A stretch of DNA of 64,000 nucleotides from Chiridota heheva. Taxonomy: Eukaryota; Echinodermata; Holothuroidea; Apodida; Chiridotidae. Positions 1-64,000 of the stretch are shown here, one piece after another (position 1 is the stretch's first letter; every line of letters starts with the position of its first letter). Under the pieces are notes generated by a model, which saw only the letters and a program-made list of their open reading frames with translations, made no database searches and was not told the origin of the DNA. The position numbers and the translations under genes are program-made. Location: NCBI GenBank assembly GCA_020152595.1, contig JAIGNY010000918.1:427501-491500 (forward strand), written 5' to 3'.

Positions 1-420
1 CATATGCCACTTGCCAATAAAATATGTACTCATATGCCACTTGCCCATAAAATATGAATCCTCATCTTGACTAATGTTGCTTTTGTTCAAGATGCCATTC
101 CAACCCCTCCCTTCATATGCCATCCACCCACCTTCCCATGAGCCATCATACCTTTGGTACCACATGTCATCGCAGCTTTGGTCACCAGTCTCATAAGCCA
201 AGCAATCTTCCACCTTATATACCAACACAACAATCCCACCTCTACTAGTACATGCCATACCACCCTAGGTCCCATATGCCATTCCAAAAGCAACAACATA
301 GAACTACCACAAAAAATACCCTTAAAACACATTTCAACTTTCTTCCCCAAAATAAAAAAGTACCTTAAAAATGACATTTTTTGTTATAGATTACATTTTT
401 GGTTCAATATTTCCAATGAG
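1..420. repeat. Degenerate CATATGCCA / CCATCCCACC-type repeat
   Basis: Imperfect short motifs of the type CATATGCCACTTGCC, and later CATATGCCATCC, recur across this stretch. They resemble the CATG minisatellites seen elsewhere in the window (54.7, 55.5 and 62.4 kb) but are strongly diverged. The array probably continues to the left of the window. The overlapping open frames on both strands show no protein-like features. Confidence 0.5.
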
Positions 421-759
421 AAAAATATATAAAATGAACACTTCAGGATATCAAACAATATGTCAAGGCAGTACATGCACTATGTAGTAAATTACAAGAA
501 ATTAAGGCAATCTTTTATATTCACAATGTTACAGGATAGAAAAAAACCTACGATTCCGGAATCTATTAATGATGGAGAGGGGTAGCTTTGCAATATCAGC
601 TGTTTAAATTATGAAAGCCCTGAGTAAGTACATTAATCCACTTCTCTCACGTTAGCATCTGTCTCTCTCTGCACCTGCAAAGAGAAAGAAGTGAGAAAAA
701 TCAAAGGATTAGTTCAGAGGTTAAACAAAAAAACAAAACAAAAAAAGGAAGTAAAATTA
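421..759. other. Stretch with no recognised feature
   Basis: AT-rich sequence with no gene, RNA or repeat that I can recognise. Confidence 0.4.
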
Positions 760-1056
760 TAATTACACTTGATACTAGATTCTGTTTTACTACTTTCCAG
801 ACATACCCAATGGTTTTAAGCCACAAAACCACAGGACAAAATATGATAGAATACATAATGACTTTGAGGAATCTGAGGATGTGACGTCACAACTAGTCTG
901 ATTTCAGTCGTTTCTACACAAATGATACAGAACTTATAAGAGTTAAAATATATCTTCCTAACTGAATAAGATTTTGCAGCGGTTTCTTCACGATTTTGTT
1001 TCTTTTGAAGTCCTCTTTCATATTAGACGTGCTTCACCCCTGAACTAATTCTTTAA
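760..1056 (+). mobile_element. Foldback element family F1, right arm (F1a)
   Basis: This matches the right half of the F1 element at 13935..14499. Shared blocks include a GTGACGTCACAACTAGTCTG-like core, the GTTTCTTTTGAAGTCC block, and an end close to CTGAACTAATTCTTTAA. The left arm is missing. It appears also at 3.5, 4.2, 5.3, 13.9, 21.5 and 44.1 kb. No coding capacity is seen. Confidence 0.65.
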
Positions 1057-1099
1057 GCTTTAGACAACGAAGATTGATAAAAAGCTACATGGCATTTAA

Positions 1100-1600
1100 A
1101 TGATAGGTTGTTGGTCATACTGTACATGTCAATCCAGTATAATTCAAGACCAAGGAATGATAGGTTGTTGGTCATACTGTACATGTCAATCTAGTATTAT
1201 TCAAGACCAAAGAATGTTAGGTTGCTGGTCATACTGTACATGTCAATCCAGTATTTCAAGACCAAAGAATGATAGGCTGCTAGTCATACTGTACATGTCA
1301 ATCCAGTATTTCAAGACCAAAGAATGATAGGTTGCTGGTCATACTGTACATGTCAATCCAGTATAATTCAAGACCAAAGAATGATAGGTTGCTGGTCATA
1401 CTGTACATGTCAATCCAGTATAATTCAAGACCAAAGAATGATAAGTTGCTGGTCATACTGTACATGTCAATCCAGTATAATTCAAGACCAAAGAATGATA
1501 GGTTGCTGGTCATACTGTACATGTCAATCCAGTATAATTCAAGACCAAAGAATGATAGGTTGCTGGTCATACTGTACATGTCAATCCAGTATAATTCAAC
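1100..1600. repeat. 57-bp tandem array, about nine copies
   Basis: Units start at 1100, 1157, 1214, 1269, 1324, 1381, 1438, 1495 and 1552. Most are 57 bp; two are 55 bp because AA is missing from GTATAATTC. The core reads GGTTGCTGGTCATACTGTAC followed by ATGTCAATCCAGTA. Because 57 is divisible by three, several frames stay open on both strands and repeat a 19-residue block. I treat these as non-coding. Confidence 0.95.
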
Positions 1601-1610
1601 ATTTTCATCC

Positions 1611-1876
1611 ATTCAGTAGGAAATATTGAATTTTAAAGATGTCACACATTTTTATCAAACACTGGAAAAATAAGTTTCTGTAGAGGTGTGATGTCATATC
1701 CTTGCTTCTGTAAGAATTTTACTGATTATCAATTTGTTATTCTTTACTAATTGAAAAATAAATGAAAGAACATTCTCAGGTTATAAATCACACTTCAGTA
1801 TAAATTACTTCACTATGTTTGTAGTATTGCCCTGATATATCTGATGTTTAACAAAATCAAAGTAAATGTTTGAATA
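1611..1876. other. Stretch with no recognised feature
   Basis: AT-rich sequence between the 57-bp array and element A1. Nothing recognised. Confidence 0.4.
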
Positions 1877-3533
1877 AACTAGAATGGTAAATACCGTCAT
1901 GGTTTGCATGCCCATGCAAATTGACACCCATATCATATGACCCGGCCAATTATAAAAATGGCATCTCACACTAAGTCCCACATGGCATCCCATGTCTCGC
2001 ATGGCATCCCACCTCATGTCCCACATGACATCCCATCCCATGTCCCATATGGGATTCCACCATATCTCCCACATGGCATGACATCCCATGTCCCACGTGG
2101 CATTCCATCATATGTCCCACAGGGTATCCCTTTCTATGACCCACATGGCATTCCACCCTATGGCTCACATCCCATGTCCCAAATGACATTCCACCTCATG
2201 TCCCACATGACATCCCATGCCTTGTCCCACATGGCATTTCACCATATCTCCCACATGGCATTCTACCATACAAGTGTACATGGCATCCCACGCTATGACC
2301 CACATGGATCCCATCCTACATGTATGTCCCACATTAACCCAACCATATGACATCCCTCCCTATGTCCCACATGGCATCCCTCCCTGTGTCCCGCATCAGT
2401 GGCTTCCCACCTGATGTCCCACATGGCATCCCACCATATGTTCCGCATGGTATCTCTCCCAATGACATCCTACTTTATGTCCCACATGGCATCACATCCC
2501 ATGTCCCCATGGCCTCCTACCCTATGTCCCACATGGCATCCTACATTATGTCACACATGGCATCTTACCTTGTCACACATGGCATCCCAACCTATGTTAC
2601 AGTCTGTGTTACTCGTGTCATCCCACCATGTCCCACATGGCATTCTACCCTGTTCCACATGGCATCCCACCCCATGTCCCACATAGCATCCCACTCCATG
2701 CCCACATGACATTCCATACGCTCCATAAGAAGTCTCATTCTAGCTATCAGTCCCTGATTGAGCATACTATGTATGAAAGTGTCAGTTCATATAATAACTT
2801 ATATGCAAATGACATGTCGAAATGGGGTGGAACGCCATGTCACACATGACATCCCATGTCCCACATGACATTCCATCCCATCCCACCCTATGTCGTGCAT
2901 GGCATTCCACCATATATCCTACATGGCATTCCACATGGCATCCCAACCCATGTCCCACATGGTATCCCACCCTATGTCTCACATGACGTCCCCATAGGCT
3001 CCATAAGAAGTCTCATCCTAGCTATCAGTCCCTCATTTGAGCATACTGTGTATGAAAGTGTCAGTTCATATAATAACTTATATGCAACTTATAGGTCATA
3101 TTATGCAAATGACCACAATAATAAAGGTGGAGTTTAATAATCATGCCTGATACAACTGTTGGTGCCTAAATATTTTAAAGAATTTTAAGGATTTTAAATC
3201 TCAAGTGCTACAAGAGAGACTTGAGGATCTCTAAAGAATATTGGAAAATTATATTATTTTACAGTAATCTTCCAAAAAAATATCAAATGTTTTGTAGACT
3301 TTTTAAGGAAACTAGTCTTTAATCCTGTCTTAAGTGTCTCTAAAAAACTTTAACATTTTGTAAGAAAATTCTAACCTTCCATAAGGATATCTGAAGAAAC
3401 TTTAACTTTTTCTAAGGAACTCTGAAGAAACTTTAACATTTCTAAGGAAATCTCAAGACAAATCTGTGGACGGCCAGACGGACGTAATCGCCATTACATA
3501 GGTTCGCAATATGCTTCGCATGCAAACCAAAAA
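1877..3533 (+). mobile_element. Element A, copy 1: hairpin-ended element with CATG minisatellite core
   Basis: The 5' end has the imperfect hairpin ATGGTA-AA-TACCGT, then the subterminal repeat GGTTTGCATGC at 1901-1911. The 3' end has its perfect inverse GCATGCAAACC at 3518-3528, inside a terminal hairpin 3501-3528 preceded by CATA. Between them are a short 5' block, about 1 kb of degenerate 24-bp units (CCCACATGGCATCCCACC plus CTATGT), a block with CTCCATAAGAAGTCTCATCC, and an AT-rich 3' block. Copies 2 and 3 lie at 18377 and 36756, all in the same orientation. The open frames rich in SHMASHP come from the 24-bp period. Confidence 0.85.
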
Positions 3534-4115
3534 CACAGAGACTGTTCAGGAATGAACAATATACAAGTGATGTCAATATTAGCCTGATTTCAGTCATTTC
3601 TAGACAAATCTAATAGAACTTTAAATGAATTATCTCAGTGATCAGCGATGTACCATAATAGGACAAAAATACAATCAGAAATTTGAAAAAATTACTTCAA
3701 TATCTTACTCTGTTCAGAATATAATGAATATTGAGATGTAACAAATCTGTATGAAATGACTGAGATAAAAAGTGTTGTGGAAGAATGACATCACAGCCTC
3801 ATATTCTTACCATTCTGTTAATATGTTTTCAATAAAAGTTCATTTTACTTATTATTATTTCATAATATTTTTTTAAACATTTTTTTCAGGTGCTAAATCA
3901 TAATTACTATATAATAATATATTGTAGTTCTTTCTTGCAATGAAATACACTACAACTTTTGAAGAATGAGAGGGTGTGGTGTCATAACTAGTTGTATTTC
4001 AGAGGTTTTAAATGAACATAAATTTTTGAGCGGCTTTATTCACTATTTTGTTTCTTTAAACGGCGCTTTTATATAAGATGAACTTGCTTGACCACTGAAT
4101 AAATCCTTGTTTGCA
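3534..4115. mobile_element. Foldback element F1, degenerate copy (F1b)
   Basis: The left part has GCCTGATTTCAGTCATTTCT and the right part has the GTTTCTTTAAACGG / GATGAACTTGCTTGACCACTG blocks of the F1 right arm. The centre is AT-rich and diverged. It directly follows element A1. Confidence 0.5.
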
Positions 4116-4151
4116 TACCTCCTTAACATAACAAGTTTTTGAACAATTCCT

Positions 4152-4715
4152 GTAAGGATTAATTCATGGGTCAAGCATGTTCATCTTATTTGAAAGAGGA
4201 CTTTAAAAGTAACAAAATGGTGAAGAAAGCATTCAAAAATCTAATCCTGTTAAGGAGATATTCAAGTTTAAAGCTCTGTCTTATCTGTGTAGAAATAAAA
4301 GACTGGTGTAGTAATCTACTATGAATTGTTGGTGCACTGATCCTCAAATTCTGAACAATTGTTAATGTATTTTAAAGGAAAATTATCTAACACTTTTAAA
4401 TATTTGAAAATGTTTTAATACAAACTTTCTTCAGATGGTAAATTATAATAACCCCACTAGATTCTGTTTTTCTACTTTCCTGATATATCCATTGGATCTT
4501 AAGCCACAAAATCGCAAAATATGATAGAATACATAAAGATCATAAGAAATCTGAGGTTGTGACATCACAACTAGTCATTTCTACACAAATGATACTAAAC
4601 TTTAAAGTTAATGGAATGAGACTTTTGAATGGTTTCTTTACCATTTAGTTTCTTTTGAAGTCATTCATGTTTCATATAATATGGACCACTTGCTTGACCA
4701 CTGAACTTATCCTTT
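4152..4715. mobile_element. Foldback element F1, both arms (F1c)
   Basis: The left arm begins TAAGGATTAATTCATGGGTC and continues into CAAGCATGTTCATCTTA. The right arm ends with TGCTTGACCACTGAACTTAT and then CCTTTT, an inverted match. Outer arm parts are roughly 100-130 bp each. The centre carries the GTGACATCACAACTAGTC block shared with other copies. No open frame of note. Confidence 0.7.
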
Positions 4716-4799
4716 TGTTCTGCTTCTTGTCCTACTACTGTAGGATGAGCATGCTTGGCTATTTATCTTACTCTTCAAAGAGTATAATAAGTGAGGTCA

Positions 4800-5240
4800 T
4801 ATACATCTTAATGGAACATTCCCATGATTATTCATATGGTAGAGTAATATTAAAGAAACAATTTGCTGTAAAAATCTTGTTGATATCTTGTTCCCTTTAT
4901 GAGTTATTGCATTTCAAACATTGTGCAAATGTGTTGAAAAGTGACCTCACAGTACAAAATGTGATGTCATAAAAGCAGATCCAAGCCAATTCTTTATGTA
5001 TTTCTATCAAACAAAAAAGTGTTTTTCTTTTACTTAAAGTGTAAGGTTCATGAGTAGATGGGCAAAGCACGTTCTTATAAAGTGTATGTCATACCCTATC
5101 TCAACGAATAAACAAAAAATGGTTCCAGTGATTTAGGAAGAGGCAGTTCATTTTCAAAGAAAGTCACAAAAAGTGCCTTTGTTTTGCCTTTATGACATCA
5201 TACTGTACACACAATCTAAAACAAAGAAACTAAAAATGCA
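4800..5240. mobile_element. Foldback element family F2, degenerate copy
   Basis: It contains the arm motif AACATTCCCATGATTATTCATA, and a middle with ACCCTATCTC, ATGACATCATACTGTAC and GATATCTTGTTCC. These align by eye with the intact F2 element at 40149..40725 and the copy at 20640..21030. The ends are eroded. Confidence 0.5.
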
Positions 5241-5261
5241 CAAAGCGTGAGACATGCTGCT

Positions 5262-5400
5262 AATTAGAGTTGTTTCAACAATCTGTTGGATCTTCCAACT
5301 GGAATATCTTCATAACGGAGTAAGATTTTAAAACAATTTTGTTCTTCTTTCATATAAAATGAACAGGTTTGATTACTGAACTTACTGTGTCCTTCATAAA
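5262..5400 (+). mobile_element. Foldback element F1, right-arm fragment (F1d)
   Basis: A short stretch reading CTGGAATATCTTCATAACGG, AGTAAGATTTT and TTCTTTCATATAAAATGAAC matches the F1 right arm. It lies just downstream of the sialyltransferase stop codon in the gene's orientation. Confidence 0.5.
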
Positions 5401-5482
5401 GCAATTAAAATTCAACACACTGTAAGGATGTAAGTATCAAACAACCTTGAAATATAAAAACTTACCATGCTTTCTAGAAAAC

Positions 5483-5738
5483 TTATTTTCTGGATGTTTT
5501 CTTAAATTTGTTGGTGAAAGGCGTGTCGAGGGCTTTGGTGGCTTCATCTTGGACGTTCCACTCAGGGTGATGGAACGACATGTTGTACTTCAAGCCCCAC
5601 CTAGCAAAGACGACCTTCTCCGTCATGAATCGGTGACCCCCTTTGTTGGACAGCTCGTTGCCTTTGTACGTGGCACACTCTTGAGGACTTTCTTTTGGTT
5701 GGTAGTAATGGTACTTGATGGGTTTGGAGGAATGAATC
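5483..5738 (-). CDS. ST6GALNAC: Sialyltransferase last coding exon: motifs III and VS, stop codon
   Basis: The acceptor is TGTCTCCACCAG (AG at 5739-5740). One base (G) completes the split lysine codon, then 84 codons and TAA at 5483-5485. The exon encodes IHSSKPIKYHYYQPKESPQE, with motif III (HYYQ), then CATYKGNELSNKGGHRFMTE, with motif VS (H, four residues, E, seen as HRFMTE). The motif VS histidine and glutamate are the conserved catalytic-site residues of the family. The C-terminus is basic (FKKTSRK). A plus-strand open frame of about 150 codons over 5447..5905 is its antisense shadow. I saw no AATAAA in the minus-strand sense close behind the stop, so the 3' end of the transcript is not placed. 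Confidence 0.92.
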
Positions 5739-5905
5739 CTGGTGGAGACACAAAAGATATCATAAGGTCATCAGATGACTTCTGGGAAATACCCCACTTT
5801 TATTACATGTGGAGGATAATGACTGAGTGGTTTATTGATTGTATCAATGACCTGTACTATATGGTACATATGCAAATAACACAAGTGCTACTTCAGAATA
5901 ACTAA

Positions 5906-6345
5906 GTGTCAAGTAAAAGTGTTACCATTGCAAGTGGATTGTTTAACAATTTTAGTTGGATACAAATACTCACAATGGGCAAGGAATTGTTTATAATGGC
6001 ATACCCAAACCAGAGACCAGTTTTCTGGGTCAAGCAAAATAACTTTGTGAAACCTGTTGATAAGTTTACTATACTTGATGGCATATCCACAAAGCACAAA
6101 ATACTTCCTTTTGACTTAAATGCGAGTGAGTATGCAATGCTTCTTTCAAGTTTTTGATGTTTTACGCAAAAATTGATATGACAATAAAAAGGGTGGTGTT
6201 ACAATTATCACTGATGCCCATGGAAATCATTACCATGGAAAACAAGAAAGATGCATTCTTGTGTATCACTTTGAAGAAAATATCTTTCTTAGAAGTTTTT
6301 ACCACAAGCTTTGATCTCACTGCTCACTACATTGCTATTGCCTGA
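5906..6345 (+). pseudogene. Possible eroded coding fragment of unknown origin
   Basis: Two adjacent plus-strand open stretches (5906..6157 and 6154..6345) have a more protein-like composition than the surrounding intron. They include MAYPNQRPVFWVKQNNF and LPFDLNASEYAMLLSSF. In another frame over about 6190-6290 a stretch reads KKGGVTIITDAHGNHYHGKQ. Reading across them needs frame changes. I do not recognise the family. It could be a retropseudogene or transposon remnant, or chance. It is antisense to the host gene, in intron 3. Confidence 0.25.
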
Positions 6346-6480
6346 AAGATGGTCATTTACATTCAATAATTCTGGACACTTTATCATGGACCAGGGCATT
6401 TCTAAAATATTTTTAAAAGAGCTATGGCAATGTTTCAGTCGATCAACCACTTTTAATATTTCTTTAATATAAATGGCACC

Positions 6481-6757
6481 ATGTTATGCAACAGTTTGCA
6501 AGAATTACCCCACACCATTTAAAGAGTTTGCTTAGAATTACTATTTTGTATAATTGCTATAAAATTAATGTCACAATCAACTTTACTAGCAGTTAGCAGT
6601 ATTAAGAAACTTATCCATGTTATACAACAGAGTTTGCAAGAATTATCCCCACACCATTGAAAGAGTTTGCTTAAAATTACTATTTTGTATAATTGCTATA
6701 AAATTAATGTCACAATCAACTTTACTAGCAGTTAACAGTATTAAGAAACTAATCCAA
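6481..6757. repeat. Tandem duplication of about 137 bp
   Basis: Two near-identical copies lie side by side. Each contains GTTTGCAAGAATTA, CCCACACCATT, AGAGTTTGCTT and TTACTAGCAGTTA.CAGTATT. The few differences suggest a fairly recent duplication. Confidence 0.9.
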
Positions 6758-6956
6758 GCTATTACATAAATCTATCGATATTTTCTGTCTTGGTTTCTGT
6801 GATGAAAACAAGACAAACACAGCTGCACTGATTAAATATAATATTCTGACACATACAGCTACTTTATCTCCAGCTTAATAGTGTTATAAATAATGATCAA
6901 TTTCAATTGTTACATCAACTCACTCAGTAAAAGCTGCACAACAAGTTAGGTTCCTA

Positions 6957-7310
6957 TGTGATACGGTCTAGAAAATTGTAATGAGAAAATGCCTGCATCC
7001 AAAATCATGATGAGCCGTAATAATTGCAATGTATTATTGCTTTTACAGAAATATTTCATTTTGCTCATTTGTCATTTGCAAAAATTTGAGTGGTAATACA
7101 TGCATAATACAAAATAACATCAGCATTTTCTAGATCTTACGGTCTAAAAAATTGTAATGAGAAAATGCCTGCATCCAAAATCATGAGGAGTTGTTATAAC
7201 CATGTGTTAATGTTTTAACAGAAATCTTTTATCTTGCTCATTTGTCATTTGCAAAAATTTGAGTGGTAATACATGCATAATACAAAATAACATCAGTACA
7301 GGACCCGAAG
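6957..7310. repeat. Tandem duplication of about 177 bp
   Basis: Two copies each begin near TACGGTCTA.AAAATTGTAATG and end with ATACATGCATAATACAAAAT plus AACATCAG. The second copy lacks part of the middle. Confidence 0.85.
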
Positions 7311-7439
7311 TCAATTGACTGAAGAATTGTTACATATTTAACCTAGCTGTTCAGCTACAGACATACATACACAAAGAATATAATTTGTATGCGCAATTCA
7401 TAATTAAACTCCAGGTTTTAATTATAATTTATGTCAGTT

Positions 7440-8345
7440 GCAATGATTCATGCCTAGCCATTACGCCAAAGCCTATCATTCTTTGAGACTTAATGCTCTT
7501 CTCTAATTAACTGTCTTTTTTTTTTCTCAGTGAAAGGACAAATAAAATTTAATTTCATCATGTAGCTGACTGTTATTTTCATATTTTTCAAATACATGCC
7601 CAATTCATACCAGTCACTATGGAAAGCCGAAGCCTATGATTCTTTGAGAGCTAATACTGTTTGAAAATAAGGGAAATAATCAAACTTAATCAATTCTTGT
7701 CACATAGCTGACTGTCATCTTCATATTTTTCAAATACATGCCCAATTCATACCAGTCACTATGGAAAGCCGAAGCCTATGATTCTTTGAGAGCTAATACT
7801 GTTTGAAAATAAGGGAAATAATCAAACTTAATCAATTCTTGTCACATAGCTGACTGTCATCTTCATATTTTTCAAATACATGCCCAATTCATACCAGTCA
7901 CTATGGAAAGTCAAGCCTATGATTCTTTGAGAGCTAATACTGTTTGAAAATAAGGGAAATAATCAAACTTAATCAATTCTTGTCACATAGCTGACTGTCA
8001 TCTTCATATTTTTCAAATACATGCCCAATTCATACCAGTCACTATGGAAAGCCGAAGCCTATGATTCTTTGAGAGCTAATACTGTTTGAAAATAAGGGAA
8101 ATAATCAAACTTAATAAATTCTTATTACATAGCTGACTGTCATCTTCATATTTTTCAATACATGCCCAATTCATACCCAGTCATTAGGGAAAAGCTGAAA
8201 GCCATTATTTTTTGTGAATTGATGTTGTTTTTAATTGTCTACATTTTTCATGTGAGGACAACAAATGATAATTCAAATTTTAAATTCTTATCAGGTAACT
8301 GACAATCATTTTTAAGTTTTTCAAATGCCATTCATACCCAATGGA
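7440..8345. repeat. 143-bp tandem array, about five to six units
   Basis: Units contain TAGCTGACTGTCATCTTCAT, ACATGCCCAATTCATACCAG and AAGCCTATGATTCTTTGAG. Neighbouring central units are 141-143 bp apart and nearly identical, and the outer units are diverged. This is usual where an array is homogenised at its centre. No open frame. Confidence 0.9.
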
Positions 8346-9196
8346 AAACTTAATTTTCTTTTCTGGGCAATAATTTATCGGTATCTGAAGCAGTGGTGGG
8401 AAATATCAATCCTTCATTTACTGTACACATCCAAGCTATGCTGATAAATTAATATTCTCATTGTCGGGTATGGAAGTTTCTTGGCCCAACACAATCTAAA
8501 CCATAAAGCAAAGAATAGCATTTATTTTGAGTATTTGTAAACTTTATTTTTTTAATTAAAAAAGAAATATCAATGTTTAGGCATCGTGTTTATATACCAG
8601 TTAATGCACTGTTCAAAGGACTTTGCCCTCAGGCCAACAATATTTTAACATACTTTCACCACATTGAAGTATAAAAGCAGATGACACATTTCAAGACAAT
8701 TGTAACTGGTTTAAAAATTCAAAACATATCTTGGAAGGAAGACATAAGCTTGCTTTAAAATATTATGTAGCCAATTGTCATCCAGCACATATCCCTGTTC
8801 TTTTCTTCCTATATAAATAATAGGAATAGAGATAAAACTGTTTCTAAACTACTTGCTGTAATAAAACTGATTCAAGTCCCTGCTTGATTCACCCGTATTA
8901 ATTTCTATGAACCAGAATCCATGTTAATACAAAGAAAGCGCATAATTTTGTGTTACATTTATATCACATGAACTAAACTTACCCCTTTTTATGTTGACCT
9001 TTTTTTATTATCTTTCTGTTGATTCAAAAATAATTGCAGAAAGACAATGGATCATAAGAAACTTGATCATTGCCAAAATAGGTAAAATCCTCATACATGT
9101 ACTGGCGATACCAACAAGAAATTTTAATTGAACAGCAGACATGAAGCTATATTAAACTTAAGAAGAGAGAGAGAGAGAGTTGAACACACAATTACA
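8346..9196. other. Intron sequence with no recognised feature
   Basis: AT-rich sequence with only a short GA microsatellite near 9165-9180. A block near 8600-8625 (GTTCAAAGGACTTTG) also occurs at 44.85 kb. Confidence 0.4.
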
Positions 9197-9362
9197 ATGA
9201 CGGGGTCGTCGCCTGCGTATTCGGTTATGATAGTACAAATGCTATCACGAAACGCTTAATACGACCCGGACGAGAACACAGGTACGACGTACGGACAGAC
9301 ATAACATCGACAACCAAGTCAATGTCCACGGCCTTTGATAACCAGTTGTGGTGCACTGGCGA
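9197..9362 (-). mobile_element. CpG-rich patch joined to a SINE S2 fragment
   Basis: The first part, about 9197-9300, is unusually rich in CG for this window. It contains the inverted pair GGGTCGT...ACGACCC (9202-9265), a nested ATAGTACAAATGCTAT, and GTACGACGTAC. The second part, about 9300-9362, matches the SINE S2 tail region in reverse: GTCCACGGCCTTTGATAACC then AGTTGT.GTGCACTGG. Both parts look like remnants of insertions. Confidence 0.5.
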
Positions 9363-9554
9363 AACTTAAGAAGAATCATCTTTCACTTTTATATTAAACC
9401 AATATCAATAGTCAAGTATATTATTCTTGACCACTGTACAAAGCACTTCAAAACTCAACACCACATTACATAACATAACAAGATAACAGGCTAAGGGTTA
9501 GTCACCCCATACAAAGCCCAAACTTACACCACCACCACCACAAAAACAAAATCA

Positions 9555-9935
9555 AAGAAGCCCAGAGTAGGTAAAGAACTTATTGATGCTGACTCTAAAA
9601 TTGTGAAGATAAATGAAGCTAACCACCCATTCAGGCAAACCATTCCACTCATTAACAACCTTTTGCCATAAGCTAAAACGCTGAATATCTATCCCATCAG
9701 AACTCTTTGGCTAACTTCAAACTGTTACCATGTGTCACATGAGGAATAACTGAAACATGCAAGAAATAACAGGAGCATCACTACCTGATAGGAATTTAAA
9801 AGTGAATCATATCGCCATGTACTCTTCTTAACTCAAGAGAGGTCAAACCAGGGAGTCTAATGGCTCTTCGCTGAACCTGATCTAAAATGAAGTTATCCTT
9901 CTCATAAAAGGGACTTATCAATGATTGCTACTGGT
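9555..9935 (-). pseudogene. CR1/L2-like LINE, C-terminal reverse-transcriptase fragment
   Basis: This aligns by eye along its length with the fragment at 29621..30010, with TAGGTAAAGAACTTATTGATG at one end and CTGATCTAAAATGAAGTTATC at the other. The better-preserved copy encodes the QRRAT..LIPxxRNLSYE..LGLTTLELRRVxGDM pattern that closes CR1/L2-type RT proteins. This copy has frame breaks. It lies in the same orientation as the host gene. Confidence 0.65.
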
Positions 9936-11180
9936 CTACATGCATCAAAGACAGCTCAGGTCTTCTGTATTCTCATCTGTATGACTTTTTCAGCCCATGA
10001 CTTGATAACTAAACCACTTTTGCAAATAAGTCTTGGTATAATCAAGTCAATGCATAATCAGCTACCACGAAAGTTTAAGCATTTCTGTCTTTTGATATAT
10101 ATTTATTTTTTTCTTTCAAAAACTCTTGAAAACTTTTTTCTGTTACAACAGCAGTATCATCAGAAATCTTGCCATATTCAGCCACTAAAAATTACTTTCT
10201 GCTCGTGTTTTGGCACTCTACAAATACCAATAATTGATTGGTTGACAGGACACTAAAATAAACAAAATGGTTCAGAAAGTCCCCCTGCCCAAAAGGTAGA
10301 GCCCTTCATTAATTTTAGGTTAAATTTGAGAAACTGAGACTTATATGCATGTACCAAATGCCAAAAAAGCACTTTCAGGATTGTTGATTACTGTACATAG
10401 TACAACCATAATTTATGTGATGCTTTCTTTTGTTGAGGATAATACATTCGGATTTTTAACAATTTAAAGTTTATTTTAGATTTCTTAAGGGCCAGAAAAT
10501 TACACTGTAACATTTCTGAAATTGATACTTAGGGTAGGGGCCCTTTTGCTCCTATTCTGCATTAGGTCTATGGACATTTAAACATTTTTTGATTATTTAT
10601 TCAGGATTGTCACTTCCCTTGTATAATTACATATCAATTTATAGTTGTGAGCAAAACATTATTCTAATTTCATGGCTGATCAAAGTTTTGCACATTATCA
10701 AATGTATGCAAAATATTATACAAATAGGAAGAAAGTTCTACAAGTTTTGTAGCAAAGGATCTAAACCAAAAGGACTGTGTAAGTGAATTACGAGGTCTGC
10801 CTCCTCCTCAACACACTATACATCAGTGGCATAGGCAGGTTGCATTTTTCTTTGGGACGGGGAGGGGAAATGAAAATTTGGCAGGGCCAATTTGTTTTTA
10901 TTACAATGCCAACTTAACTGTTTATACAACTTCACAGTATAGATGGATCAAGGTTTACTTAGCCCTATGTTTTTGTTAAACCCTCTTTGTTTTTATCTTT
11001 TATTTCAATTCAATTTTGGGAGCCAGACCACCTGAGACACACCTTGGCCATATGTGTATGAAACATCACACGCTTCCAACTGCTATGATTGTCAGGTAAG
11101 GAGATATGATCATTTTCAACATATTTATGTTCAATTATCAAAAGATATTTGGAAGTGTTCATAATAAATATGCTAAAAGA
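9936..11180. other. Intron sequence with no recognised feature
   Basis: No gene or repeat recognised. The open frame at 9921..10256 has no family features. AT-rich composition throughout. Confidence 0.4.
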
Positions 11181-11184
11181 TAAA

Positions 11185-11460
11185 TCCAACCGAGCCATTA
11201 TAGGCCCATAAGGGCTGGTGCTTATCCCTAGTTTCCATGGCGCAAGCGGATGAGAGTACATGACTCCCACTGTTTGGGACACCAGTCCATCGCAGATTAA
11301 CTCCCCAGCAGTGCTGATACTCATTTTTCACAGCTGAGAGGACAGAAGCAAGTAGAGTAAAGTGTCTTGCTGAAGGACACAATGCAGTGCTAACAACAGG
11401 AATCACACCTAGCACCTTTCGAATACGAGCATGATTCCTTTAGCACTGAGCCTCCTATAA
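11185..11460 (-). mobile_element. tRNA-derived SINE, family S1
   Basis: Read on the minus strand, a tRNA-like head (GGCTCAGTGC near the A box, GGTGTGATTCC as B box) is followed by TGTCCTTCAGCAAGACACTT, TCAGCTGTGAAAAATGAGTA, then TAATCTGCGATGGACTGGTG. The second and third blocks are typical of tRNA SINEs widespread in aquatic animals. A shorter copy is at 32560..32705. It is non-coding; the overlapping open frames are incidental. Confidence 0.75.
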
Positions 11461-11849
11461 TGCACATGCATTATCATAAAAACATTATTGATCAAATTTT
11501 TATTTAGGTTCTTTATCAAAACAGACATGTTCTGGAATTCATATGATGTATATGTAAAAAAGAATGATACTTGGGCCTCATAATGGCCCTTGACACCAGC
11601 ATTCGACAAATAATACATTCGGCTGCACAGGGCAACAAAAATATTATCCGGGTAACCATGACATTTACTTGACCTACTTTATTTTCAGAAAAATTTGCAT
11701 TGCATGTATTGAAAATATTCCACAGGCAACTTTATTTATTTTCAGGACAACCACAAATTCAGATACTCCTGCTAGGCAGGCAAGTTGATTTTTGGATCCC
11801 TGCTCGACACTGCTTTATAAGTAAACTTCTAATAACAGTTTGTTTCGTT
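11461..11849. other. Intron sequence with no recognised feature
   Basis: Nothing recognised between the SINE and the I-like LINE. Confidence 0.4.
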
Positions 11850-13435
11850 TTAATGAAGGCTTAAGGGCACCACAACAGCGAGGGTCAAATTGTGCCTGAG
11901 AGGTTAGATCATTTCAGAGGTAGCAAGAAAAGAAATTGGAGTCTGAGAGAAGTATGGGGACTAAGAGCCAGGAAGCTAGGATTGAAAGAGGAAGTGCAGG
12001 GGTGACAAGAAAGGCAAAAGTAGGGTAGAGGGAGGTGGGAGAGGAGGACTAAATATGGTTGTAGAGGGAGGCACGATGAAGGCAGGAGGCAATTTTATCC
12101 GGAATATTTTCTGAAAGAGCTGGGCTATGGACTTGTGAGTGGCAAGGGAAGCCGCTCTGGGAAGGTTGTACAGGGGGAAGGCACAAAAAGAATGTGGTGG
12201 ACTGTGAGGGGTAAATGGTAATAGCTGCAGAGGGGTGGGGGTAACCAGTAAGGAGGTGGGAGTGAGATGGGTGTGGAGTTATCCCTCTAAGATTGAGTAA
12301 AGAAGTAAGGACAGATTTGGAGTCTGAGAAGATGGCAAAGTGGCATATAGTTGAGGGCGAGTAGGATGGCCTCGGCCGAGAAGATGGACGAGTAGTTGTG
12401 AAGCCTACTATTAAAGGTGATATCTTGGATGATGACAGTAGCAGCTGTCTTGTCGCCTTCCTTGGAGCCATCTGTATAGATGGAGGTGTAGTTTGAGAGT
12501 TGGTCTTTGATTTGGTTGTGGAGGTTGATGAAGAGATTGGGGTGGGTTTGGGTTTGGGTTTTGTTATGAGTGGAGAGGCCCAGGTGGATAAAAGGAAGGG
12601 ATGGCTCAGGGAGGAAAAGTGGGCCAGGAGAAGGTGCCAAGAGTGGCGGGGTTGATGCCAAGATGGTAGAGGTTGGGTTTGATGCGTAAGCTGAAGAGAG
12701 GGGCAAGGGCTTTAGTTCTATCAAAGAGGGTGGAGAAATTAGGGTACCTAATGAGGCAGATTACAGGGTTTTGGGTGTTGGTGAGGGTTCTGAAAGCGTA
12801 GGAAAGGCTAAGCTTTCTACACCTTAGGCAGAAAGGGGGTTTGTTGGCTTCAACGTGAAGGCTGGTAATGGGGTTCGTCCTGCAAGCACCCAGGTAAAGT
12901 CTGAGGGCTTCATTTTGATAGCGTTGAGGTAAGAGTTGTGAAAGGCGCAGTAGACAAATTGCCGTAGTCGAACTTCGCACGAATGGTGAGCCTGAAGATT
13001 TTTAGGAGAGCGTGGGGGTTCGCACCCAAAGTGGTGTTGGAGAGAAGATGGAGATGGTTGAGGGAGCTGTTGCATTTCTGTTTCAGGTTGGTGATGTGTT
13101 GCTTGTAGGAGAGCTTGGGGTCCAGGGTTAAGCCCAGAAACTTAGTGTAATCAACGTTAGGGATGCGATTGCCATTGAGCACGAGTTTGGGTTGGGGTGG
13201 AGATTGTTGAAATGACAGAAGTGCATGCAGACTGTCTTGTTTTGAAGTATTTAAAACCGCTATTATTCCACCAATCTTGCAGCTGGTTGAGGCTAAGTTG
13301 GAGCCTATTTTTGACAACAGAAAAGCTAGGGGAGGAGTAGAAGATGGTGAAGTCGTCCTCGTAGAGGGCATGTTTGATGACAAGGCCAAGGTTGTCCGCG
13401 ATATTGTTAATGCTCATGTTGAATATTAAAGTTTG
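11850..13435 (-). pseudogene. I-like non-LTR retrotransposon, copy 1, 5'-truncated
   Basis: On the minus strand the copy starts inside the RT domain (ALYEDDFTIFYSS, an altered form of the Y.DD catalytic box; copy 3 has YVDD). It continues through TKFLGLTLDPKLSYKQHI, then RNase H landmarks: YTDGSKEGDKTAA, an AEAILLAL box and SDSKSVLTSLLN. Part of RNase H is deleted, joining LLN to the C-terminal region. It ends in the shared 3' sequence (plus strand AAGGGCACCACAACAGCGAGG). RT plus RNase H in this order indicates the I group. Frameshifts make it inactive. Same orientation as the host gene. Confidence 0.85.
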
Positions 13436-13934
13436 TGTCTGTCCATACTTGAAATCTGTTCTTTCTAAACTGAATTTCCATGCACATTTTCCATAAAAAT
13501 GATGATTTATACTGTAGAAGTAAACTTTTTATGATTTAGAAAGCAAAATTCCATCGCCTATTTGGGCAAAGGAGTCAATACTTTTGCCATACTGATTGTG
13601 TGATTTCTTTTTAGGTAATAGTGGGAAAACTGCATTGATAAAGTACCACTTAAAGCATACTAAAACGAAGAGTAATACAAAATCAATAAGGCCTAAATAT
13701 GCATCATTATTGCTAGTCAATTTTAATGTATTGATAATCATTTTTATGAAATGAGTAGCAAAACTGCTAATCAAATTTTTACAAGAAACAATTAATTCCA
13801 ACTTTCTAAAAAAATAAATTATCCTTCGTGACAATGCACTGCAACAATACTGTTTGATTCTACAACAGATGGTTAAGAGCGCGAGAATGGATGGGTTTGA
13901 CAGATACTGGTTCTGAATGTAAGTTGGCAAGGTT
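13436..13934. other. Intron sequence with no recognised feature
   Basis: AT-rich sequence; the minus-strand open frame 13529..13930 shows no family features. Confidence 0.4.
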
Positions 13935-14499
13935 AAAGGATTGTTCAGTGGTCAAGCAAGTCCATCTTATATTAGAGAGGACTTTAAAAGAAACAAAATA
14001 GTAAAGAAAGCATTCAAAAATCTTATTCCGTTAAAGAGATATTCAAGTTTAAAGTTTGGTATCATTTGTGCAGAAACGACTGAAATCAGACTACTTGTGA
14101 TTTCATAGGCGCAGATTCCTCAAAGTCTATGTATTCAATCATATTTCGTCCTGCGATTTTGTGGCTTAAAAACCATGGGATATGTCAAAAAAGTAGTAAA
14201 ACTGAATCTAGGAAGGGTATTTATAATATACCACCTGACGAAAGTTGAGGGAAAATAATTTAAATAGTTAAAAAAATTAAATAAACTTTCTTTAAAATAC
14301 ATAAAGACTTTTAGGAATCTGAGGCTGTGACATCACAACTAGTCTGACTCTAGTCGATTCTACAAAAATGAAACCAAACTTTAAACTTGAATATCTCCAT
14401 AACGGAATAAGATTTTGCAATGCTTTCTTTACCATTTTGTTTCTTTTAAAGTCCACTTTCATATAAGATGGACATGCTTGACCACTGAACTAATCCTTT
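13935..14499. mobile_element. Foldback element F1, best copy (F1e)
   Basis: The two ends are long inverted repeats. The left begins AAAGGATTGTTCAGTGGTCA, then AGCAAGTCCATCTTATAT. The right ends with ATATAAGATGGACATGCTTG, then ACCACTGAACTAATCCTTT. Homology continues inwards for roughly 160 bp per arm. TTAA stands at the left edge but not at the right. There is no transposase. It is a MITE or foldback element. Confidence 0.85.
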
Positions 14500-16794
14500 G
14501 GGTGTAACACTGACAACTCACATTCAATTATCACAGAAATGTCATGACCTCAATCCGAACATTTGCATATTGATTAAAATATTTGAAAGTTGATTGGAAA
14601 ATGGTTTTCTTCAAACACACTGTAATTCCCTTGTAAGATCTAGCCACTGCAAATGCATGATTAACAACAGACATACACACATGAAGCTAGCTACTAGGAA
14701 ACACATGTACTGTATGGGAACTGTATGAGGACCGCCGCTATGCACAAGAATAGCATGTCTACAGCTAAAAGAGCTATTCTTAGCACCATTACGTATGAAA
14801 TCTGCTACTTTTCTTAAAACCTTTTGGGAGCTTAACTTAAAAAAATACACGGAATATCTCTTAGCAAAATACAAACTATATGAAGCATCCAAAAATCTCA
14901 CTTGAGCCAGAATTTCAAGAGCGAAACTTGTTAAAACCTAGGAGATGCATTTTAAAGCAAACCATTGCATAGGCACATATGGGAGCTCACATATGATTTG
15001 AAAAGCTCCTATCATTACACTCTTTTGGAGCTAAAAATTATCCTACAAAGTAAATATCCAGACATGTGTGGTCATTTTTTCCTTAGCAACTACCATAGCA
15101 ACCAATAATAACACGATAAAACCCTTTCAAAAAGCTTTTTTCTGCTGTAAAACAAAAGAAATGTTACTCCTGGGTGCTAACACTGCTATGAGACACTTGT
15201 ATACATAATAAACCACTAGCTGGTCATAGGTACATAGAGCCCATCTTTGACTCCTTGTGCAGCAATGAGTTGCTAGCAAAATGTGTCGATTGTTACACCC
15301 AGAACCCCAACGAATGAGCTTATCTGGCAACGCTGCCCCAAAGAAATATATTGTGGAAAAATGCTGCTTCTAACTTAAATGATGCTCAATCATGTAGCAG
15401 AGTGATGTCTCGTCTGGGAATACCAACTGGACTAAGCACCAGCAGAAGTATCACTTGCCGAGATGTCACGAGAATAACAAAAAAGTGACAGGCAAAGTAT
15501 GCAGTACAACTGCAGAGAAAGAGCCACCAAAAAGGGTTTTGAGGATAACTATAAAGAAAACATTATAAATAAATCTCGCAATAAATATTCGGTCTTTATA
15601 CCCGCAGAATCGTGGATTTTTGCGGGTGCTATTTTAAGACTCCAGCCCTACGCAAGTAACTAATACCGTCACGCCCATCATTGAATGTAAGCAATCAGGA
15701 AGTAATTGGGTTTTAAAGGATGATTAAATCATGGGGTTGGTTAGTATTTGCCTAGGTGTATCGTTTGCACACAAATAATGAAAGAAATGCACTGGAAATT
15801 TACAGCCTGAGTTATTTGTCATGAGGGTGAATTGTATGCAGATGGACAATTCTAAGGTATATGCAAAGCAAATTATGTGGAGCAAATTATTGGGCTTACA
15901 TTTCAATTAAACGCTTAGTGCATGACAATTAGCAAATAAAAATTAATATCGAAAAAAGTTTCAACACGATTTTCTCAAAATCTCCTTCTTCCTGAACATG
16001 CTCACGAAAACAGGCATAACTTGTAGGATGTTTTATAGATTTTCTTCATTTGTTCAGAGCAAAAAGAATGCATATTCCTTTAGTGCATGAACTTAAAATA
16101 TCTGTTTTTGGACATAAGGCATACCATGATCTGTTATTCATGTATACTCAGCAGAAGCAAAATCTTGAAACTTCACACTTCAGGATTTGATTTTTTGTGG
16201 TAAAGGAAAGTCCTGTTTTAAATAGGTTCATGCACTGCATTTTGTTGTAAGCATTATTTTGTTATGTAATTTGTCTATGTAGTGTGTGTCATTGTTTCAA
16301 ATCTTGTTTTTGCTTGTGACAGTTTGATACTAATTAAACATGTGCATATCAATTAATTAATTTGCATATGCATTTACATATATTTCTGTCATATGTTAAC
16401 TGCCATCAGTTTGGTACCCTAATGAGTTATTTAAATGAGAAATATTACAAAATTGTTCTAATAGGTATGGAATAACTTAACCACAAACTGTGAACATAAC
16501 ACACACAATTGACCCCTTGGTACTAATGAAAATGAAAATATTGTGAGCTTTACTGTAGTGTTCCAAATCTTATTCTATCCATAGAACATCAAGACAAATT
16601 CACACCTTGATAAACTTAAAGGGGTTTTTGCGTCCCTTGATACAATTTTAGAAAATGACTGATTACGTTATCCAGAATCAGAAATTTCAGATACTGTAGG
16701 AAGGTAGATTGGACATTTTACATCCCTTTCTCAACAGCTACTGTAAGGTTATATACAGATGTCCATGACTGTTTGATCAACTAGTTGTGAAGCA
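14500..16794. other. Intron sequence with no recognised feature
   Basis: About 2.3 kb of AT-rich sequence without a recognisable gene, RNA or repeat. The minus-strand frames 14611..14901 and 15127..15330 lack family features or splice support. Confidence 0.4.
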
Positions 16795-16799
16795 CTGGT

Positions 16800-16890
16800 T
16801 AATGAATAAAGACCCACCTGGAATTGAGCCAGGACCTCTAGCTTGCCAAGCTGATGATATGACCGCTAGAGCACAGAGGTCCACATAAAT
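16800..16890 (-). tRNA. tRNA-like sequence, probably a pseudogene or SINE head
   Basis: On the minus strand, a T-arm CCTGG-CTCAATT-CCAGG forms a perfect 5-bp stem, with GGCTCAATTCC matching the B box. Upstream lie TGCTCTAGCGG (A-box-like) and an anticodon-like loop TTGGCAA. The acceptor stem (GGACCTC against GTGGGTC) pairs poorly. It is therefore unlikely to be functional. No SINE body was recognised downstream. Confidence 0.45.
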
Positions 16891-17029
16891 TTCAACAGTA
16901 TAATTTAAGAGGAACTCTAATTCCCTCAAGGTGCTCGAATAGTATTTCATGCCTACATCTTGCAATATAAAACATATATCATATATCTTCAACATTCCAT
17001 GCAATATGAAGGATAGTTCCAATTCAAAT

Positions 17030-18376
17030 GGTTTAATATTCTGATTATGTTACTGATTAGGTTACTAATTATGTTATGTTACAATTAACATGCAGGACAT
17101 GTTCATGCAATGGGTCCACCCATGCGGTTAAAATGAATACGACCAAAGTGGCATGACATACAATGCACACAGATGCATACAAGCCCAAGGCTGGAGACAT
17201 GACAGGCTTTAATGGCAATAAGCCCCTTTGACAAATACAACAACAACAAAATTGGTTATTTTTGTTTTAATTTGAAGCATTATGATATTGGCATAACAAC
17301 CACCTGTAGGTTAGATATTAAATGGTATACATAGGGACTACAAGTCCAAGAATAAAGAAATACACACATATCACACAATACTTTACCCTGAGATAAAAAC
17401 AACATCCAGAGTTTCACATATCTGTTATTTAACAGACTTACATGTACTGTATGTCACAAATATGCTCTAATGTTGGATTAGTAGGGATGATTCTTTCAAA
17501 TAGGGAGTATAAGCCTGATTTTGTTAGTGGGAGCAAATGCAAATTACACAAATATTTAAAGTTATGCACTTGTCAATTGTGTGACCCCCAGACAAGGTAA
17601 GTCATTGCACAAAAGTGGATGGACAAAACATGTACATTGACGCACCCTCAAGTCACTTTAAACGTGACTGACATTTTTTTGTGAAATGACTTCCTCTAAA
17701 TCAATCACCTCTGTACAAAGTCAATGGGTCTGAAGAAAACTGACCCACCAGTCACTTTGGTGACTGACAATTTGGTACAATGATGCACATGTGAGTCACT
17801 ATTTCATGTCAATGCCTCACCTTTGACTGACATTGCCGGGAGTAGTAGGGGTGAGTCATGCAACTGACAAGTGACACTAGCCCAAGCATAACTTTACCCA
17901 AATTTTGTTTGTAAATATACCCAACCGGAACATCACTGACACAGAAGCTCAATCCTTTAAATTTTTAGTCACCAATTTGATTGTCCAGTGGTGGTGATTT
18001 GTTGTCAAAATAAGACAAAGATAGCATGATGAATGTTATTGATGTCAAGTCCCCAGTCCTTCTAAATAATGTGTCATCTTTAATTTTTTTATTAAAGTAT
18101 TGATTGCTTGTAGTTGAGAGCTTTTTAATGCAATTTTTCAAATTCCTGTCCTAAATTTTAGTTATTGAAAATCATCAATCTGTCCAGTTTCTCCTGCTAT
18201 ACTTTGATTGAGCTAGCATATCTGATGGAGATCAAGCTCAAAACTTCTTCAACATATTCAACTGCTTCCATTCAAACAACATTGGTGGACATTTGAAAAA
18301 CAATATGTTAATAAAGCTCAAGCTCTGAAAGTCAATTTTGAAAACCATGAACATAGTATTTTGCTTTTTCTTTTTA
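17030..18376. other. Intron sequence; GTCAC/TGACT-rich segment at 17630-17880
   Basis: Near 17036-17085 there are short GATTATGTTACT-type repeats. At 17630-17880 the words GTCAC, GTGAC and TGACTGACA recur, including the palindrome CAGTCAC-tttg-GTGACTG. The rest is AT-rich and featureless. Confidence 0.4.
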
Positions 18377-20358
18377 AACTAGAACGGTAAATACTGTCAT
18401 GGTTCACATGCCCATGCAAATTGATGCCCATGTCATATGACCCGGCCAATTATAAAAATGGCATCTCACACTAGGTCCCATGGCATGGCATGTCTCACAT
18501 GGCATCCCACCCCATGTCGTACATGGCATCCCACCCCATGTCCCACATGACATCCCATCCCATGTCCCACATGGCATTCCACCATATCTCCCACATGGCA
18601 TCCCACCCCATGTCCCACACACCATCCCATGTCCCACAAGGCATTCCATCATATGTTCCACAGGGCATCCCATCCTATGACCCACATGGTATTTCACCCT
18701 ATGTCCCACATCCCATGTCCCAAATGACATCCCACCTCATGTCCCACATAGCATCCCATGCCTTGTCCAACATGGCATTCCACCATATCTTCCACATGGC
18801 ATTCCACCATACAGTGTCTCACATGGCATTCCACCATATGTCCCACATGGCATTCCACTATGTCCCACATGGCATCCCATGCTATGACCCACATGGATCC
18901 CATCCTACATGTATGTCCCACATTAATCCAACTATATGTACCACATGACATCCCTCCCTATGTCCCACAAGGCATCCTTCCCTGTGTCCCGCATCAGTGG
19001 CTTGGCATCCCACCATATGTTCCACATGGTATCCCTCACAATGTCCCAATGACATCCTACTTTATGTCCCACATGGCATCACATGTCCCCATGGCCTCCT
19101 ACCCTCTGTCCCACATAGCCTCCTACCTTATGCCATGCATGGCATCTTACCTTGTCACACATGGCACCCTACCTTATGTCACACATGGCATCCTAACCTA
19201 TGTCACACTCTGTGTTACTCGTGGCATCCCACCATGTCCCACATGGCATTCTAACCTGTTCCACATGGCATCCCACTCCATGTCCCACATGCCATCCCAC
19301 CTAATGTCCCACGTGACATCCTATAGGCTCCACAAGTCTCATCCTAGCTATCACAGTCCCTGATTGAGCATACTATGTATGAAAGTGTCAGTTTATACAA
19401 TAACCTATAAGCAAATGACTTGTTGAAATGGGGTGGGACACCATGTCCCACATGACATCCCATGTCCCACATGACATTCCATCCAATGGCATTCCACCCT
19501 ATGTTCTGCATGGCATTTCACCATATATCCTACATGGCATTCCACCCTCTTCCACATGGCATCCCAACCCATGTCCCACATGGCATCCCAGCCTATGTCT
19601 CACATGACGTCCCATGACTCCATCAGAAGTCTTATCCTAGCTATCACAGTGCCCGATTGAGCATACTATGTATAAAAGTGTCAACTCATATGATAACTTA
19701 TATGCAAATGAGTTGTTCAATAAGAAAAAAGGGTGCAGTCAAATAAGTATGCCTGATATAGCCCTTGGTGTATACAACATGGTAAATATTATATCATGTC
19801 CCTTATTTCCCCCATCCATGTCCCACATGACATTTCTCCCTATGTCCATATGCAATCACATCCTGTCACACTCCCTGACTAAGCACACTAAATACAAAAA
19901 GTCTGGTCAGGTCATATACAGTAGCAACTTTATGCAAATGACCACAATAATAAAGGTGGAGTTAAATAATCATGCCTGATACAACTGTTGGTGCCCAAAT
20001 ATTTTGAAGAATTTTAAGGACTTTAAATCTCAAGTGCTACAAGAGAGACTTGAGAATCTCTGAAAAATATTGGAAAATTATATCATATTACAGTTATCTT
20101 CTAAGAAAATATCAAATGTTTTGTAGACTTTTTAGGGAAACTAGTCTTCAATCCCGTCTTAAGTGTCTCTGAAAAACTTTAACATTTTATAAAGAAATTC
20201 CAACCTTCCATAAGGATATCTAAAAAACTTATAACTTTTTCCGAGGAACTCTGAAGAAACTTTAACACTTCTGAGGAAATCTCTGGACAAATCTGTGGAC
20301 GGCTGGATGTAATAGGCATTACATAAGTTTGCATTATGCTTCGCATGCGAACCAAAAA
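18377..20358 (+). mobile_element. Element A, copy 2
   Basis: This has the same layout as copy 1. The 5' hairpin region ACGGTAAATACTGT is followed by GGTTCACATGC at 18401-18411. It then has a 24-bp CATG minisatellite, the CTCCA..AGAAGTCTTATCC block twice, an AT-rich 3' block, and a terminal hairpin at 20327-20353 ending GCATGCGAACC. Its 3' block carries an extra segment (CCTGATATAGCCCTTGGTGT) also present in copy 3 but not in copy 1. Confidence 0.85.
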
Positions 20359-20639
20359 TCTAATTACTATCAAAGATGTTTTTTAAATCACTTGCAAAAT
20401 TGTGTGCTTTTCACATAAACACAAAATCTGTCTGAAGTGATGTGCCACCCACACAGTCAAACCCACACACATATTAGTTTGGAGGAAATTAAGTTTTAGT
20501 ACATTTTTTGGCAGTTTCTGGTAATTCTTGTTTGACATCTTTGGTTATAAAATTAAAAACATTTCATGAGCTTGGAATAAAATAAAATTTGACAATGTGT
20601 TTGTTACATGAATATCGATATTTAAATAACAGGTATTCT
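20359..20639. other. Stretch with no recognised feature
   Basis: AT-rich spacer between element A2 and a foldback copy. Confidence 0.4.
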
Positions 20640-21030
20640 CATGAATTATTCATGTTCTTTTTAATTTTTATGATAGATTATTATTACAGAAATAAATTGG
20701 TGAAAAACCATGTTGATATCTGATTCCGTTTAAGGCTTATTACATTTTGAAGATTGCACCATGTAGTGCGTGGAAAGGTGAGTGTAGCATACCTTAAGAT
20801 CCAACACAATTTTCATGCATTTCTATCAAAAAATATATTTCTTCTCGTTAGACTTGCAGGTTCAGCAGATGGACAAAGCATGTTCTTATTATTGTGCATT
20901 CTATACCCCACCTCAATAATTAAAGAAATAAAAACATCTCAAATAATTCAGAAAGAGGCAAGAAATACATAGAAATTTAAATAAAATTTACATGGCAATT
21001 TCTTTTTCTACCTTCATGGTTTGTATTACA
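20640..21030. mobile_element. Foldback element family F2, degenerate copy
   Basis: It contains TTCTCATGAATTATTCATGTTC, GTTGATATCTGATTCCGTTT and ACCCCACCTCAATAATTAAAG, matching F2 blocks at 40149..40725 and 4800..5240. Outer ends are not clear. Confidence 0.5.
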
Positions 21031-21168
21031 TGTTAAAGAAAGTTAGTTGCCACTTTACATCAATAAACAACATAATCTATTTTCAAAATGGATTTCTATT
21101 GTCAAAATGGACTGGAATGAAGCCTTCACATTACCACTACACTCCTTTTTTAGGACTTAATAAACTCT

Positions 21169-21212
21169 GTACCAGAATAGGAAGCATAAATTCTGTTAGC
21201 TATTCTGGTACA
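21169..21212. repeat. Perfect 13-bp inverted repeat
   Basis: TGTACCAGAATAG and its exact inverse CTATTCTGGTACA are separated by about 18 bp, and are followed by two copies of CAGACCAAATG. It could form a hairpin or mark ends of a lost insertion. Confidence 0.7.
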
Positions 21213-21479
21213 GACCAAATGGTATTCTGGACAGACCAAATGTTTGACCATTAAAAAATGTTGAGGGGGTGAAAAGTTGTACCCATCAAAGCAAGAGAAG
21301 AAATGGGGAGAGCAAGACATGGAAATGAGTATGACTCAACCCGAGTCTGTATGAGACAAGGCCACCTCAGACACTGGAAAACAAAAATATGTTTAACTTT
21401 AGACATGAAAACTCTGATCAAATTACCCAACTCAAATGAATCAATGGTTAATGAAATCTATGGTTACTAATTAAATCAG

Positions 21480-22030
21480 AAGTCAAGTAATTTCTTATAT
21501 GAAAGAGGACTTCACAAGAAACACAATAGTGAAGAAAGCATTCAAAAATCTCATTCCGTTAAGGAGATATCTAAGTTTAAAGTTTAGTATCATTTGTGTA
21601 GAAATGACTTAAATCATACTAGTTGTGATGTCATAGCCTCAAGATTCCTCAGTCTTTATGAATTCTATCATATTTTGTCCTGCGATTCTGTGGCTTAAAA
21701 ACCATGGGATATGTCAAAAAGTTAAAAACTGAATCTTGGAAGGGTATTTATAATATACCACCTGAAGAAAGTTGAGGAAAAATAATTCAAATAGTAAAAA
21801 AAAAAAAAAAAAAAACTTTCTTTAAAACACATTAATAATTGTTAAGAATGTGAGGATAAAGATGCCAACTTTCCATAATAGATTTACTACACCAGTCATT
21901 TCTACACAGATAAGACAGTCTGCTTTAATCTTGAAATAACTTTTAAATGAAAGAACATTTTTGAACACTTTCTTCACCAATTTGTTTCTTTTGAAAGCCA
22001 GTTTCATATAAGATGGAAATGCTGGACGTA
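21480..22030. mobile_element. Foldback element F1, both arms (F1f)
   Basis: Left arm: GAAAGAGGACTTCACAAGAA, then AAGCATTCAAAAATCTCATT. Right arm: AACACTTTCTTCACCAATTT, then CATATAAGATGGAAATGCTG. A 19-bp A run sits in the centre near 21798. Outer termini are eroded. Confidence 0.7.
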
Positions 22031-22039
22031 AATCCTCTA

Positions 22040-22620
22040 ATGTAAATCAACTTGGAGCTCGAGGTAATGCATTGGCTTGAACCTACTACAATGTAGTGAA
22101 GATCTACGTCACTCGTCTGGCTGCATAATCAACCAAAACTCATATCCACAGCAATTACAACAAAATGTAAAGGTATATGGACAGGTAGAGATTTTGCCAT
22201 GAATCTGTTCCTTTTAATATTCTGAACATTTCATTGACATACATTTATCAAACAATTCTACTTGTTTCTGAGATATTTGCAAAAAAGTGAAAAAACTAAG
22301 CCCAAAGAAACAGCTGGACTTCCACTATTAAAAAAAGGGTGTGTGACTTAAAAAGAATAAGGATACAGCAAGGCCTACAATGCATAACTTTCAGTGTCAC
22401 ACTGACCTAGGCTACTTCGAAATATAGGTTTCATTGCATGAGACATCAGATTATTGCTATATTAGCAATATGCTAATTTTTTTGTGACATTTTCTTGTGG
22501 ATAAAGACGAAATATCAACTCGAGTTCAGATCCATTATTTCTTTATGATTGACGAACTCACACTTGTTATATTAGGCTGTAAGTATTACTGTATGGTACA
22601 CTGTAACTTTCACATAATGT
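22040..22620. other. Stretch with little recognised
   Basis: A block near 22100-22150 (CACTCGTCTGGCTGCATAAT then CAACCAAAACTC) recurs in altered form at 26865-26900, so it is probably another old dispersed repeat. The rest is featureless. Confidence 0.4.
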
Positions 22621-22624
22621 TAGT

Positions 22625-23780
22625 TTGTTTGTTTGATGAAGGCTTAACAGCACCACAGCAACGAGGGTCAAATTGGGCCTGAGAGGTTTGATCATTCTAG
22701 AGGTAGGAAGGAAAGAAAACAGGGGGAGATTGAGAGAAATACAAGAACTAAAAGTCAGAAAGCTGGGATCGAGAGAGGAAGTGCATGGGTGAAAGAAAAA
22801 AAAGTAGAGAGGGGGTGGGAGAGGAGGAATAAATATGGTTGTTAAGGAAAGCATGATGAAGGAAGGAGATTATTTATCCGGAGGGTTTTTCTGGAAGAAC
22901 TCGGCAATTGAGTTGTGGGGAGTGAGGGAAGCTCTGGATAGGCTGTACAGGGGGCAAGCAAGGAGAACGTAATGGACTGTGAGGGGTGCAATGGCTATTG
23001 TTGCAGAGGGGTTGGGGGAGCCAATAAGGAGGTAAGAGTGAGTGAGGTGTGTGTGACCTATTCTAAGATGGGTAATATGAACGTTGTTGACACGAGAGGT
23101 TGTTGATGGTGGGTTTAATCGGAATGGTGGGCTGGACGACGTAAAGTGTGTTATCAATTTGGGAGTCCCATGAGGTTTGCCAGCGGTCACGAACAAGGGA
23201 AGCGATAAGTGGTTTGATGTCAGAAAGGGTTTTGGGAAATGGGGTAGGGGGAGATTGAGGGTAAGCTTAGCGGCTGCATCAGCCCTGTCATTGCCAGGGA
23301 TGCCAACATGCCTGGGTATCCAAAAGAAAAGAATACTTTTCCTGCAGAGGGTGGGCGAAAGGAGTTTCCGGAGGAGGTGGGATGTGGAGTTATCCCATTT
23401 AAGATTGAGTAAAGAAGGACAGCCTTGGAGTCGGAGAAGATGGCACAGTGGCTGAGCGGAGAGTACTCAATAAAGTCGAGAGCGAGGAGGATGGGCTTTG
23501 CTTTGGCTGAAAAGATGGATGAGTAGTTGGGAAGCCTACTACTGAGGGTGGTGTATTGGATGATGGCAGCAGCAGCTGTCTTGTCGCCTTCCTTAGAGCC
23601 ATCAGTATAGATGGAGGTGTAGTTTGAAAGTTGGTCTTTGATTTGGTTGAGGAGATTGATGAAGCTGTTAGGGTGGGTTTGGGTTTTGTGATGAGTGAAG
23701 AGGCCCATGTGGATAGAAGGGAAGGAGGTGGCCCAAGGAGGAAAAGTGGGCCAGGAGAAGGTGCCAAGATGAGGCGCTCA
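22625..23780 (-). pseudogene. I-like non-LTR retrotransposon, copy 2, 5'-truncated
   Basis: The copy starts upstream of RNase H and keeps YTDGSKEGDKTAAAAIIQY, IFSDSKAVL, WIPxHxG-like and DRADAA-type landmarks. A C-terminal part follows with VHITHLRIGHTHLTHSYLL and HYVLLACPLYSLSR, the closing region of I/Jockey-type ORF2. Frameshifts break it. The 3' end carries the same CACCACAGCAACGAGGGTCA block as the other two copies, followed by a GTTTGTTTGTTTGATGAAGG tail (plus strand). Confidence 0.85.
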
Positions 23781-23809
23781 TCATATAGTCATGGACGAGG
23801 CATTACAAA

Positions 23810-26490
23810 TTGATAATTATTATATGTTCCACCACAATCGCCAATTTGCAGCAAATGGAGGAGGGTTATTGACTTATATTTCAATGGAATGGGCTACTAG
23901 CTGTCCGAAGGTACTGTATGTTTAACATTATCCACCCCAGATATTGAATTACTTGCCGTAAGAACATGCCCCTGATTCCTCCCCGGTGATATATCGAATG
24001 TTACCATCATGAATGTCTATACCCGTAGGGCCCTGATTCCTCCCCAATTATATATCGAATGTTACCATCATGAATGTCTATACCCGTCCATTAGCAGACT
24101 GTTCTATCGCTGATAAAGAGCTAAAGAAAGCAATAACGGCAATGCTTAAAGACAACCCACGATCAAGCTTGGTATTGTTGGGCAACTTTAACAGAAACCG
24201 TGTCGCTTTTCTCGAATCCATGGGTTACCAAACTTAGTCAATTTGGCACATTCCCTCGATCCAATTCTACTTTGGATATGCAGTTTATGTTATAGGAAGT
24301 CACTATAAAGCTATCAAACTTCATCCTATCGCTACATCTTATCACTTCAGTGTATGTGTTATGCCAAAATATACAGAAAAACATAGATCAAAAGAAAGAA
24401 AGTCAAAGTGCTGGATAGAGATCTTAGTAATGACAACATACAGAACTTATGTGATATGTTGAGCTCAACAGATTGGAATCTTTTTACAGAGTCTTGTGAT
24501 TCCCAAAGTGAATTGATGGAAGTGGTTTCAACCTATATTCAGTTTACAACTACTGTCTGTTTTCCATCTAAATCCATACCCATTTCGAAGATGATGATGA
24601 AGTTGCCTGCTGATGACAACATCAGACATTTAGAGATGAATACAAGAATTGCAATCGAGCCTGGAAACTCAACCTTAAGGAATAGGATACATATGACCAT
24701 CAATAAACATGTTTACAAGATTAGAAGTGATTATTTTAAAGACAGCCTCTTCTTCGTCTTTCTGGGGCTTCTTGAAATCCATCAAAATCCAACTGATATA
24801 CATGATGGTGAAGGCATATCTGCAGATTTTGGCTGCGAATTGAGTGAACACTTTAATAATGCAGTAAATAAAGAAATTACTCTTCATTTACCTGATATGA
24901 CTATTGATACGATTCCTAAGATAGTTCCAGAGGAAGTCAGGAAGCAATTTGGACGTGTAAAGCATGGTATTGCTTGAGGGTTTGATAATATGTATTCAAG
25001 CACTGTTCAAATGAGTTAGCTGATATCTTTACTGTAATATATAACAAAAGTATCAACCAAAGTACCATTCCATCAGTCTGGAAGCATGCCAAAACTTCAC
25101 CTGTACCTAAAATAGGTAAACCTGCTTCGGGTATCAGGTTTAATTGCATGCAGAAAATACTGCTACCGTATATAATGCAGTCTATAATTACAAAAGGGGA
25201 TCAAAACCAATTTGCATACAAAAAAGGCATTTCTTGTACTGATGCTGTACTTACTGTACTCTTATCCATGGTATAGTTTCAGGGCTAAACAAGAGAGATA
25301 CAACCATTTTCAAAGTCTTGTTTCTTGATTTCTCAAGCGCCTTTAACACAGTTTTGCCAAATCGTCTAATCAGTGACTTTACCAATTTCATTCAATAAAA
25401 ATGGCTAATTTACTGGCTGGCGGACTTCCTACAAGGATGGTCTAGACAAGTAAACCTACAAAAAGGGTACTCTGATAAATCAGAAATCAAAATTGGTGTT
25501 CCACAGGGAGGTCCACTTTCTGCATTTTTATTTATTATATATACTGATGAAATTCGTTCACTCAAATTGTGCCGTTGTCAAATATGCTGATGACACCACC
25601 ATTTTGTGCAATATCTCTAAACAGACCCATCGCAAAATTCAACACTATCAAAAATTTGTCAACAGAGTTGTTGATACCTGTGGAGAGAAAAATCTGCTTC
25701 TTAATCCAAGAAAATCAAAGGAAACGGTTTTTGAAAATATAAACATAAAACATAAAGGGTTGATTTGAACAAAGAATGAGAGAACAGTTATTTGTGGTGA
25801 TGGTGTCAAACGTACGTCCTGTACAACCTATCTGGGAGTCTACATTGGTGATAACTTATCGTTTTCTAACCATATTTCGAAGATGTTGTCTAAACTGTAT
25901 TATACTGTCTCTACATTAACCTATATCATTGCTTATTACCCTCCTGAAACCAGGATGAAGATATTTACAGGCTCCATCTTGCCTCATATCATTTATGCAG
26001 TCCCAGTTTGGTACCATTTTTTTAAAGATAAAAATAGAATTAAAAGTTTCTTGAGATAATGTGCTAATATATTTTGTTTAGACCGTGATTTACTTATGAA
26101 TAAAGTAAACGATGCAGCAAAGAAAGAATTTGACAGACTTGCCCAAAACATAGAGTTTCAACGAAAGACCATGCATTAAATTTAGAAATAACATCCATGT
26201 GCAATAAAACAAATTATAATCTGTGAAACCCAGCCACCATCCCAAGTTTTAGAACAATTTTTAAAAATTCATTTGTATATAAAGCTGCAATTTTTATACA
26301 TTTTGGTATTTAGACCCCTTATTAAAACCCTTTTAAGTAATCATTTTGTATTCATTTTCATATCTTTAACCGTTTTATAGTCTCATTTTCTACATTATTT
26401 CCTTTTGTTTAATTTTTTTTTTTTTTTGTGTATTGTATATTATTGTATTTTCCTATTCATAAATTGTACATAATTTATACTGGAAATATA
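23810..26490 (+). pseudogene. Eroded endonuclease/RT LINE (CR1/L2-like)
   Basis: In plus-strand order: an endonuclease part with ISNVTIMNVYT and LLGNFNRN (GDFN-like), a linker of about 190 codons at 24408..24977, then RT blocks TSPVPKIGKP, NQFAYKKG, VVKYADDTTILCN (catalytic YADD) and TYLGVYIGDNLSFSNHISK. The C-terminal part contains GSILPHIIYAVPVWY and an AT-rich 3' region follows. Many stops and frameshifts are present, including a 60-bp duplication at 23970-24087 inside the endonuclease. It is antisense to the host gene. It is not the same family as the I-like copies. Confidence 0.85.
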
Positions 26491-27766
26491 TAAGAATGAG
26501 AAAGAGTGAAGGGGTTGATGCAGTGATAATAATAGAGATAATGTTAGTGTTGTACTGTCCTACCCTTACGTCATGAAAAAAACAATACGTAATGAGCGTA
26601 CGTTTGGAGACCTAAAAATAAGCCCGATTTTTCCCATTTTGGGATCGATTTTGTAAGAAAGTGTTTGTGGCGAGTGTTTATGGAGGCTATTTGAAACAAT
26701 TTATGCAAACTGGTTGCTACCTGTTCATATACCTTAATCATGCAAATAAAGTTTGCGTCTGAGCATGGAGATACTATTTGGAATCTAAATGGTCTGAGTT
26801 AGTGCATAATGCATGTCTTCCACTCATACAATGTATTGGAAACAAGCCGGGACCAAAATATCACTCATCTGGCTGCATATATTGTCAACCAAACTCTTGT
26901 CCAGGCATTCATGACTTATGATCAAGCAGAATCTGTATTACACATTTATATTCCAGACATCATTTTTCTGTATCCCCCACACACACACACACACACAAAG
27001 GGAAAATAAGGTAAGAGTCCACAAAATGTGATTTAGAAAGTCCAGATTTTGAGGCATTGACCTTTTTCTGCTCTTCAGTTAACTTTAGTTTCCAAAGAGT
27101 AAAATAGACTGCTATTTGGACAAAATATTCAGAGATATTTCAGGTCATCAGTCTTCTTTTCACTCGGCAACATGCATATCCCAAATGTTGGCTATAGCCC
27201 CCCATGGTTGATTTGTAGAACAATGAGTAAATATATTCAATCCTTGCCAAAGTAACAAATCTTTTTACAGAACATCATATTGATAAGTTTCATTGCTGCA
27301 ATGAGCTCAAATTGTTGGTAAAGCGCTGACTGCAGTAATGAATGCTTTGAAATGAAAAGGCAAAGGATCACCAATTCATGTTGATAATGGGTTAAATTCA
27401 ATCAAGGGTCTGAAGTTCGTGCACCTAAGGAAATATATTTCTGTTCCTTTGATAAGAATTCATTTTTATTTTGTTGTAAGAAATATCAATACTTTCTTTG
27501 ATTTCTCCTTTCATATACATGATCAATTCATAGCAACTGAATATTTTCTTATCCAAAATTCATCACAGAAAAAAAAGAAGCAGTTTTGATGTTGGAAAAT
27601 CTGTGAATATCCTGAAGATTGTACACATATGATAAACATATGTAACTTTCAGCAGCTGTATCAGTAATTTGTAAAAAGGCTTGAACAAAAATACGGGAAG
27701 AAAGAATTTGAAAAATATGTTTATCTAAAGTATTTATTCATTCAAAATATAGTTTTATTTAAAATT
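26491..27766. other. Intron sequence; CA microsatellite only
   Basis: A short CA run lies near 26978-26995 and an old repeat word at 26865-26900. Nothing else recognised. Confidence 0.4.
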
Positions 27767-29620
27767 AACCAAAAGGTTTTGTGGTTGCGATGCTTTTGTT
27801 TTTCATAAGTTGATTGAGTTGCAAAATTTGTATTAACTGTCATGCTATTGCATATCATGCGGAAATATTTGTTCCCTGATAATTATTTATAGGCCACACC
27901 CACCATATAGATCAATACATATGTTGACAACATTAGCATTTGCACAATATTTAACATTATCATAGCAAGTATGATGCAAAAACGGTTGCTCTTTTATCAT
28001 ATTTCAAGAATTCTTCAGTAAGCCCTTGTCTACTCATTAATATTCAGGACATCGCTACCACAACTAAAGAACATATGTACATCTGTATACCACTTATAGC
28101 ATGAATCTGATATATAGTTAATGAGATACAATAAGGTGCTTACATCATTTAACAATTTCAAACTAAGCCACGCCCACCATGCATATTAATGACATCTGTT
28201 GATAACATAAGCATGTACACAATAACCAACAAAATTATGAACATTTCCAGATTTTTACATTAAGCCCTGCCTACTCATTGATATGCATGACATTACCATC
28301 AAAATCAACAGTGCACATCAACAGACCATGGGCTATCTGTGTAACAAATGTGACATGAATTCAGTTTACCGCTCTTGAGATACCGAGTTTTATACAAGCT
28401 CTTTTAAGCAAAATCATATTTTAAGTCTCGCCCACTACGCATATTAATAAGTCAACATTTTTACATCATGAACATGTACACATCATAATTATACCAAATA
28501 TGGAACAAAACAGACATGCAATTGTTAAAATATGAACATTTCCAGAATTTTACAACAAGCCCCACCTACTCATTAATATGCATGACATCATTACCAAAAT
28601 CTACAGACCATGGACTACCTGTATACCGAATATGACATGTACCAAATATGACATGAATCCAGCTACCGTTCTTGAGATTATCTGCAAAATCATATTAAGC
28701 CCCGCCCACCACACATATAAATAAAAGTCAACGTTTTTACATCATGAACCTGTATACACCAGCTAACATTATAAGTATACCACATATGAAACAAAAGAGA
28801 CATAGTTGTTAATATATGAACATTTTCAGATTTTTACATTATGCCCCGCCTACTCATTGATATGCATGACATCACCACCAAAATCTACAGAGCACATCTA
28901 CAGACTAAGGGCTAGCTGGGTAACAAATATGACACAAATCTAGTTCACCGTTTTTGAGATACCGTGATTTATAAAGCGCTTTTCAGCAAAATCATATCAA
29001 GGCCCACCCACTACGCATAATAATAAGTCAACATTTTTACATCATGAACATGTACACATCAGCTAACATCATAATTATACCACATATGAAACAAAACAGA
29101 CATGCGGTTCTTGAAATATGAAGTTCCAGAATTTTACCTAAAGCCCCGCCTACTCATTAATGTGCATGACATCACCACCAAAAATAATAGGGCACATCTT
29201 CAGATCATGGGCTATGTGTACCAAATATGACATGCATCCAGTGTACCGTTCTTGAGATTCCTATTTACAAGCTCTTTCAGAAAAATCATATTAAGCCCCG
29301 TCCACTATGCATTTTAATAAAAGTCAATGTCTTTACATCATGAACATGTACACACCAGCTAACATCATAATTTTATCAAATATGAAACAAAGCAGATATG
29401 CGGTTATTATAATATGGACATTTCAAGATTTTTACATTAAGCCCTGCCTACTCATTAATAAGCATGACATCACCATCAAAAACAATAGGGCACATATATG
29501 CCATGAATCCAGTGTATCGTTCTTGAGATATCGTGTTTACGAGCTGGCCGTCACGAGCACACACAAACATATGCCATCATGACCGCATAGGTTCCTGATG
29601 TTATCGCATCGGAACCAAGT
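27767..29620 (+). mobile_element. Element B, long copy: hairpin-ended element with alternating 130-150-bp units
   Basis: The 5' end has the hairpin AACC-AAAA-GGTT at 27767-27778, then GGTTGCGATGC at 27783-27793. The 3' end has a hairpin at 29590-29616 that begins GGTTCCTGATG and ends GCATCGGAACC, the near-inverse of the 5' repeat (10 of 11). The 3' hairpin is preceded by CATA. The core has about six units of 260-300 bp, each made of two related halves opening with TAAGCCCCGCCCAC or TAAGCCCCGCCTACTCATTA and containing ATTAATATGCATGACAT. Fragments lie at 44467 and 60247. Confidence 0.8.
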
Positions 29621-30010
29621 TAGTAAAGAACTTATAAATGTTGACTTTGAAATTGTGAACCGATCTGAATCTAACGAAACCACTCAGGCAAAACATTCCA
29701 CTTCTTAACAACACTTTGCAAAAAGCTAAAATGCAGAATATTTATCTGTGAGAACTCTTTGGTCAACTTTAAACTATTACCACATGTAACATGTGGATTA
29801 GCTAAAACATGCAAGAAATAAGAGGAAGTCAAAGCACCACTACCAGACAGGCATTTAAAAACCTCAATCATATCACCACATACTCTTCTCAACTCAAGCG
29901 TGGTCAAACCAAGAATTCGCCACCTAGATTCATAAGAGAGATTCCTTACTTCGGGAATAAGTCTAGTGGCTCTTCCCTGAATCTCCTCCAAAATGATGTT
30001 ATCTTTTGTC
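29621..30010 (-). pseudogene. CR1/L2-like LINE, C-terminal RT fragment, better copy
   Basis: A minus-strand frame of 106 codons (29671..29991) reads EEIQGRATRLIPEVRNLSYE, then RILGLTTLELRRVCGDMIEV. The closing part is NILHFSFLQSVVKKWNVLPE, followed by WF. This is the conserved C-terminal tail of CR1/L2/Rex-type LINE polyproteins. Element B ends directly beside it. It is a 5'-truncated relic with no catalytic domain. Confidence 0.8.
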
Positions 30011-30890
30011 TAAGCAGGACAAATATTGGGGTGCATGAACTTTGGGCCACTTACTATACTGTTTACTTTGGAAAATATGACTACTTAAATCACTGATATG
30101 CTCTGAAACATAACGAAACAAACGACCTGAAAACTAACTTGCTGCTGACCAAATCTACAGGAAAGGATATTATCTACTTCCATAAAGTCAATAACAACAA
30201 GAAGAAAATGAAGAAAAACAAAATGTTTGCATCCAGGCCCTATACAATGTAAAATCTGAAATTTCAATTCTGTTTAAGACCCACCCAAAATCATTCAATA
30301 AAGTGTTCTACTTTTTAACAATAACTTCAAGAATTAACTTCCTTTGACAGATTAAAGTTTTCAAAGTTTGTAGAGTTATATTTTTCCAAATGACAAGAAA
30401 TGACTTATGGAAATCATCAATGGAGTCAAGACAGTTCCTCCTTAAGAAAATGACATTTGTCACCTCTGTCTTGACCTCTCTTTGAAGAAAAAATTCTTCC
30501 TCAAAGCAGGTAACTGAAGTACTGTTCATTTCAGACATGTGTTGACATTGAAGCTTTTGAAAGATTCAAAATAAGATAACAATGAAAAGAAGAAAAAAAC
30601 CCAAATATGGTCTGAAATGACACAATCCTCTTAGTGAGCTTTCTGCTAGAGCTTCTTGTAAATTTGACTTCTATGGAGAGATGGGATGATCAACAGGTTA
30701 AAAGGTATGTGTGACTCAAATAGCTCATGACCAGTAAATAAACTTAAAGAATTTCTACCATTTTGTTATTGATACCCTTTTAGATCCCTCTCAAAAGGAA
30801 AAAGTCTAACCTGTATTGAATTTTCTTTTTGTCCAAACAATAAAATGTAAATAAAGAAGACTGCAGCTGGAGGGTCACATCACCCAGCAA
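30011..30890. other. Intron sequence with no recognised feature
   Basis: No gene or repeat recognised. Confidence 0.4.
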
Positions 30891-30894
30891 ATCT

Positions 30895-31090
30895 TCCCTC
30901 CCTCAATGAACCCCACCCTCCTCAATGAACCCCACCCCTCCCTCAATGAACCCCACCCCTCCTCAATGAACCCCACCCCTCCCTCAATGAACCCCACCCC
31001 ACCCTCAATGAACCCCCCTCCTCAATGAACCCCACCTTCAATGAAGCCCACCCTCCCTCAATGAACCCCCCTCTTCAATGAAGCCCACCC
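30895..31090. repeat. CCCTCAATGAACCCCACC-type tandem repeat
   Basis: About eight or nine imperfect units of 20-25 bp based on CCTCAATGAACCCCACCC. It merges into the 18-bp array that follows, so one probably arose from the other. Confidence 0.9.
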
Positions 31091-31613
31091 CACCCTGCAA
31101 CCCCACCCCACCCTGCAACCCCACCCCACCCTGCAACCCCACCCATGCAACCCCAACCCTGCAACCCCACCCCACCCTGCAACCCCACCCCACCCTGCAA
31201 CCCCACCCCACCCTGCAACCCCACCCCACCCTGCAACCCCACCCCACCCTGCAACCCCACCCCACCCTGCAACCCCACCCCACCCTGCAACCCCACCCCA
31301 CCCTGCAACCCAACCCCACCCTGCAACCCCACCCCACCCTGCAACCCCACCCCACCCTGCAACCCCACCCCACCCTGCAACCCCACCCCACCCTGCAACC
31401 CCACCCCACCCTGCAACCCCACCCCACCCTGCAACCCCACCCCACCCTGCAACCCCACCCCACCCTGCAACCCCACCCCACCCTGCAACCCCACCCCACC
31501 CTGCAACCCCACCCCACCCTGCAACCCCACCCCACCCTGCAACCCCACCCCACCCTGCAACCCCACCCCACCCTGCAACCCCACCCACCCTGCAACCCCA
31601 CCCCACCCTGCAA
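31091..31613. repeat. 18-bp C/G-rich tandem array, about 29 copies
   Basis: The unit is CCCTGCAACCCCACCCCA and copies are almost identical. The minus strand has runs of GGGGT and GGGTGGGGT at regular spacing. Since 18 is divisible by three, long frames are open in several phases (six-residue repeats such as GCRVGW or PTPPCN). These are artefacts. GC content is far above the flanks. Confidence 0.98.
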
Positions 31614-31615
31614 CC

Positions 31616-32420
31616 ATATTCTGTCAGTTAATGAATAAAACACACAACAAGCCCTGAACTTAGTCAACACAATCCCCCAAAAAAATTATTGTACAAAATG
31701 AAAAAGGTTGTGGACAAGGTTTACATGCAAAAATTGTACTTTCCATAAATCTGGAAATCCTTTGTTTATTGTTGTTCCTTTTGTCTGATATAATCAATTT
31801 CTTCAGATTATTTTAGCACAATCATTTTTCAAAATCAAATACCGATGCTCAAAATGTTCACGTATTTTTGCTGATTCCCTGAAAAAGCGAACAGAAATAA
31901 AAGCACGCGCTAGGGTATGGCATATTGAGTGCAGTTTGGGTTGAAGAAGTGAGTTAGCATTACATCTTCATTTAATTTATTAACAAACACTATTCAACAA
32001 TATTTTTGAGTTTCTAGCAATGAATTTCATTTTAATGAATTAATATTATCAATATACCAGTGCCAAATTTTTTTAAAAAGATAAGAAGTTTGACAAAAGT
32101 CACAAAATTTGCAGAGAAAAAAAAAAAAGGCTTTGCAAGATATTTGGAAACTCACAAGTATACCTTGTTAATTTCCTATAGTAGTTACTGGTCTATGGAC
32201 ATGTAGTAACCTAGCTTGGCTAAAAAAGTATTAATTAGATCAGTTTTTAAATTTTGAAAATACTACTTTTAGTTTTTGAGACATAGCTGATCAAATTTTT
32301 ATTAATTTTTCATTAATGCTAAATCTGTAATATGCAACTGGGCAGACAGCTCAAAATCTTTCTGCAATTCTTAAAATTTCTTTCCTAAATCTCTGTCAAC
32401 ATGGACCGCGGAGCAGTATT
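31616..32420. other. Intron sequence with no recognised feature
   Basis: AT-rich, featureless apart from a short A run near 32118. Confidence 0.4.
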
Positions 32421-32427
32421 TCAAGTT

Positions 32428-32520
32428 GAAGAGGGGGGGAGGAGGAGGGGGGAGGGAGGAGAGGGGGAGGGAGGGGGAGGGGGGGAGGGAGGGAGGGGGG
32501 GAGGAGAGGGGGGGGCGGAG
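32428..32520 (+). repeat. G-rich polypurine tract
   Basis: About 90 bases of almost pure purine, mainly GGGGGA and GGGA words with several runs of six or more G. No fixed period. Confidence 0.9.
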
Positions 32521-32559
32521 GTCATGCATGTTTGAAATGACTGATCTGAGAAACATAAA

Positions 32560-32705
32560 TTTTATATTTTACAGCTGAGTGGACTGAAGTAGAGTGTGCC
32601 TTGCTCAAGGACACAATGCAACGCTCTCGGCGGAAATCGAACCCTGTACCTTTCGCATACAAGCATGACTCCTAAATGACTGAGCCATTGCATCCTTCTA
32701 ATGAT
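32560..32705 (-). mobile_element. tRNA-derived SINE, family S1, shorter copy
   Basis: On the minus strand, GGCTCAGTCATTTAGGAGTC and GGTTCGATTTCC (B box) are followed by TGTCCTTGAGCAAGGCACAC. The last block and the head match the S1 copy at 11185..11460. The 3' part is lost. Confidence 0.75.
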
Positions 32706-33237
32706 TTGTGAAAAACTGGGGGACACTTCCTCCCCCCTCCCTCCCTTTTCACGGCCCATGGTCAATAAAATGATAGATATGTATCATCCTGATTGAAAAT
32801 GACTGTGGTATGTTAAAGACTAAACAAAATTGCTCCAGCACTTCAAAGAATAGGATAGCCATTTACAAAACAAAGGATTTTACATCAAAAAATACCGAAG
32901 TAGCGCTATAATACATCACAAATCAGCATACAAATTTGTATGTCAATTGATGCCTGAGATTTCAAAACGCTCTAAAATGTTCCCTATTAAACAGACTTTA
33001 ATTTATATTTTGCTATTGTTTTAAAGCAGTTAGCTAGTGCTGCCGCAACATGTCCCTATACCAAACTTCTTGCTACTTGCATGGTTTTTTAACAGATTCT
33101 GATGCAACTAAGCTTATACCGTCTCCACAGTTCATATACAGTACCTTTTATAGGAGCACTCTATAAAATGGGGGAGATATAGAAGAATCAAATAGTTACC
33201 ATGCAATGGAGCTGAGATTGTCTATTACTCACAATTA
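32706..33237. other. Stretch with no recognised feature
   Basis: Nothing recognised. Confidence 0.4.
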
Positions 33238-33393
33238 ACTTCACCCAGGGTTGGAAAAATACAAAAAAGAATCACTCGCCAAACTTGGCAAGGCTTAATT
33301 ACCACAGTATATTATAATATTTCTACTCGCCACATTTATTTTTTGTTCGCCTATGGGGGGTAGGCGAGTGGTTTTTCCAACACTGACTTCACC
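33238..33393. mobile_element. hAT-type MITE with intact 8-bp target-site duplication
   Basis: The element occupies 33246-33385. It starts CAGGGTTGGAAAAA and ends with the inverse TTTTTCCAACACTG. A further inverse pair, CACTCGCC and GGCGAGTG, lies just inside. The 8-bp direct repeat ACTTCACC flanks it exactly at 33238-33245 and 33386-33393. CAG ends plus an 8-bp duplication is the hAT signature. At 140 bp it has no coding capacity. The intact duplication suggests a younger insertion than most neighbours. Confidence 0.9.
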
Positions 33394-33404
33394 CGAAAAT
33401 ATGC

Positions 33405-33515
33405 TGGTGGGTCTGCAACCAGTGAGTTGACAACTGGTTATCAAAGGCCGTGGCTGTCTTGATATAATGTCCAGCAGTGGATGCTTTCGAACGTTAAATT
33501 TGCTATGCTATATTA
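33405..33515 (+). mobile_element. SINE family S2, 3' part
   Basis: It contains GGGTCTGCAACCAGTGAGTT, ACTGGTTATCAAAGGCCGTG, GCTGTCTTGATATAATGTCC and a GAACGTTAAATTTGCTATGC end. These match the full S2 copy at 55290..55475 in opposite orientation. The tRNA-like head is missing. Confidence 0.75.
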
Positions 33516-34860
33516 TATCTTTTTGTGTTATTACTACTTCTTGCTTCAAGATTGCCAACATTCGCAAATGAATGTGGGAATGATTGAATATTCGACAAGG
33601 TGATATGTTTCTATAGACCTAATCCAAAAGTTGTTTACCATCTGGGAACTTTACAAGCACTGGCAAATTGGTAGGCAGTGTGGGAAAACTGTATGTACAC
33701 AAACTACGCATATTGTGCTTAATTGCTTATCTCGGTAAATCAATGAAAAATGGGTTATTCTGACCCATTTCATTATTTATATTGTACGAAACGGTTCAAT
33801 TCAATCCATAATTTGTATGCAAAATAGTGGCACAGTTGGTTGTGATTTTAACTGGAAATCTGTTTGCTTCTCAAGCAAACCACAAAGCTCTAACTTGAAC
33901 TTTGCACAAGCATTTATCCAAGGCCATGCAGCATTAGTGTTTACGCATAAAAATACGGATCCGTCAAAAATCCACCATTGATAGCTGTGAAAACTCAGTC
34001 TTTCGGTGATTGACATTAGATCAAAATGAAAATTTGTTAAACTATATGCCGTAAATCTGGGTAGAACTAGAATTGGTTAAAATCTGCAGATATGGCCTAC
34101 ATTTACAGCCAGTATGCGACTGCCTAGGCTTACCAGCTAATTTTAACCATGACAAACCCACTGAAGTTAGGCCATCCAAAATTTAAGAAAACATGAACAA
34201 TACGTAATTATGACCAAATCAAGGCAGATATCAAATTGATTGAATGTTAATTTGATATACAAATAAATTTCATGTCTTTATTTTGTTATGCATGGGATTT
34301 ATATCAAATCTAGATGTAGATTCGATGTGGGATTTTTCTCTTGGATTGTTAAATATATATACAATTTTTGGTATGGGTGGACTTCTTGTTTGTGCATGTT
34401 TCCTCAACTAAGCATTCAAATGAGGGCCACTGAATTAAGTTTCCTTTTTGTACTAATTTGAATGACATAAGATCAGATATATGCAAGATGGCTATAAATT
34501 GTAGATTTAAATGCCAAGAATTGCCGTATTTTTAAATAGTTTAATATGCATGATACTGTAGGGCATGGTCACTAATAGATCACACAATGCAAAATTGATC
34601 ATTTGAATGACTGCAAATATTACCGCTGATGTATTTACCAAGTTCATACTATTTTTTGTAGTCTATATCAAGCTAGACCTATATGTCAGTGTTCCACAAC
34701 AGGAAGTACTGAGGGCCACTGAATCAAGCTTCATGAGATAAAATTGAAATAAAGTAATGTATGGTCATATAATACTCACATAGTACCGCCATAAAAACTT
34801 TAAAAGTGGACATCTTCTTTAGATGTCTTCAGTTTGTATCCTAAATTTTAATATATTGAT
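33516..34860. other. Intron sequence with no recognised feature
   Basis: AT-rich. A short phrase GAGGGCCACTGAATTAAG recurs at 34422 and 34712. Nothing else seen. Confidence 0.4.
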
Positions 34861-35015
34861 TGTTACTTTTGCATTTATTTGCCTTTTTTGTCTATCTTTT
34901 ACATCAAGTTTAATTTTACATTTGCTATTTTAATGTAAACAAGGCCTCATCTTAACCAGCTTTTAGCTGAATAAGCTTTCCTGTATAAAATAGAGCAAAA
35001 TCAAATCAAATAAAT
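34860..35015 (+). mobile_element. Probable LINE 3'-UTR relic
   Basis: The phrase GGCCTCATCTTAACCAGCTT, then TTAGCTGAATAAGCTTTCCTG and TATAAAATAGAGCAAAATCA, resembles the 3' end common to L2/CR1-type LINEs. It ends in short AAATC repeats. There is no coding part. Confidence 0.4.
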
Positions 35016-36755
35016 AGCCATGGCCTATTCATCCCATCATAAGATCATATTCTCAGACTATAAATGATCATCCAAATGTGATTTTTCTTACTGCTTATGT
35101 CATCTCTTTGGCAACTCAGTTGATAGTGTAGATGTTTATACCACAGTTTTATATGCTGCGTGTTAAATGATAGTGTATGAAATGTGTGATACAAATAAAC
35201 AGTGCATATATGCATACTCTTCTTTCGCCTTTACTAAGAATTCACTCACCATGCTCACTGAACTGTGTGCAAGCTGGAAGACCAAATTTTTATTAAAAAT
35301 GTGAAACACTTCCAGGAAAATAATTTAAGTAAGAAGCCAAATATCAATATATTAATATGTTTATGTGTAGTACCTGTAAAGCTCTATCTTCATGGAATAT
35401 TATCAATTGAGAAAAATCATAATTTTCTTTTAAAACTTTTACAAAGCCTGGTGCAAACACTTTTTCTAATGAAATAAATGCATGTATGTAAAATCACCAT
35501 GGTAGTGGACTTTCACCTGCCCTCTCTCTATATATTTTTGTAATACTAACAAGTTTTTACGTGCATAAGCAATCATTATTTAGTTTTTACTTTTTAGGGA
35601 TAAAATGTGACCATCATTCTCAATCCTGGCAAGAAAATGGCGAAGTTGTTTCCGATGTAGTTGACAAAACTACTGGTATTATTCCTAATAAGAATAGCCT
35701 TTGCCACACCCATTGCCAACATGTGTACATCATACGTAGGCCTATTTTAATTGACATGGATTAAACTTGCAACACAACATTACCAAATCTTATATACGAA
35801 AGGATCATCAAGCTTTACTTGAAATATTATTTCATTGCATCCCAAAAGTGATTGGTCAATAAAAAGTTAAATCTGGGAATTTCAGTCCATTTTAGAGTTC
35901 AAAAAGAATAAAGTGGGCTACTAGGTACATGGAAAAATGTTAAGGAGATACATGTAGTAAACAAAAAACAACAGTGGTACCATGCCAAAATGAAAAAACT
36001 CTGAAGTTACGCTTGAATAACTTAACTGAAGGGCTAATAATGCAGCAAGGTTACCGTATTTGCATTGTGTTGTTTGAATTGAACTGTACACGTAGGCCTA
36101 GGCCCTAACACGAATCTTCCTGAAAAAATCACGCAGTGATCAAAACCTTTGCTGAAGAGATAGTTGAAAACGCGTTTTTGTTTAATTTTCAGTGAAACTG
36201 CAGTACACTATATCGTAATTACAGTTAGCCTAATTAAGACTAAGACTAATTAAGCCAAATTGATAAAGATGAAGTTCGGCATTATCGAATATCTAGTTAT
36301 TATACACACACCCTCAGTATGGTTGGCATTGGGATTGCCGTACAACCAGCCATCACTATAGGCAGCTGGCATCAGTCCGACAATACTATGGCACTATCGA
36401 ATACAGTATGTAAAGTTTATTGACTTTTAAGTTGTTTTAACATTAGGGCTAATCTGTCCAATAGGCCTATTTTTCATAAGAATTGAGTTAAAATTGTAGT
36501 TTTCACTCCAATTTAGCTTGAAACAACTTCTTTTTGAGTAAAATATATACAATTTTTGTAAAGTCAAAAAGCTTTTTAGAGGCAAAATTTGCCATGGATC
36601 AATTACAGAGAATCTACTTTTCCCACGTTTTCTGTTGACTTGATGCGTTGTACTACCAAAATTTGGTTTTGTTTACAAAATTGTTGCTGGATTATGTCAT
36701 TTTGCGTTTGCGCAAAATGCAATCATTACTAGTGGGAAGTCACACTATACTTCTG
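35016..36755. other. Intron sequence; one weak open frame at 35561-35764
   Basis: A plus-strand frame with GIKCDHHSQSWQENGEVV and a preceding TTTTTAG could pass as an exon but has no recognisable family and no clear donor. The rest is AT-rich and featureless. Confidence 0.3.
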
Positions 36756-38920
36756 AACTAGAACGGTAAATACCGTCATGGTTCACATGCCCAAGCAAAT
36801 TGACACCCACATTATATGACCCAGCCAATTATAAAAATGGCATCTCACATTAAGTCCCACATGGCATCCCATGTACCACATGGCATCTCACCCCATGCCC
36901 CATATGGCATCCCACCCCATGTCCCACATTGCATCCCAGCCCATGTCCCACATGACATCCCATCCCATGTCCCACATGGCATTCCACCATATCTTCCACA
37001 TAGCATCCCACCCCATGTCCTACATGACACCCCATGTCCCACGTGGCATTCCATCATATGTCCCACAGGGCATCCCATCCTATGACCCACATGGCATTCC
37101 ACCCTATGCCCCACATGGATCACATCCCATGTCCCAAATAACATCCCACCTCATGTCCCACATAAAATCCCATGCCTTGTCCCACATGGCATTCCACCAT
37201 ATCTCCCACATGGCATTCCACCATATCTCCCACATGGCATTCCACCATATCTCCCACATGGCTTTCCACCATAGTGTCTCACATTGCATTCCACCATATG
37301 TCCCACATGGCATTCCAACATATGTCCCACATGGCATCTCATGCTATGACCCACATGGATTCCATCCTACATGTATGTCCCACATTAATCCAACCATATG
37401 TACCACATGACGTCCCTCCCTATGTCCCACATGGCATCCCTCCCTGTGTCCCGCATCAGTGGCTTCCCACCTGATGTTCCACATAGCATCCCACCATATG
37501 TTCCACATGGTATCCCTCCCAATGTCCCAATGACATCCTACTTTATGTCCCACATGGCATCACATCCCATGTCCCACATGGCATCATCCCATCCCATGTC
37601 CCATTGGCCTCCTACCATATATCCCACATAGCCTCCTACCCTATGTCACACATGGCATCCTACCTTATGTCACACATGCCATCCTACCTTATGTCACACA
37701 TGGCATCCCAACCTATGTCACACTCTGTGTTACTCGTGGCATCCCACTATGTCCCACACGGCATTCTACCCTGTTCCACATGGCATCCCACCCCATGTCC
37801 CACATGGCATCTCACCCCATGTCCCACATGACATCCCATAGGCTCCATAAGAAGTCTCATCCTAGCTATCGCAGTCCCTGATTGAGCATACTATGTATAA
37901 AAGTGTCAGTTCATATAATAACTTATATGCAAATGACTTGTTGAAATGCCATGTCCCACATGGCATCCCATATCCCACGTGACATTCCATACCATGGCAA
38001 TTCACCCTATGTCCTGCATGGCATTCCACCACATATTCTACGTGGCATTCCACCCTGTTCCACATGGCATCCCACCCCATGTCCCACATGGCATCCCACC
38101 CCATGTCCCACATGGCATCCCACCCTATGTCTCACAGGACGTCCCATAGGCTCCATAAGAAGTCTCATCCTAGCTATCAGTCCCTGGTTGAGCATACATA
38201 CTATGCATGAAAGTGTCAATACATATGATAACTTATATGCAAATGAGTTGTTGAATAAGAAAAAAAGGTGGAGTCAAATAAATATGCCTGATATAGCCCT
38301 TGGTGTATACAACATGGTAAATCCCTCATGGCCCCCATCCATGTCCCACATGGCATCCCTCCCTATGTCCATATGCAATCACATCCTGTCACACTCCCTG
38401 ACTAAGCATACTAAATAAAAAAGACTGGTCAGGTCATATACTGTAGCAACTTTATGCAAATGACCACAATAATAAAGGTGGAGTTTAATAATCATGCCTG
38501 ATACAACTGTTGGTGCCCAAATATTTTAAAGAATTTTAAGGATTTTAAATCTCAAGTGCAACAAGAGAGATTTGACGATCTCTGAAGAATATTTGAAATT
38601 TATATCATTTTACAGTTATCTTCTAAGAAAATATCAAATGTTTTGTAGACTTTTTAAAGCAACTAGTCTTCAATCATGTTTTAAGTGTCTCTGAAAAACT
38701 TTAACATTTTATAAAGATATTCTAACTTTCCATAAGAATATCTGAAGAAACTTAAACTTTTTCTGAGACACTCTGAAGAAACTTTAACATTTTCTGAGAA
38801 ATTCTCAATAAAACTTTAACATTTCTGAGGAAATCTGTGGACGGCCGGACAGACAGACGGGTAAAACGGACGTAATCGCCAGTACATAGGTTCGCATAAT
38901 GCTTCGCATGCAACCAAAAA
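36756..38920 (+). mobile_element. Element A, copy 3 (longest)
   Basis: The 5' hairpin ACGGTA-AA-TACCGT (36763-36776) is perfect. GGTTCACATGC follows at 36780-36790. The 24-bp CATG array is longest here. The 3' block has CCTGATATAGCCCTTGGTGT and later GGACGTAATCGCC. The terminal hairpin 38889-38915 begins GGTTCGCAT and ends GCATGCAACC (one base shorter than in copies 1 and 2), preceded by CATA. Orientation is the same as copies 1 and 2, antisense to the host gene. Confidence 0.87.
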
Positions 38921-40148
38921 TAGCATCCTTTTTGTTTCCATGCTCAGTTAAATAGAAAACTTTCTTTTACAATGTTAACGGCTCTTGTGTTGGTGTAACT
39001 TTGCAGTAAAGTACAGAAATAAATTTAAGTGTATCTGTGAATGTGTTTATGTCAATATGACTGACACACAATCCACCTTGAATTATTTCCTTGATAAACA
39101 TTAAAACCATGAAGGAAGTTATAGTCCTCGAGTTGAGTGATACAAACGATATTCACGTCTTTGGTCAGGCAGGATTAGTTGGTTGATATCAAAACTGAAA
39201 GGAAGGTTATGATGTTAATAACAATAATCATCATGCATGATGTATTCCAAAACATAACGGAAACATGAGAGAAAATAAAGCAGCATGTATGTTTCATTCA
39301 TCTTCTCACCATTCTGCGAGAAAATTGTACCAATGGTTCCTGATGCAAAAAACAAAACACAAAATTAAGCAAATATGTTTGAGAAATAATGGGAAGGAAA
39401 TGATGACTTTTAATACTGCAGATATCAGCTGATATCATCTTGCAATGATCAGGAGATTGAATGATGAATCATTACTACAAAAAGAGGAACTCCATTGACT
39501 TGTAGACTTGGGTTCAAAGCAAAACAAAAACAATAGTTTTCACACAAAGAAATTTTATTTTTGTCTTCACTAAGGTGAGAAATGCAGACAAAATGCATAG
39601 CAAATATTCTTGACAACGGTGTACAATAACAAATCACAATGTCACACAAAAAACTATACATAACGATCAAATTTTCAATGCTTTTACAATTTTCATCGTT
39701 GCTGTCGCAAGGGGAAGGGGTAAATTGGCAAAAAAAACATTTACAAAAGTTTGAATAATTGACAATCATAAGGAGGATCTTTCCTGTTGTCTGCTTTATA
39801 AAATTTAGTCAGAATAATTCTGCTTTACAAAATTTAGTCAGAAAAATAAGTAAAAGGTACATCATGGATTCTAAAAATAGGAAAATGTAGCTGATGATGT
39901 GAAAAATTATTAATTGGAAAATTTGACATCTTTGCTCTCTCTGAAAGGTTTTCAATATTTTTCATTTCTCTCAGAATTAATCTAGCAGTCGGACATACCT
40001 ACTGTGCATAATTGAGAACCAGGATACAAAAAGACTAGAAGAAAAGAAAGAAAAAAATTGGAAAACTTGTTCTTTTGGGGGGAAACTAACTTTTAAAGAT
40101 GTTTGTAGCAATATGGCTGGTGTCGAAAGTTTACTTTGCAAGAACAAC
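38921..40148. other. Intron sequence with no recognised feature
   Basis: AT-rich; the minus-strand frame 39449..39769 has no family features. Confidence 0.4.
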
Positions 40149-40725
40149 TTAAAGGAATATTCCCATGGATTTTCATATTTTCATATATGATAGAGAAATG
40201 TTTTAGAAACAAAGTGGTAAAAAAACTATGTCAATATCTTAATCCGTTTAGAAGTTACAAAAATTTTAAGTATTTTTGAATTTGGATAAAAGTGAGACTG
40301 ATTGGCAACATCTGTTATGTCATAGAGACAATTTCAACAAAATGTCTTTTGTATTTAAAAAAAATGATTTGGATTTTTTTCTCATTGTAAATAATGTACC
40401 CCAAAAAAAAAATAAAAATGTTTTTTTGTAAATTATATATTCCACCCTATCTCTATCATGAACCAAAAATGCTGTTTGATAATGTAAAAAAGTGTGATTA
40501 AATTTATAAGAAATACATAAGAACTGTGCTGGAATTGCCTTGATGACATCACCAAGTTGAAGGACATATACTGTACGAGGTGTTTTTATGAACCTTTTTC
40601 TACTCTTTAAGTTGTTGTAACTTCTAAACGAAATAAGATATTAACATAGTTTTTTCACCACTTTGTTTCTACAAATTTTCTTTATCTTAATGAAAAAATG
40701 AAAATCTATGGGAATATTCCTTTAA
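40149..40725. mobile_element. Foldback element F2, intact copy with TTAA at both ends
   Basis: The ends are near-perfect inverted repeats. The left reads TTAAAGGAATATTCCCATGG then ATTTTCAT, and the right reads ATGAAAATCTATGGGAATAT then TCCTTTAA. The outer 26 bases differ at one position. Homology extends inwards through TTTTACCACTTTGTTTCT-like sequence to about 110 bp. TTAA stands at both edges, compatible with a piggyBac-like target site, although it can also be read as part of the inverted repeat. No transposase. Confidence 0.85.
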
Positions 40726-41466
40726 TAGATTCATTTTATCTGAACAATTGTTTTATCTTTTATCAAAGGGGACAACAAAAGCAAAATGGTCAGAAAACTT
40801 TTCAAAATAATTAGTCCATAAAGGCGATTTTAAAGTTTAAGTTGCATGGGATTTGTAATACCGAAAACAAGTCTTCTGGATATTTCTTCAATTATTTCTT
40901 AAGAATTTTTGACTAATTGTAAAAACCCACTGGATATCTCAGAAGAATACTAAATAATCTAGTGCAGTAAAAGTTACTGATTTAGAACACAAAATACATT
41001 TTTGAGAGTTATTTTCATTTTGTGAAAACATTTATATTGATTTTCCTTAAAATACATTGAAATTTGTTAAGAAAGCGAGTGTGAGCCTTCACACTTGTAC
41101 AACAGACTTTACACCAGTCATTGTCAAATGATCAGGACATCTTTGAAACTCTATTTTCTTAACAGAACAAGATTTCTAGGTCTCTTCACAGCTATGTTTG
41201 TCTTTCTGAATCTATCATACATAATAGACATGGATAACTACAAGACTAATCCTTTAAGTATACTTGGAAAATCTTTCTATCCTTACAGTCAGTTTGTTTA
41301 GATTCTAATCTTCTTGACAGCCAGATCAACCTACTTATTTGTCACTTTCATACCTTAAGTTGCTTAAAACAAATGTGTTTGAGGGTACTTTTGATATAAT
41401 ATTTGCTTTAACAACTGTTTGGATCTTCATTAGCTAAAGAAGAAATAACAATACTGCTTGTCTTAC
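40726..41466. other. Intron sequence with no recognised feature
   Basis: AT-rich sequence just downstream of exon 3 in the gene's sense. Confidence 0.4.
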
Positions 41467-41573
41467 TTGCAAAAGTCCTCGGGTGCCATTCCATACACAT
41501 GGATTTTTTCACACATGTCTAACGTAACAAGCATCGTAAACCAGCCAGTTGAAAGCCATGAATGGGTTTTTTT
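41467..41573 (-). CDS. ST6GALNAC: Sialyltransferase exon 3: sialylmotif S
   Basis: This 107-base exon is too short to stand out as an open frame. Translated on the minus strand it reads KKTHSWLSTGWFTMLVTLDM, then CEKIHVYGMAPEDFC. This is sialylmotif S, which contacts both donor and acceptor and carries the second conserved cysteine (in LDMC). The acceptor is TTCATTTAG (AG at 41574-41575) and the donor is GCAA|GTAAGA. It ends two bases into a codon, and the first base of exon 4 (G) completes a lysine. Its start is the problem. Seven A follow the acceptor, and the motif S frame needs phase 0, whereas exon 2 leaves two bases. Eight A would make the join exact. An 18-bp tandem array begins about 85 bp upstream in the same intron. 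Confidence 0.9.
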
Positions 41574-41659
41574 CTAAATGAATAAAGAAGAATGGAAAAT
41601 ACCAAAACTGTAGATTAGAAAATTACAAAATCAAAAATATATTGCAGAAATAGTTCCGT

Positions 41660-42180
41660 CTAGGGCTGGTATGCTGTTCAGGTGTGGTGTACTGTTCAGG
41701 ACTGGTGTTTTGTCCAGGACTGGTGTTTTGTCCAGGACTGGTGTTTTGTCCAGGACTGGTGCCATGTCCAGGACTGGTGCCATGTCCAGGACTGGTGCCA
41801 TGTCCAGACTGGTGCCATGTCCAAGACTGGTGCCATGTGCAGGACAGGGGCCCTGTCCAGGTATGGTGTCCTGTTCAAGGCTGGTGACCTATCCAGTTGT
41901 GGTGTCTTGTCCAGGACTGAAATCCTGTCAATGAGTGGTGTCTTGTCCAGGAATGATGTCTTGTTCAGGACTGATATCTTGTCCAGGACTAATGTCCTGT
42001 CCAGGATTAGTGTCCTGTCCAGGACTAATGTCTTGTCCAGGACTAATGTCTTGTCAAGGACTAATATCCTGTCCAGGATTAGTGTCCTGTCCAGGACTGC
42101 AAGACACATGTCCAGGATTGCAGGACACCTGTCCACGACATAATGTCCTGCCCAGGTGTGGTGTCCTACCCAGGGAAAGA
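41660..42180. repeat. 18-bp tandem array, about 28 imperfect units
   Basis: The unit is TGTCCAGGACTGGTGTTT, with variants TGTCCAGGACTGGTGCCA and TGTCCAGGACTAATGTCC. It is most regular near 41690-41810 and diverges to the right. Open frames in several phases come from the 18-bp period. It lies in intron 2 about 85 bp from the exon 3 acceptor. Confidence 0.95.
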
Positions 42181-43235
42181 ATGGTATTATCATTTAATGT
42201 GATATATATTATATTATCTTTAACAGAGTCTACAACAGAACAATAAGGATAGGATGGATCATTTAACTCACAAGTAATCCAAAGGTGTATTATTTTTCCA
42301 GTTTTCTAGAATAATCAGAAGTATAAGATTAACCCAAAACTTACCTGGTTTCAAGTTTGATCATCAATTTACAAAGTAACTAGTGAAAAGGAGAGATTAT
42401 TTTCATCACTGCTATTAAAATCAACTACTTCTCTTGCACGTAGTGATATAGACAGTCTTTCTACAGAAATATTCAAAATCAACTTTTGACCAAAATTATC
42501 CCTTACATGTCCTGCTATTTCCTACTTACTTTACAAAAAAATGTCTTAAAACATTTGGGATTGCAACCAACATATTAAATACATAAGAAAGTTAATCTTT
42601 TTACTATAAGGAACTTTTTGTGTACTTTATACTTTCAGTCTTTCACACATAATTGATAAATATATAATATAATTTTTTTATATTTTACAGGAGCTATTTT
42701 GCAAGTAGCTGGTTTGTGCAATCAATAACATATTAGCCCTTTGATGTAAGCAATTTTTCAAGAGGGATTCGTTTGTACAATATCTACAGTCACAAGGTAA
42801 CAGACAAACAGACAGGAAAAGCTTACATTAGCTAAATAAAATCATGAAAATAGTAAATGTGTAGATGGGAATCAGTTACAAATTAACAATTTTACAAATT
42901 TAAAAATATTTGGTTTATATGCAAAAGTTATGCAAATGATCATTAATATTTATGTATGTCTAAACACTTGTTGACAATCTATTTATGTAATCATTCTTTT
43001 TCAATCATGTAACACAATTGGTTGGAAGAAGAGTAGCTGATTATCATACCTCTAGTCAATATCTCCTGTAGGTGAGGGTAAAATTATCACCATGTTCATA
43101 ACATAAATTAAGGGGGGAATTATGCAATTCCTTTTCACAGATGAACTTCTGCATTATAAAATCATTCAAGTTCAATCAACCAAAACTTAAATAAAGGTTT
43201 TGTTTTCTTCAAAATTGTAATAGTTCTATTTTTAG
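42181..43235. other. Intron 2 sequence with no recognised feature
   Basis: AT-rich; nothing recognised. Confidence 0.4.
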
Positions 43236-43497
43236 ATTTGCAAGCATGCTGTACGCTTGTGGCAAGCTTGGGCAAACTATTACCAATTACCTTGCGCAAG
43301 TTAGCATAAACCATCTTTTAGCCCGCAAAAGATTTTGCTAACTTGCGCAAGCTTGCAAAAAGTTTTAACTAGCTAATTGGGCAAGCAAGCAGTTTCCAAA
43401 TACTACCTTGCAGTACGCTTGCTGCAAGCTTGCCGTGAGCTTGCTGCACGCTTGCCCAAGCTTAAAATATTAGCTTGTCGCAAGCATTCTGCAAGCT
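43236..43497. repeat. Cluster of CAAGC / GCTTG repeats
   Basis: Words such as GCAAGCTTGC, TACGCTTGCTGCAAGCTTGC and CTTGCGCAAG recur irregularly on both strands, giving many short palindromes. Similar words form a regular 21-bp array at 59510-60085 and a short piece at 58805-58870. Confidence 0.85.
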
Positions 43498-43617
43498 AAA
43501 ATTTCTGTAAGGATAGTAAAAGAAAATATTGCATAAGCTGTACATATATCTTATATTCTAAGATATTAAAAACATACAAGGAAATTGGAAGATATCTTGA
43601 AACTATGACCAACATAC

Positions 43618-44018
43618 CTATTTCTACCTGTCTCTCTTTCAAATACCTTCTCAGCTTCCAATTCCCCTTCCATTCGATGGGAGAAAAAATCAATACCTGG
43701 ATATTTAGGCACAAGTTTCTTTGCAATCTCTAAGCTTTTCTTATTAGTCTTGTGTTCTGTGCCCCACATCAAAACAGACTCAGGTTTCCCTGGCCCCTCT
43801 AAAAGTTTGCTGGATTCATTTGATATTAATTTTACTGATATAAAACATGAAACACGGACTGTGCTTCTTGTTCCAACATCTTTTTCAAAACCTTTGGTGG
43901 GAGCATTGTTCATTCTTATTACACAATCATGTTTGTCAATTTCTGGACCAGCGCCGCTTCCGAGCATATGTCCAGAACTAGAAACCAAGGCACAAGACTG
44001 GCACCTCCGCTTGAAAGG
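43618..44018 (-). CDS. ST6GALNAC: Sialyltransferase exon 2: sialylmotif L
   Basis: The exon has 401 bases, starting at phase 0 after an acceptor reading TTCATTCTAG (AG at 44019-44020) and ending at AATAG|GTATGT, two bases into a codon. It encodes PFKRRCQSCALVSSSGHMLG, then GPEIDKHDCVIRMNNAPTKG and FEKDVGTRSTVR. This is sialylmotif L, which binds CMP-sialic acid. The SSGH..GS and CVIRMN..APT pattern is typical of the ST6GalNAc III-VI branch rather than ST3Gal or ST8Sia. The cysteine in SCALV is the one expected to form the conserved disulfide with the cysteine of motif S. The exon closes with ERETGRN, just before the region that leads into motif S. The plus-strand open frame over 43750..44022 is only its antisense shadow. 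Confidence 0.95.
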
Positions 44019-44466
44019 CTAGAATGAAAAGAAAAAAGAATGCATACAAATTAAAATGTGGGGTGGTACTTAGTCATAGAGTTCTTACAAAATGAGAAAT
44101 AACAAAATGAATTTTAAAGGATTAGTTTATGGGACAAGTAAGTCCATCTTATACGAAAGATTGACTTCAAAGAAACAAAATGGTAAATAAAGCATGATTT
44201 TTTTTTTTTATTCTGTCAAAAAGATATTTAAGTTTAAAGTTCTGCACCATTTGTGTTGAAATGACCGAAGTCAGACTAGTTGTGACATCACAGATTCCTC
44301 GAAGTCTTTATACATTCTATCATATTTTGTTCTGCAATTTTGTGACTTAAAAATCATTGAATGTTAGGAACCTGTCAGGAAATTAGTAAATTGAATCTTG
44401 TTAGGGTAATTATAATTTACCACCTGAAGAAAGTTTGATGAAACATAATTCAAAAAGTAAACTAGA

Positions 44467-44775
44467 AAACCAAAGGTTTTGAGGTTCTTGCGTGCAATAT
44501 GGGTTTTAAATTTGACCTATTGTATAATACATTTTATTGCACAATGGGCTCAAAAAACGATGACAACCAAATAACTCACAGTTCTTACAAGAACGGAATT
44601 TATTCACAATCAATTAAATACAACCATTTTTATTCCAATAGCATGTATACACTAGAAACAACAGACAAGTGGTTGTTAAAATATGAGCATTTAAAGATTT
44701 TACCTCTATGCCTTGTCTACTCATTAATATGCATGACATCCCCACCAAAGACAATAGGGCATATCTACAGTCCAT
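44467..44775 (+). mobile_element. Element B, 5' fragment
   Basis: It starts with the B-type 5' hairpin AACC-AAA-GGTT and GAGGTTCTTGCGTGC, then runs into a core piece with CTCATTAATATGCATGACAT and CCCCACCAAAGACAATAGGG. No 3' hairpin is present. It is nested inside F1g. Confidence 0.65.
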
Positions 44776-44852
44776 TTTAAACAATCTAACATAGAAATTT
44801 CATAAAAATATTATTAATGTTTTGGCATCATGTTTACATTTAATGCATGGTT

Positions 44853-44919
44853 CAAAGGACTTTGTACTTGCGAATGATCCTCATAAAGTCGGGTCATTCT
44901 CCCTGGCCAAAGTCCTTTG
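44853..44919. repeat. 67-bp interrupted palindrome
   Basis: CAAAGGACTTTG and GAATGATCC are mirrored by GGGTCATTC and CAAAGTCCTTTG with equal 7-base spacers, giving a two-part hairpin. The outer word also occurs near 8600. Confidence 0.75.
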
Positions 44920-45125
44920 CCCCGTACATTAATTACGGCGCCTCAACATTAATCTTTAATTAAGAATGTGAGGATGAGGGCACCAAACTTTCACAGTAGA
45001 CTTACTGCACCAGTCATTTCTACACAGATAGACAGAGATTTAAACTTGAAATGTATCTCCTGAATGGGATAAGATTAATGAATGCTTTTTTCACCATTGT
45101 GTTTCTATAAAATAATTCACATAAA

Positions 45126-46260
45126 GTAAAAAAAAGTAAAACAAATAAGTCTTATGGATGTGTAGAGGCAACATTAGGTAGATTGGTGTAAAATCTATTT
45201 AAATCCATTAAAGTAACTAAAAATATCCATTTCACAGCTTTATGAACGTTCAGACAATAATGTGCAAATTTGTAACTTACTGTATTAGCATGGAATTCCA
45301 ATTGCTAATCATTTTCTTTTATTGTCAGTCACAATGCTTATAAAAACAAATAAAAACTTTTAAAATTCATAACAGCTTTTTATTTTTAAGAAACAAATAA
45401 TGAGTGTCATTGGGATTGTGTTCCTATTGAAGTAACTACAATCTTCGACAAAAGTGTTGGGAAACTTACCAGAAAGTTTGCATGTAATTTTAAATGTTCA
45501 TGTACAATACTCTTCACCTAACTGCCTTCAATTCAGTCTCCATCTCATCCAATTCTCTCCTCCCCACTTTCCCCATTCCCCCACTGCCCTTTCACTTGTA
45601 ATCCAAAATGTAGTGGTAAAGAATAAAACACTCAGACATTCTGAAAATATGGATGGCAAACACAAGGATTTTCTTAAATTATTTTTTTGGCTGAAATAAA
45701 GAATAAAGTGCATATTTTTTATCTAATTAAGATAACATGGTTCAAAAAGAGTTAATGTCTTTATTACATTGTCATGAATTCTCAAAACAATTTAATGTCT
45801 GTTTTTCGACAAACATTACGACTTCCCTGTACCAAACTATTCTTCCATTGACATTTATGATATTTTTACTGAATGCTATTCAGACAATCTTGGACAAAAC
45901 TGTTGGGACACTTACCAGAAAGTTTGCATGTTATTTTAAATGTTCATGTACAGGCGTATAGATATTTTTCAGGTCATCCATTCCCTCCCCGGAGATAGAT
46001 ATTTTTCAGGTCATCCATCACCCCAACCCATTCCCCCACCCTCTGCTCCCCTTTCAGTGTTGCCGAAATTTTTCACTAAGAAAAACAGAGACATGAAAAG
46101 CAATTATCAACATTTTCCACTCATTTCACCAGCATTGAACAGGGGAACAGGGGTGTCCCAACAGTTTTGTCCATATTGTAGAAAAACAATCTGCACAAAA
46201 TTCCAGAAGATATATATTTTTCTTATTTGCCATTTTAGCAAATAGTTTTCCGATTCATAA
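45126..46260. repeat. Pair of direct repeats of about 75 bp, with a partial inverted copy
   Basis: A block with GACAAAAGTGTTGGGAAACT, TACCAGAAAGTTTGCATGTA and TTTTAAATGTTCATGTACA at 45448-45511 recurs at 45891-45953. Part of it is inverted at 46150-46172 (TGTCCCAACAGTTTTGTCCA). A 22-bp duplication (AGATATTTTTCAGGTCATCC plus AT) lies at 45960 and 45996. This could be a relic of an element with terminal repeats, but no coding part was seen. Confidence 0.6.
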
Positions 46261-48440
46261 TAATCCTATGCAACATTAATTCTAAAAGTAACTGATGCAT
46301 AAGATATATCTCAGAATTGTTTTTATAAAATAAAATTAAAACCAGAAAACTTGGACAGACTTTTGTTTTTCCACAAAGTGCAACAGCCTTTCACGTAAAT
46401 GCCTATATGCTGGATCTTCTACATACACTTTCCATGACTGATTTCTGATATTAAATCAAAGCCACAGTACCACACACATGGTTCATTAATGTCAGAGGTG
46501 GTTGTGTTTTTGAGATCCAATTCAAGAACATAATGTATTTGACATTAACATAAACATAAATACCTCAGAAGAGTACAAAATGAAGATAATATTTGCTGAT
46601 ATAAGAAAGTTGAAAGCAATGTCAAGAAAAAGTGAAAGGGCACAACGTACATGGAGGCCAATATACCATTCCTAAATGAATGGAAGGTATATCTCTCACT
46701 TTCACACCAAATTCAGAGACTTATAGAATCTTTAAAATTATCTCATAAAGAAAACAAGATATGAAAATCTGTAGATCTTTCACCTTGTTTTTCTAATTGT
46801 TCCTTTTCACATGGAATACACATGTTTGACCACAGGAAATCAGGAATGCTCTTTTAGGACTACATACACTTCAAAATTTTGATCATAAAGTACTTTAAAG
46901 TTAATATAAAGGGTGGTACAGGGGGGAAGGGAGCAGTGGTATAGCCACAGGGAAAGAATGGGGGGCCAGAACTGCCCCTCCCACTTTTTCGAGGACATTT
47001 TTAAAAAATTGATTTAATCTTAGTTTTGTATGTATTTGTTTCTTCTCAGACCCCTCACTTTTGTTAATGCTGGCTATGCCTGTAGAGGGGAGAATTCTCC
47101 ATCATGAAGATCTTAAACTTTCCCCCTTCAACTGAAACTTGTTCAAATATGTTCAATGGGTAATTAACACAAATTAAAATGTTAGATGTGTAACCTCATT
47201 GGGAACAATTATCAGTAAAATAATTGCAGTAGCTATCAATGAACTAAGATTTTATACATCCAACAACCTCCTCATACTGCAATCATGGTTAGACAAAATT
47301 AATAATGTTGTTTTAAGTACATCCGTCATCTTTTTAATATACCATCCCATAAACCATTCATCATTCCCATGACTGCATGCAAAGCTCTTGTTTTGCAGTA
47401 CTTGTTAAGTTTTATTTTCATATTTAAAAAACAACATCACTGGAAGAGTTAAGGTACGATTCCATCCAGAACGCAAAGTGTACATCAGTATGATTTGTTT
47501 CTTCTTTATATGCAAACGTTACTTTCAGCATTGCTTTGTGGATCTTCAATTATGTTTTCCTTCATCAGACAACACATGATCACATTGTGCTTGCAGTTCT
47601 CTAATTTCACATTTAATATACATGATAGCATTTTATTTAAGGGCCTTAAGTATTATCACAGGACATCAATCTTGGTTTATATTTTCTGTCTGTTTTCCAT
47701 CATCATTTTATGCTAGCCCTCTACTGAGAGAAAACTTGCTTACTAAATTACTTTTGTCCCTTTGATATGTCAAGTAGGTTTTTAAACCAACTATTAGCAA
47801 TAGTCATAAGTGTCTGACCAAACAAAGATTCCCTACTACTTACAATTTGTCATTGTTACCATGTTGGTTTTATCATCATTAATAGAGAGGGGCCAATTGG
47901 CAATCAAATTCCCGAAAGATGCGATGTGTAACCACTGATTTTACGACTTTGCGATTTGCAAGCAGGGCCACTATTTCTACAACTCACAACTAAATGTGTT
48001 AAAAATACTCATTTTTAACTTAGATATTTTACTGTACTTTTATCTAACATTTGTAACAGTTGAATTTTTTTTTTTTCTTCATTTAAGACCAACATTATGC
48101 GATTTGATAAAAATTTGAGTGAATTATGGGACGATAAAAAATTATATATTGGAGACAATTGAACCTGTGAAATTTATGGGACGCAATAATGTTTTTCGAG
48201 TGGGTTCCACACAAGGCTTTCGCCGATACATCGCTGTTCACTTGTGTCTGACATGTAGCCAGAAAGAAAGACAATATCTCAAGCTATCTAATGAAACTTG
48301 AGTTTTACGTTTTCAATTATTTTTTTGTACAAAAAGTTGAAAACTATTTTCATTTTCATTTTTAGACTTGTATATCAAAAAACTGAAGTATTGTTTGAAA
48401 GAGAATTTACTTATCTCTAAAATGAGACGTAAACCATACA
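46261..48440. other. Intron 1 sequence with no recognised feature
   Basis: About 2.2 kb of AT-rich sequence without recognisable genes or repeats. Confidence 0.4.
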
Positions 48441-48446
48441 ACACAA

Positions 48447-48545
48447 ATGATACAAATCCCCTCGCGGCTAATAACATGCTTTCCATCCTCTGTCACAACT
48501 GCCATCCCACCCACCCTCTGTTCTGCATGATGTCCCATCCTGGAA
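48447..48545 (+). repeat. Family C leader with a short CCATCCCACC piece
   Basis: GATACAAATCCCCTCGCGGC, TAATAACATGCTTTCCATCC and TGCCATCCCACC match the leaders at 54716 and 62287. The tandem part is very short here. Confidence 0.7.
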
Positions 48546-51435
48546 TTTTGGACTTCTTTTATATGTTCATCATGTACTTCCATATTTTTGGCCTTCAATA
48601 TTCTGTTTGAATAAATTTCTGTTGAATTGAACTTTCTCCAGTATTTGTGTATTTCTCTTCTCTTGAGAAACACCCTGTACTAATAATTATTTCCATACCC
48701 CAGTCACAGTATTTTTACACGTCAAAGATATTTCACAAATGTCTTTATCTTAAGGCAGATTTAATTGCATTTGCTGATGACACAACTGTCCTTTTTACAT
48801 GGTCCTTCAGTAAATGCTGAGCCTGATGACACACTGATATTTTACCAAAATTTCCCTTATCTCTCTGTCACTGGTTACTTCAAATGCTCATACATAAATC
48901 TAGAAAGAATCCCCATCACTGTTTCATGTTATAATTTGCTGTTTTTTATAGAAGCCATACAGAAAATAAATCCTACTGGAAGGAACACAGAAACCATGGG
49001 GAAGGAGGAAGGGGGGGGAGGGGGGGGGGGGGTGAGCAGCAAACTAATAAATTTACAATAAGATACAAAAACACCATACAAAATATATAAATATGGAAAA
49101 ATGAGAGGGGGAGGGGGGGACAAATTCTGTTGCCCCCTAATCACGCCTATGGGAAGAAATATCTTTATAACAAGGTATAATAGTCACATCAAGTAGAATT
49201 CTTTTCTAAATTACTGTAAGCAAAAATCAATATGATAGAGAATTAAAAAAGAAACCTACAGTTATGCCAGAAAATGTATCTTAAAAGCTTGTGGTTTTAA
49301 CACCAATTTTGTTCTTAAATTGTCTTGTATCATATATGAACAAGAAAGTATGGGAAAATATTAAGTATTTATGTATTTCAAGTTTAAGTATCAAAGATGG
49401 TGTTAGCTTATAGGAAAACACTATTAGAATTCCCTGCCCAGAAGGTTACGGCCGAAAATTTTAGTTACTGGTGTACTGAAACTATAAATTATTCACAAAA
49501 GGTCACTGCATATGCATTTGTTTGATAGGAAATGACACCAGGGCTTCATGAGAGATTCAAAATAATTCAGTAGCATAAATAATTGTGTGTTTTTTTATGT
49601 GGAAAAGAAAAAAAATCCTTGTTTTTGTATCTATATTTGCTATTTCCAACAAATTCTTTCAAAAACTCAAAATCATATTATCCTTTCTATTTTCAGTTGA
49701 AAACAAAACTTGCTTGAGATCAAAGTCCAATCAAAATGTTACTTTCAGTTTTCAGTGTTGGCCTGAAGCAAATCTTATTCCAAATTACAATGTGTATTTG
49801 TATTCACAACGTTCTGCTTCAGTTTTCATAGTTCTAATATTGATTATCTTCAAATTTGTATCAGGTGACCTCTCTCGGAAATGTTAATCATGATCTGGTA
49901 CATGAAAACATTTACTGAGGCATTCCCAAGGTTCTATTAAAACTCAGAATGCACAATAATCCTAAATTTATTCCAAATTACAATAATGAAGCAGAAAGAT
50001 TAATATGCTACATTGATAGAGCAAAGATGCAAGGCAATGGCATCAATAGCTAATACCTCGCTGGATGAACAGAACAGGAAATATGATACAAAAACAGCAG
50101 AACAAATGAGAGGTATGGGATGATGAAATTTGTGAGCTATTGATGAAAAGATCGCTATGCTGTTAAGGGAGCACAGCCAACTCAAGATATGCAGGGTTTC
50201 TTTAAGCGGCCGCGCCAGGCCCCGTGAACAAACGAAAACGTTTTTTTCGAAGAGTCACGAACGGATTAAAACACCCAAATGCATTCAGGCAGAGAGCTCA
50301 ATAACTTCCATCCATTGTGTGCTGAATACAATAGCACCTATTCACTGCGAGATCGCAGAGAATCTCACGATAATGTTACATGTAAATGAGTGAATTTGAA
50401 GTTTAATAATGTTCTTATCACGTACAATATTTTGGGGTATAACTGTTATCTGTAACAGGAATTAAAAACTGGGTACAATTGTGATTATAATTCAATGAAA
50501 CAGTGGTCCATATACTCTCAAAATTCTTCCCTAAATATCGTAGTCCATTTACATTTTGAAACTAGTAGAATTTCTAATAAACTCAATAAGGCAAAGTGAT
50601 AAAGGCCGTTATTTCAATAATTATAACAGAAACAAGTTATTTTAGATATCAAAAAGACATATCCCTGATTATAGTCATGAAAATCATGTAAAATTGTATT
50701 CAAATCACGGAACATGTTTTAGTTTATTCTATTTCTGTTGTTGTAATGAAGCAGAGGGAAGAAAAACTATTCTACTTCTTGAAGGACTCCTGGGCCTTAG
50801 GCCTACATACACCGTGCATCTTTTTGTTCTGAAATAAATTCACATAAAAACTTGTTTGTACTCTTTTCTATATTATCTTAATATAATTACTTCATCATGC
50901 TGGTTGCTGTTGCTTTTCAAACTAATTTCGTTCATATTTTTTGTATGCTGCACACCATCGTTTAGCATCATGGATAATTCCCAGGGCGGGGAAGTATTCT
51001 CCATTTAAAGGCCTATCACAAAGATTTGCATTCATTATTTAAATTAAACAGAACTTCCAACCAAAAAATTACTACTTGCAAAATGGGAAACCATGGCCCC
51101 TGTTGTCCTCGCGGGTGCAGCCCGAAACAAAATACAAACCAAATAGATAAAAAGAAAAGCAAAGGATCAGCAAAATAAAAGTATAAAGAAGATCAACTCC
51201 GATTTCATGCTTTATTCCGAAATATATATCTATTCCAAAAATCAGGTAAAATTAAGTCCTGAAATCTTTCCTCCAACTATTAAGAAAGTTTATAACGTAA
51301 TAAGAAACGAAAACATAGTTTGTGGTTTTATTCCATAAACAAATAAAGTGAAAAGAAAGAAAACCAATTCAGATATTTAAAGGTCTATAAGACTACAAAA
51401 AGTCAAGTGCTGAGTAATCAGGACACTTTTGTGAC
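48546..51435. other. Intron 1 sequence; G-run at 49008-49032
   Basis: A G-rich run with a 14-base uninterrupted G stretch lies near 49018-49031, followed by smaller G-rich words at 49105-49120. Nothing else recognised in about 2.9 kb. Confidence 0.4.
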
Positions 51436-51439
51436 TGAA

Positions 51440-53830
51440 TGTTTGTTTGATGAGGGATTAATGGCACCACGATAACGAGGGTCAAATTGTGCCTGAGAGG
51501 TCAGATCATTCTAGATAGGAAGGAAAGGAAACATGGGGAGAATCAGAGATATACAAGAACAAAAAGTCAGAAAGCTGTGATCTTGAGAGGAGGTGCATGG
51601 GTGAAAAAAGTAGAGAGAGGGGGTGGAAGTGGAGAATTAAATATGGTTGCAGAGGGAAGCATGATGAAGGAAGGAGATAATTTTATCAAGAAGGATTTTC
51701 GGGAAGAACTCGGCAATTGAGTTGTGGGGAGCGAGGGAAGCTCTGGAAAGGTTGTACAGGGGCATGCAAGGAGAACGTGATGGACTGTAAGGGTGCAATG
51801 GCAATTGTTGCAGCTATTCTAAGACGGGTAATATGAACGTTGTCGATACGAGAAAAGTTGTTGATGGTGGGTTTGATCGGAATGGTGGGCTGGATGACGT
51901 GGAGTTTGTTGTCAATTTGCGAGTTCAATGAGGTTTGCCAGCAGTCACGAACAAGGGAAGCGATAAGCAGTTTGATGTCAGAAAGGGTTTTGGATAAAGG
52001 GGTAGGGGGGAAGTTGAGGGCAAGCTTAGTGGCTGCATCAGCCCTGTCATTGTCAGGGATGCCAACATGGCTGGGTATCCAGAAGAAAAGAATACTTTTC
52101 CTGCAGAGGGTGGGCAAAAGGAGTTTCCGAAGGAGGAGGTGGGATGTGAAGTTATTCCATTTAAGATTGAGTAAAGAAGTAAGAACAGCCTTTGAGTCGG
52201 AGAAAATGGCAAAGTGGCTTAGCGGAGAGTACTCAATAAAGTTGGGGCGAGGAGAATGGCCTTTGCCTTGGCTGAAAAGATGGACGAGTATTCGGAAAGT
52301 CTGCTACTGAGGGTGATGCTTTGGATGAAGGCAGCAGCAGCTGTCTTGTTTCCATCCTTGGAGCCATCAGTATAGATGGAGGTGTAGTTTCAGAGTTGGT
52401 TTTTAATTTGGTTGTGGAGATTGATGAAGAGGTTAGGGTGGGTTTGGGTTTTGTGACAAGTTGAGAGGCCCATGTAGATAAAAGGAAGGGGGATGGCCCT
52501 GGGAGGAAAAGTGGGCCAGGAGAAGGTGCTGAGAGTGGCGGGGTTGTTGCCGCGATGAAAGAGGTCTGATTTATTGCGTAAGCTAAACGGAGGGGATAGG
52601 ATTTTAGTCCTATCAAAGAGGGTGGGAAAATTGGGGTACCTAATGAGGTTGTAAACAGGGTTCTGGGTGTTGGTGAGGACTCTAAAAGCATAGGAGAGGC
52701 TAAGCTTTGTACATCAAAGTAGAAAGGGGGGCTCGTTGGCTTATGTGAATGCTGGTGATTGGAGAGGTCCTATAGGCACCTAGACAAACCCTGAGGGCTT
52801 CATTTTGCATGGTGTTAATGTGGTGGAGGTATGAGTTGTGAGCGACACAGTGGACAATATTGCCTTAATCAAGCTTGGCACGAATGGTGAGCCTAAAGAT
52901 TTTGAGGAGAGCATGGCGGTTTGCACCCCAAGTGGTGTTGGAGAGGAGGCGGAGAAGGTTGAGGAAGCTGTTGCATTTCTGTTTCAGGTTGGTGATGTGT
53001 TGCTTGTAGGAGAGCTTCAGGTCTAGAGTTAAACCCAGGGACTTCATGTGTATAACTGTAGGGATGAGATTGCCATTGAGCACGAGGTTCGGGTTGGGCT
53101 GGAGGTTGTTGAAATGACAGAAGTGCATGCAGACTGTCTTTTCTTTGGAGAATTTAAAACCGTTATTGTTGCACCAGACTTGCAGCTGGTTGAGGCTGAA
53201 TTGGAGTCTACTTTCGACAAGAGGAAAGCTAGGGGAGGAGTAGAAGACGGTGAAGTCGTCCACGTAGAGGGTATGTTTGATGTTGGGGCAAAGGTTGTCC
53301 GCAATGTCATTAATGCTCAGGTTGAAAAGAGTGGGAGAGAGGATGCTGCCTTGAGGAACGCCTTCTTCTTGGGGGTAGGGGTTAAAGAGGGTGTGGCCAA
53401 TACGAACTTGGAACTGCCTGGGCGAGAGGAAGTTTTAAATAAAGATGGGGAGATGGCTTCTGAGGCCGATGGTGTGAAGTTTGTGAATAATGCCGTATTT
53501 CCAAGTAGTGTCAAAAGCTTTCTCAAGGTGGAAAAAATGGCAATGAGGTATTCCTTTTTTGCAAAGGATTCCTAAATAGCGGTGTCGAGCGTAATTAACT
53601 GGTCTAGGGTATTGGGACGTTTCCGGAAGCTGCTTTGGTGAGGGGAGAGGATTCTTTTGGTCTCAAAGAACCAGTTTAGTCTCTGATTAATTATCCTTTC
53701 CATAATTTTACAGAGACAGCAGGTGAGGGCGATGGGGCGGTAGCTGGAGAGGTCGGTACTGTCCTACCCCGGTTTAAGGACGGGGGTGACAATAGCTGTC
53801 CTCCAGATAGGGGAAAGGAGTGTGATTAAA
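51440..53830 (-). pseudogene. I-like non-LTR retrotransposon, copy 3 (longest)
   Basis: In minus-strand order: RT blocks TPVLKPG and YRPIALTCCLCKIM, HLEKAFDTTWKYGIIHKL, VPQGSILSPTLFNLSI, then catalytic YVDDFTVFYSS and SLGLTLDLKLSYKQHI. RNase H follows, with a YTDGSK-type region, FFWIPSHVGIPDNDRADAAT and a partial C-terminal HITRLRI block. Several frameshifts and stops are present. The 5' end is truncated before the full RT and no endonuclease was seen. The 3' end shares CACGATAACGAGGGTCAAAT-like sequence with the other copies. Same orientation as the host gene. Confidence 0.9.
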
Positions 53831-54109
53831 ATCACTGATCCGTGTTAGATGTCTTAGTGCAAGAAATCTGTTTGCAAACTCGTGATAAAAATAGTTGTGT
53901 ATTATATGCCGGATGTGAGTAATGAACTGTGAATGATTGACGGACCATTTCTCCTAAGGAAAGATATTGCTTCATGTGATCCTGATTACTTGTGGTTTTC
54001 AGAATGAAGAAAAAAAGAGGAAAAGTCTGGCCTAGCTTGCTTATATATCAGGTTGGGTCTAGACTGTTTGAAATCTTGAACAACTAATGCAGGATACTAG
54101 TTCATATAT
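53831..54109. other. Stretch with no recognised feature
   Basis: Nothing recognised. Confidence 0.4.
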
Positions 54110-54295
54110 GACCGGTTAGCTCAAATGGTAGAGCACCTGCTTTCCAGCCGGAAGGTTGTGGTTTCAATCCTTGATGGAGTCATACCAAAGACTTACAAAA
54201 ATGGCATTTTCTATTGTAAAGCGCTTCGAGTACACACACTGTGTGGTAAGGAGCAATATATCAACTGCATATTAGTATTATTGTTATTATGAGCT
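54110..54295 (+). mobile_element. tRNA-derived SINE, family S3, with L2-like tail
   Basis: The tRNA-like head has GGTTAGCTCAAATGGTAGAG (A box) and GGTTTCAATCC (B box). The tail has GTAAAGCGCTTCGAGTACAC, GCAATATATCAACTGCATAT and an ATT-rich end (TATTATTGTTATTAT). The AAAGCGCTTTGAGTA and ATATAAxTGCAT...ATTATT tail is the one shared by L2-mobilised SINEs. It lies in intron 1. Confidence 0.8.
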
Positions 54296-54715
54296 TTGAT
54301 TGCAAATAAGTTAATAGGTTCCAATTGCAGGTTTTTTAAAGTATGAACAGTTTCAATTACTAGCTTGATGCAAGATCACCATTTCTATGAGGTTTTCTTT
54401 TCAACAGCTGTTAGTTTTAAATTGCCTTTTATTAGAGGGGTAGGGGGGAGGGGAATTCATTATGTGACGTATATATATGTGCCACCCGAGCAGATGCCTT
54501 TTTTGCATCATTTTCGTAGAGCAGGTTTAAAAAAAAAAAAAAAAAATTGTTTTTATAGGGCAGATTCCAAAAAAAAATCATTTTACTCTGTTAATTTCCT
54601 ACTGCTGGTCCATTTTCGTTGAATACTCGCAACTGTAGGTATCAAAATTGACTTCTTTTATATTGTAGGTATCAAAATTGTTTAATTTCGAACAGGTACC
54701 AACAAGATATCACAG

Positions 54716-55285
54716 ACGATGCAAATCCCCTCACCGCTAATAACATGCTTTCCACCCTATGTTACAACTGCCATCCCACCCTCTATTCTGCATGACGTCC
54801 CATCCTATATCCCTCCCTACAGAAAACCTTATATGAAATCAGGATACCATTCCACAACATGACCCATACACCATCACACCTGCAATCAAGATAATATTTC
54901 ATCATATGCCTTGCCAGTGCCCTGTCCCATGCCACCCTGTCCCACATGCCATCCCTCCCTGTCCCCATATACCATTCCACTTTGTCCCACATCCCACCCC
55001 TTCTGGTACCATGTGCCATCCTACCCTGTCCCATCCTACACTGTCCCACATGCCATCCTTCCATATACCACGTGCCATCCCACCCTGCTCTACAGGCCAT
55101 TCCATCCTATCCCACATACTATACCACTCTGTCCCATGTGCCATCCCACCTAAAATCCAGACGATGTGCCATCCTGACTCACATGTCATTACACTCTGTC
55201 CCCATGCCATCCTACCTTGTTCCACATACCATCCCAACCTGTCATAAATGCCATGAAACTACCTTGTTTCACATGCCATGCCACC
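54716..55285 (+). repeat. Family C leader with CATGCCATCCCACCCTGTCC minisatellite, left part
   Basis: The leader GATGCAAATCCCCTCACCGC is followed by degenerate units of about 20-24 bp (CCACATGCCATCCCACCCTG and variants). The array resumes after the SINE at 55288..55475. The open frames on both strands are repeat artefacts. Confidence 0.85.
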
Positions 55286-55287
55286 CT

Positions 55288-55475
55288 GTCCTATATGCAT
55301 AGCATAGCATAGCAAGGTTTAACGTCCCAAAAGCATCCATTGCTGAACATTATATCAAGACAGCCACGGCCTTATATAACCAGTTGTGAACTCACTGGTT
55401 GCAGACTCACCGAGATACGAGCCCACTATGCGAGCGTTAAGATAAAGTACTTACCACTACACCATGGAGGGAGGT
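55288..55475 (-). mobile_element. SINE family S2, full copy
   Basis: On the minus strand the head CCATGGTGTAGTGGTAAGTA and GGCTCGTATCTC (B-box-like) are tRNA-like. The body has GTGAGTCTGCAACCAGTGAG, GGCCGTGGCTGTCTTGATAT and GGGACGTTAAACCTTGCTAT. The tail is a TGCTATGCTATGC repeat. It interrupts the CATG minisatellite, with ATAGCATA-like words on both sides. Fragments lie at 9.3 and 33.4 kb. Confidence 0.8.
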
Positions 55476-55509
55476 CTGTAAAAATTAATATATTATTAAA
55501 TGTTTCCTA

Positions 55510-55980
55510 CCAAATAGCATAACATAGCATATGCCATGACATCCTGTCCCACATTCAGTGGTACTTTGTCCCACATTCCCCCCTGTCCCACATGCCATCC
55601 CACCCTGTCCCACATTTCATCCCATCCTATTCCCTATGCCATCATACCTTCATCCTAATTCCTACATCTACCAATCATTCTACCATCTTCCACCCAACAT
55701 TCTTTCCTCTAACTCCCATTGCCTCACTTCTATCAACTCAACATGCCCCATTCACTTAGCATCCCCCTTCGCCCGCCATCCTCTGTTTATCTGCCATCCT
55801 CTGTTTATCTGCCATCCTCCATTCACCTACCATCCTCTATTCCTCAACATGCCCCATTCACCTACCATCTGCCATTTACCTACTACCAACCCACCTTTTG
55901 CCATCCACCCATCTACCAAATATACTCTTAACCAACTCATCATTCCAACCTTCACTATAACTTTGACACTTCCAATAGAA
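55510..55980 (+). repeat. CCATCC-type minisatellite, right part
   Basis: Continuation of the family C array, with CATGCCATCCCACCCTGTCC units grading into looser CTGCCATCCTCTGTTTATCT units near 55780-55830 and CA/CT-rich sequence after that. Confidence 0.8.
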
Positions 55981-56608
55981 ACATGCTCAGGTTTTTTCCC
56001 TTTTAAACCAAATAGGCTGTACTAGGCTACCAAATCAGAAGGAAAATTTATTGCAGATTAACTTGGGGAGTTTATCATAAGCTGGTTATGTTTCCACTCT
56101 ATTCTAACAAAACCTTCATGTTTTTTTCCTTATTCATTTCCAAGACTCTTCATTATAAATTCCATTCAGTCGTCAATTCTATTATTCAACTTTTACAAAA
56201 AAATTGTATCCTAGAACAAATCCTTTATATGCTGCTATTCAAGTCTGGAATGCATTTGTTCTCTTTTATATAAATGTCTTTTCATAAAAATAGTGCTTTT
56301 GTTCCCTAGTAGCTGAACAATGCATGAGGTCGAACAGACAATAGATGTGGATGGATGGAGGAATGGTAAAGATGCTATATCCTCTCTTTACCAACTTCGT
56401 TGGCGAGGGGATAAAAAGTCTGTCTTACTGTAAGTATTGTTTTTCGGTTGATGGGCTGCACACCCATACCACTTTAAGTATGAACTTTCTACCACTTTTA
56501 GTATGAAGTCCCCCCCCCCTCTCCATGGCCTTTCATCCCATCTCAAGCAAAACAGAGGGGAAATGATGCGCCCTTAGATAACAATAACAATATTAATTAA
56601 TTGTTTAC

Positions 56609-57166
56609 CTGTTTATTCCGCAATGATATAAAGTACTTAAGGCTGGTTGGTCTTGAAGACATGTCTATATGGGCTTCCTTGCTAACATTTGTTTCTCTGC
56701 TAACATTCTCCTCATTTGAAAGTACTGGACTTGTTTGGGTTAAAAGTGCTTCTTCACTTTCACATAAATGAGTTCTAGTCTCATTTGTTCTGTTACCATC
56801 TGAGTCATTTAAAAGCTTCCGTAGCTTTGGGTGGTTCTGAAGCATTATGAGCACATCATCTAAGCTGTAGTTTTTCACAGGTATTTCTAGTAATAATTTA
56901 TCACCATCACATTTTATTTTGGCAGGTTGCATCCCTTCCTTCAACTTGGGGCCGACATGCATGAATTTTTCATTGGTTTCTAGGACAGATGCTCGAATAC
57001 TTTTCTTCATTTGGTCGTTTTCGGTGATTGTGATGTTGTGTTTTAATGTTTCGACCGTGCCCTGAGGGACTGCAATTGTGTTTATTTTCTTCTCCATAAA
57101 AAGAAGGCATGAGAAGACCAGGAATAATGAGTACAGGATGAGGCCGATCAGCACCGTCTTGTTCTC
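56609..57166 (-). CDS. ST6GALNAC: Sialyltransferase exon 1 of those found: membrane anchor and stem
   Basis: This 186-codon exon begins after a good acceptor (pyrimidine-rich tract ending TTTCAG, AG at 57167-57168) and ends at CAG|GTAAAC. Both ends are in phase 0. Residues 5-23 form a hydrophobic signal-anchor (VLIGLILYSLFLVFSCLLF), followed by the basic EKK and a low-complexity stem. The stem carries seven N-glycosylation sequons (NIT, NYS, NDS, NRT, NET and two NVS), as expected for a lumenal segment. The stem itself has no motif specific to the family. Membership rests on topology, matching phase with the sialylmotif L exon, and absence of any competing gene between them. An ATG-containing exon must lie upstream at higher coordinates, because the reading frame enters this exon through a splice site. 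No start codon is chosen here. Confidence 0.75.
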
Positions 57167-57169
57167 CTG

Positions 57170-57950
57170 AAATAAAAAATAAATAAAATTGTTTTAATGT
57201 AATGTTGCCCAAGTAGGCAATTCCATAGAATGTTTTGTTCATCAGGTTGTGCAGAGTTTCAATCTGGAACCAAAAACTACTGTCTGTTAGTTCTGAGATT
57301 GTGATTTCCAATTGGTAAATCATAATCATAGACGTTAAAATGTAAAGACTGACAATGACGGCTTGATTATGGATGACCCTGAGTTCCCACTTGTAGAAGA
57401 AGCATAAATACATATACAATATATATACAATACATATCTATCTACAAGTTCTTAAAGAAGAGGTGCAAGAAAAAGAATCCTCCCAACATAGAAGTAATCA
57501 GATGAAACTTGTATTATTTTTAAACCTTAATTGGGAAAGGGAGAAGCATCAAATGGAAAAAGTCCTATAAAATTAATATGTGTAAAACAAAATTTATTAT
57601 AAAATCTCACAGAATCCAATAAGTAAGTAACACCCTTTGGCATTAAACCATGACCCTGCTACAAATGGAAATTTTTCAAAATCATTGTGAAACAATTCTG
57701 AAATAAATCAGATAACAGTAATATGATGAAATCTGATTTCTCCTTGTTTTTTTCTCTGGAGTATAAAAATACAGGGTTCAGCTTTATTTTTAACACAATT
57801 ATCTGTGCATCGTACATAAAAACTACTTTAACATACGATAAAGAAAAACTTACAACCTAACCAGTAAAAAATGCATTCATAGAGCATGCTCTAGTTTAGT
57901 TTACGCTTTTAGGCACATGCCAGGGAAAGCACATCTAAGTCTCATTTGAC
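57170..57950. other. Upstream intron sequence with no recognised feature
   Basis: This precedes exon 1 in the gene's sense. A minus-strand frame 56970..57419 runs through the splice acceptor and is not taken as coding. AT-rich. Confidence 0.4.
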
Positions 57951-57954
57951 TTGT

Positions 57955-58275
57955 TTTTAGTGTGGACCCAAATAATTTGCCAGGACGGGGCGTGGATGAA
58001 AACCAGTTAAGACATTGTTCTTACAAGAAGTATTCAGAGAGCTTTACGTCCCCTCTGAAAGGCAGTGAGTGCCACCTAACCATTGACCACTTTTCCCAAA
58101 GGTCACGTGGGGGAGGTGTGATGCAGAAGACAAACATGTGTGCATGATGTCAGCATATCGTTCTACATAACTGTAAAAAAATCACTAGTTAAATTGCTGT
58201 TGGACTCGAACCTGAGACCTCCAGCAACTCAGTAACACGCTCAGCCGATTAAGCTACCAGTCTGCCTCCATTTCC
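57955..58275 (-). mobile_element. tRNA-like head with possible SINE body
   Basis: On the minus strand, GGCAGACTGGTAGCTTAATC (A-box region) and GGTTCGAGTCC (perfect B box) give a tRNA-like head at about 58196-58272. The body downstream has CACGTGACCTTTGGGAAAAG and AGAGGGGACGTAAAGCTCTC. The latter recalls the GGGACGTTAA block of S2-type SINEs. Only one copy was noticed in this window, so the body boundaries are uncertain. Confidence 0.5.
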
Positions 58276-58544
58276 AATATATCAACACTTTCTGTTGCCA
58301 GGAGACCGCCATTTTGTTTAAATTATGTCTCTGATCTAAATTTTAAGTCTTTGAGGTTAAATTTAGTCTTTGATGATGTCACAAAGACTGAATTGAATTC
58401 ATGTTTGAATGTCATCACTGAATTCAACATTGATCTTAATTGTTTTCTTCTATAGTCCAATTTTTTTAAATGGAATTTAAGTCATAAAAAAAATAATTAT
58501 CTTGCAATGGTAATAAACTGCATGATTAAAATTTCAAGTCAAAG

Positions 58545-58640
58545 CCCTGCATTATTAATAATAATAATGATAATAATGTTACGTACTCCTATAGTGCTTT
58601 GCAAGGCGCTGACTTCTCGAAGCTCTTCATAAAAAGCTAA
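58545..58640 (-). mobile_element. L2-like SINE/LINE tail
   Basis: On the minus strand, GCGCCTTGCAAAGCACTATA is followed by GGAGTACGTAACATTATTAT and an ATT repeat. This matches the general form of the L2-mobilised tail in the S3 SINE. No head was seen. Confidence 0.5.
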
Positions 58641-58804
58641 CAGTCCACACAAACCACACATTCACAAGTCCCAGAGATTTTAAATCATTATGTGGAGTCA
58701 GACACAATAAACTACAATGCATATGGCGAATATTGTCATCATAATCTTGCTTCCCAGAAAATATTTTAAACCAGAACCGAAAGGTATGGGGTGGTTCCAA
58801 TGCT

Positions 58805-58870
58805 TTTTTATAAGCTTACAGCAAGCTCATACTTGATTGCAGCAAGCTTATACCTGCTTGCAAGGAGCTC
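58805..58870. repeat. Short AAGCTT / CAAGC repeat piece
   Basis: AAGCTTACAGCAAGCTCATA and GCAGCAAGCTTATACCTGCT run in the orientation opposite to the 21-bp array at 59510-60085. Confidence 0.75.
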
Positions 58871-59509
58871 CCTAGAACTACAAACAAGCCTTGTTTGTGT
58901 GATGTAAGCTTAATAATCTTCCATTTGGGGTTTTGCAATTTCCCTGTCTTTTCTTTATTTTTAAGCAATCATGCATGTTGATGGTGCCTCTCCCTGTCCA
59001 TCCACTTTAATCATCACAACTTCTAGAAACCCCAGTCATACTGTATGTTTCAATCCTTTTGTGCATGCATGGTTTGAGTTTTGACACACTACTAGAAAAG
59101 GCTGCTTGTCAGTTCATATTTAGGATGACGTATTACCTGTGTGTATAGAACGTTTTAGGTGTCAGAACAATCTATTACACAATTGCCATGCCAAGTTGCC
59201 TTACTTTTGTAAAACTTTTATGTAGCAAATTCAAAGACTATTCATCTATTATGAGAGTGGTTGGTGCTATAATTTGCCAAAGTTCATGCATGCAACTCCC
59301 ATGGGAGCACCAAACCTGTTTCATTATTTTGTGTGCATTGCTTAATACAGTATAAAGCAAAGAAAATTATATGCCAATATGAACATGCATGGTCATAAAA
59401 CTTACACTGAATATAATTGCTACAGGTCCATAGGGACTAGGGAGTGGGGTGCAGAGGGTAATGATAATGATACCCTTCCCCAGTAATTGCAAAATCCTAA
59501 GGTGCATAT

Positions 59510-60085
59510 CCGTAAGCTCGCTGTACGCAGGTATGATCTTCCTGCAAGCAGGCCCAAGCAGGCATAAGCTTGCTGCAATCAAAAGTTTGCTGCAATCAAG
59601 CATGAGCTTGCTGTAAGTAGGCATAAGATCGATGCAAGCAGGTACAGTATAAGCTCACTGCAAGCAGGTATAATCTTCCTGCAAGCAGGTATAAGCTTCC
59701 TGCAAGCAGGTATAAGATCAATGCAAGCAGAAGTTCGCTGTAAGATGGTATAAGCTCAATGCAAGCAGGCATAGGCTTGCTGCAGGTAAAAACTTGCTGC
59801 AAGCGAGCATAAGCTTGCTGCAAAAAGGTATAAGCTTGCTGCAAGTAGGTATAAGCTTGCTGCAAGCAAGCATAATCTTGCTGCAAGCAAGCACAATCTT
59901 GCTGCAAGCAGGTGTAAGCCTGCTGCCAGAAGGTGTAAGCTTGCTGCAAGTAGGTATAAGCTTGCTGCAAGCCGGTATAGGCTTCATGCAAGCAGGTAAA
60001 GTGTATAATCTTCCTACAAGCAGGCATAAGCTTGCTGCAGTGCAAACAGGTGTTAGCTTGATGCCAGCACTGCAAGCTTCCAAAT
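59510..60085. repeat. 21-bp tandem array (ATAAGCTTGCTGCAAGCAGG type)
   Basis: About 25 imperfect units of roughly 21 bp based on TATAAGCTTGCTGCAAGCAG plus G. Each unit contains AAGCTTGCTGCAAGC, so the array is full of short palindromes. Minus-strand frames repeat seven-residue words such as LQQAYTC because 21 is divisible by three. Confidence 0.9.
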
Positions 60086-60246
60086 TTCACATCAAATTTG
60101 CATGACCTAAAGATGACATTATTCTTATAAGGGGTTGCCATTAGGTGCCAATTCGAGCTGCATTTGAAGCCAAAAAGTAGCTTTAAACTCTTCTGCAGTG
60201 GCAAAGCAACCAGGGGATGTATCCCCCCTGCACCGCAATTTTGCAA

Positions 60247-60518
60247 AACATACATGCGGTTGTTAAAATATAACTATTTCAAGATTTTACATTAAGCCCT
60301 GCCTACTCATTAATATGCATGAATCACATCAAAAACAATGGGGCACATCTATGGACAATGGGCTATCTGTGTACCACATATGAAATGAATCCAGTGTATT
60401 GTTTTTGAGATATTGTGTTTACGAGCTGGGCACCGCACACATACATACACACACACACATACACACGCACCATCATGACCGCATAGGTTCCTGATGCTGA
60501 TCTCATAAGAACCAAAAA
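60247..60518 (+). mobile_element. Element B, 3' part with terminal hairpin
   Basis: One core unit (AAGCCCTGCCTACTCATTAA, TATGCATGAATCACATC) runs to a CA microsatellite, then ATGACCGCATAGGTTCCTGA, and a 3' hairpin at 60486-60513 ending AAGAACC, followed by AAAAA. The 5' part is missing. Confidence 0.75.
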
Positions 60519-61080
60519 CTCAATTCATAACTGGGTGAAAATTCTCTCTCAAACCCTCTCTTACTTTTTATTAACAACTCTCACTTTTCATAATCTATGT
60601 CATGTGTGACCTTTAGTGACCCTCTAGATGAATTTAAGCAATCTATATCAGGTCTGAACCATATCATAGTGTTCCCAGGAACTTCCGATTACAATAATTT
60701 AGTGTTTAGAGGTACTGTATCTATCCTGTATGATTTTAGATGACAAAAAGACAAACAGAACTGAATTATCAAGTATTTTGATATTCTTATCCTGATATTT
60801 GTATTTCACTTTATAGTTTTGAATTACTTGCCTCCCTATATCAGCAGTGTAGGAAGACATTTGACATGGAGGGGGCCCTTTTGTCCCAAAAACATACGAA
60901 AAAATTCCAAAAATAAAGCAAATTTCCTGAAACTTGAGAAAAACTTCTTGAAAACTGAAACAAAATTTCCTGAAAATAAGAAAATTTTCCAAAAATGGAA
61001 GGAAATTTCACAAAAATGGAAGAAAATTTCACAGAAATTGAAGGATATTTCCTGAGGGTGAAGATTTCCTGAAGAAAAGA
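60519..61080. repeat. Irregular AAAATTTCC repeat within featureless sequence
   Basis: From about 60900 to 61075 words such as AAATTTCCTGAAAA and GGAAGAAAATTTCACA recur at uneven spacing, giving lysine-rich open frames with no family features. The rest is unremarkable. Confidence 0.5.
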
Positions 61081-62286
61081 TGCCATGGAATCTGACCCTT
61101 CAAAAACATTTCATTATTGGGGGCCCAAAATGGTACACCTTGGCCCCCCTAGCAGCCCAGGTTCTTTGCCATATCTGCATATTGATAGCTCAATTTTGTT
61201 TAAAAGTAACTGGACATTATAGAAAGTCTATATTCTACAAGAATGGCATTATGACCCACTTTCTTCACAACTGATACCAGCATGCACTTAGTCAAAAAGT
61301 GAAGGTATTGCTTTTACTTAATATTTATATGAAAGATTATCAGTAAGGCCATGGTATTACAAATTTTGTTGCAACTTGCATGCTGAAAAATCCCCAAGCT
61401 GCGCAAACTCTTTTAACTCATGCTATTTTTGAAATTTACTCTTACCACTCGGAATATGCTACGCTCAATAGGTAATTGAGCAGTAGGACAGAATGACACT
61501 TCAAAAAATAATTACTTACTGCAAATTTCTCAGAAAAATAAATCAATTCTGTATTTTTACAGGTAATTCAGCAAACCATTGGGAACATACTAATGAAGTA
61601 TTTCTAGAAGATGCAGAATACATTAAAACGTTTTATTACAGGAATGTCTTTTTTAATTAAAAACTCCTAGAGAAAAATCAGGCAAATTTAAATGAATCCA
61701 CATGTTAAATTGCTTATGCGAACCATTTTGCAGAGAGGAACTAGTCTTGCAACTAGAACTGTCAGAAGGACAGTATGCTCGACTATTCAAAGCTAGTATA
61801 GAGAATGGGCTTATAGAGGGAAGTATATACAGAAATATGGTAGCAGGGGCAGATGATTTCAAATTACTTGAGCTTTAAAAGATGCACTTACACTTTTATT
61901 TGCACTACTAGCTTCAAAATATCTTTGAGTTTTCCAAGATATTTTAAGCGAAAAAAGCTCAAGGTTTCCTTACCAAGTAACTCAAAAAACATGTAAAACC
62001 TAGAAGTCTTATACCTACAACACATGTTTTAATCTAATCAATTAAATAACAAAGAAAGGAGAGGCCCTATGTTGCCAATGTAAGAATGCTATTCAACCCC
62101 CTTTCTAACCTGTATCCTCCCCCAGCCCCTACACATTCCCAGAACTACATCCTGGATGTAATATAACTTCCAACTTAAGAAAATATGTGTGTCAAGCAAT
62201 GTCAAGCAGCATGAAAAATGTACAATAACATTAAAGCACATTTATGCGAAACATTATTGCTTAACATATGACAAACTAGACATTGG
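61081..62286. other. Stretch with no recognised feature
   Basis: AT-rich; no gene or repeat recognised. Several GTAAG donors occur but no supported start exon. Confidence 0.4.
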
Positions 62287-62640
62287 AAACGATACAGATC
62301 CCCTCACCGCTAATCATACATATTCTAGACTGTCCTACATTCCATATTGTATGTCATTCCACCAACTTGCATGACCCACATGCCATCACAACTGAAATCC
62401 AGATGACATCCCACCATTTCACCGTGCCTCACATGTCAACCCACCCTGTTCCACATGAAAACCCACATCTTCAACATGCCAACCCATCCTGGTCCACATG
62501 CCAACCCATTTTGTTCTACATGCCAATCCACCCAGTCTAACATGCCAATCCACCCAGTCTAACATGCCAACACATCCTGACCAACATCCCACCGCACCCT
62601 GCCCTACATACAATTCCACCCTGTCCCACATGACCTCATC
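62287..62640 (+). repeat. Family C leader with ACATGCCAACCCA minisatellite
   Basis: The leader GATACAGATCCCCTCACCGC is followed by degenerate units based on CCACATGCCAACCCATCCTG. Two units, TCTAACATGCCAATCCACCCAG, are exact direct repeats near 62536-62580. Confidence 0.8.
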
Positions 62641-62830
62641 CTAATTCCTTCAGCTACTTTATCATCATGTCATCTTATACCCCAGATTCTGCTTATTGTT
62701 TATATTTCTCTAACCCCTGATCTAACATTTTTTAGAAGTGAGGACACTTTTTTTTGCTTCTTTAATCATGGCAAGACAAAAATTTGATTGCTAATCATGT
62801 GAGGAATATCAATATCATAACAAAAGTAGA
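62641..62830. other. Short spacer
   Basis: Nothing recognised. Confidence 0.3.
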
Positions 62831-62869
62831 AAAGTGAAGTTAGTAAGTCATAAGCCATATATTTTTGAT

Positions 62870-64000
62870 CTCAGGTCAAACATATTGCAGCAAATACACA
62901 CCTCACCATTAACTGTGAACAATGCTCTTCACATATACTGTATGATCATTTGTTTAAGCAAAATCATCAGACCCACTTTAATTCAAGAGATGCCACATAT
63001 ACAAATATCATTGCTATGCAAATAGGTTAATTATTATGCATACACAATGCCCTAATCATGCTCAACTGAACAGTACCAATGCCCTCTACCACTGAACCAA
63101 ATAGCAAGTTATTATCTCAGGTTAAATATTTTGTATGCAAGTCTATTGTTATGTAAATGACCTACTTAATAAGCACACTACACCTCACCATTGAGTGTAC
63201 AAAATGTTCTTCACATATATGATCATTTGTGTAATTCAAAATCCCCACTCCCACTTTAATTTAAGAGATGTCATAGATAGAAATATTTTCATTGTTATGC
63301 TAATAAGCTACTTAGTATGCATACACACAACCCCAAATCATTTGCACAGTACCCATGTCCTCTACCCCTGTAACAAGTTACAAGTTATTATCTAAGATAA
63401 ATTATTTTATGCAAAAGTCTATTATTATGCAAATAACCTAATTAATATGCATATTACACCTCACAATTAAGTGTAGACAATGGTCTCCACATATATGATC
63501 ATTTGTGTGAACAAAATCCCCACTCCCACTGTAATATAAGAGATATCATAGATACAAATATTTTCATTGTTATGCAAATAAGCTAATTAGTATGCACACA
63601 CAAGTCCCAATAATGCTTATTTCAACAACACCCATGTCCTCTACCCCTGTGCTAAGTAGGTTACATGAATGTACATCATTCATAACTTAGGTTATGCACC
63701 CATGAATGTTCAACATTTTGTACGAAAGTCTATTGTTATGCAAATAACATAATTAGTATGCACACTTCAATTCAACAGCTTCACCTCAACATTAAGTGTA
63801 GACAATGCTCTTCATATATATAATCATTTGTGCAAACAAAATCCCCACATCCACTTTAATTTAAGAGATATCATACATACAAATATTTTCATTGTTATGC
63901 AAATAAGCTAATTAGTATGCACACACAAGCCTTAATCATGCTTACTTGAACAGTACCCCTATGCCAAGTTCCATGAATGTACACCATTCATAACTTAAGT
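62870..64000. repeat. Tandem array of 275-320-bp units with ATGCAAAT and TAATTAG words, runs off the window
   Basis: Units contain CACCTCACCATTAAGTGTAG-like and CCACTTTAATTTAAGAGATA-like blocks, starting near 62901, 63181, 63460 and 63782. Each unit has two half-units carrying TTATGCAAATAAGCTAATTA then GTATGCACACAC or close variants. The last unit is cut by the window edge. Confidence 0.9.

Follow-up and report, generated by a model that had tools for sequence, protein, structure and literature searches.

Two element families with HINE-type ends and unrelated tandem cores in the genome of Chiridota heheva

Introduction

In the Helitron2 group, as described in PMC3627910, a 5' T is accompanied by an asymmetric inverted repeat (ATIR) that lies 0–2 bp from the 5' end and forms a 5' hairpin, a 3' ATIR lies upstream of a 3' hairpin about 20–30 bp from the end, and the Chlamydomonas families insert downstream of TTTT with no target-site duplication (TSD). 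HINE/DINE-1 elements and Helentrons are described by Thomas et al. 2014 (PMC4067079) as having subterminal inverted repeats (subTIRs) of 12–15 bp in a mite and 13 bp in DINE-1, with T-rich targets that show no TSD. DINE-1 further has an inverted repeat (IR) near the 5' subTIR; central repeats and a 3' palindrome also belong to the description, and the non-autonomous copies of HINEs outnumber their partner. In the oyster Crassostrea gigas, Cg_HINE, treated with Pearl, MgE and DTC84 (Vojvoda Zeljko et al. 2020, PMC7492417), has a subTIR, a complementary IR and a GTCY/GTCC microsatellite at the left, then a tandem core, and a subTIR plus palindrome at the right; group 2 of these elements combines related ends with unrelated cores, and the description assigns them no autonomous partner. 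proto-Helentron-Pi of Phytophthora infestans (PMC4067079) has a 5' TT and a 3' CTAG and makes no TSD.

We analyzed a window, the whole stretch of 64,000 nucleotides of Chiridota heheva DNA, in which a preliminary description had recognized three copies of an element A (A1–A3) and one long copy of an element B. The features given above for the Helitron2 group, the HINEs, Cg_HINE and proto-Helentron-Pi all recur in A and B. The likeness to Cg_HINE is one of architecture; the Cg_HINE monomers average 140–180 bp (in a search limited to 100–500 bp; PMC7492417), against 24 bp in A and ~300 bp in B. proto-Helentron-Pi is protein-coding, about 14 kb long and inserts between A and T, and its structure is described as nearer to Helitrons than to Helentrons (PMC4067079), whereas A and B are protein-less and have HINE anatomy.

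Results

Elements in the window

The common terminal design around unrelated tandem cores that had been claimed for A and B was confirmed both in the sequence and by genome counts, against controls of 0, 1 and 0. The polarity assigned to the elements had to be reversed: the supposed start is the 3' end, the supposed closing hairpin is the 5' end, and all elements lie on the minus strand. Read this way, the parts stand in the order subTIR, IR, microsatellite, core, subTIR and palindrome, which is that published for oyster HINEs (PMC7492417) and for Helitron2 (PMC3627910). The parts are as follows.

1879..3530, minus strand: element A1, border to border (TT-GGTTC...CTAG on the minus strand; borders from the genome consensus)
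1879..1882, minus strand: A1 3'-terminal CTAG, also the commonest A right end in the genome sample
1884..1897, minus strand: A1 3' palindrome, one mismatch
1901..1911, minus strand: A1 3' asymmetric inverted repeat
1958..2992, strand not applicable: A1 tandem core of 24-bp CATG units, interrupted
3468..3484, strand not applicable: A1 GGAC/GTCC-type microsatellite adjoining the 5' hairpin
3497..3528, minus strand: A1 5' hairpin, consisting of the inverted repeat (3518–3528) and its complementary arm
18379..20355, minus strand: element A2, border to border
18384..18411, minus strand: A2 3' palindrome (one mismatch) and 3' inverted repeat
18489..19606, strand not applicable: A2 24-bp tandem core, interrupted
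20322..20353, minus strand: A2 5' hairpin
27767..29618, minus strand: element B, a copy without terminal CTGG at its 3' border
27767..27793, minus strand: B 3' palindrome (27767–27778) and 3' inverted repeat (27783–27793)
28232..29495, strand not applicable: B core, ~295–300-bp tandem repeat, about 4 units
29586..29616, minus strand: B 5' hairpin
36758..38917, minus strand: element A3, border to border
36763..36790, minus strand: A3 3' palindrome and 3' inverted repeat
36837..38136, strand not applicable: A3 24-bp tandem core, interrupted
38885..38915, minus strand: A3 5' hairpin, one base deleted
44462..44780, minus strand: truncated relative, a CTAG-ended right end with part of one B-core unit
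58771..60515, minus strand: further B-ended element with a different core

All six elements and fragments with identified ends in the window thus share one orientation. A1, A2 and A3 have common ends and a common tandem core, whose 24-bp unit was borne out; the B core is also tandem as described, with the units listed above. The further B-ended element carries B-core sequence in addition to a 21-bp AGCTTGCTGCAAG-type array (59555–59998), and its 5' hairpin adjoins a CA/TA-rich microsatellite. No left end was found for the truncated relative. In the ORF list of the window, the frames of at least 110 aa within A are translations of the arrays and none lies within B; an Rfam search of the window gave 0 matches.

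Structure of the ends

On the minus strand the elements run from TT-GGTTC.., an 11-bp ATIR that forms the 5' hairpin with its complementary arm, through a microsatellite and the tandem core to a second 11-bp ATIR, a palindrome and CTRG. The 5' end of A reads ..TTTTT-GGTTCGCATGC-GAAGCATT-ATGCGAACC-TATG.. and that of B ..GGTTCCGATGC-GATAG-CATCAGGAACC-TATG.., and the microsatellite that follows the hairpin is GTCC-type in A and GTGTATGT-type in B-type copies. At the other end the palindrome comes after the second inverted repeat and before CTAG (A) or CTGG (B-type relatives). The 5' ATIR lies 2 bp from the 5' end, and each of the two leading T's was found in 98 of the first 100 A left ends listed. 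The 3' palindrome lies 0–1 bp from CTRR and 4–5 bp from the element end, unlike that of mite HINEs, which is placed about 8–35 bp from the 3' end in PMC4067079.

The palindromes, described earlier as starting hairpins, are exact in A3 (ACGGTA-AA-TACCGT at 36763–36776) and present in B (AACCAAAAGGTT at 27767–27778), with one mismatch each in A1 and A2; when folded alone, that of A1 is weak at -0.6 and that of A2 gives no fold. The GGTT repeat said to come next was found in all four copies, beginning at 1901 (A1), 18401 (A2), 36780 (A3) and 27783 (B), with A1 reading GGTTTGCATGC and not GGTTCACATGC. The near-inverse closing repeat stands at 3518–3528 (A1), 20343–20353 (A2) and 29606–29616 (B) and has suffered a one-base deletion in A3 (GCATGC-AACC, with AACC ending at 38915), and CATAGGTTC ahead of it is present in A1, A3 and B and is replaced in A2 by CATAAGTTT, with two mismatches. 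Borders at the hairpins, as had been proposed, hold broadly: they fall a few bases outside, at CTAG (its C at 1879 in A1, 18379 in A2 and 36758 in A3) and at the AA beyond the closing AACC (3529–3530, 20354–20355 and 38916–38917, respectively), and the B copy of the window does not have the CTGG.

The perfect 11-bp subterminal match reported for A1 is real (11/11), against 10/11 in A2 and in B. Co-selection behind this match was rejected, since both changes are of the CpG-decay type and prove nothing. In the undecayed copies that were picked by hand, the 11-bp ATIR (GGTTCGCATGC in A, GGTTCCGATGC in B) is the same at either end of an element. Two positions distinguish the A ATIR from the B ATIR, and they are the same two at each end, a pattern to be expected if one end has to match the other. 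Folding of one undecayed copy each of A and B gave a 5' end that 0 of 300 shuffles equaled and a 3' end that beat all but 6 and 8 of 300 shuffles.

Relation between A and B

For the alignment of ends, a single A and a single B were chosen by hand among undecayed copies. The left ends scored 20 (shuffle mean -3.5), which 0 of 5,000 shuffles reached, and the right ends 8.5 (shuffle mean -3.4), which 2 of 5,000 reached. Because the ends align so far above shuffles, the two families look related, in support of the proposal that A and B belong to one superfamily held together by its ends. The cores showed no significant similarity (best E 1.4), as two unrelated families that had converged on one design would also do. 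Such convergence is scarcely credible, given the end alignments, the further end types that exist among the listed left-end matches, and the element at 58771–60515, in which B ends surround a different array.

One chimera with a B left end and an A right end (L068) was considered as a case of end-swapping and dropped: its joint was spanned by none of the 40 scored candidates except L068 itself, so it was treated as a singleton.

Borders and target site

Flanks were sampled from the first 100 matches listed, in contig order, with an exact pattern core; since an exact match was required, decayed copies are under-represented. Among these, A right ends finished in CTAG in 80 cases and in any CTRR in 84, and were followed by T (96), T (90) and then 45 T/31 A/17 G/7 C; B right ends finished in CTGG in 70 and in any CTRR in 78, and were followed by T (93), T (92) and then mixed bases. 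Beyond the A left hairpin the first 100 listed read, on the reader strand, A (98), A (98), A (77) or T (20), A (94), A (92) and then mixed bases. The left flank is TTTTT in 67/100 and TTATT in 14/100 (AAAAA and AATAA on the reader strand), whereas variable numbers of flanking T's are described for mite HINEs in PMC4067079. With the border assigned as here, 77 of the first 100 A copies listed have T|TT and 20 have A|TT.

These 3' ends, and the A instead of T ahead of the left border in 20/100, are what canonical Helitron1 elements (5'-TC, CTRR-3', insertion A|T) would lead one to expect. Against this, the 5' end is TT-GGTTC and not TC, a 5' hairpin is present together with an ATIR pair, the palindrome is 0–1 bp from CTRR compared with about 11 bp, and the T|TT border in 77/100 does not agree with a strict A|T. 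We therefore regard Helitron1 as a very unlikely assignment for A and B.

Two nested insertions had both borders present. In L034 an A copy lies in another A, and the empty version GGCCAATTATAAAAATGGCATC is found in the inner copy and in A1 and A2 of the window, and with one mismatch in A3. In L036+L090 an A copy lies in a B core, and the homologous spot in the window B is TTTTT in 3 of 4 units and CTTT in the fourth. Both occupied sites have five T's at the left and two at the right. With the empty site taken as TTTTT, the element would bring two T's or TT would be duplicated, and nothing longer. The simplest reading is an element TT-GGTTC...CTRG inserted into TT(T/A)|TT, a target in which A and B differ from the Helitron2 description in PMC3627910. 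Insertion between two T without duplication, as anticipated for Helentrons, is thus upheld in that neither the two nested sites nor the flank samples reveal any duplication beyond the ambiguous TT at a T-rich target, and modified in that the target is TT(T/A)|TT. Neither long target duplications nor borders away from the hairpins were seen at the two nested sites.

The same seven T's, compared with five in the empty-site homologue, are also what a 2-bp TT duplication would give, and TT stands at both borders, so A and B could be cut-and-paste elements of the MITE type, bearing subterminal inverted repeats. Their ends, however, are strongly asymmetric, with a hairpin on one side and ATIR, palindrome and CTRG on the other. 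A copy on C79 has TC at the right and TT at the left, which argues against duplication, as a single case that may reflect mutation. No cut-and-paste family is known to us that combines 2-bp TT duplications with ends of this kind, and we judge this explanation to be most improbable.

Other candidate sites were less complete. L067 fits the TTTTT target on one side; as an empty-site case (L067+L092) it was dropped, its right end not being found. L019+L089 has a homologue on one side only, with four T's instead of five, and L065+L091 was dropped, as its flank carries mutations and the surrounding homologous repeats differ at the joint by ~31 bp. A query made of the two A3 flanks joined together gave no junction-spanning match and no empty site.

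Search for an autonomous partner

The genome contains 11 matches to Pfam Helitron_like_N, 10 of them with in-frame stops inside the match and the eleventh (C3699) in a frame of only 98 aa. A 189-aa query from the best Rep remnant matched 19 stretches, spread over 13 loci. Five of these stretches contain no stops, and no complete Rep gene was seen among them. Judging by motif, the Rep remnants may be Helentron-like. An OTU-domain ORF adjoins the best remnant, and OTU is described in PMC5148889 as often accompanying the Helentron endonuclease.

The preliminary description had envisaged that an autonomous Rep/helicase element would share these ends. No such element was found among the Rep loci scanned, and no A or B end was linked to Rep at the 11 Pfam loci, 2 of which (L042+L085+L086+L093 and L043+L087+L088) were extended to ~14–16 kb and 9 scanned within ~1.5 kb; of the 13 protein-search loci, the sequence scanned took in 9. 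Two loose end-like matches near Rep (L040, L087) both have no T's before and no TATG after them, and the C1679 contig piece contained no A or B end match.

Interpretation

Judged from sequence, A and B are very probably two related, protein-less Helitron2/Helentron-type rolling-circle families (HINEs) that a Rep/helicase mobilizes in trans. The HINE/DINE-like class first proposed is thus supported, and all DNA-level HINE and Helitron2 features tested are present. A and B are otherwise a known kind of element, well-formed HINE families, and what is mildly new is the Helitron1-like CTRR 3' end on Helitron2-type elements. The CTRG end is given in PMC3627910 as a Helitron1 mark and is absent from the HINE descriptions in PMC4067079 and PMC7492417. 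Literature searches on CTRR/Helentron and on proto-Helentron brought up no HINE with a CTRR end, which is weak evidence, subscription papers and Repbase lying largely outside their scope. The only match for CTRR on a Helitron2-type element within the literature examined is the oomycete proto-Helentron. A and B might conceivably be its animal counterpart, a tentative and rather doubtful proposal in which Helitron2-type 5' ends and ATIRs are combined with a Helitron1-like CTRG, the Rep/helicase lineage lies near the split of both groups, and two large HINE families with the target TT(T/A)|TT share one machinery.

In the rolling-circle mechanism that we envisage for these HINEs, Rep would recognize the element ends and nick at the T tract, one strand would be displaced, starting at the 5' end, until replication halts on reaching the 3' ATIR, palindrome and CTRG. 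The 5' and 3' ATIRs would be able to pair, as proposed in the rolling-circle model of Bao and Jurka 2013 (PMC3627910), and a T-rich site would then receive the single strand. The cores would be passengers that expand and are exchanged, with selection acting on the ends only.

A and B set the conserved parts of a HINE (ATIRs, 5' hairpin, palindrome, CTRG and the TT(T/A)|TT target) against the part that is free, the core. So precise a signature of ends and target makes the search for an autonomous HINE partner concrete. Because CTRG stands here on Helitron2-type elements, elements like A and B would be misclassified by a detection rule under which CTRR denotes Helitron1 alone.

Abundance in the genome

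A genome search with the element ends had been suggested; the genome (1.1 Gb, 3,744 contigs) was searched with exact patterns from the ends and with each pattern read backwards as control. The left-end pattern CATAGGTTC-N(8-16)-GCATNNGAACC gave 3,444 exact matches (control 0), the first 100 listed comprising both A and B types as well as further variants, and a narrower A left-end pattern gave 821 (control 0). The A right-end pattern GGTAAATACCGTCATGGTT had 1,416 matches (control 1) and the B right-end pattern AACCAAAAGGTTTTGTGGTT had 1,902 (control 0). A DNA search with the left ends returned 2,785 first-look candidates for A and 5,985 for B, 40 of each being scored. From these pattern and search counts, A and B are families that hold thousands of ends.

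Among the best-scoring candidates, the left 251 bp of A2 was 83–89% identical to 39 other scored places, compared with 96–99% between a 146-bp A-core stretch of L068 and 39 listed places. Because of this higher identity of the core matches, part of the A family has probably been amplified more recently.

At two loci (L031, L076), a truncated left part is followed directly by a second left end. This arrangement could suit concatemeric rolling-circle products, with independent insertions as the alternative.

Tandem Arrays and Repeats, Some Possibly Related to the A and B Elements

Two arrays of 22-bp CATG-type units (CCATCCCACCCTGTCCCACATG) were found at positions 54927–55643 and 62431–62609 of the window, and their unit is similar to the 24-bp unit of the A core. 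A scan of the window for A and B ends revealed none flanking either array. These arrays are possibly the source or the descendants of the A core. Clean arrays of 21-bp and 18-bp units occupy positions 30896–31615, with the 18-bp unit (CCCACCCCACCCTGCAAC) present in 30 copies (96% match).

On contig C3 of the searched genome, two B right (3') ends (G000:C3:1661120 and 1663085) lie 1,965 bp apart; their 8-bp flanks are identical, suggesting a tandem duplication that took in host flank. The A copy at genomic locus L065 sits within a copy of a dispersed inverted-repeat family, whose arms show complementarity of up to 88%; this family is represented in the window at 13943–14490, with further copies near 860–1034, 4022–4294, 21493–21708 and 44116–44352.

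Other Features of the Window

By eye, the stretch at 54110–54180 (GGTAGAGCACCTGC..GGTTGTGGTTTCAATCC) appeared tRNA-like, resembling that of a tRNA-derived SINE; Rfam gave no match anywhere in the window, this stretch included. ORF fragments on the minus strand (12049–13389, 23220–23767 and 51686–53263) looked, on inspection by eye, like a non-LTR retrotransposon, with an RNase H-like motif, and the single piece of them searched against Pfam gave no match. An exon-like minus-strand ORF at 43569–43988 matched the Pfam sialyltransferase family Glyco_transf_29 (E = 6e-17) and probably belongs to a host gene.
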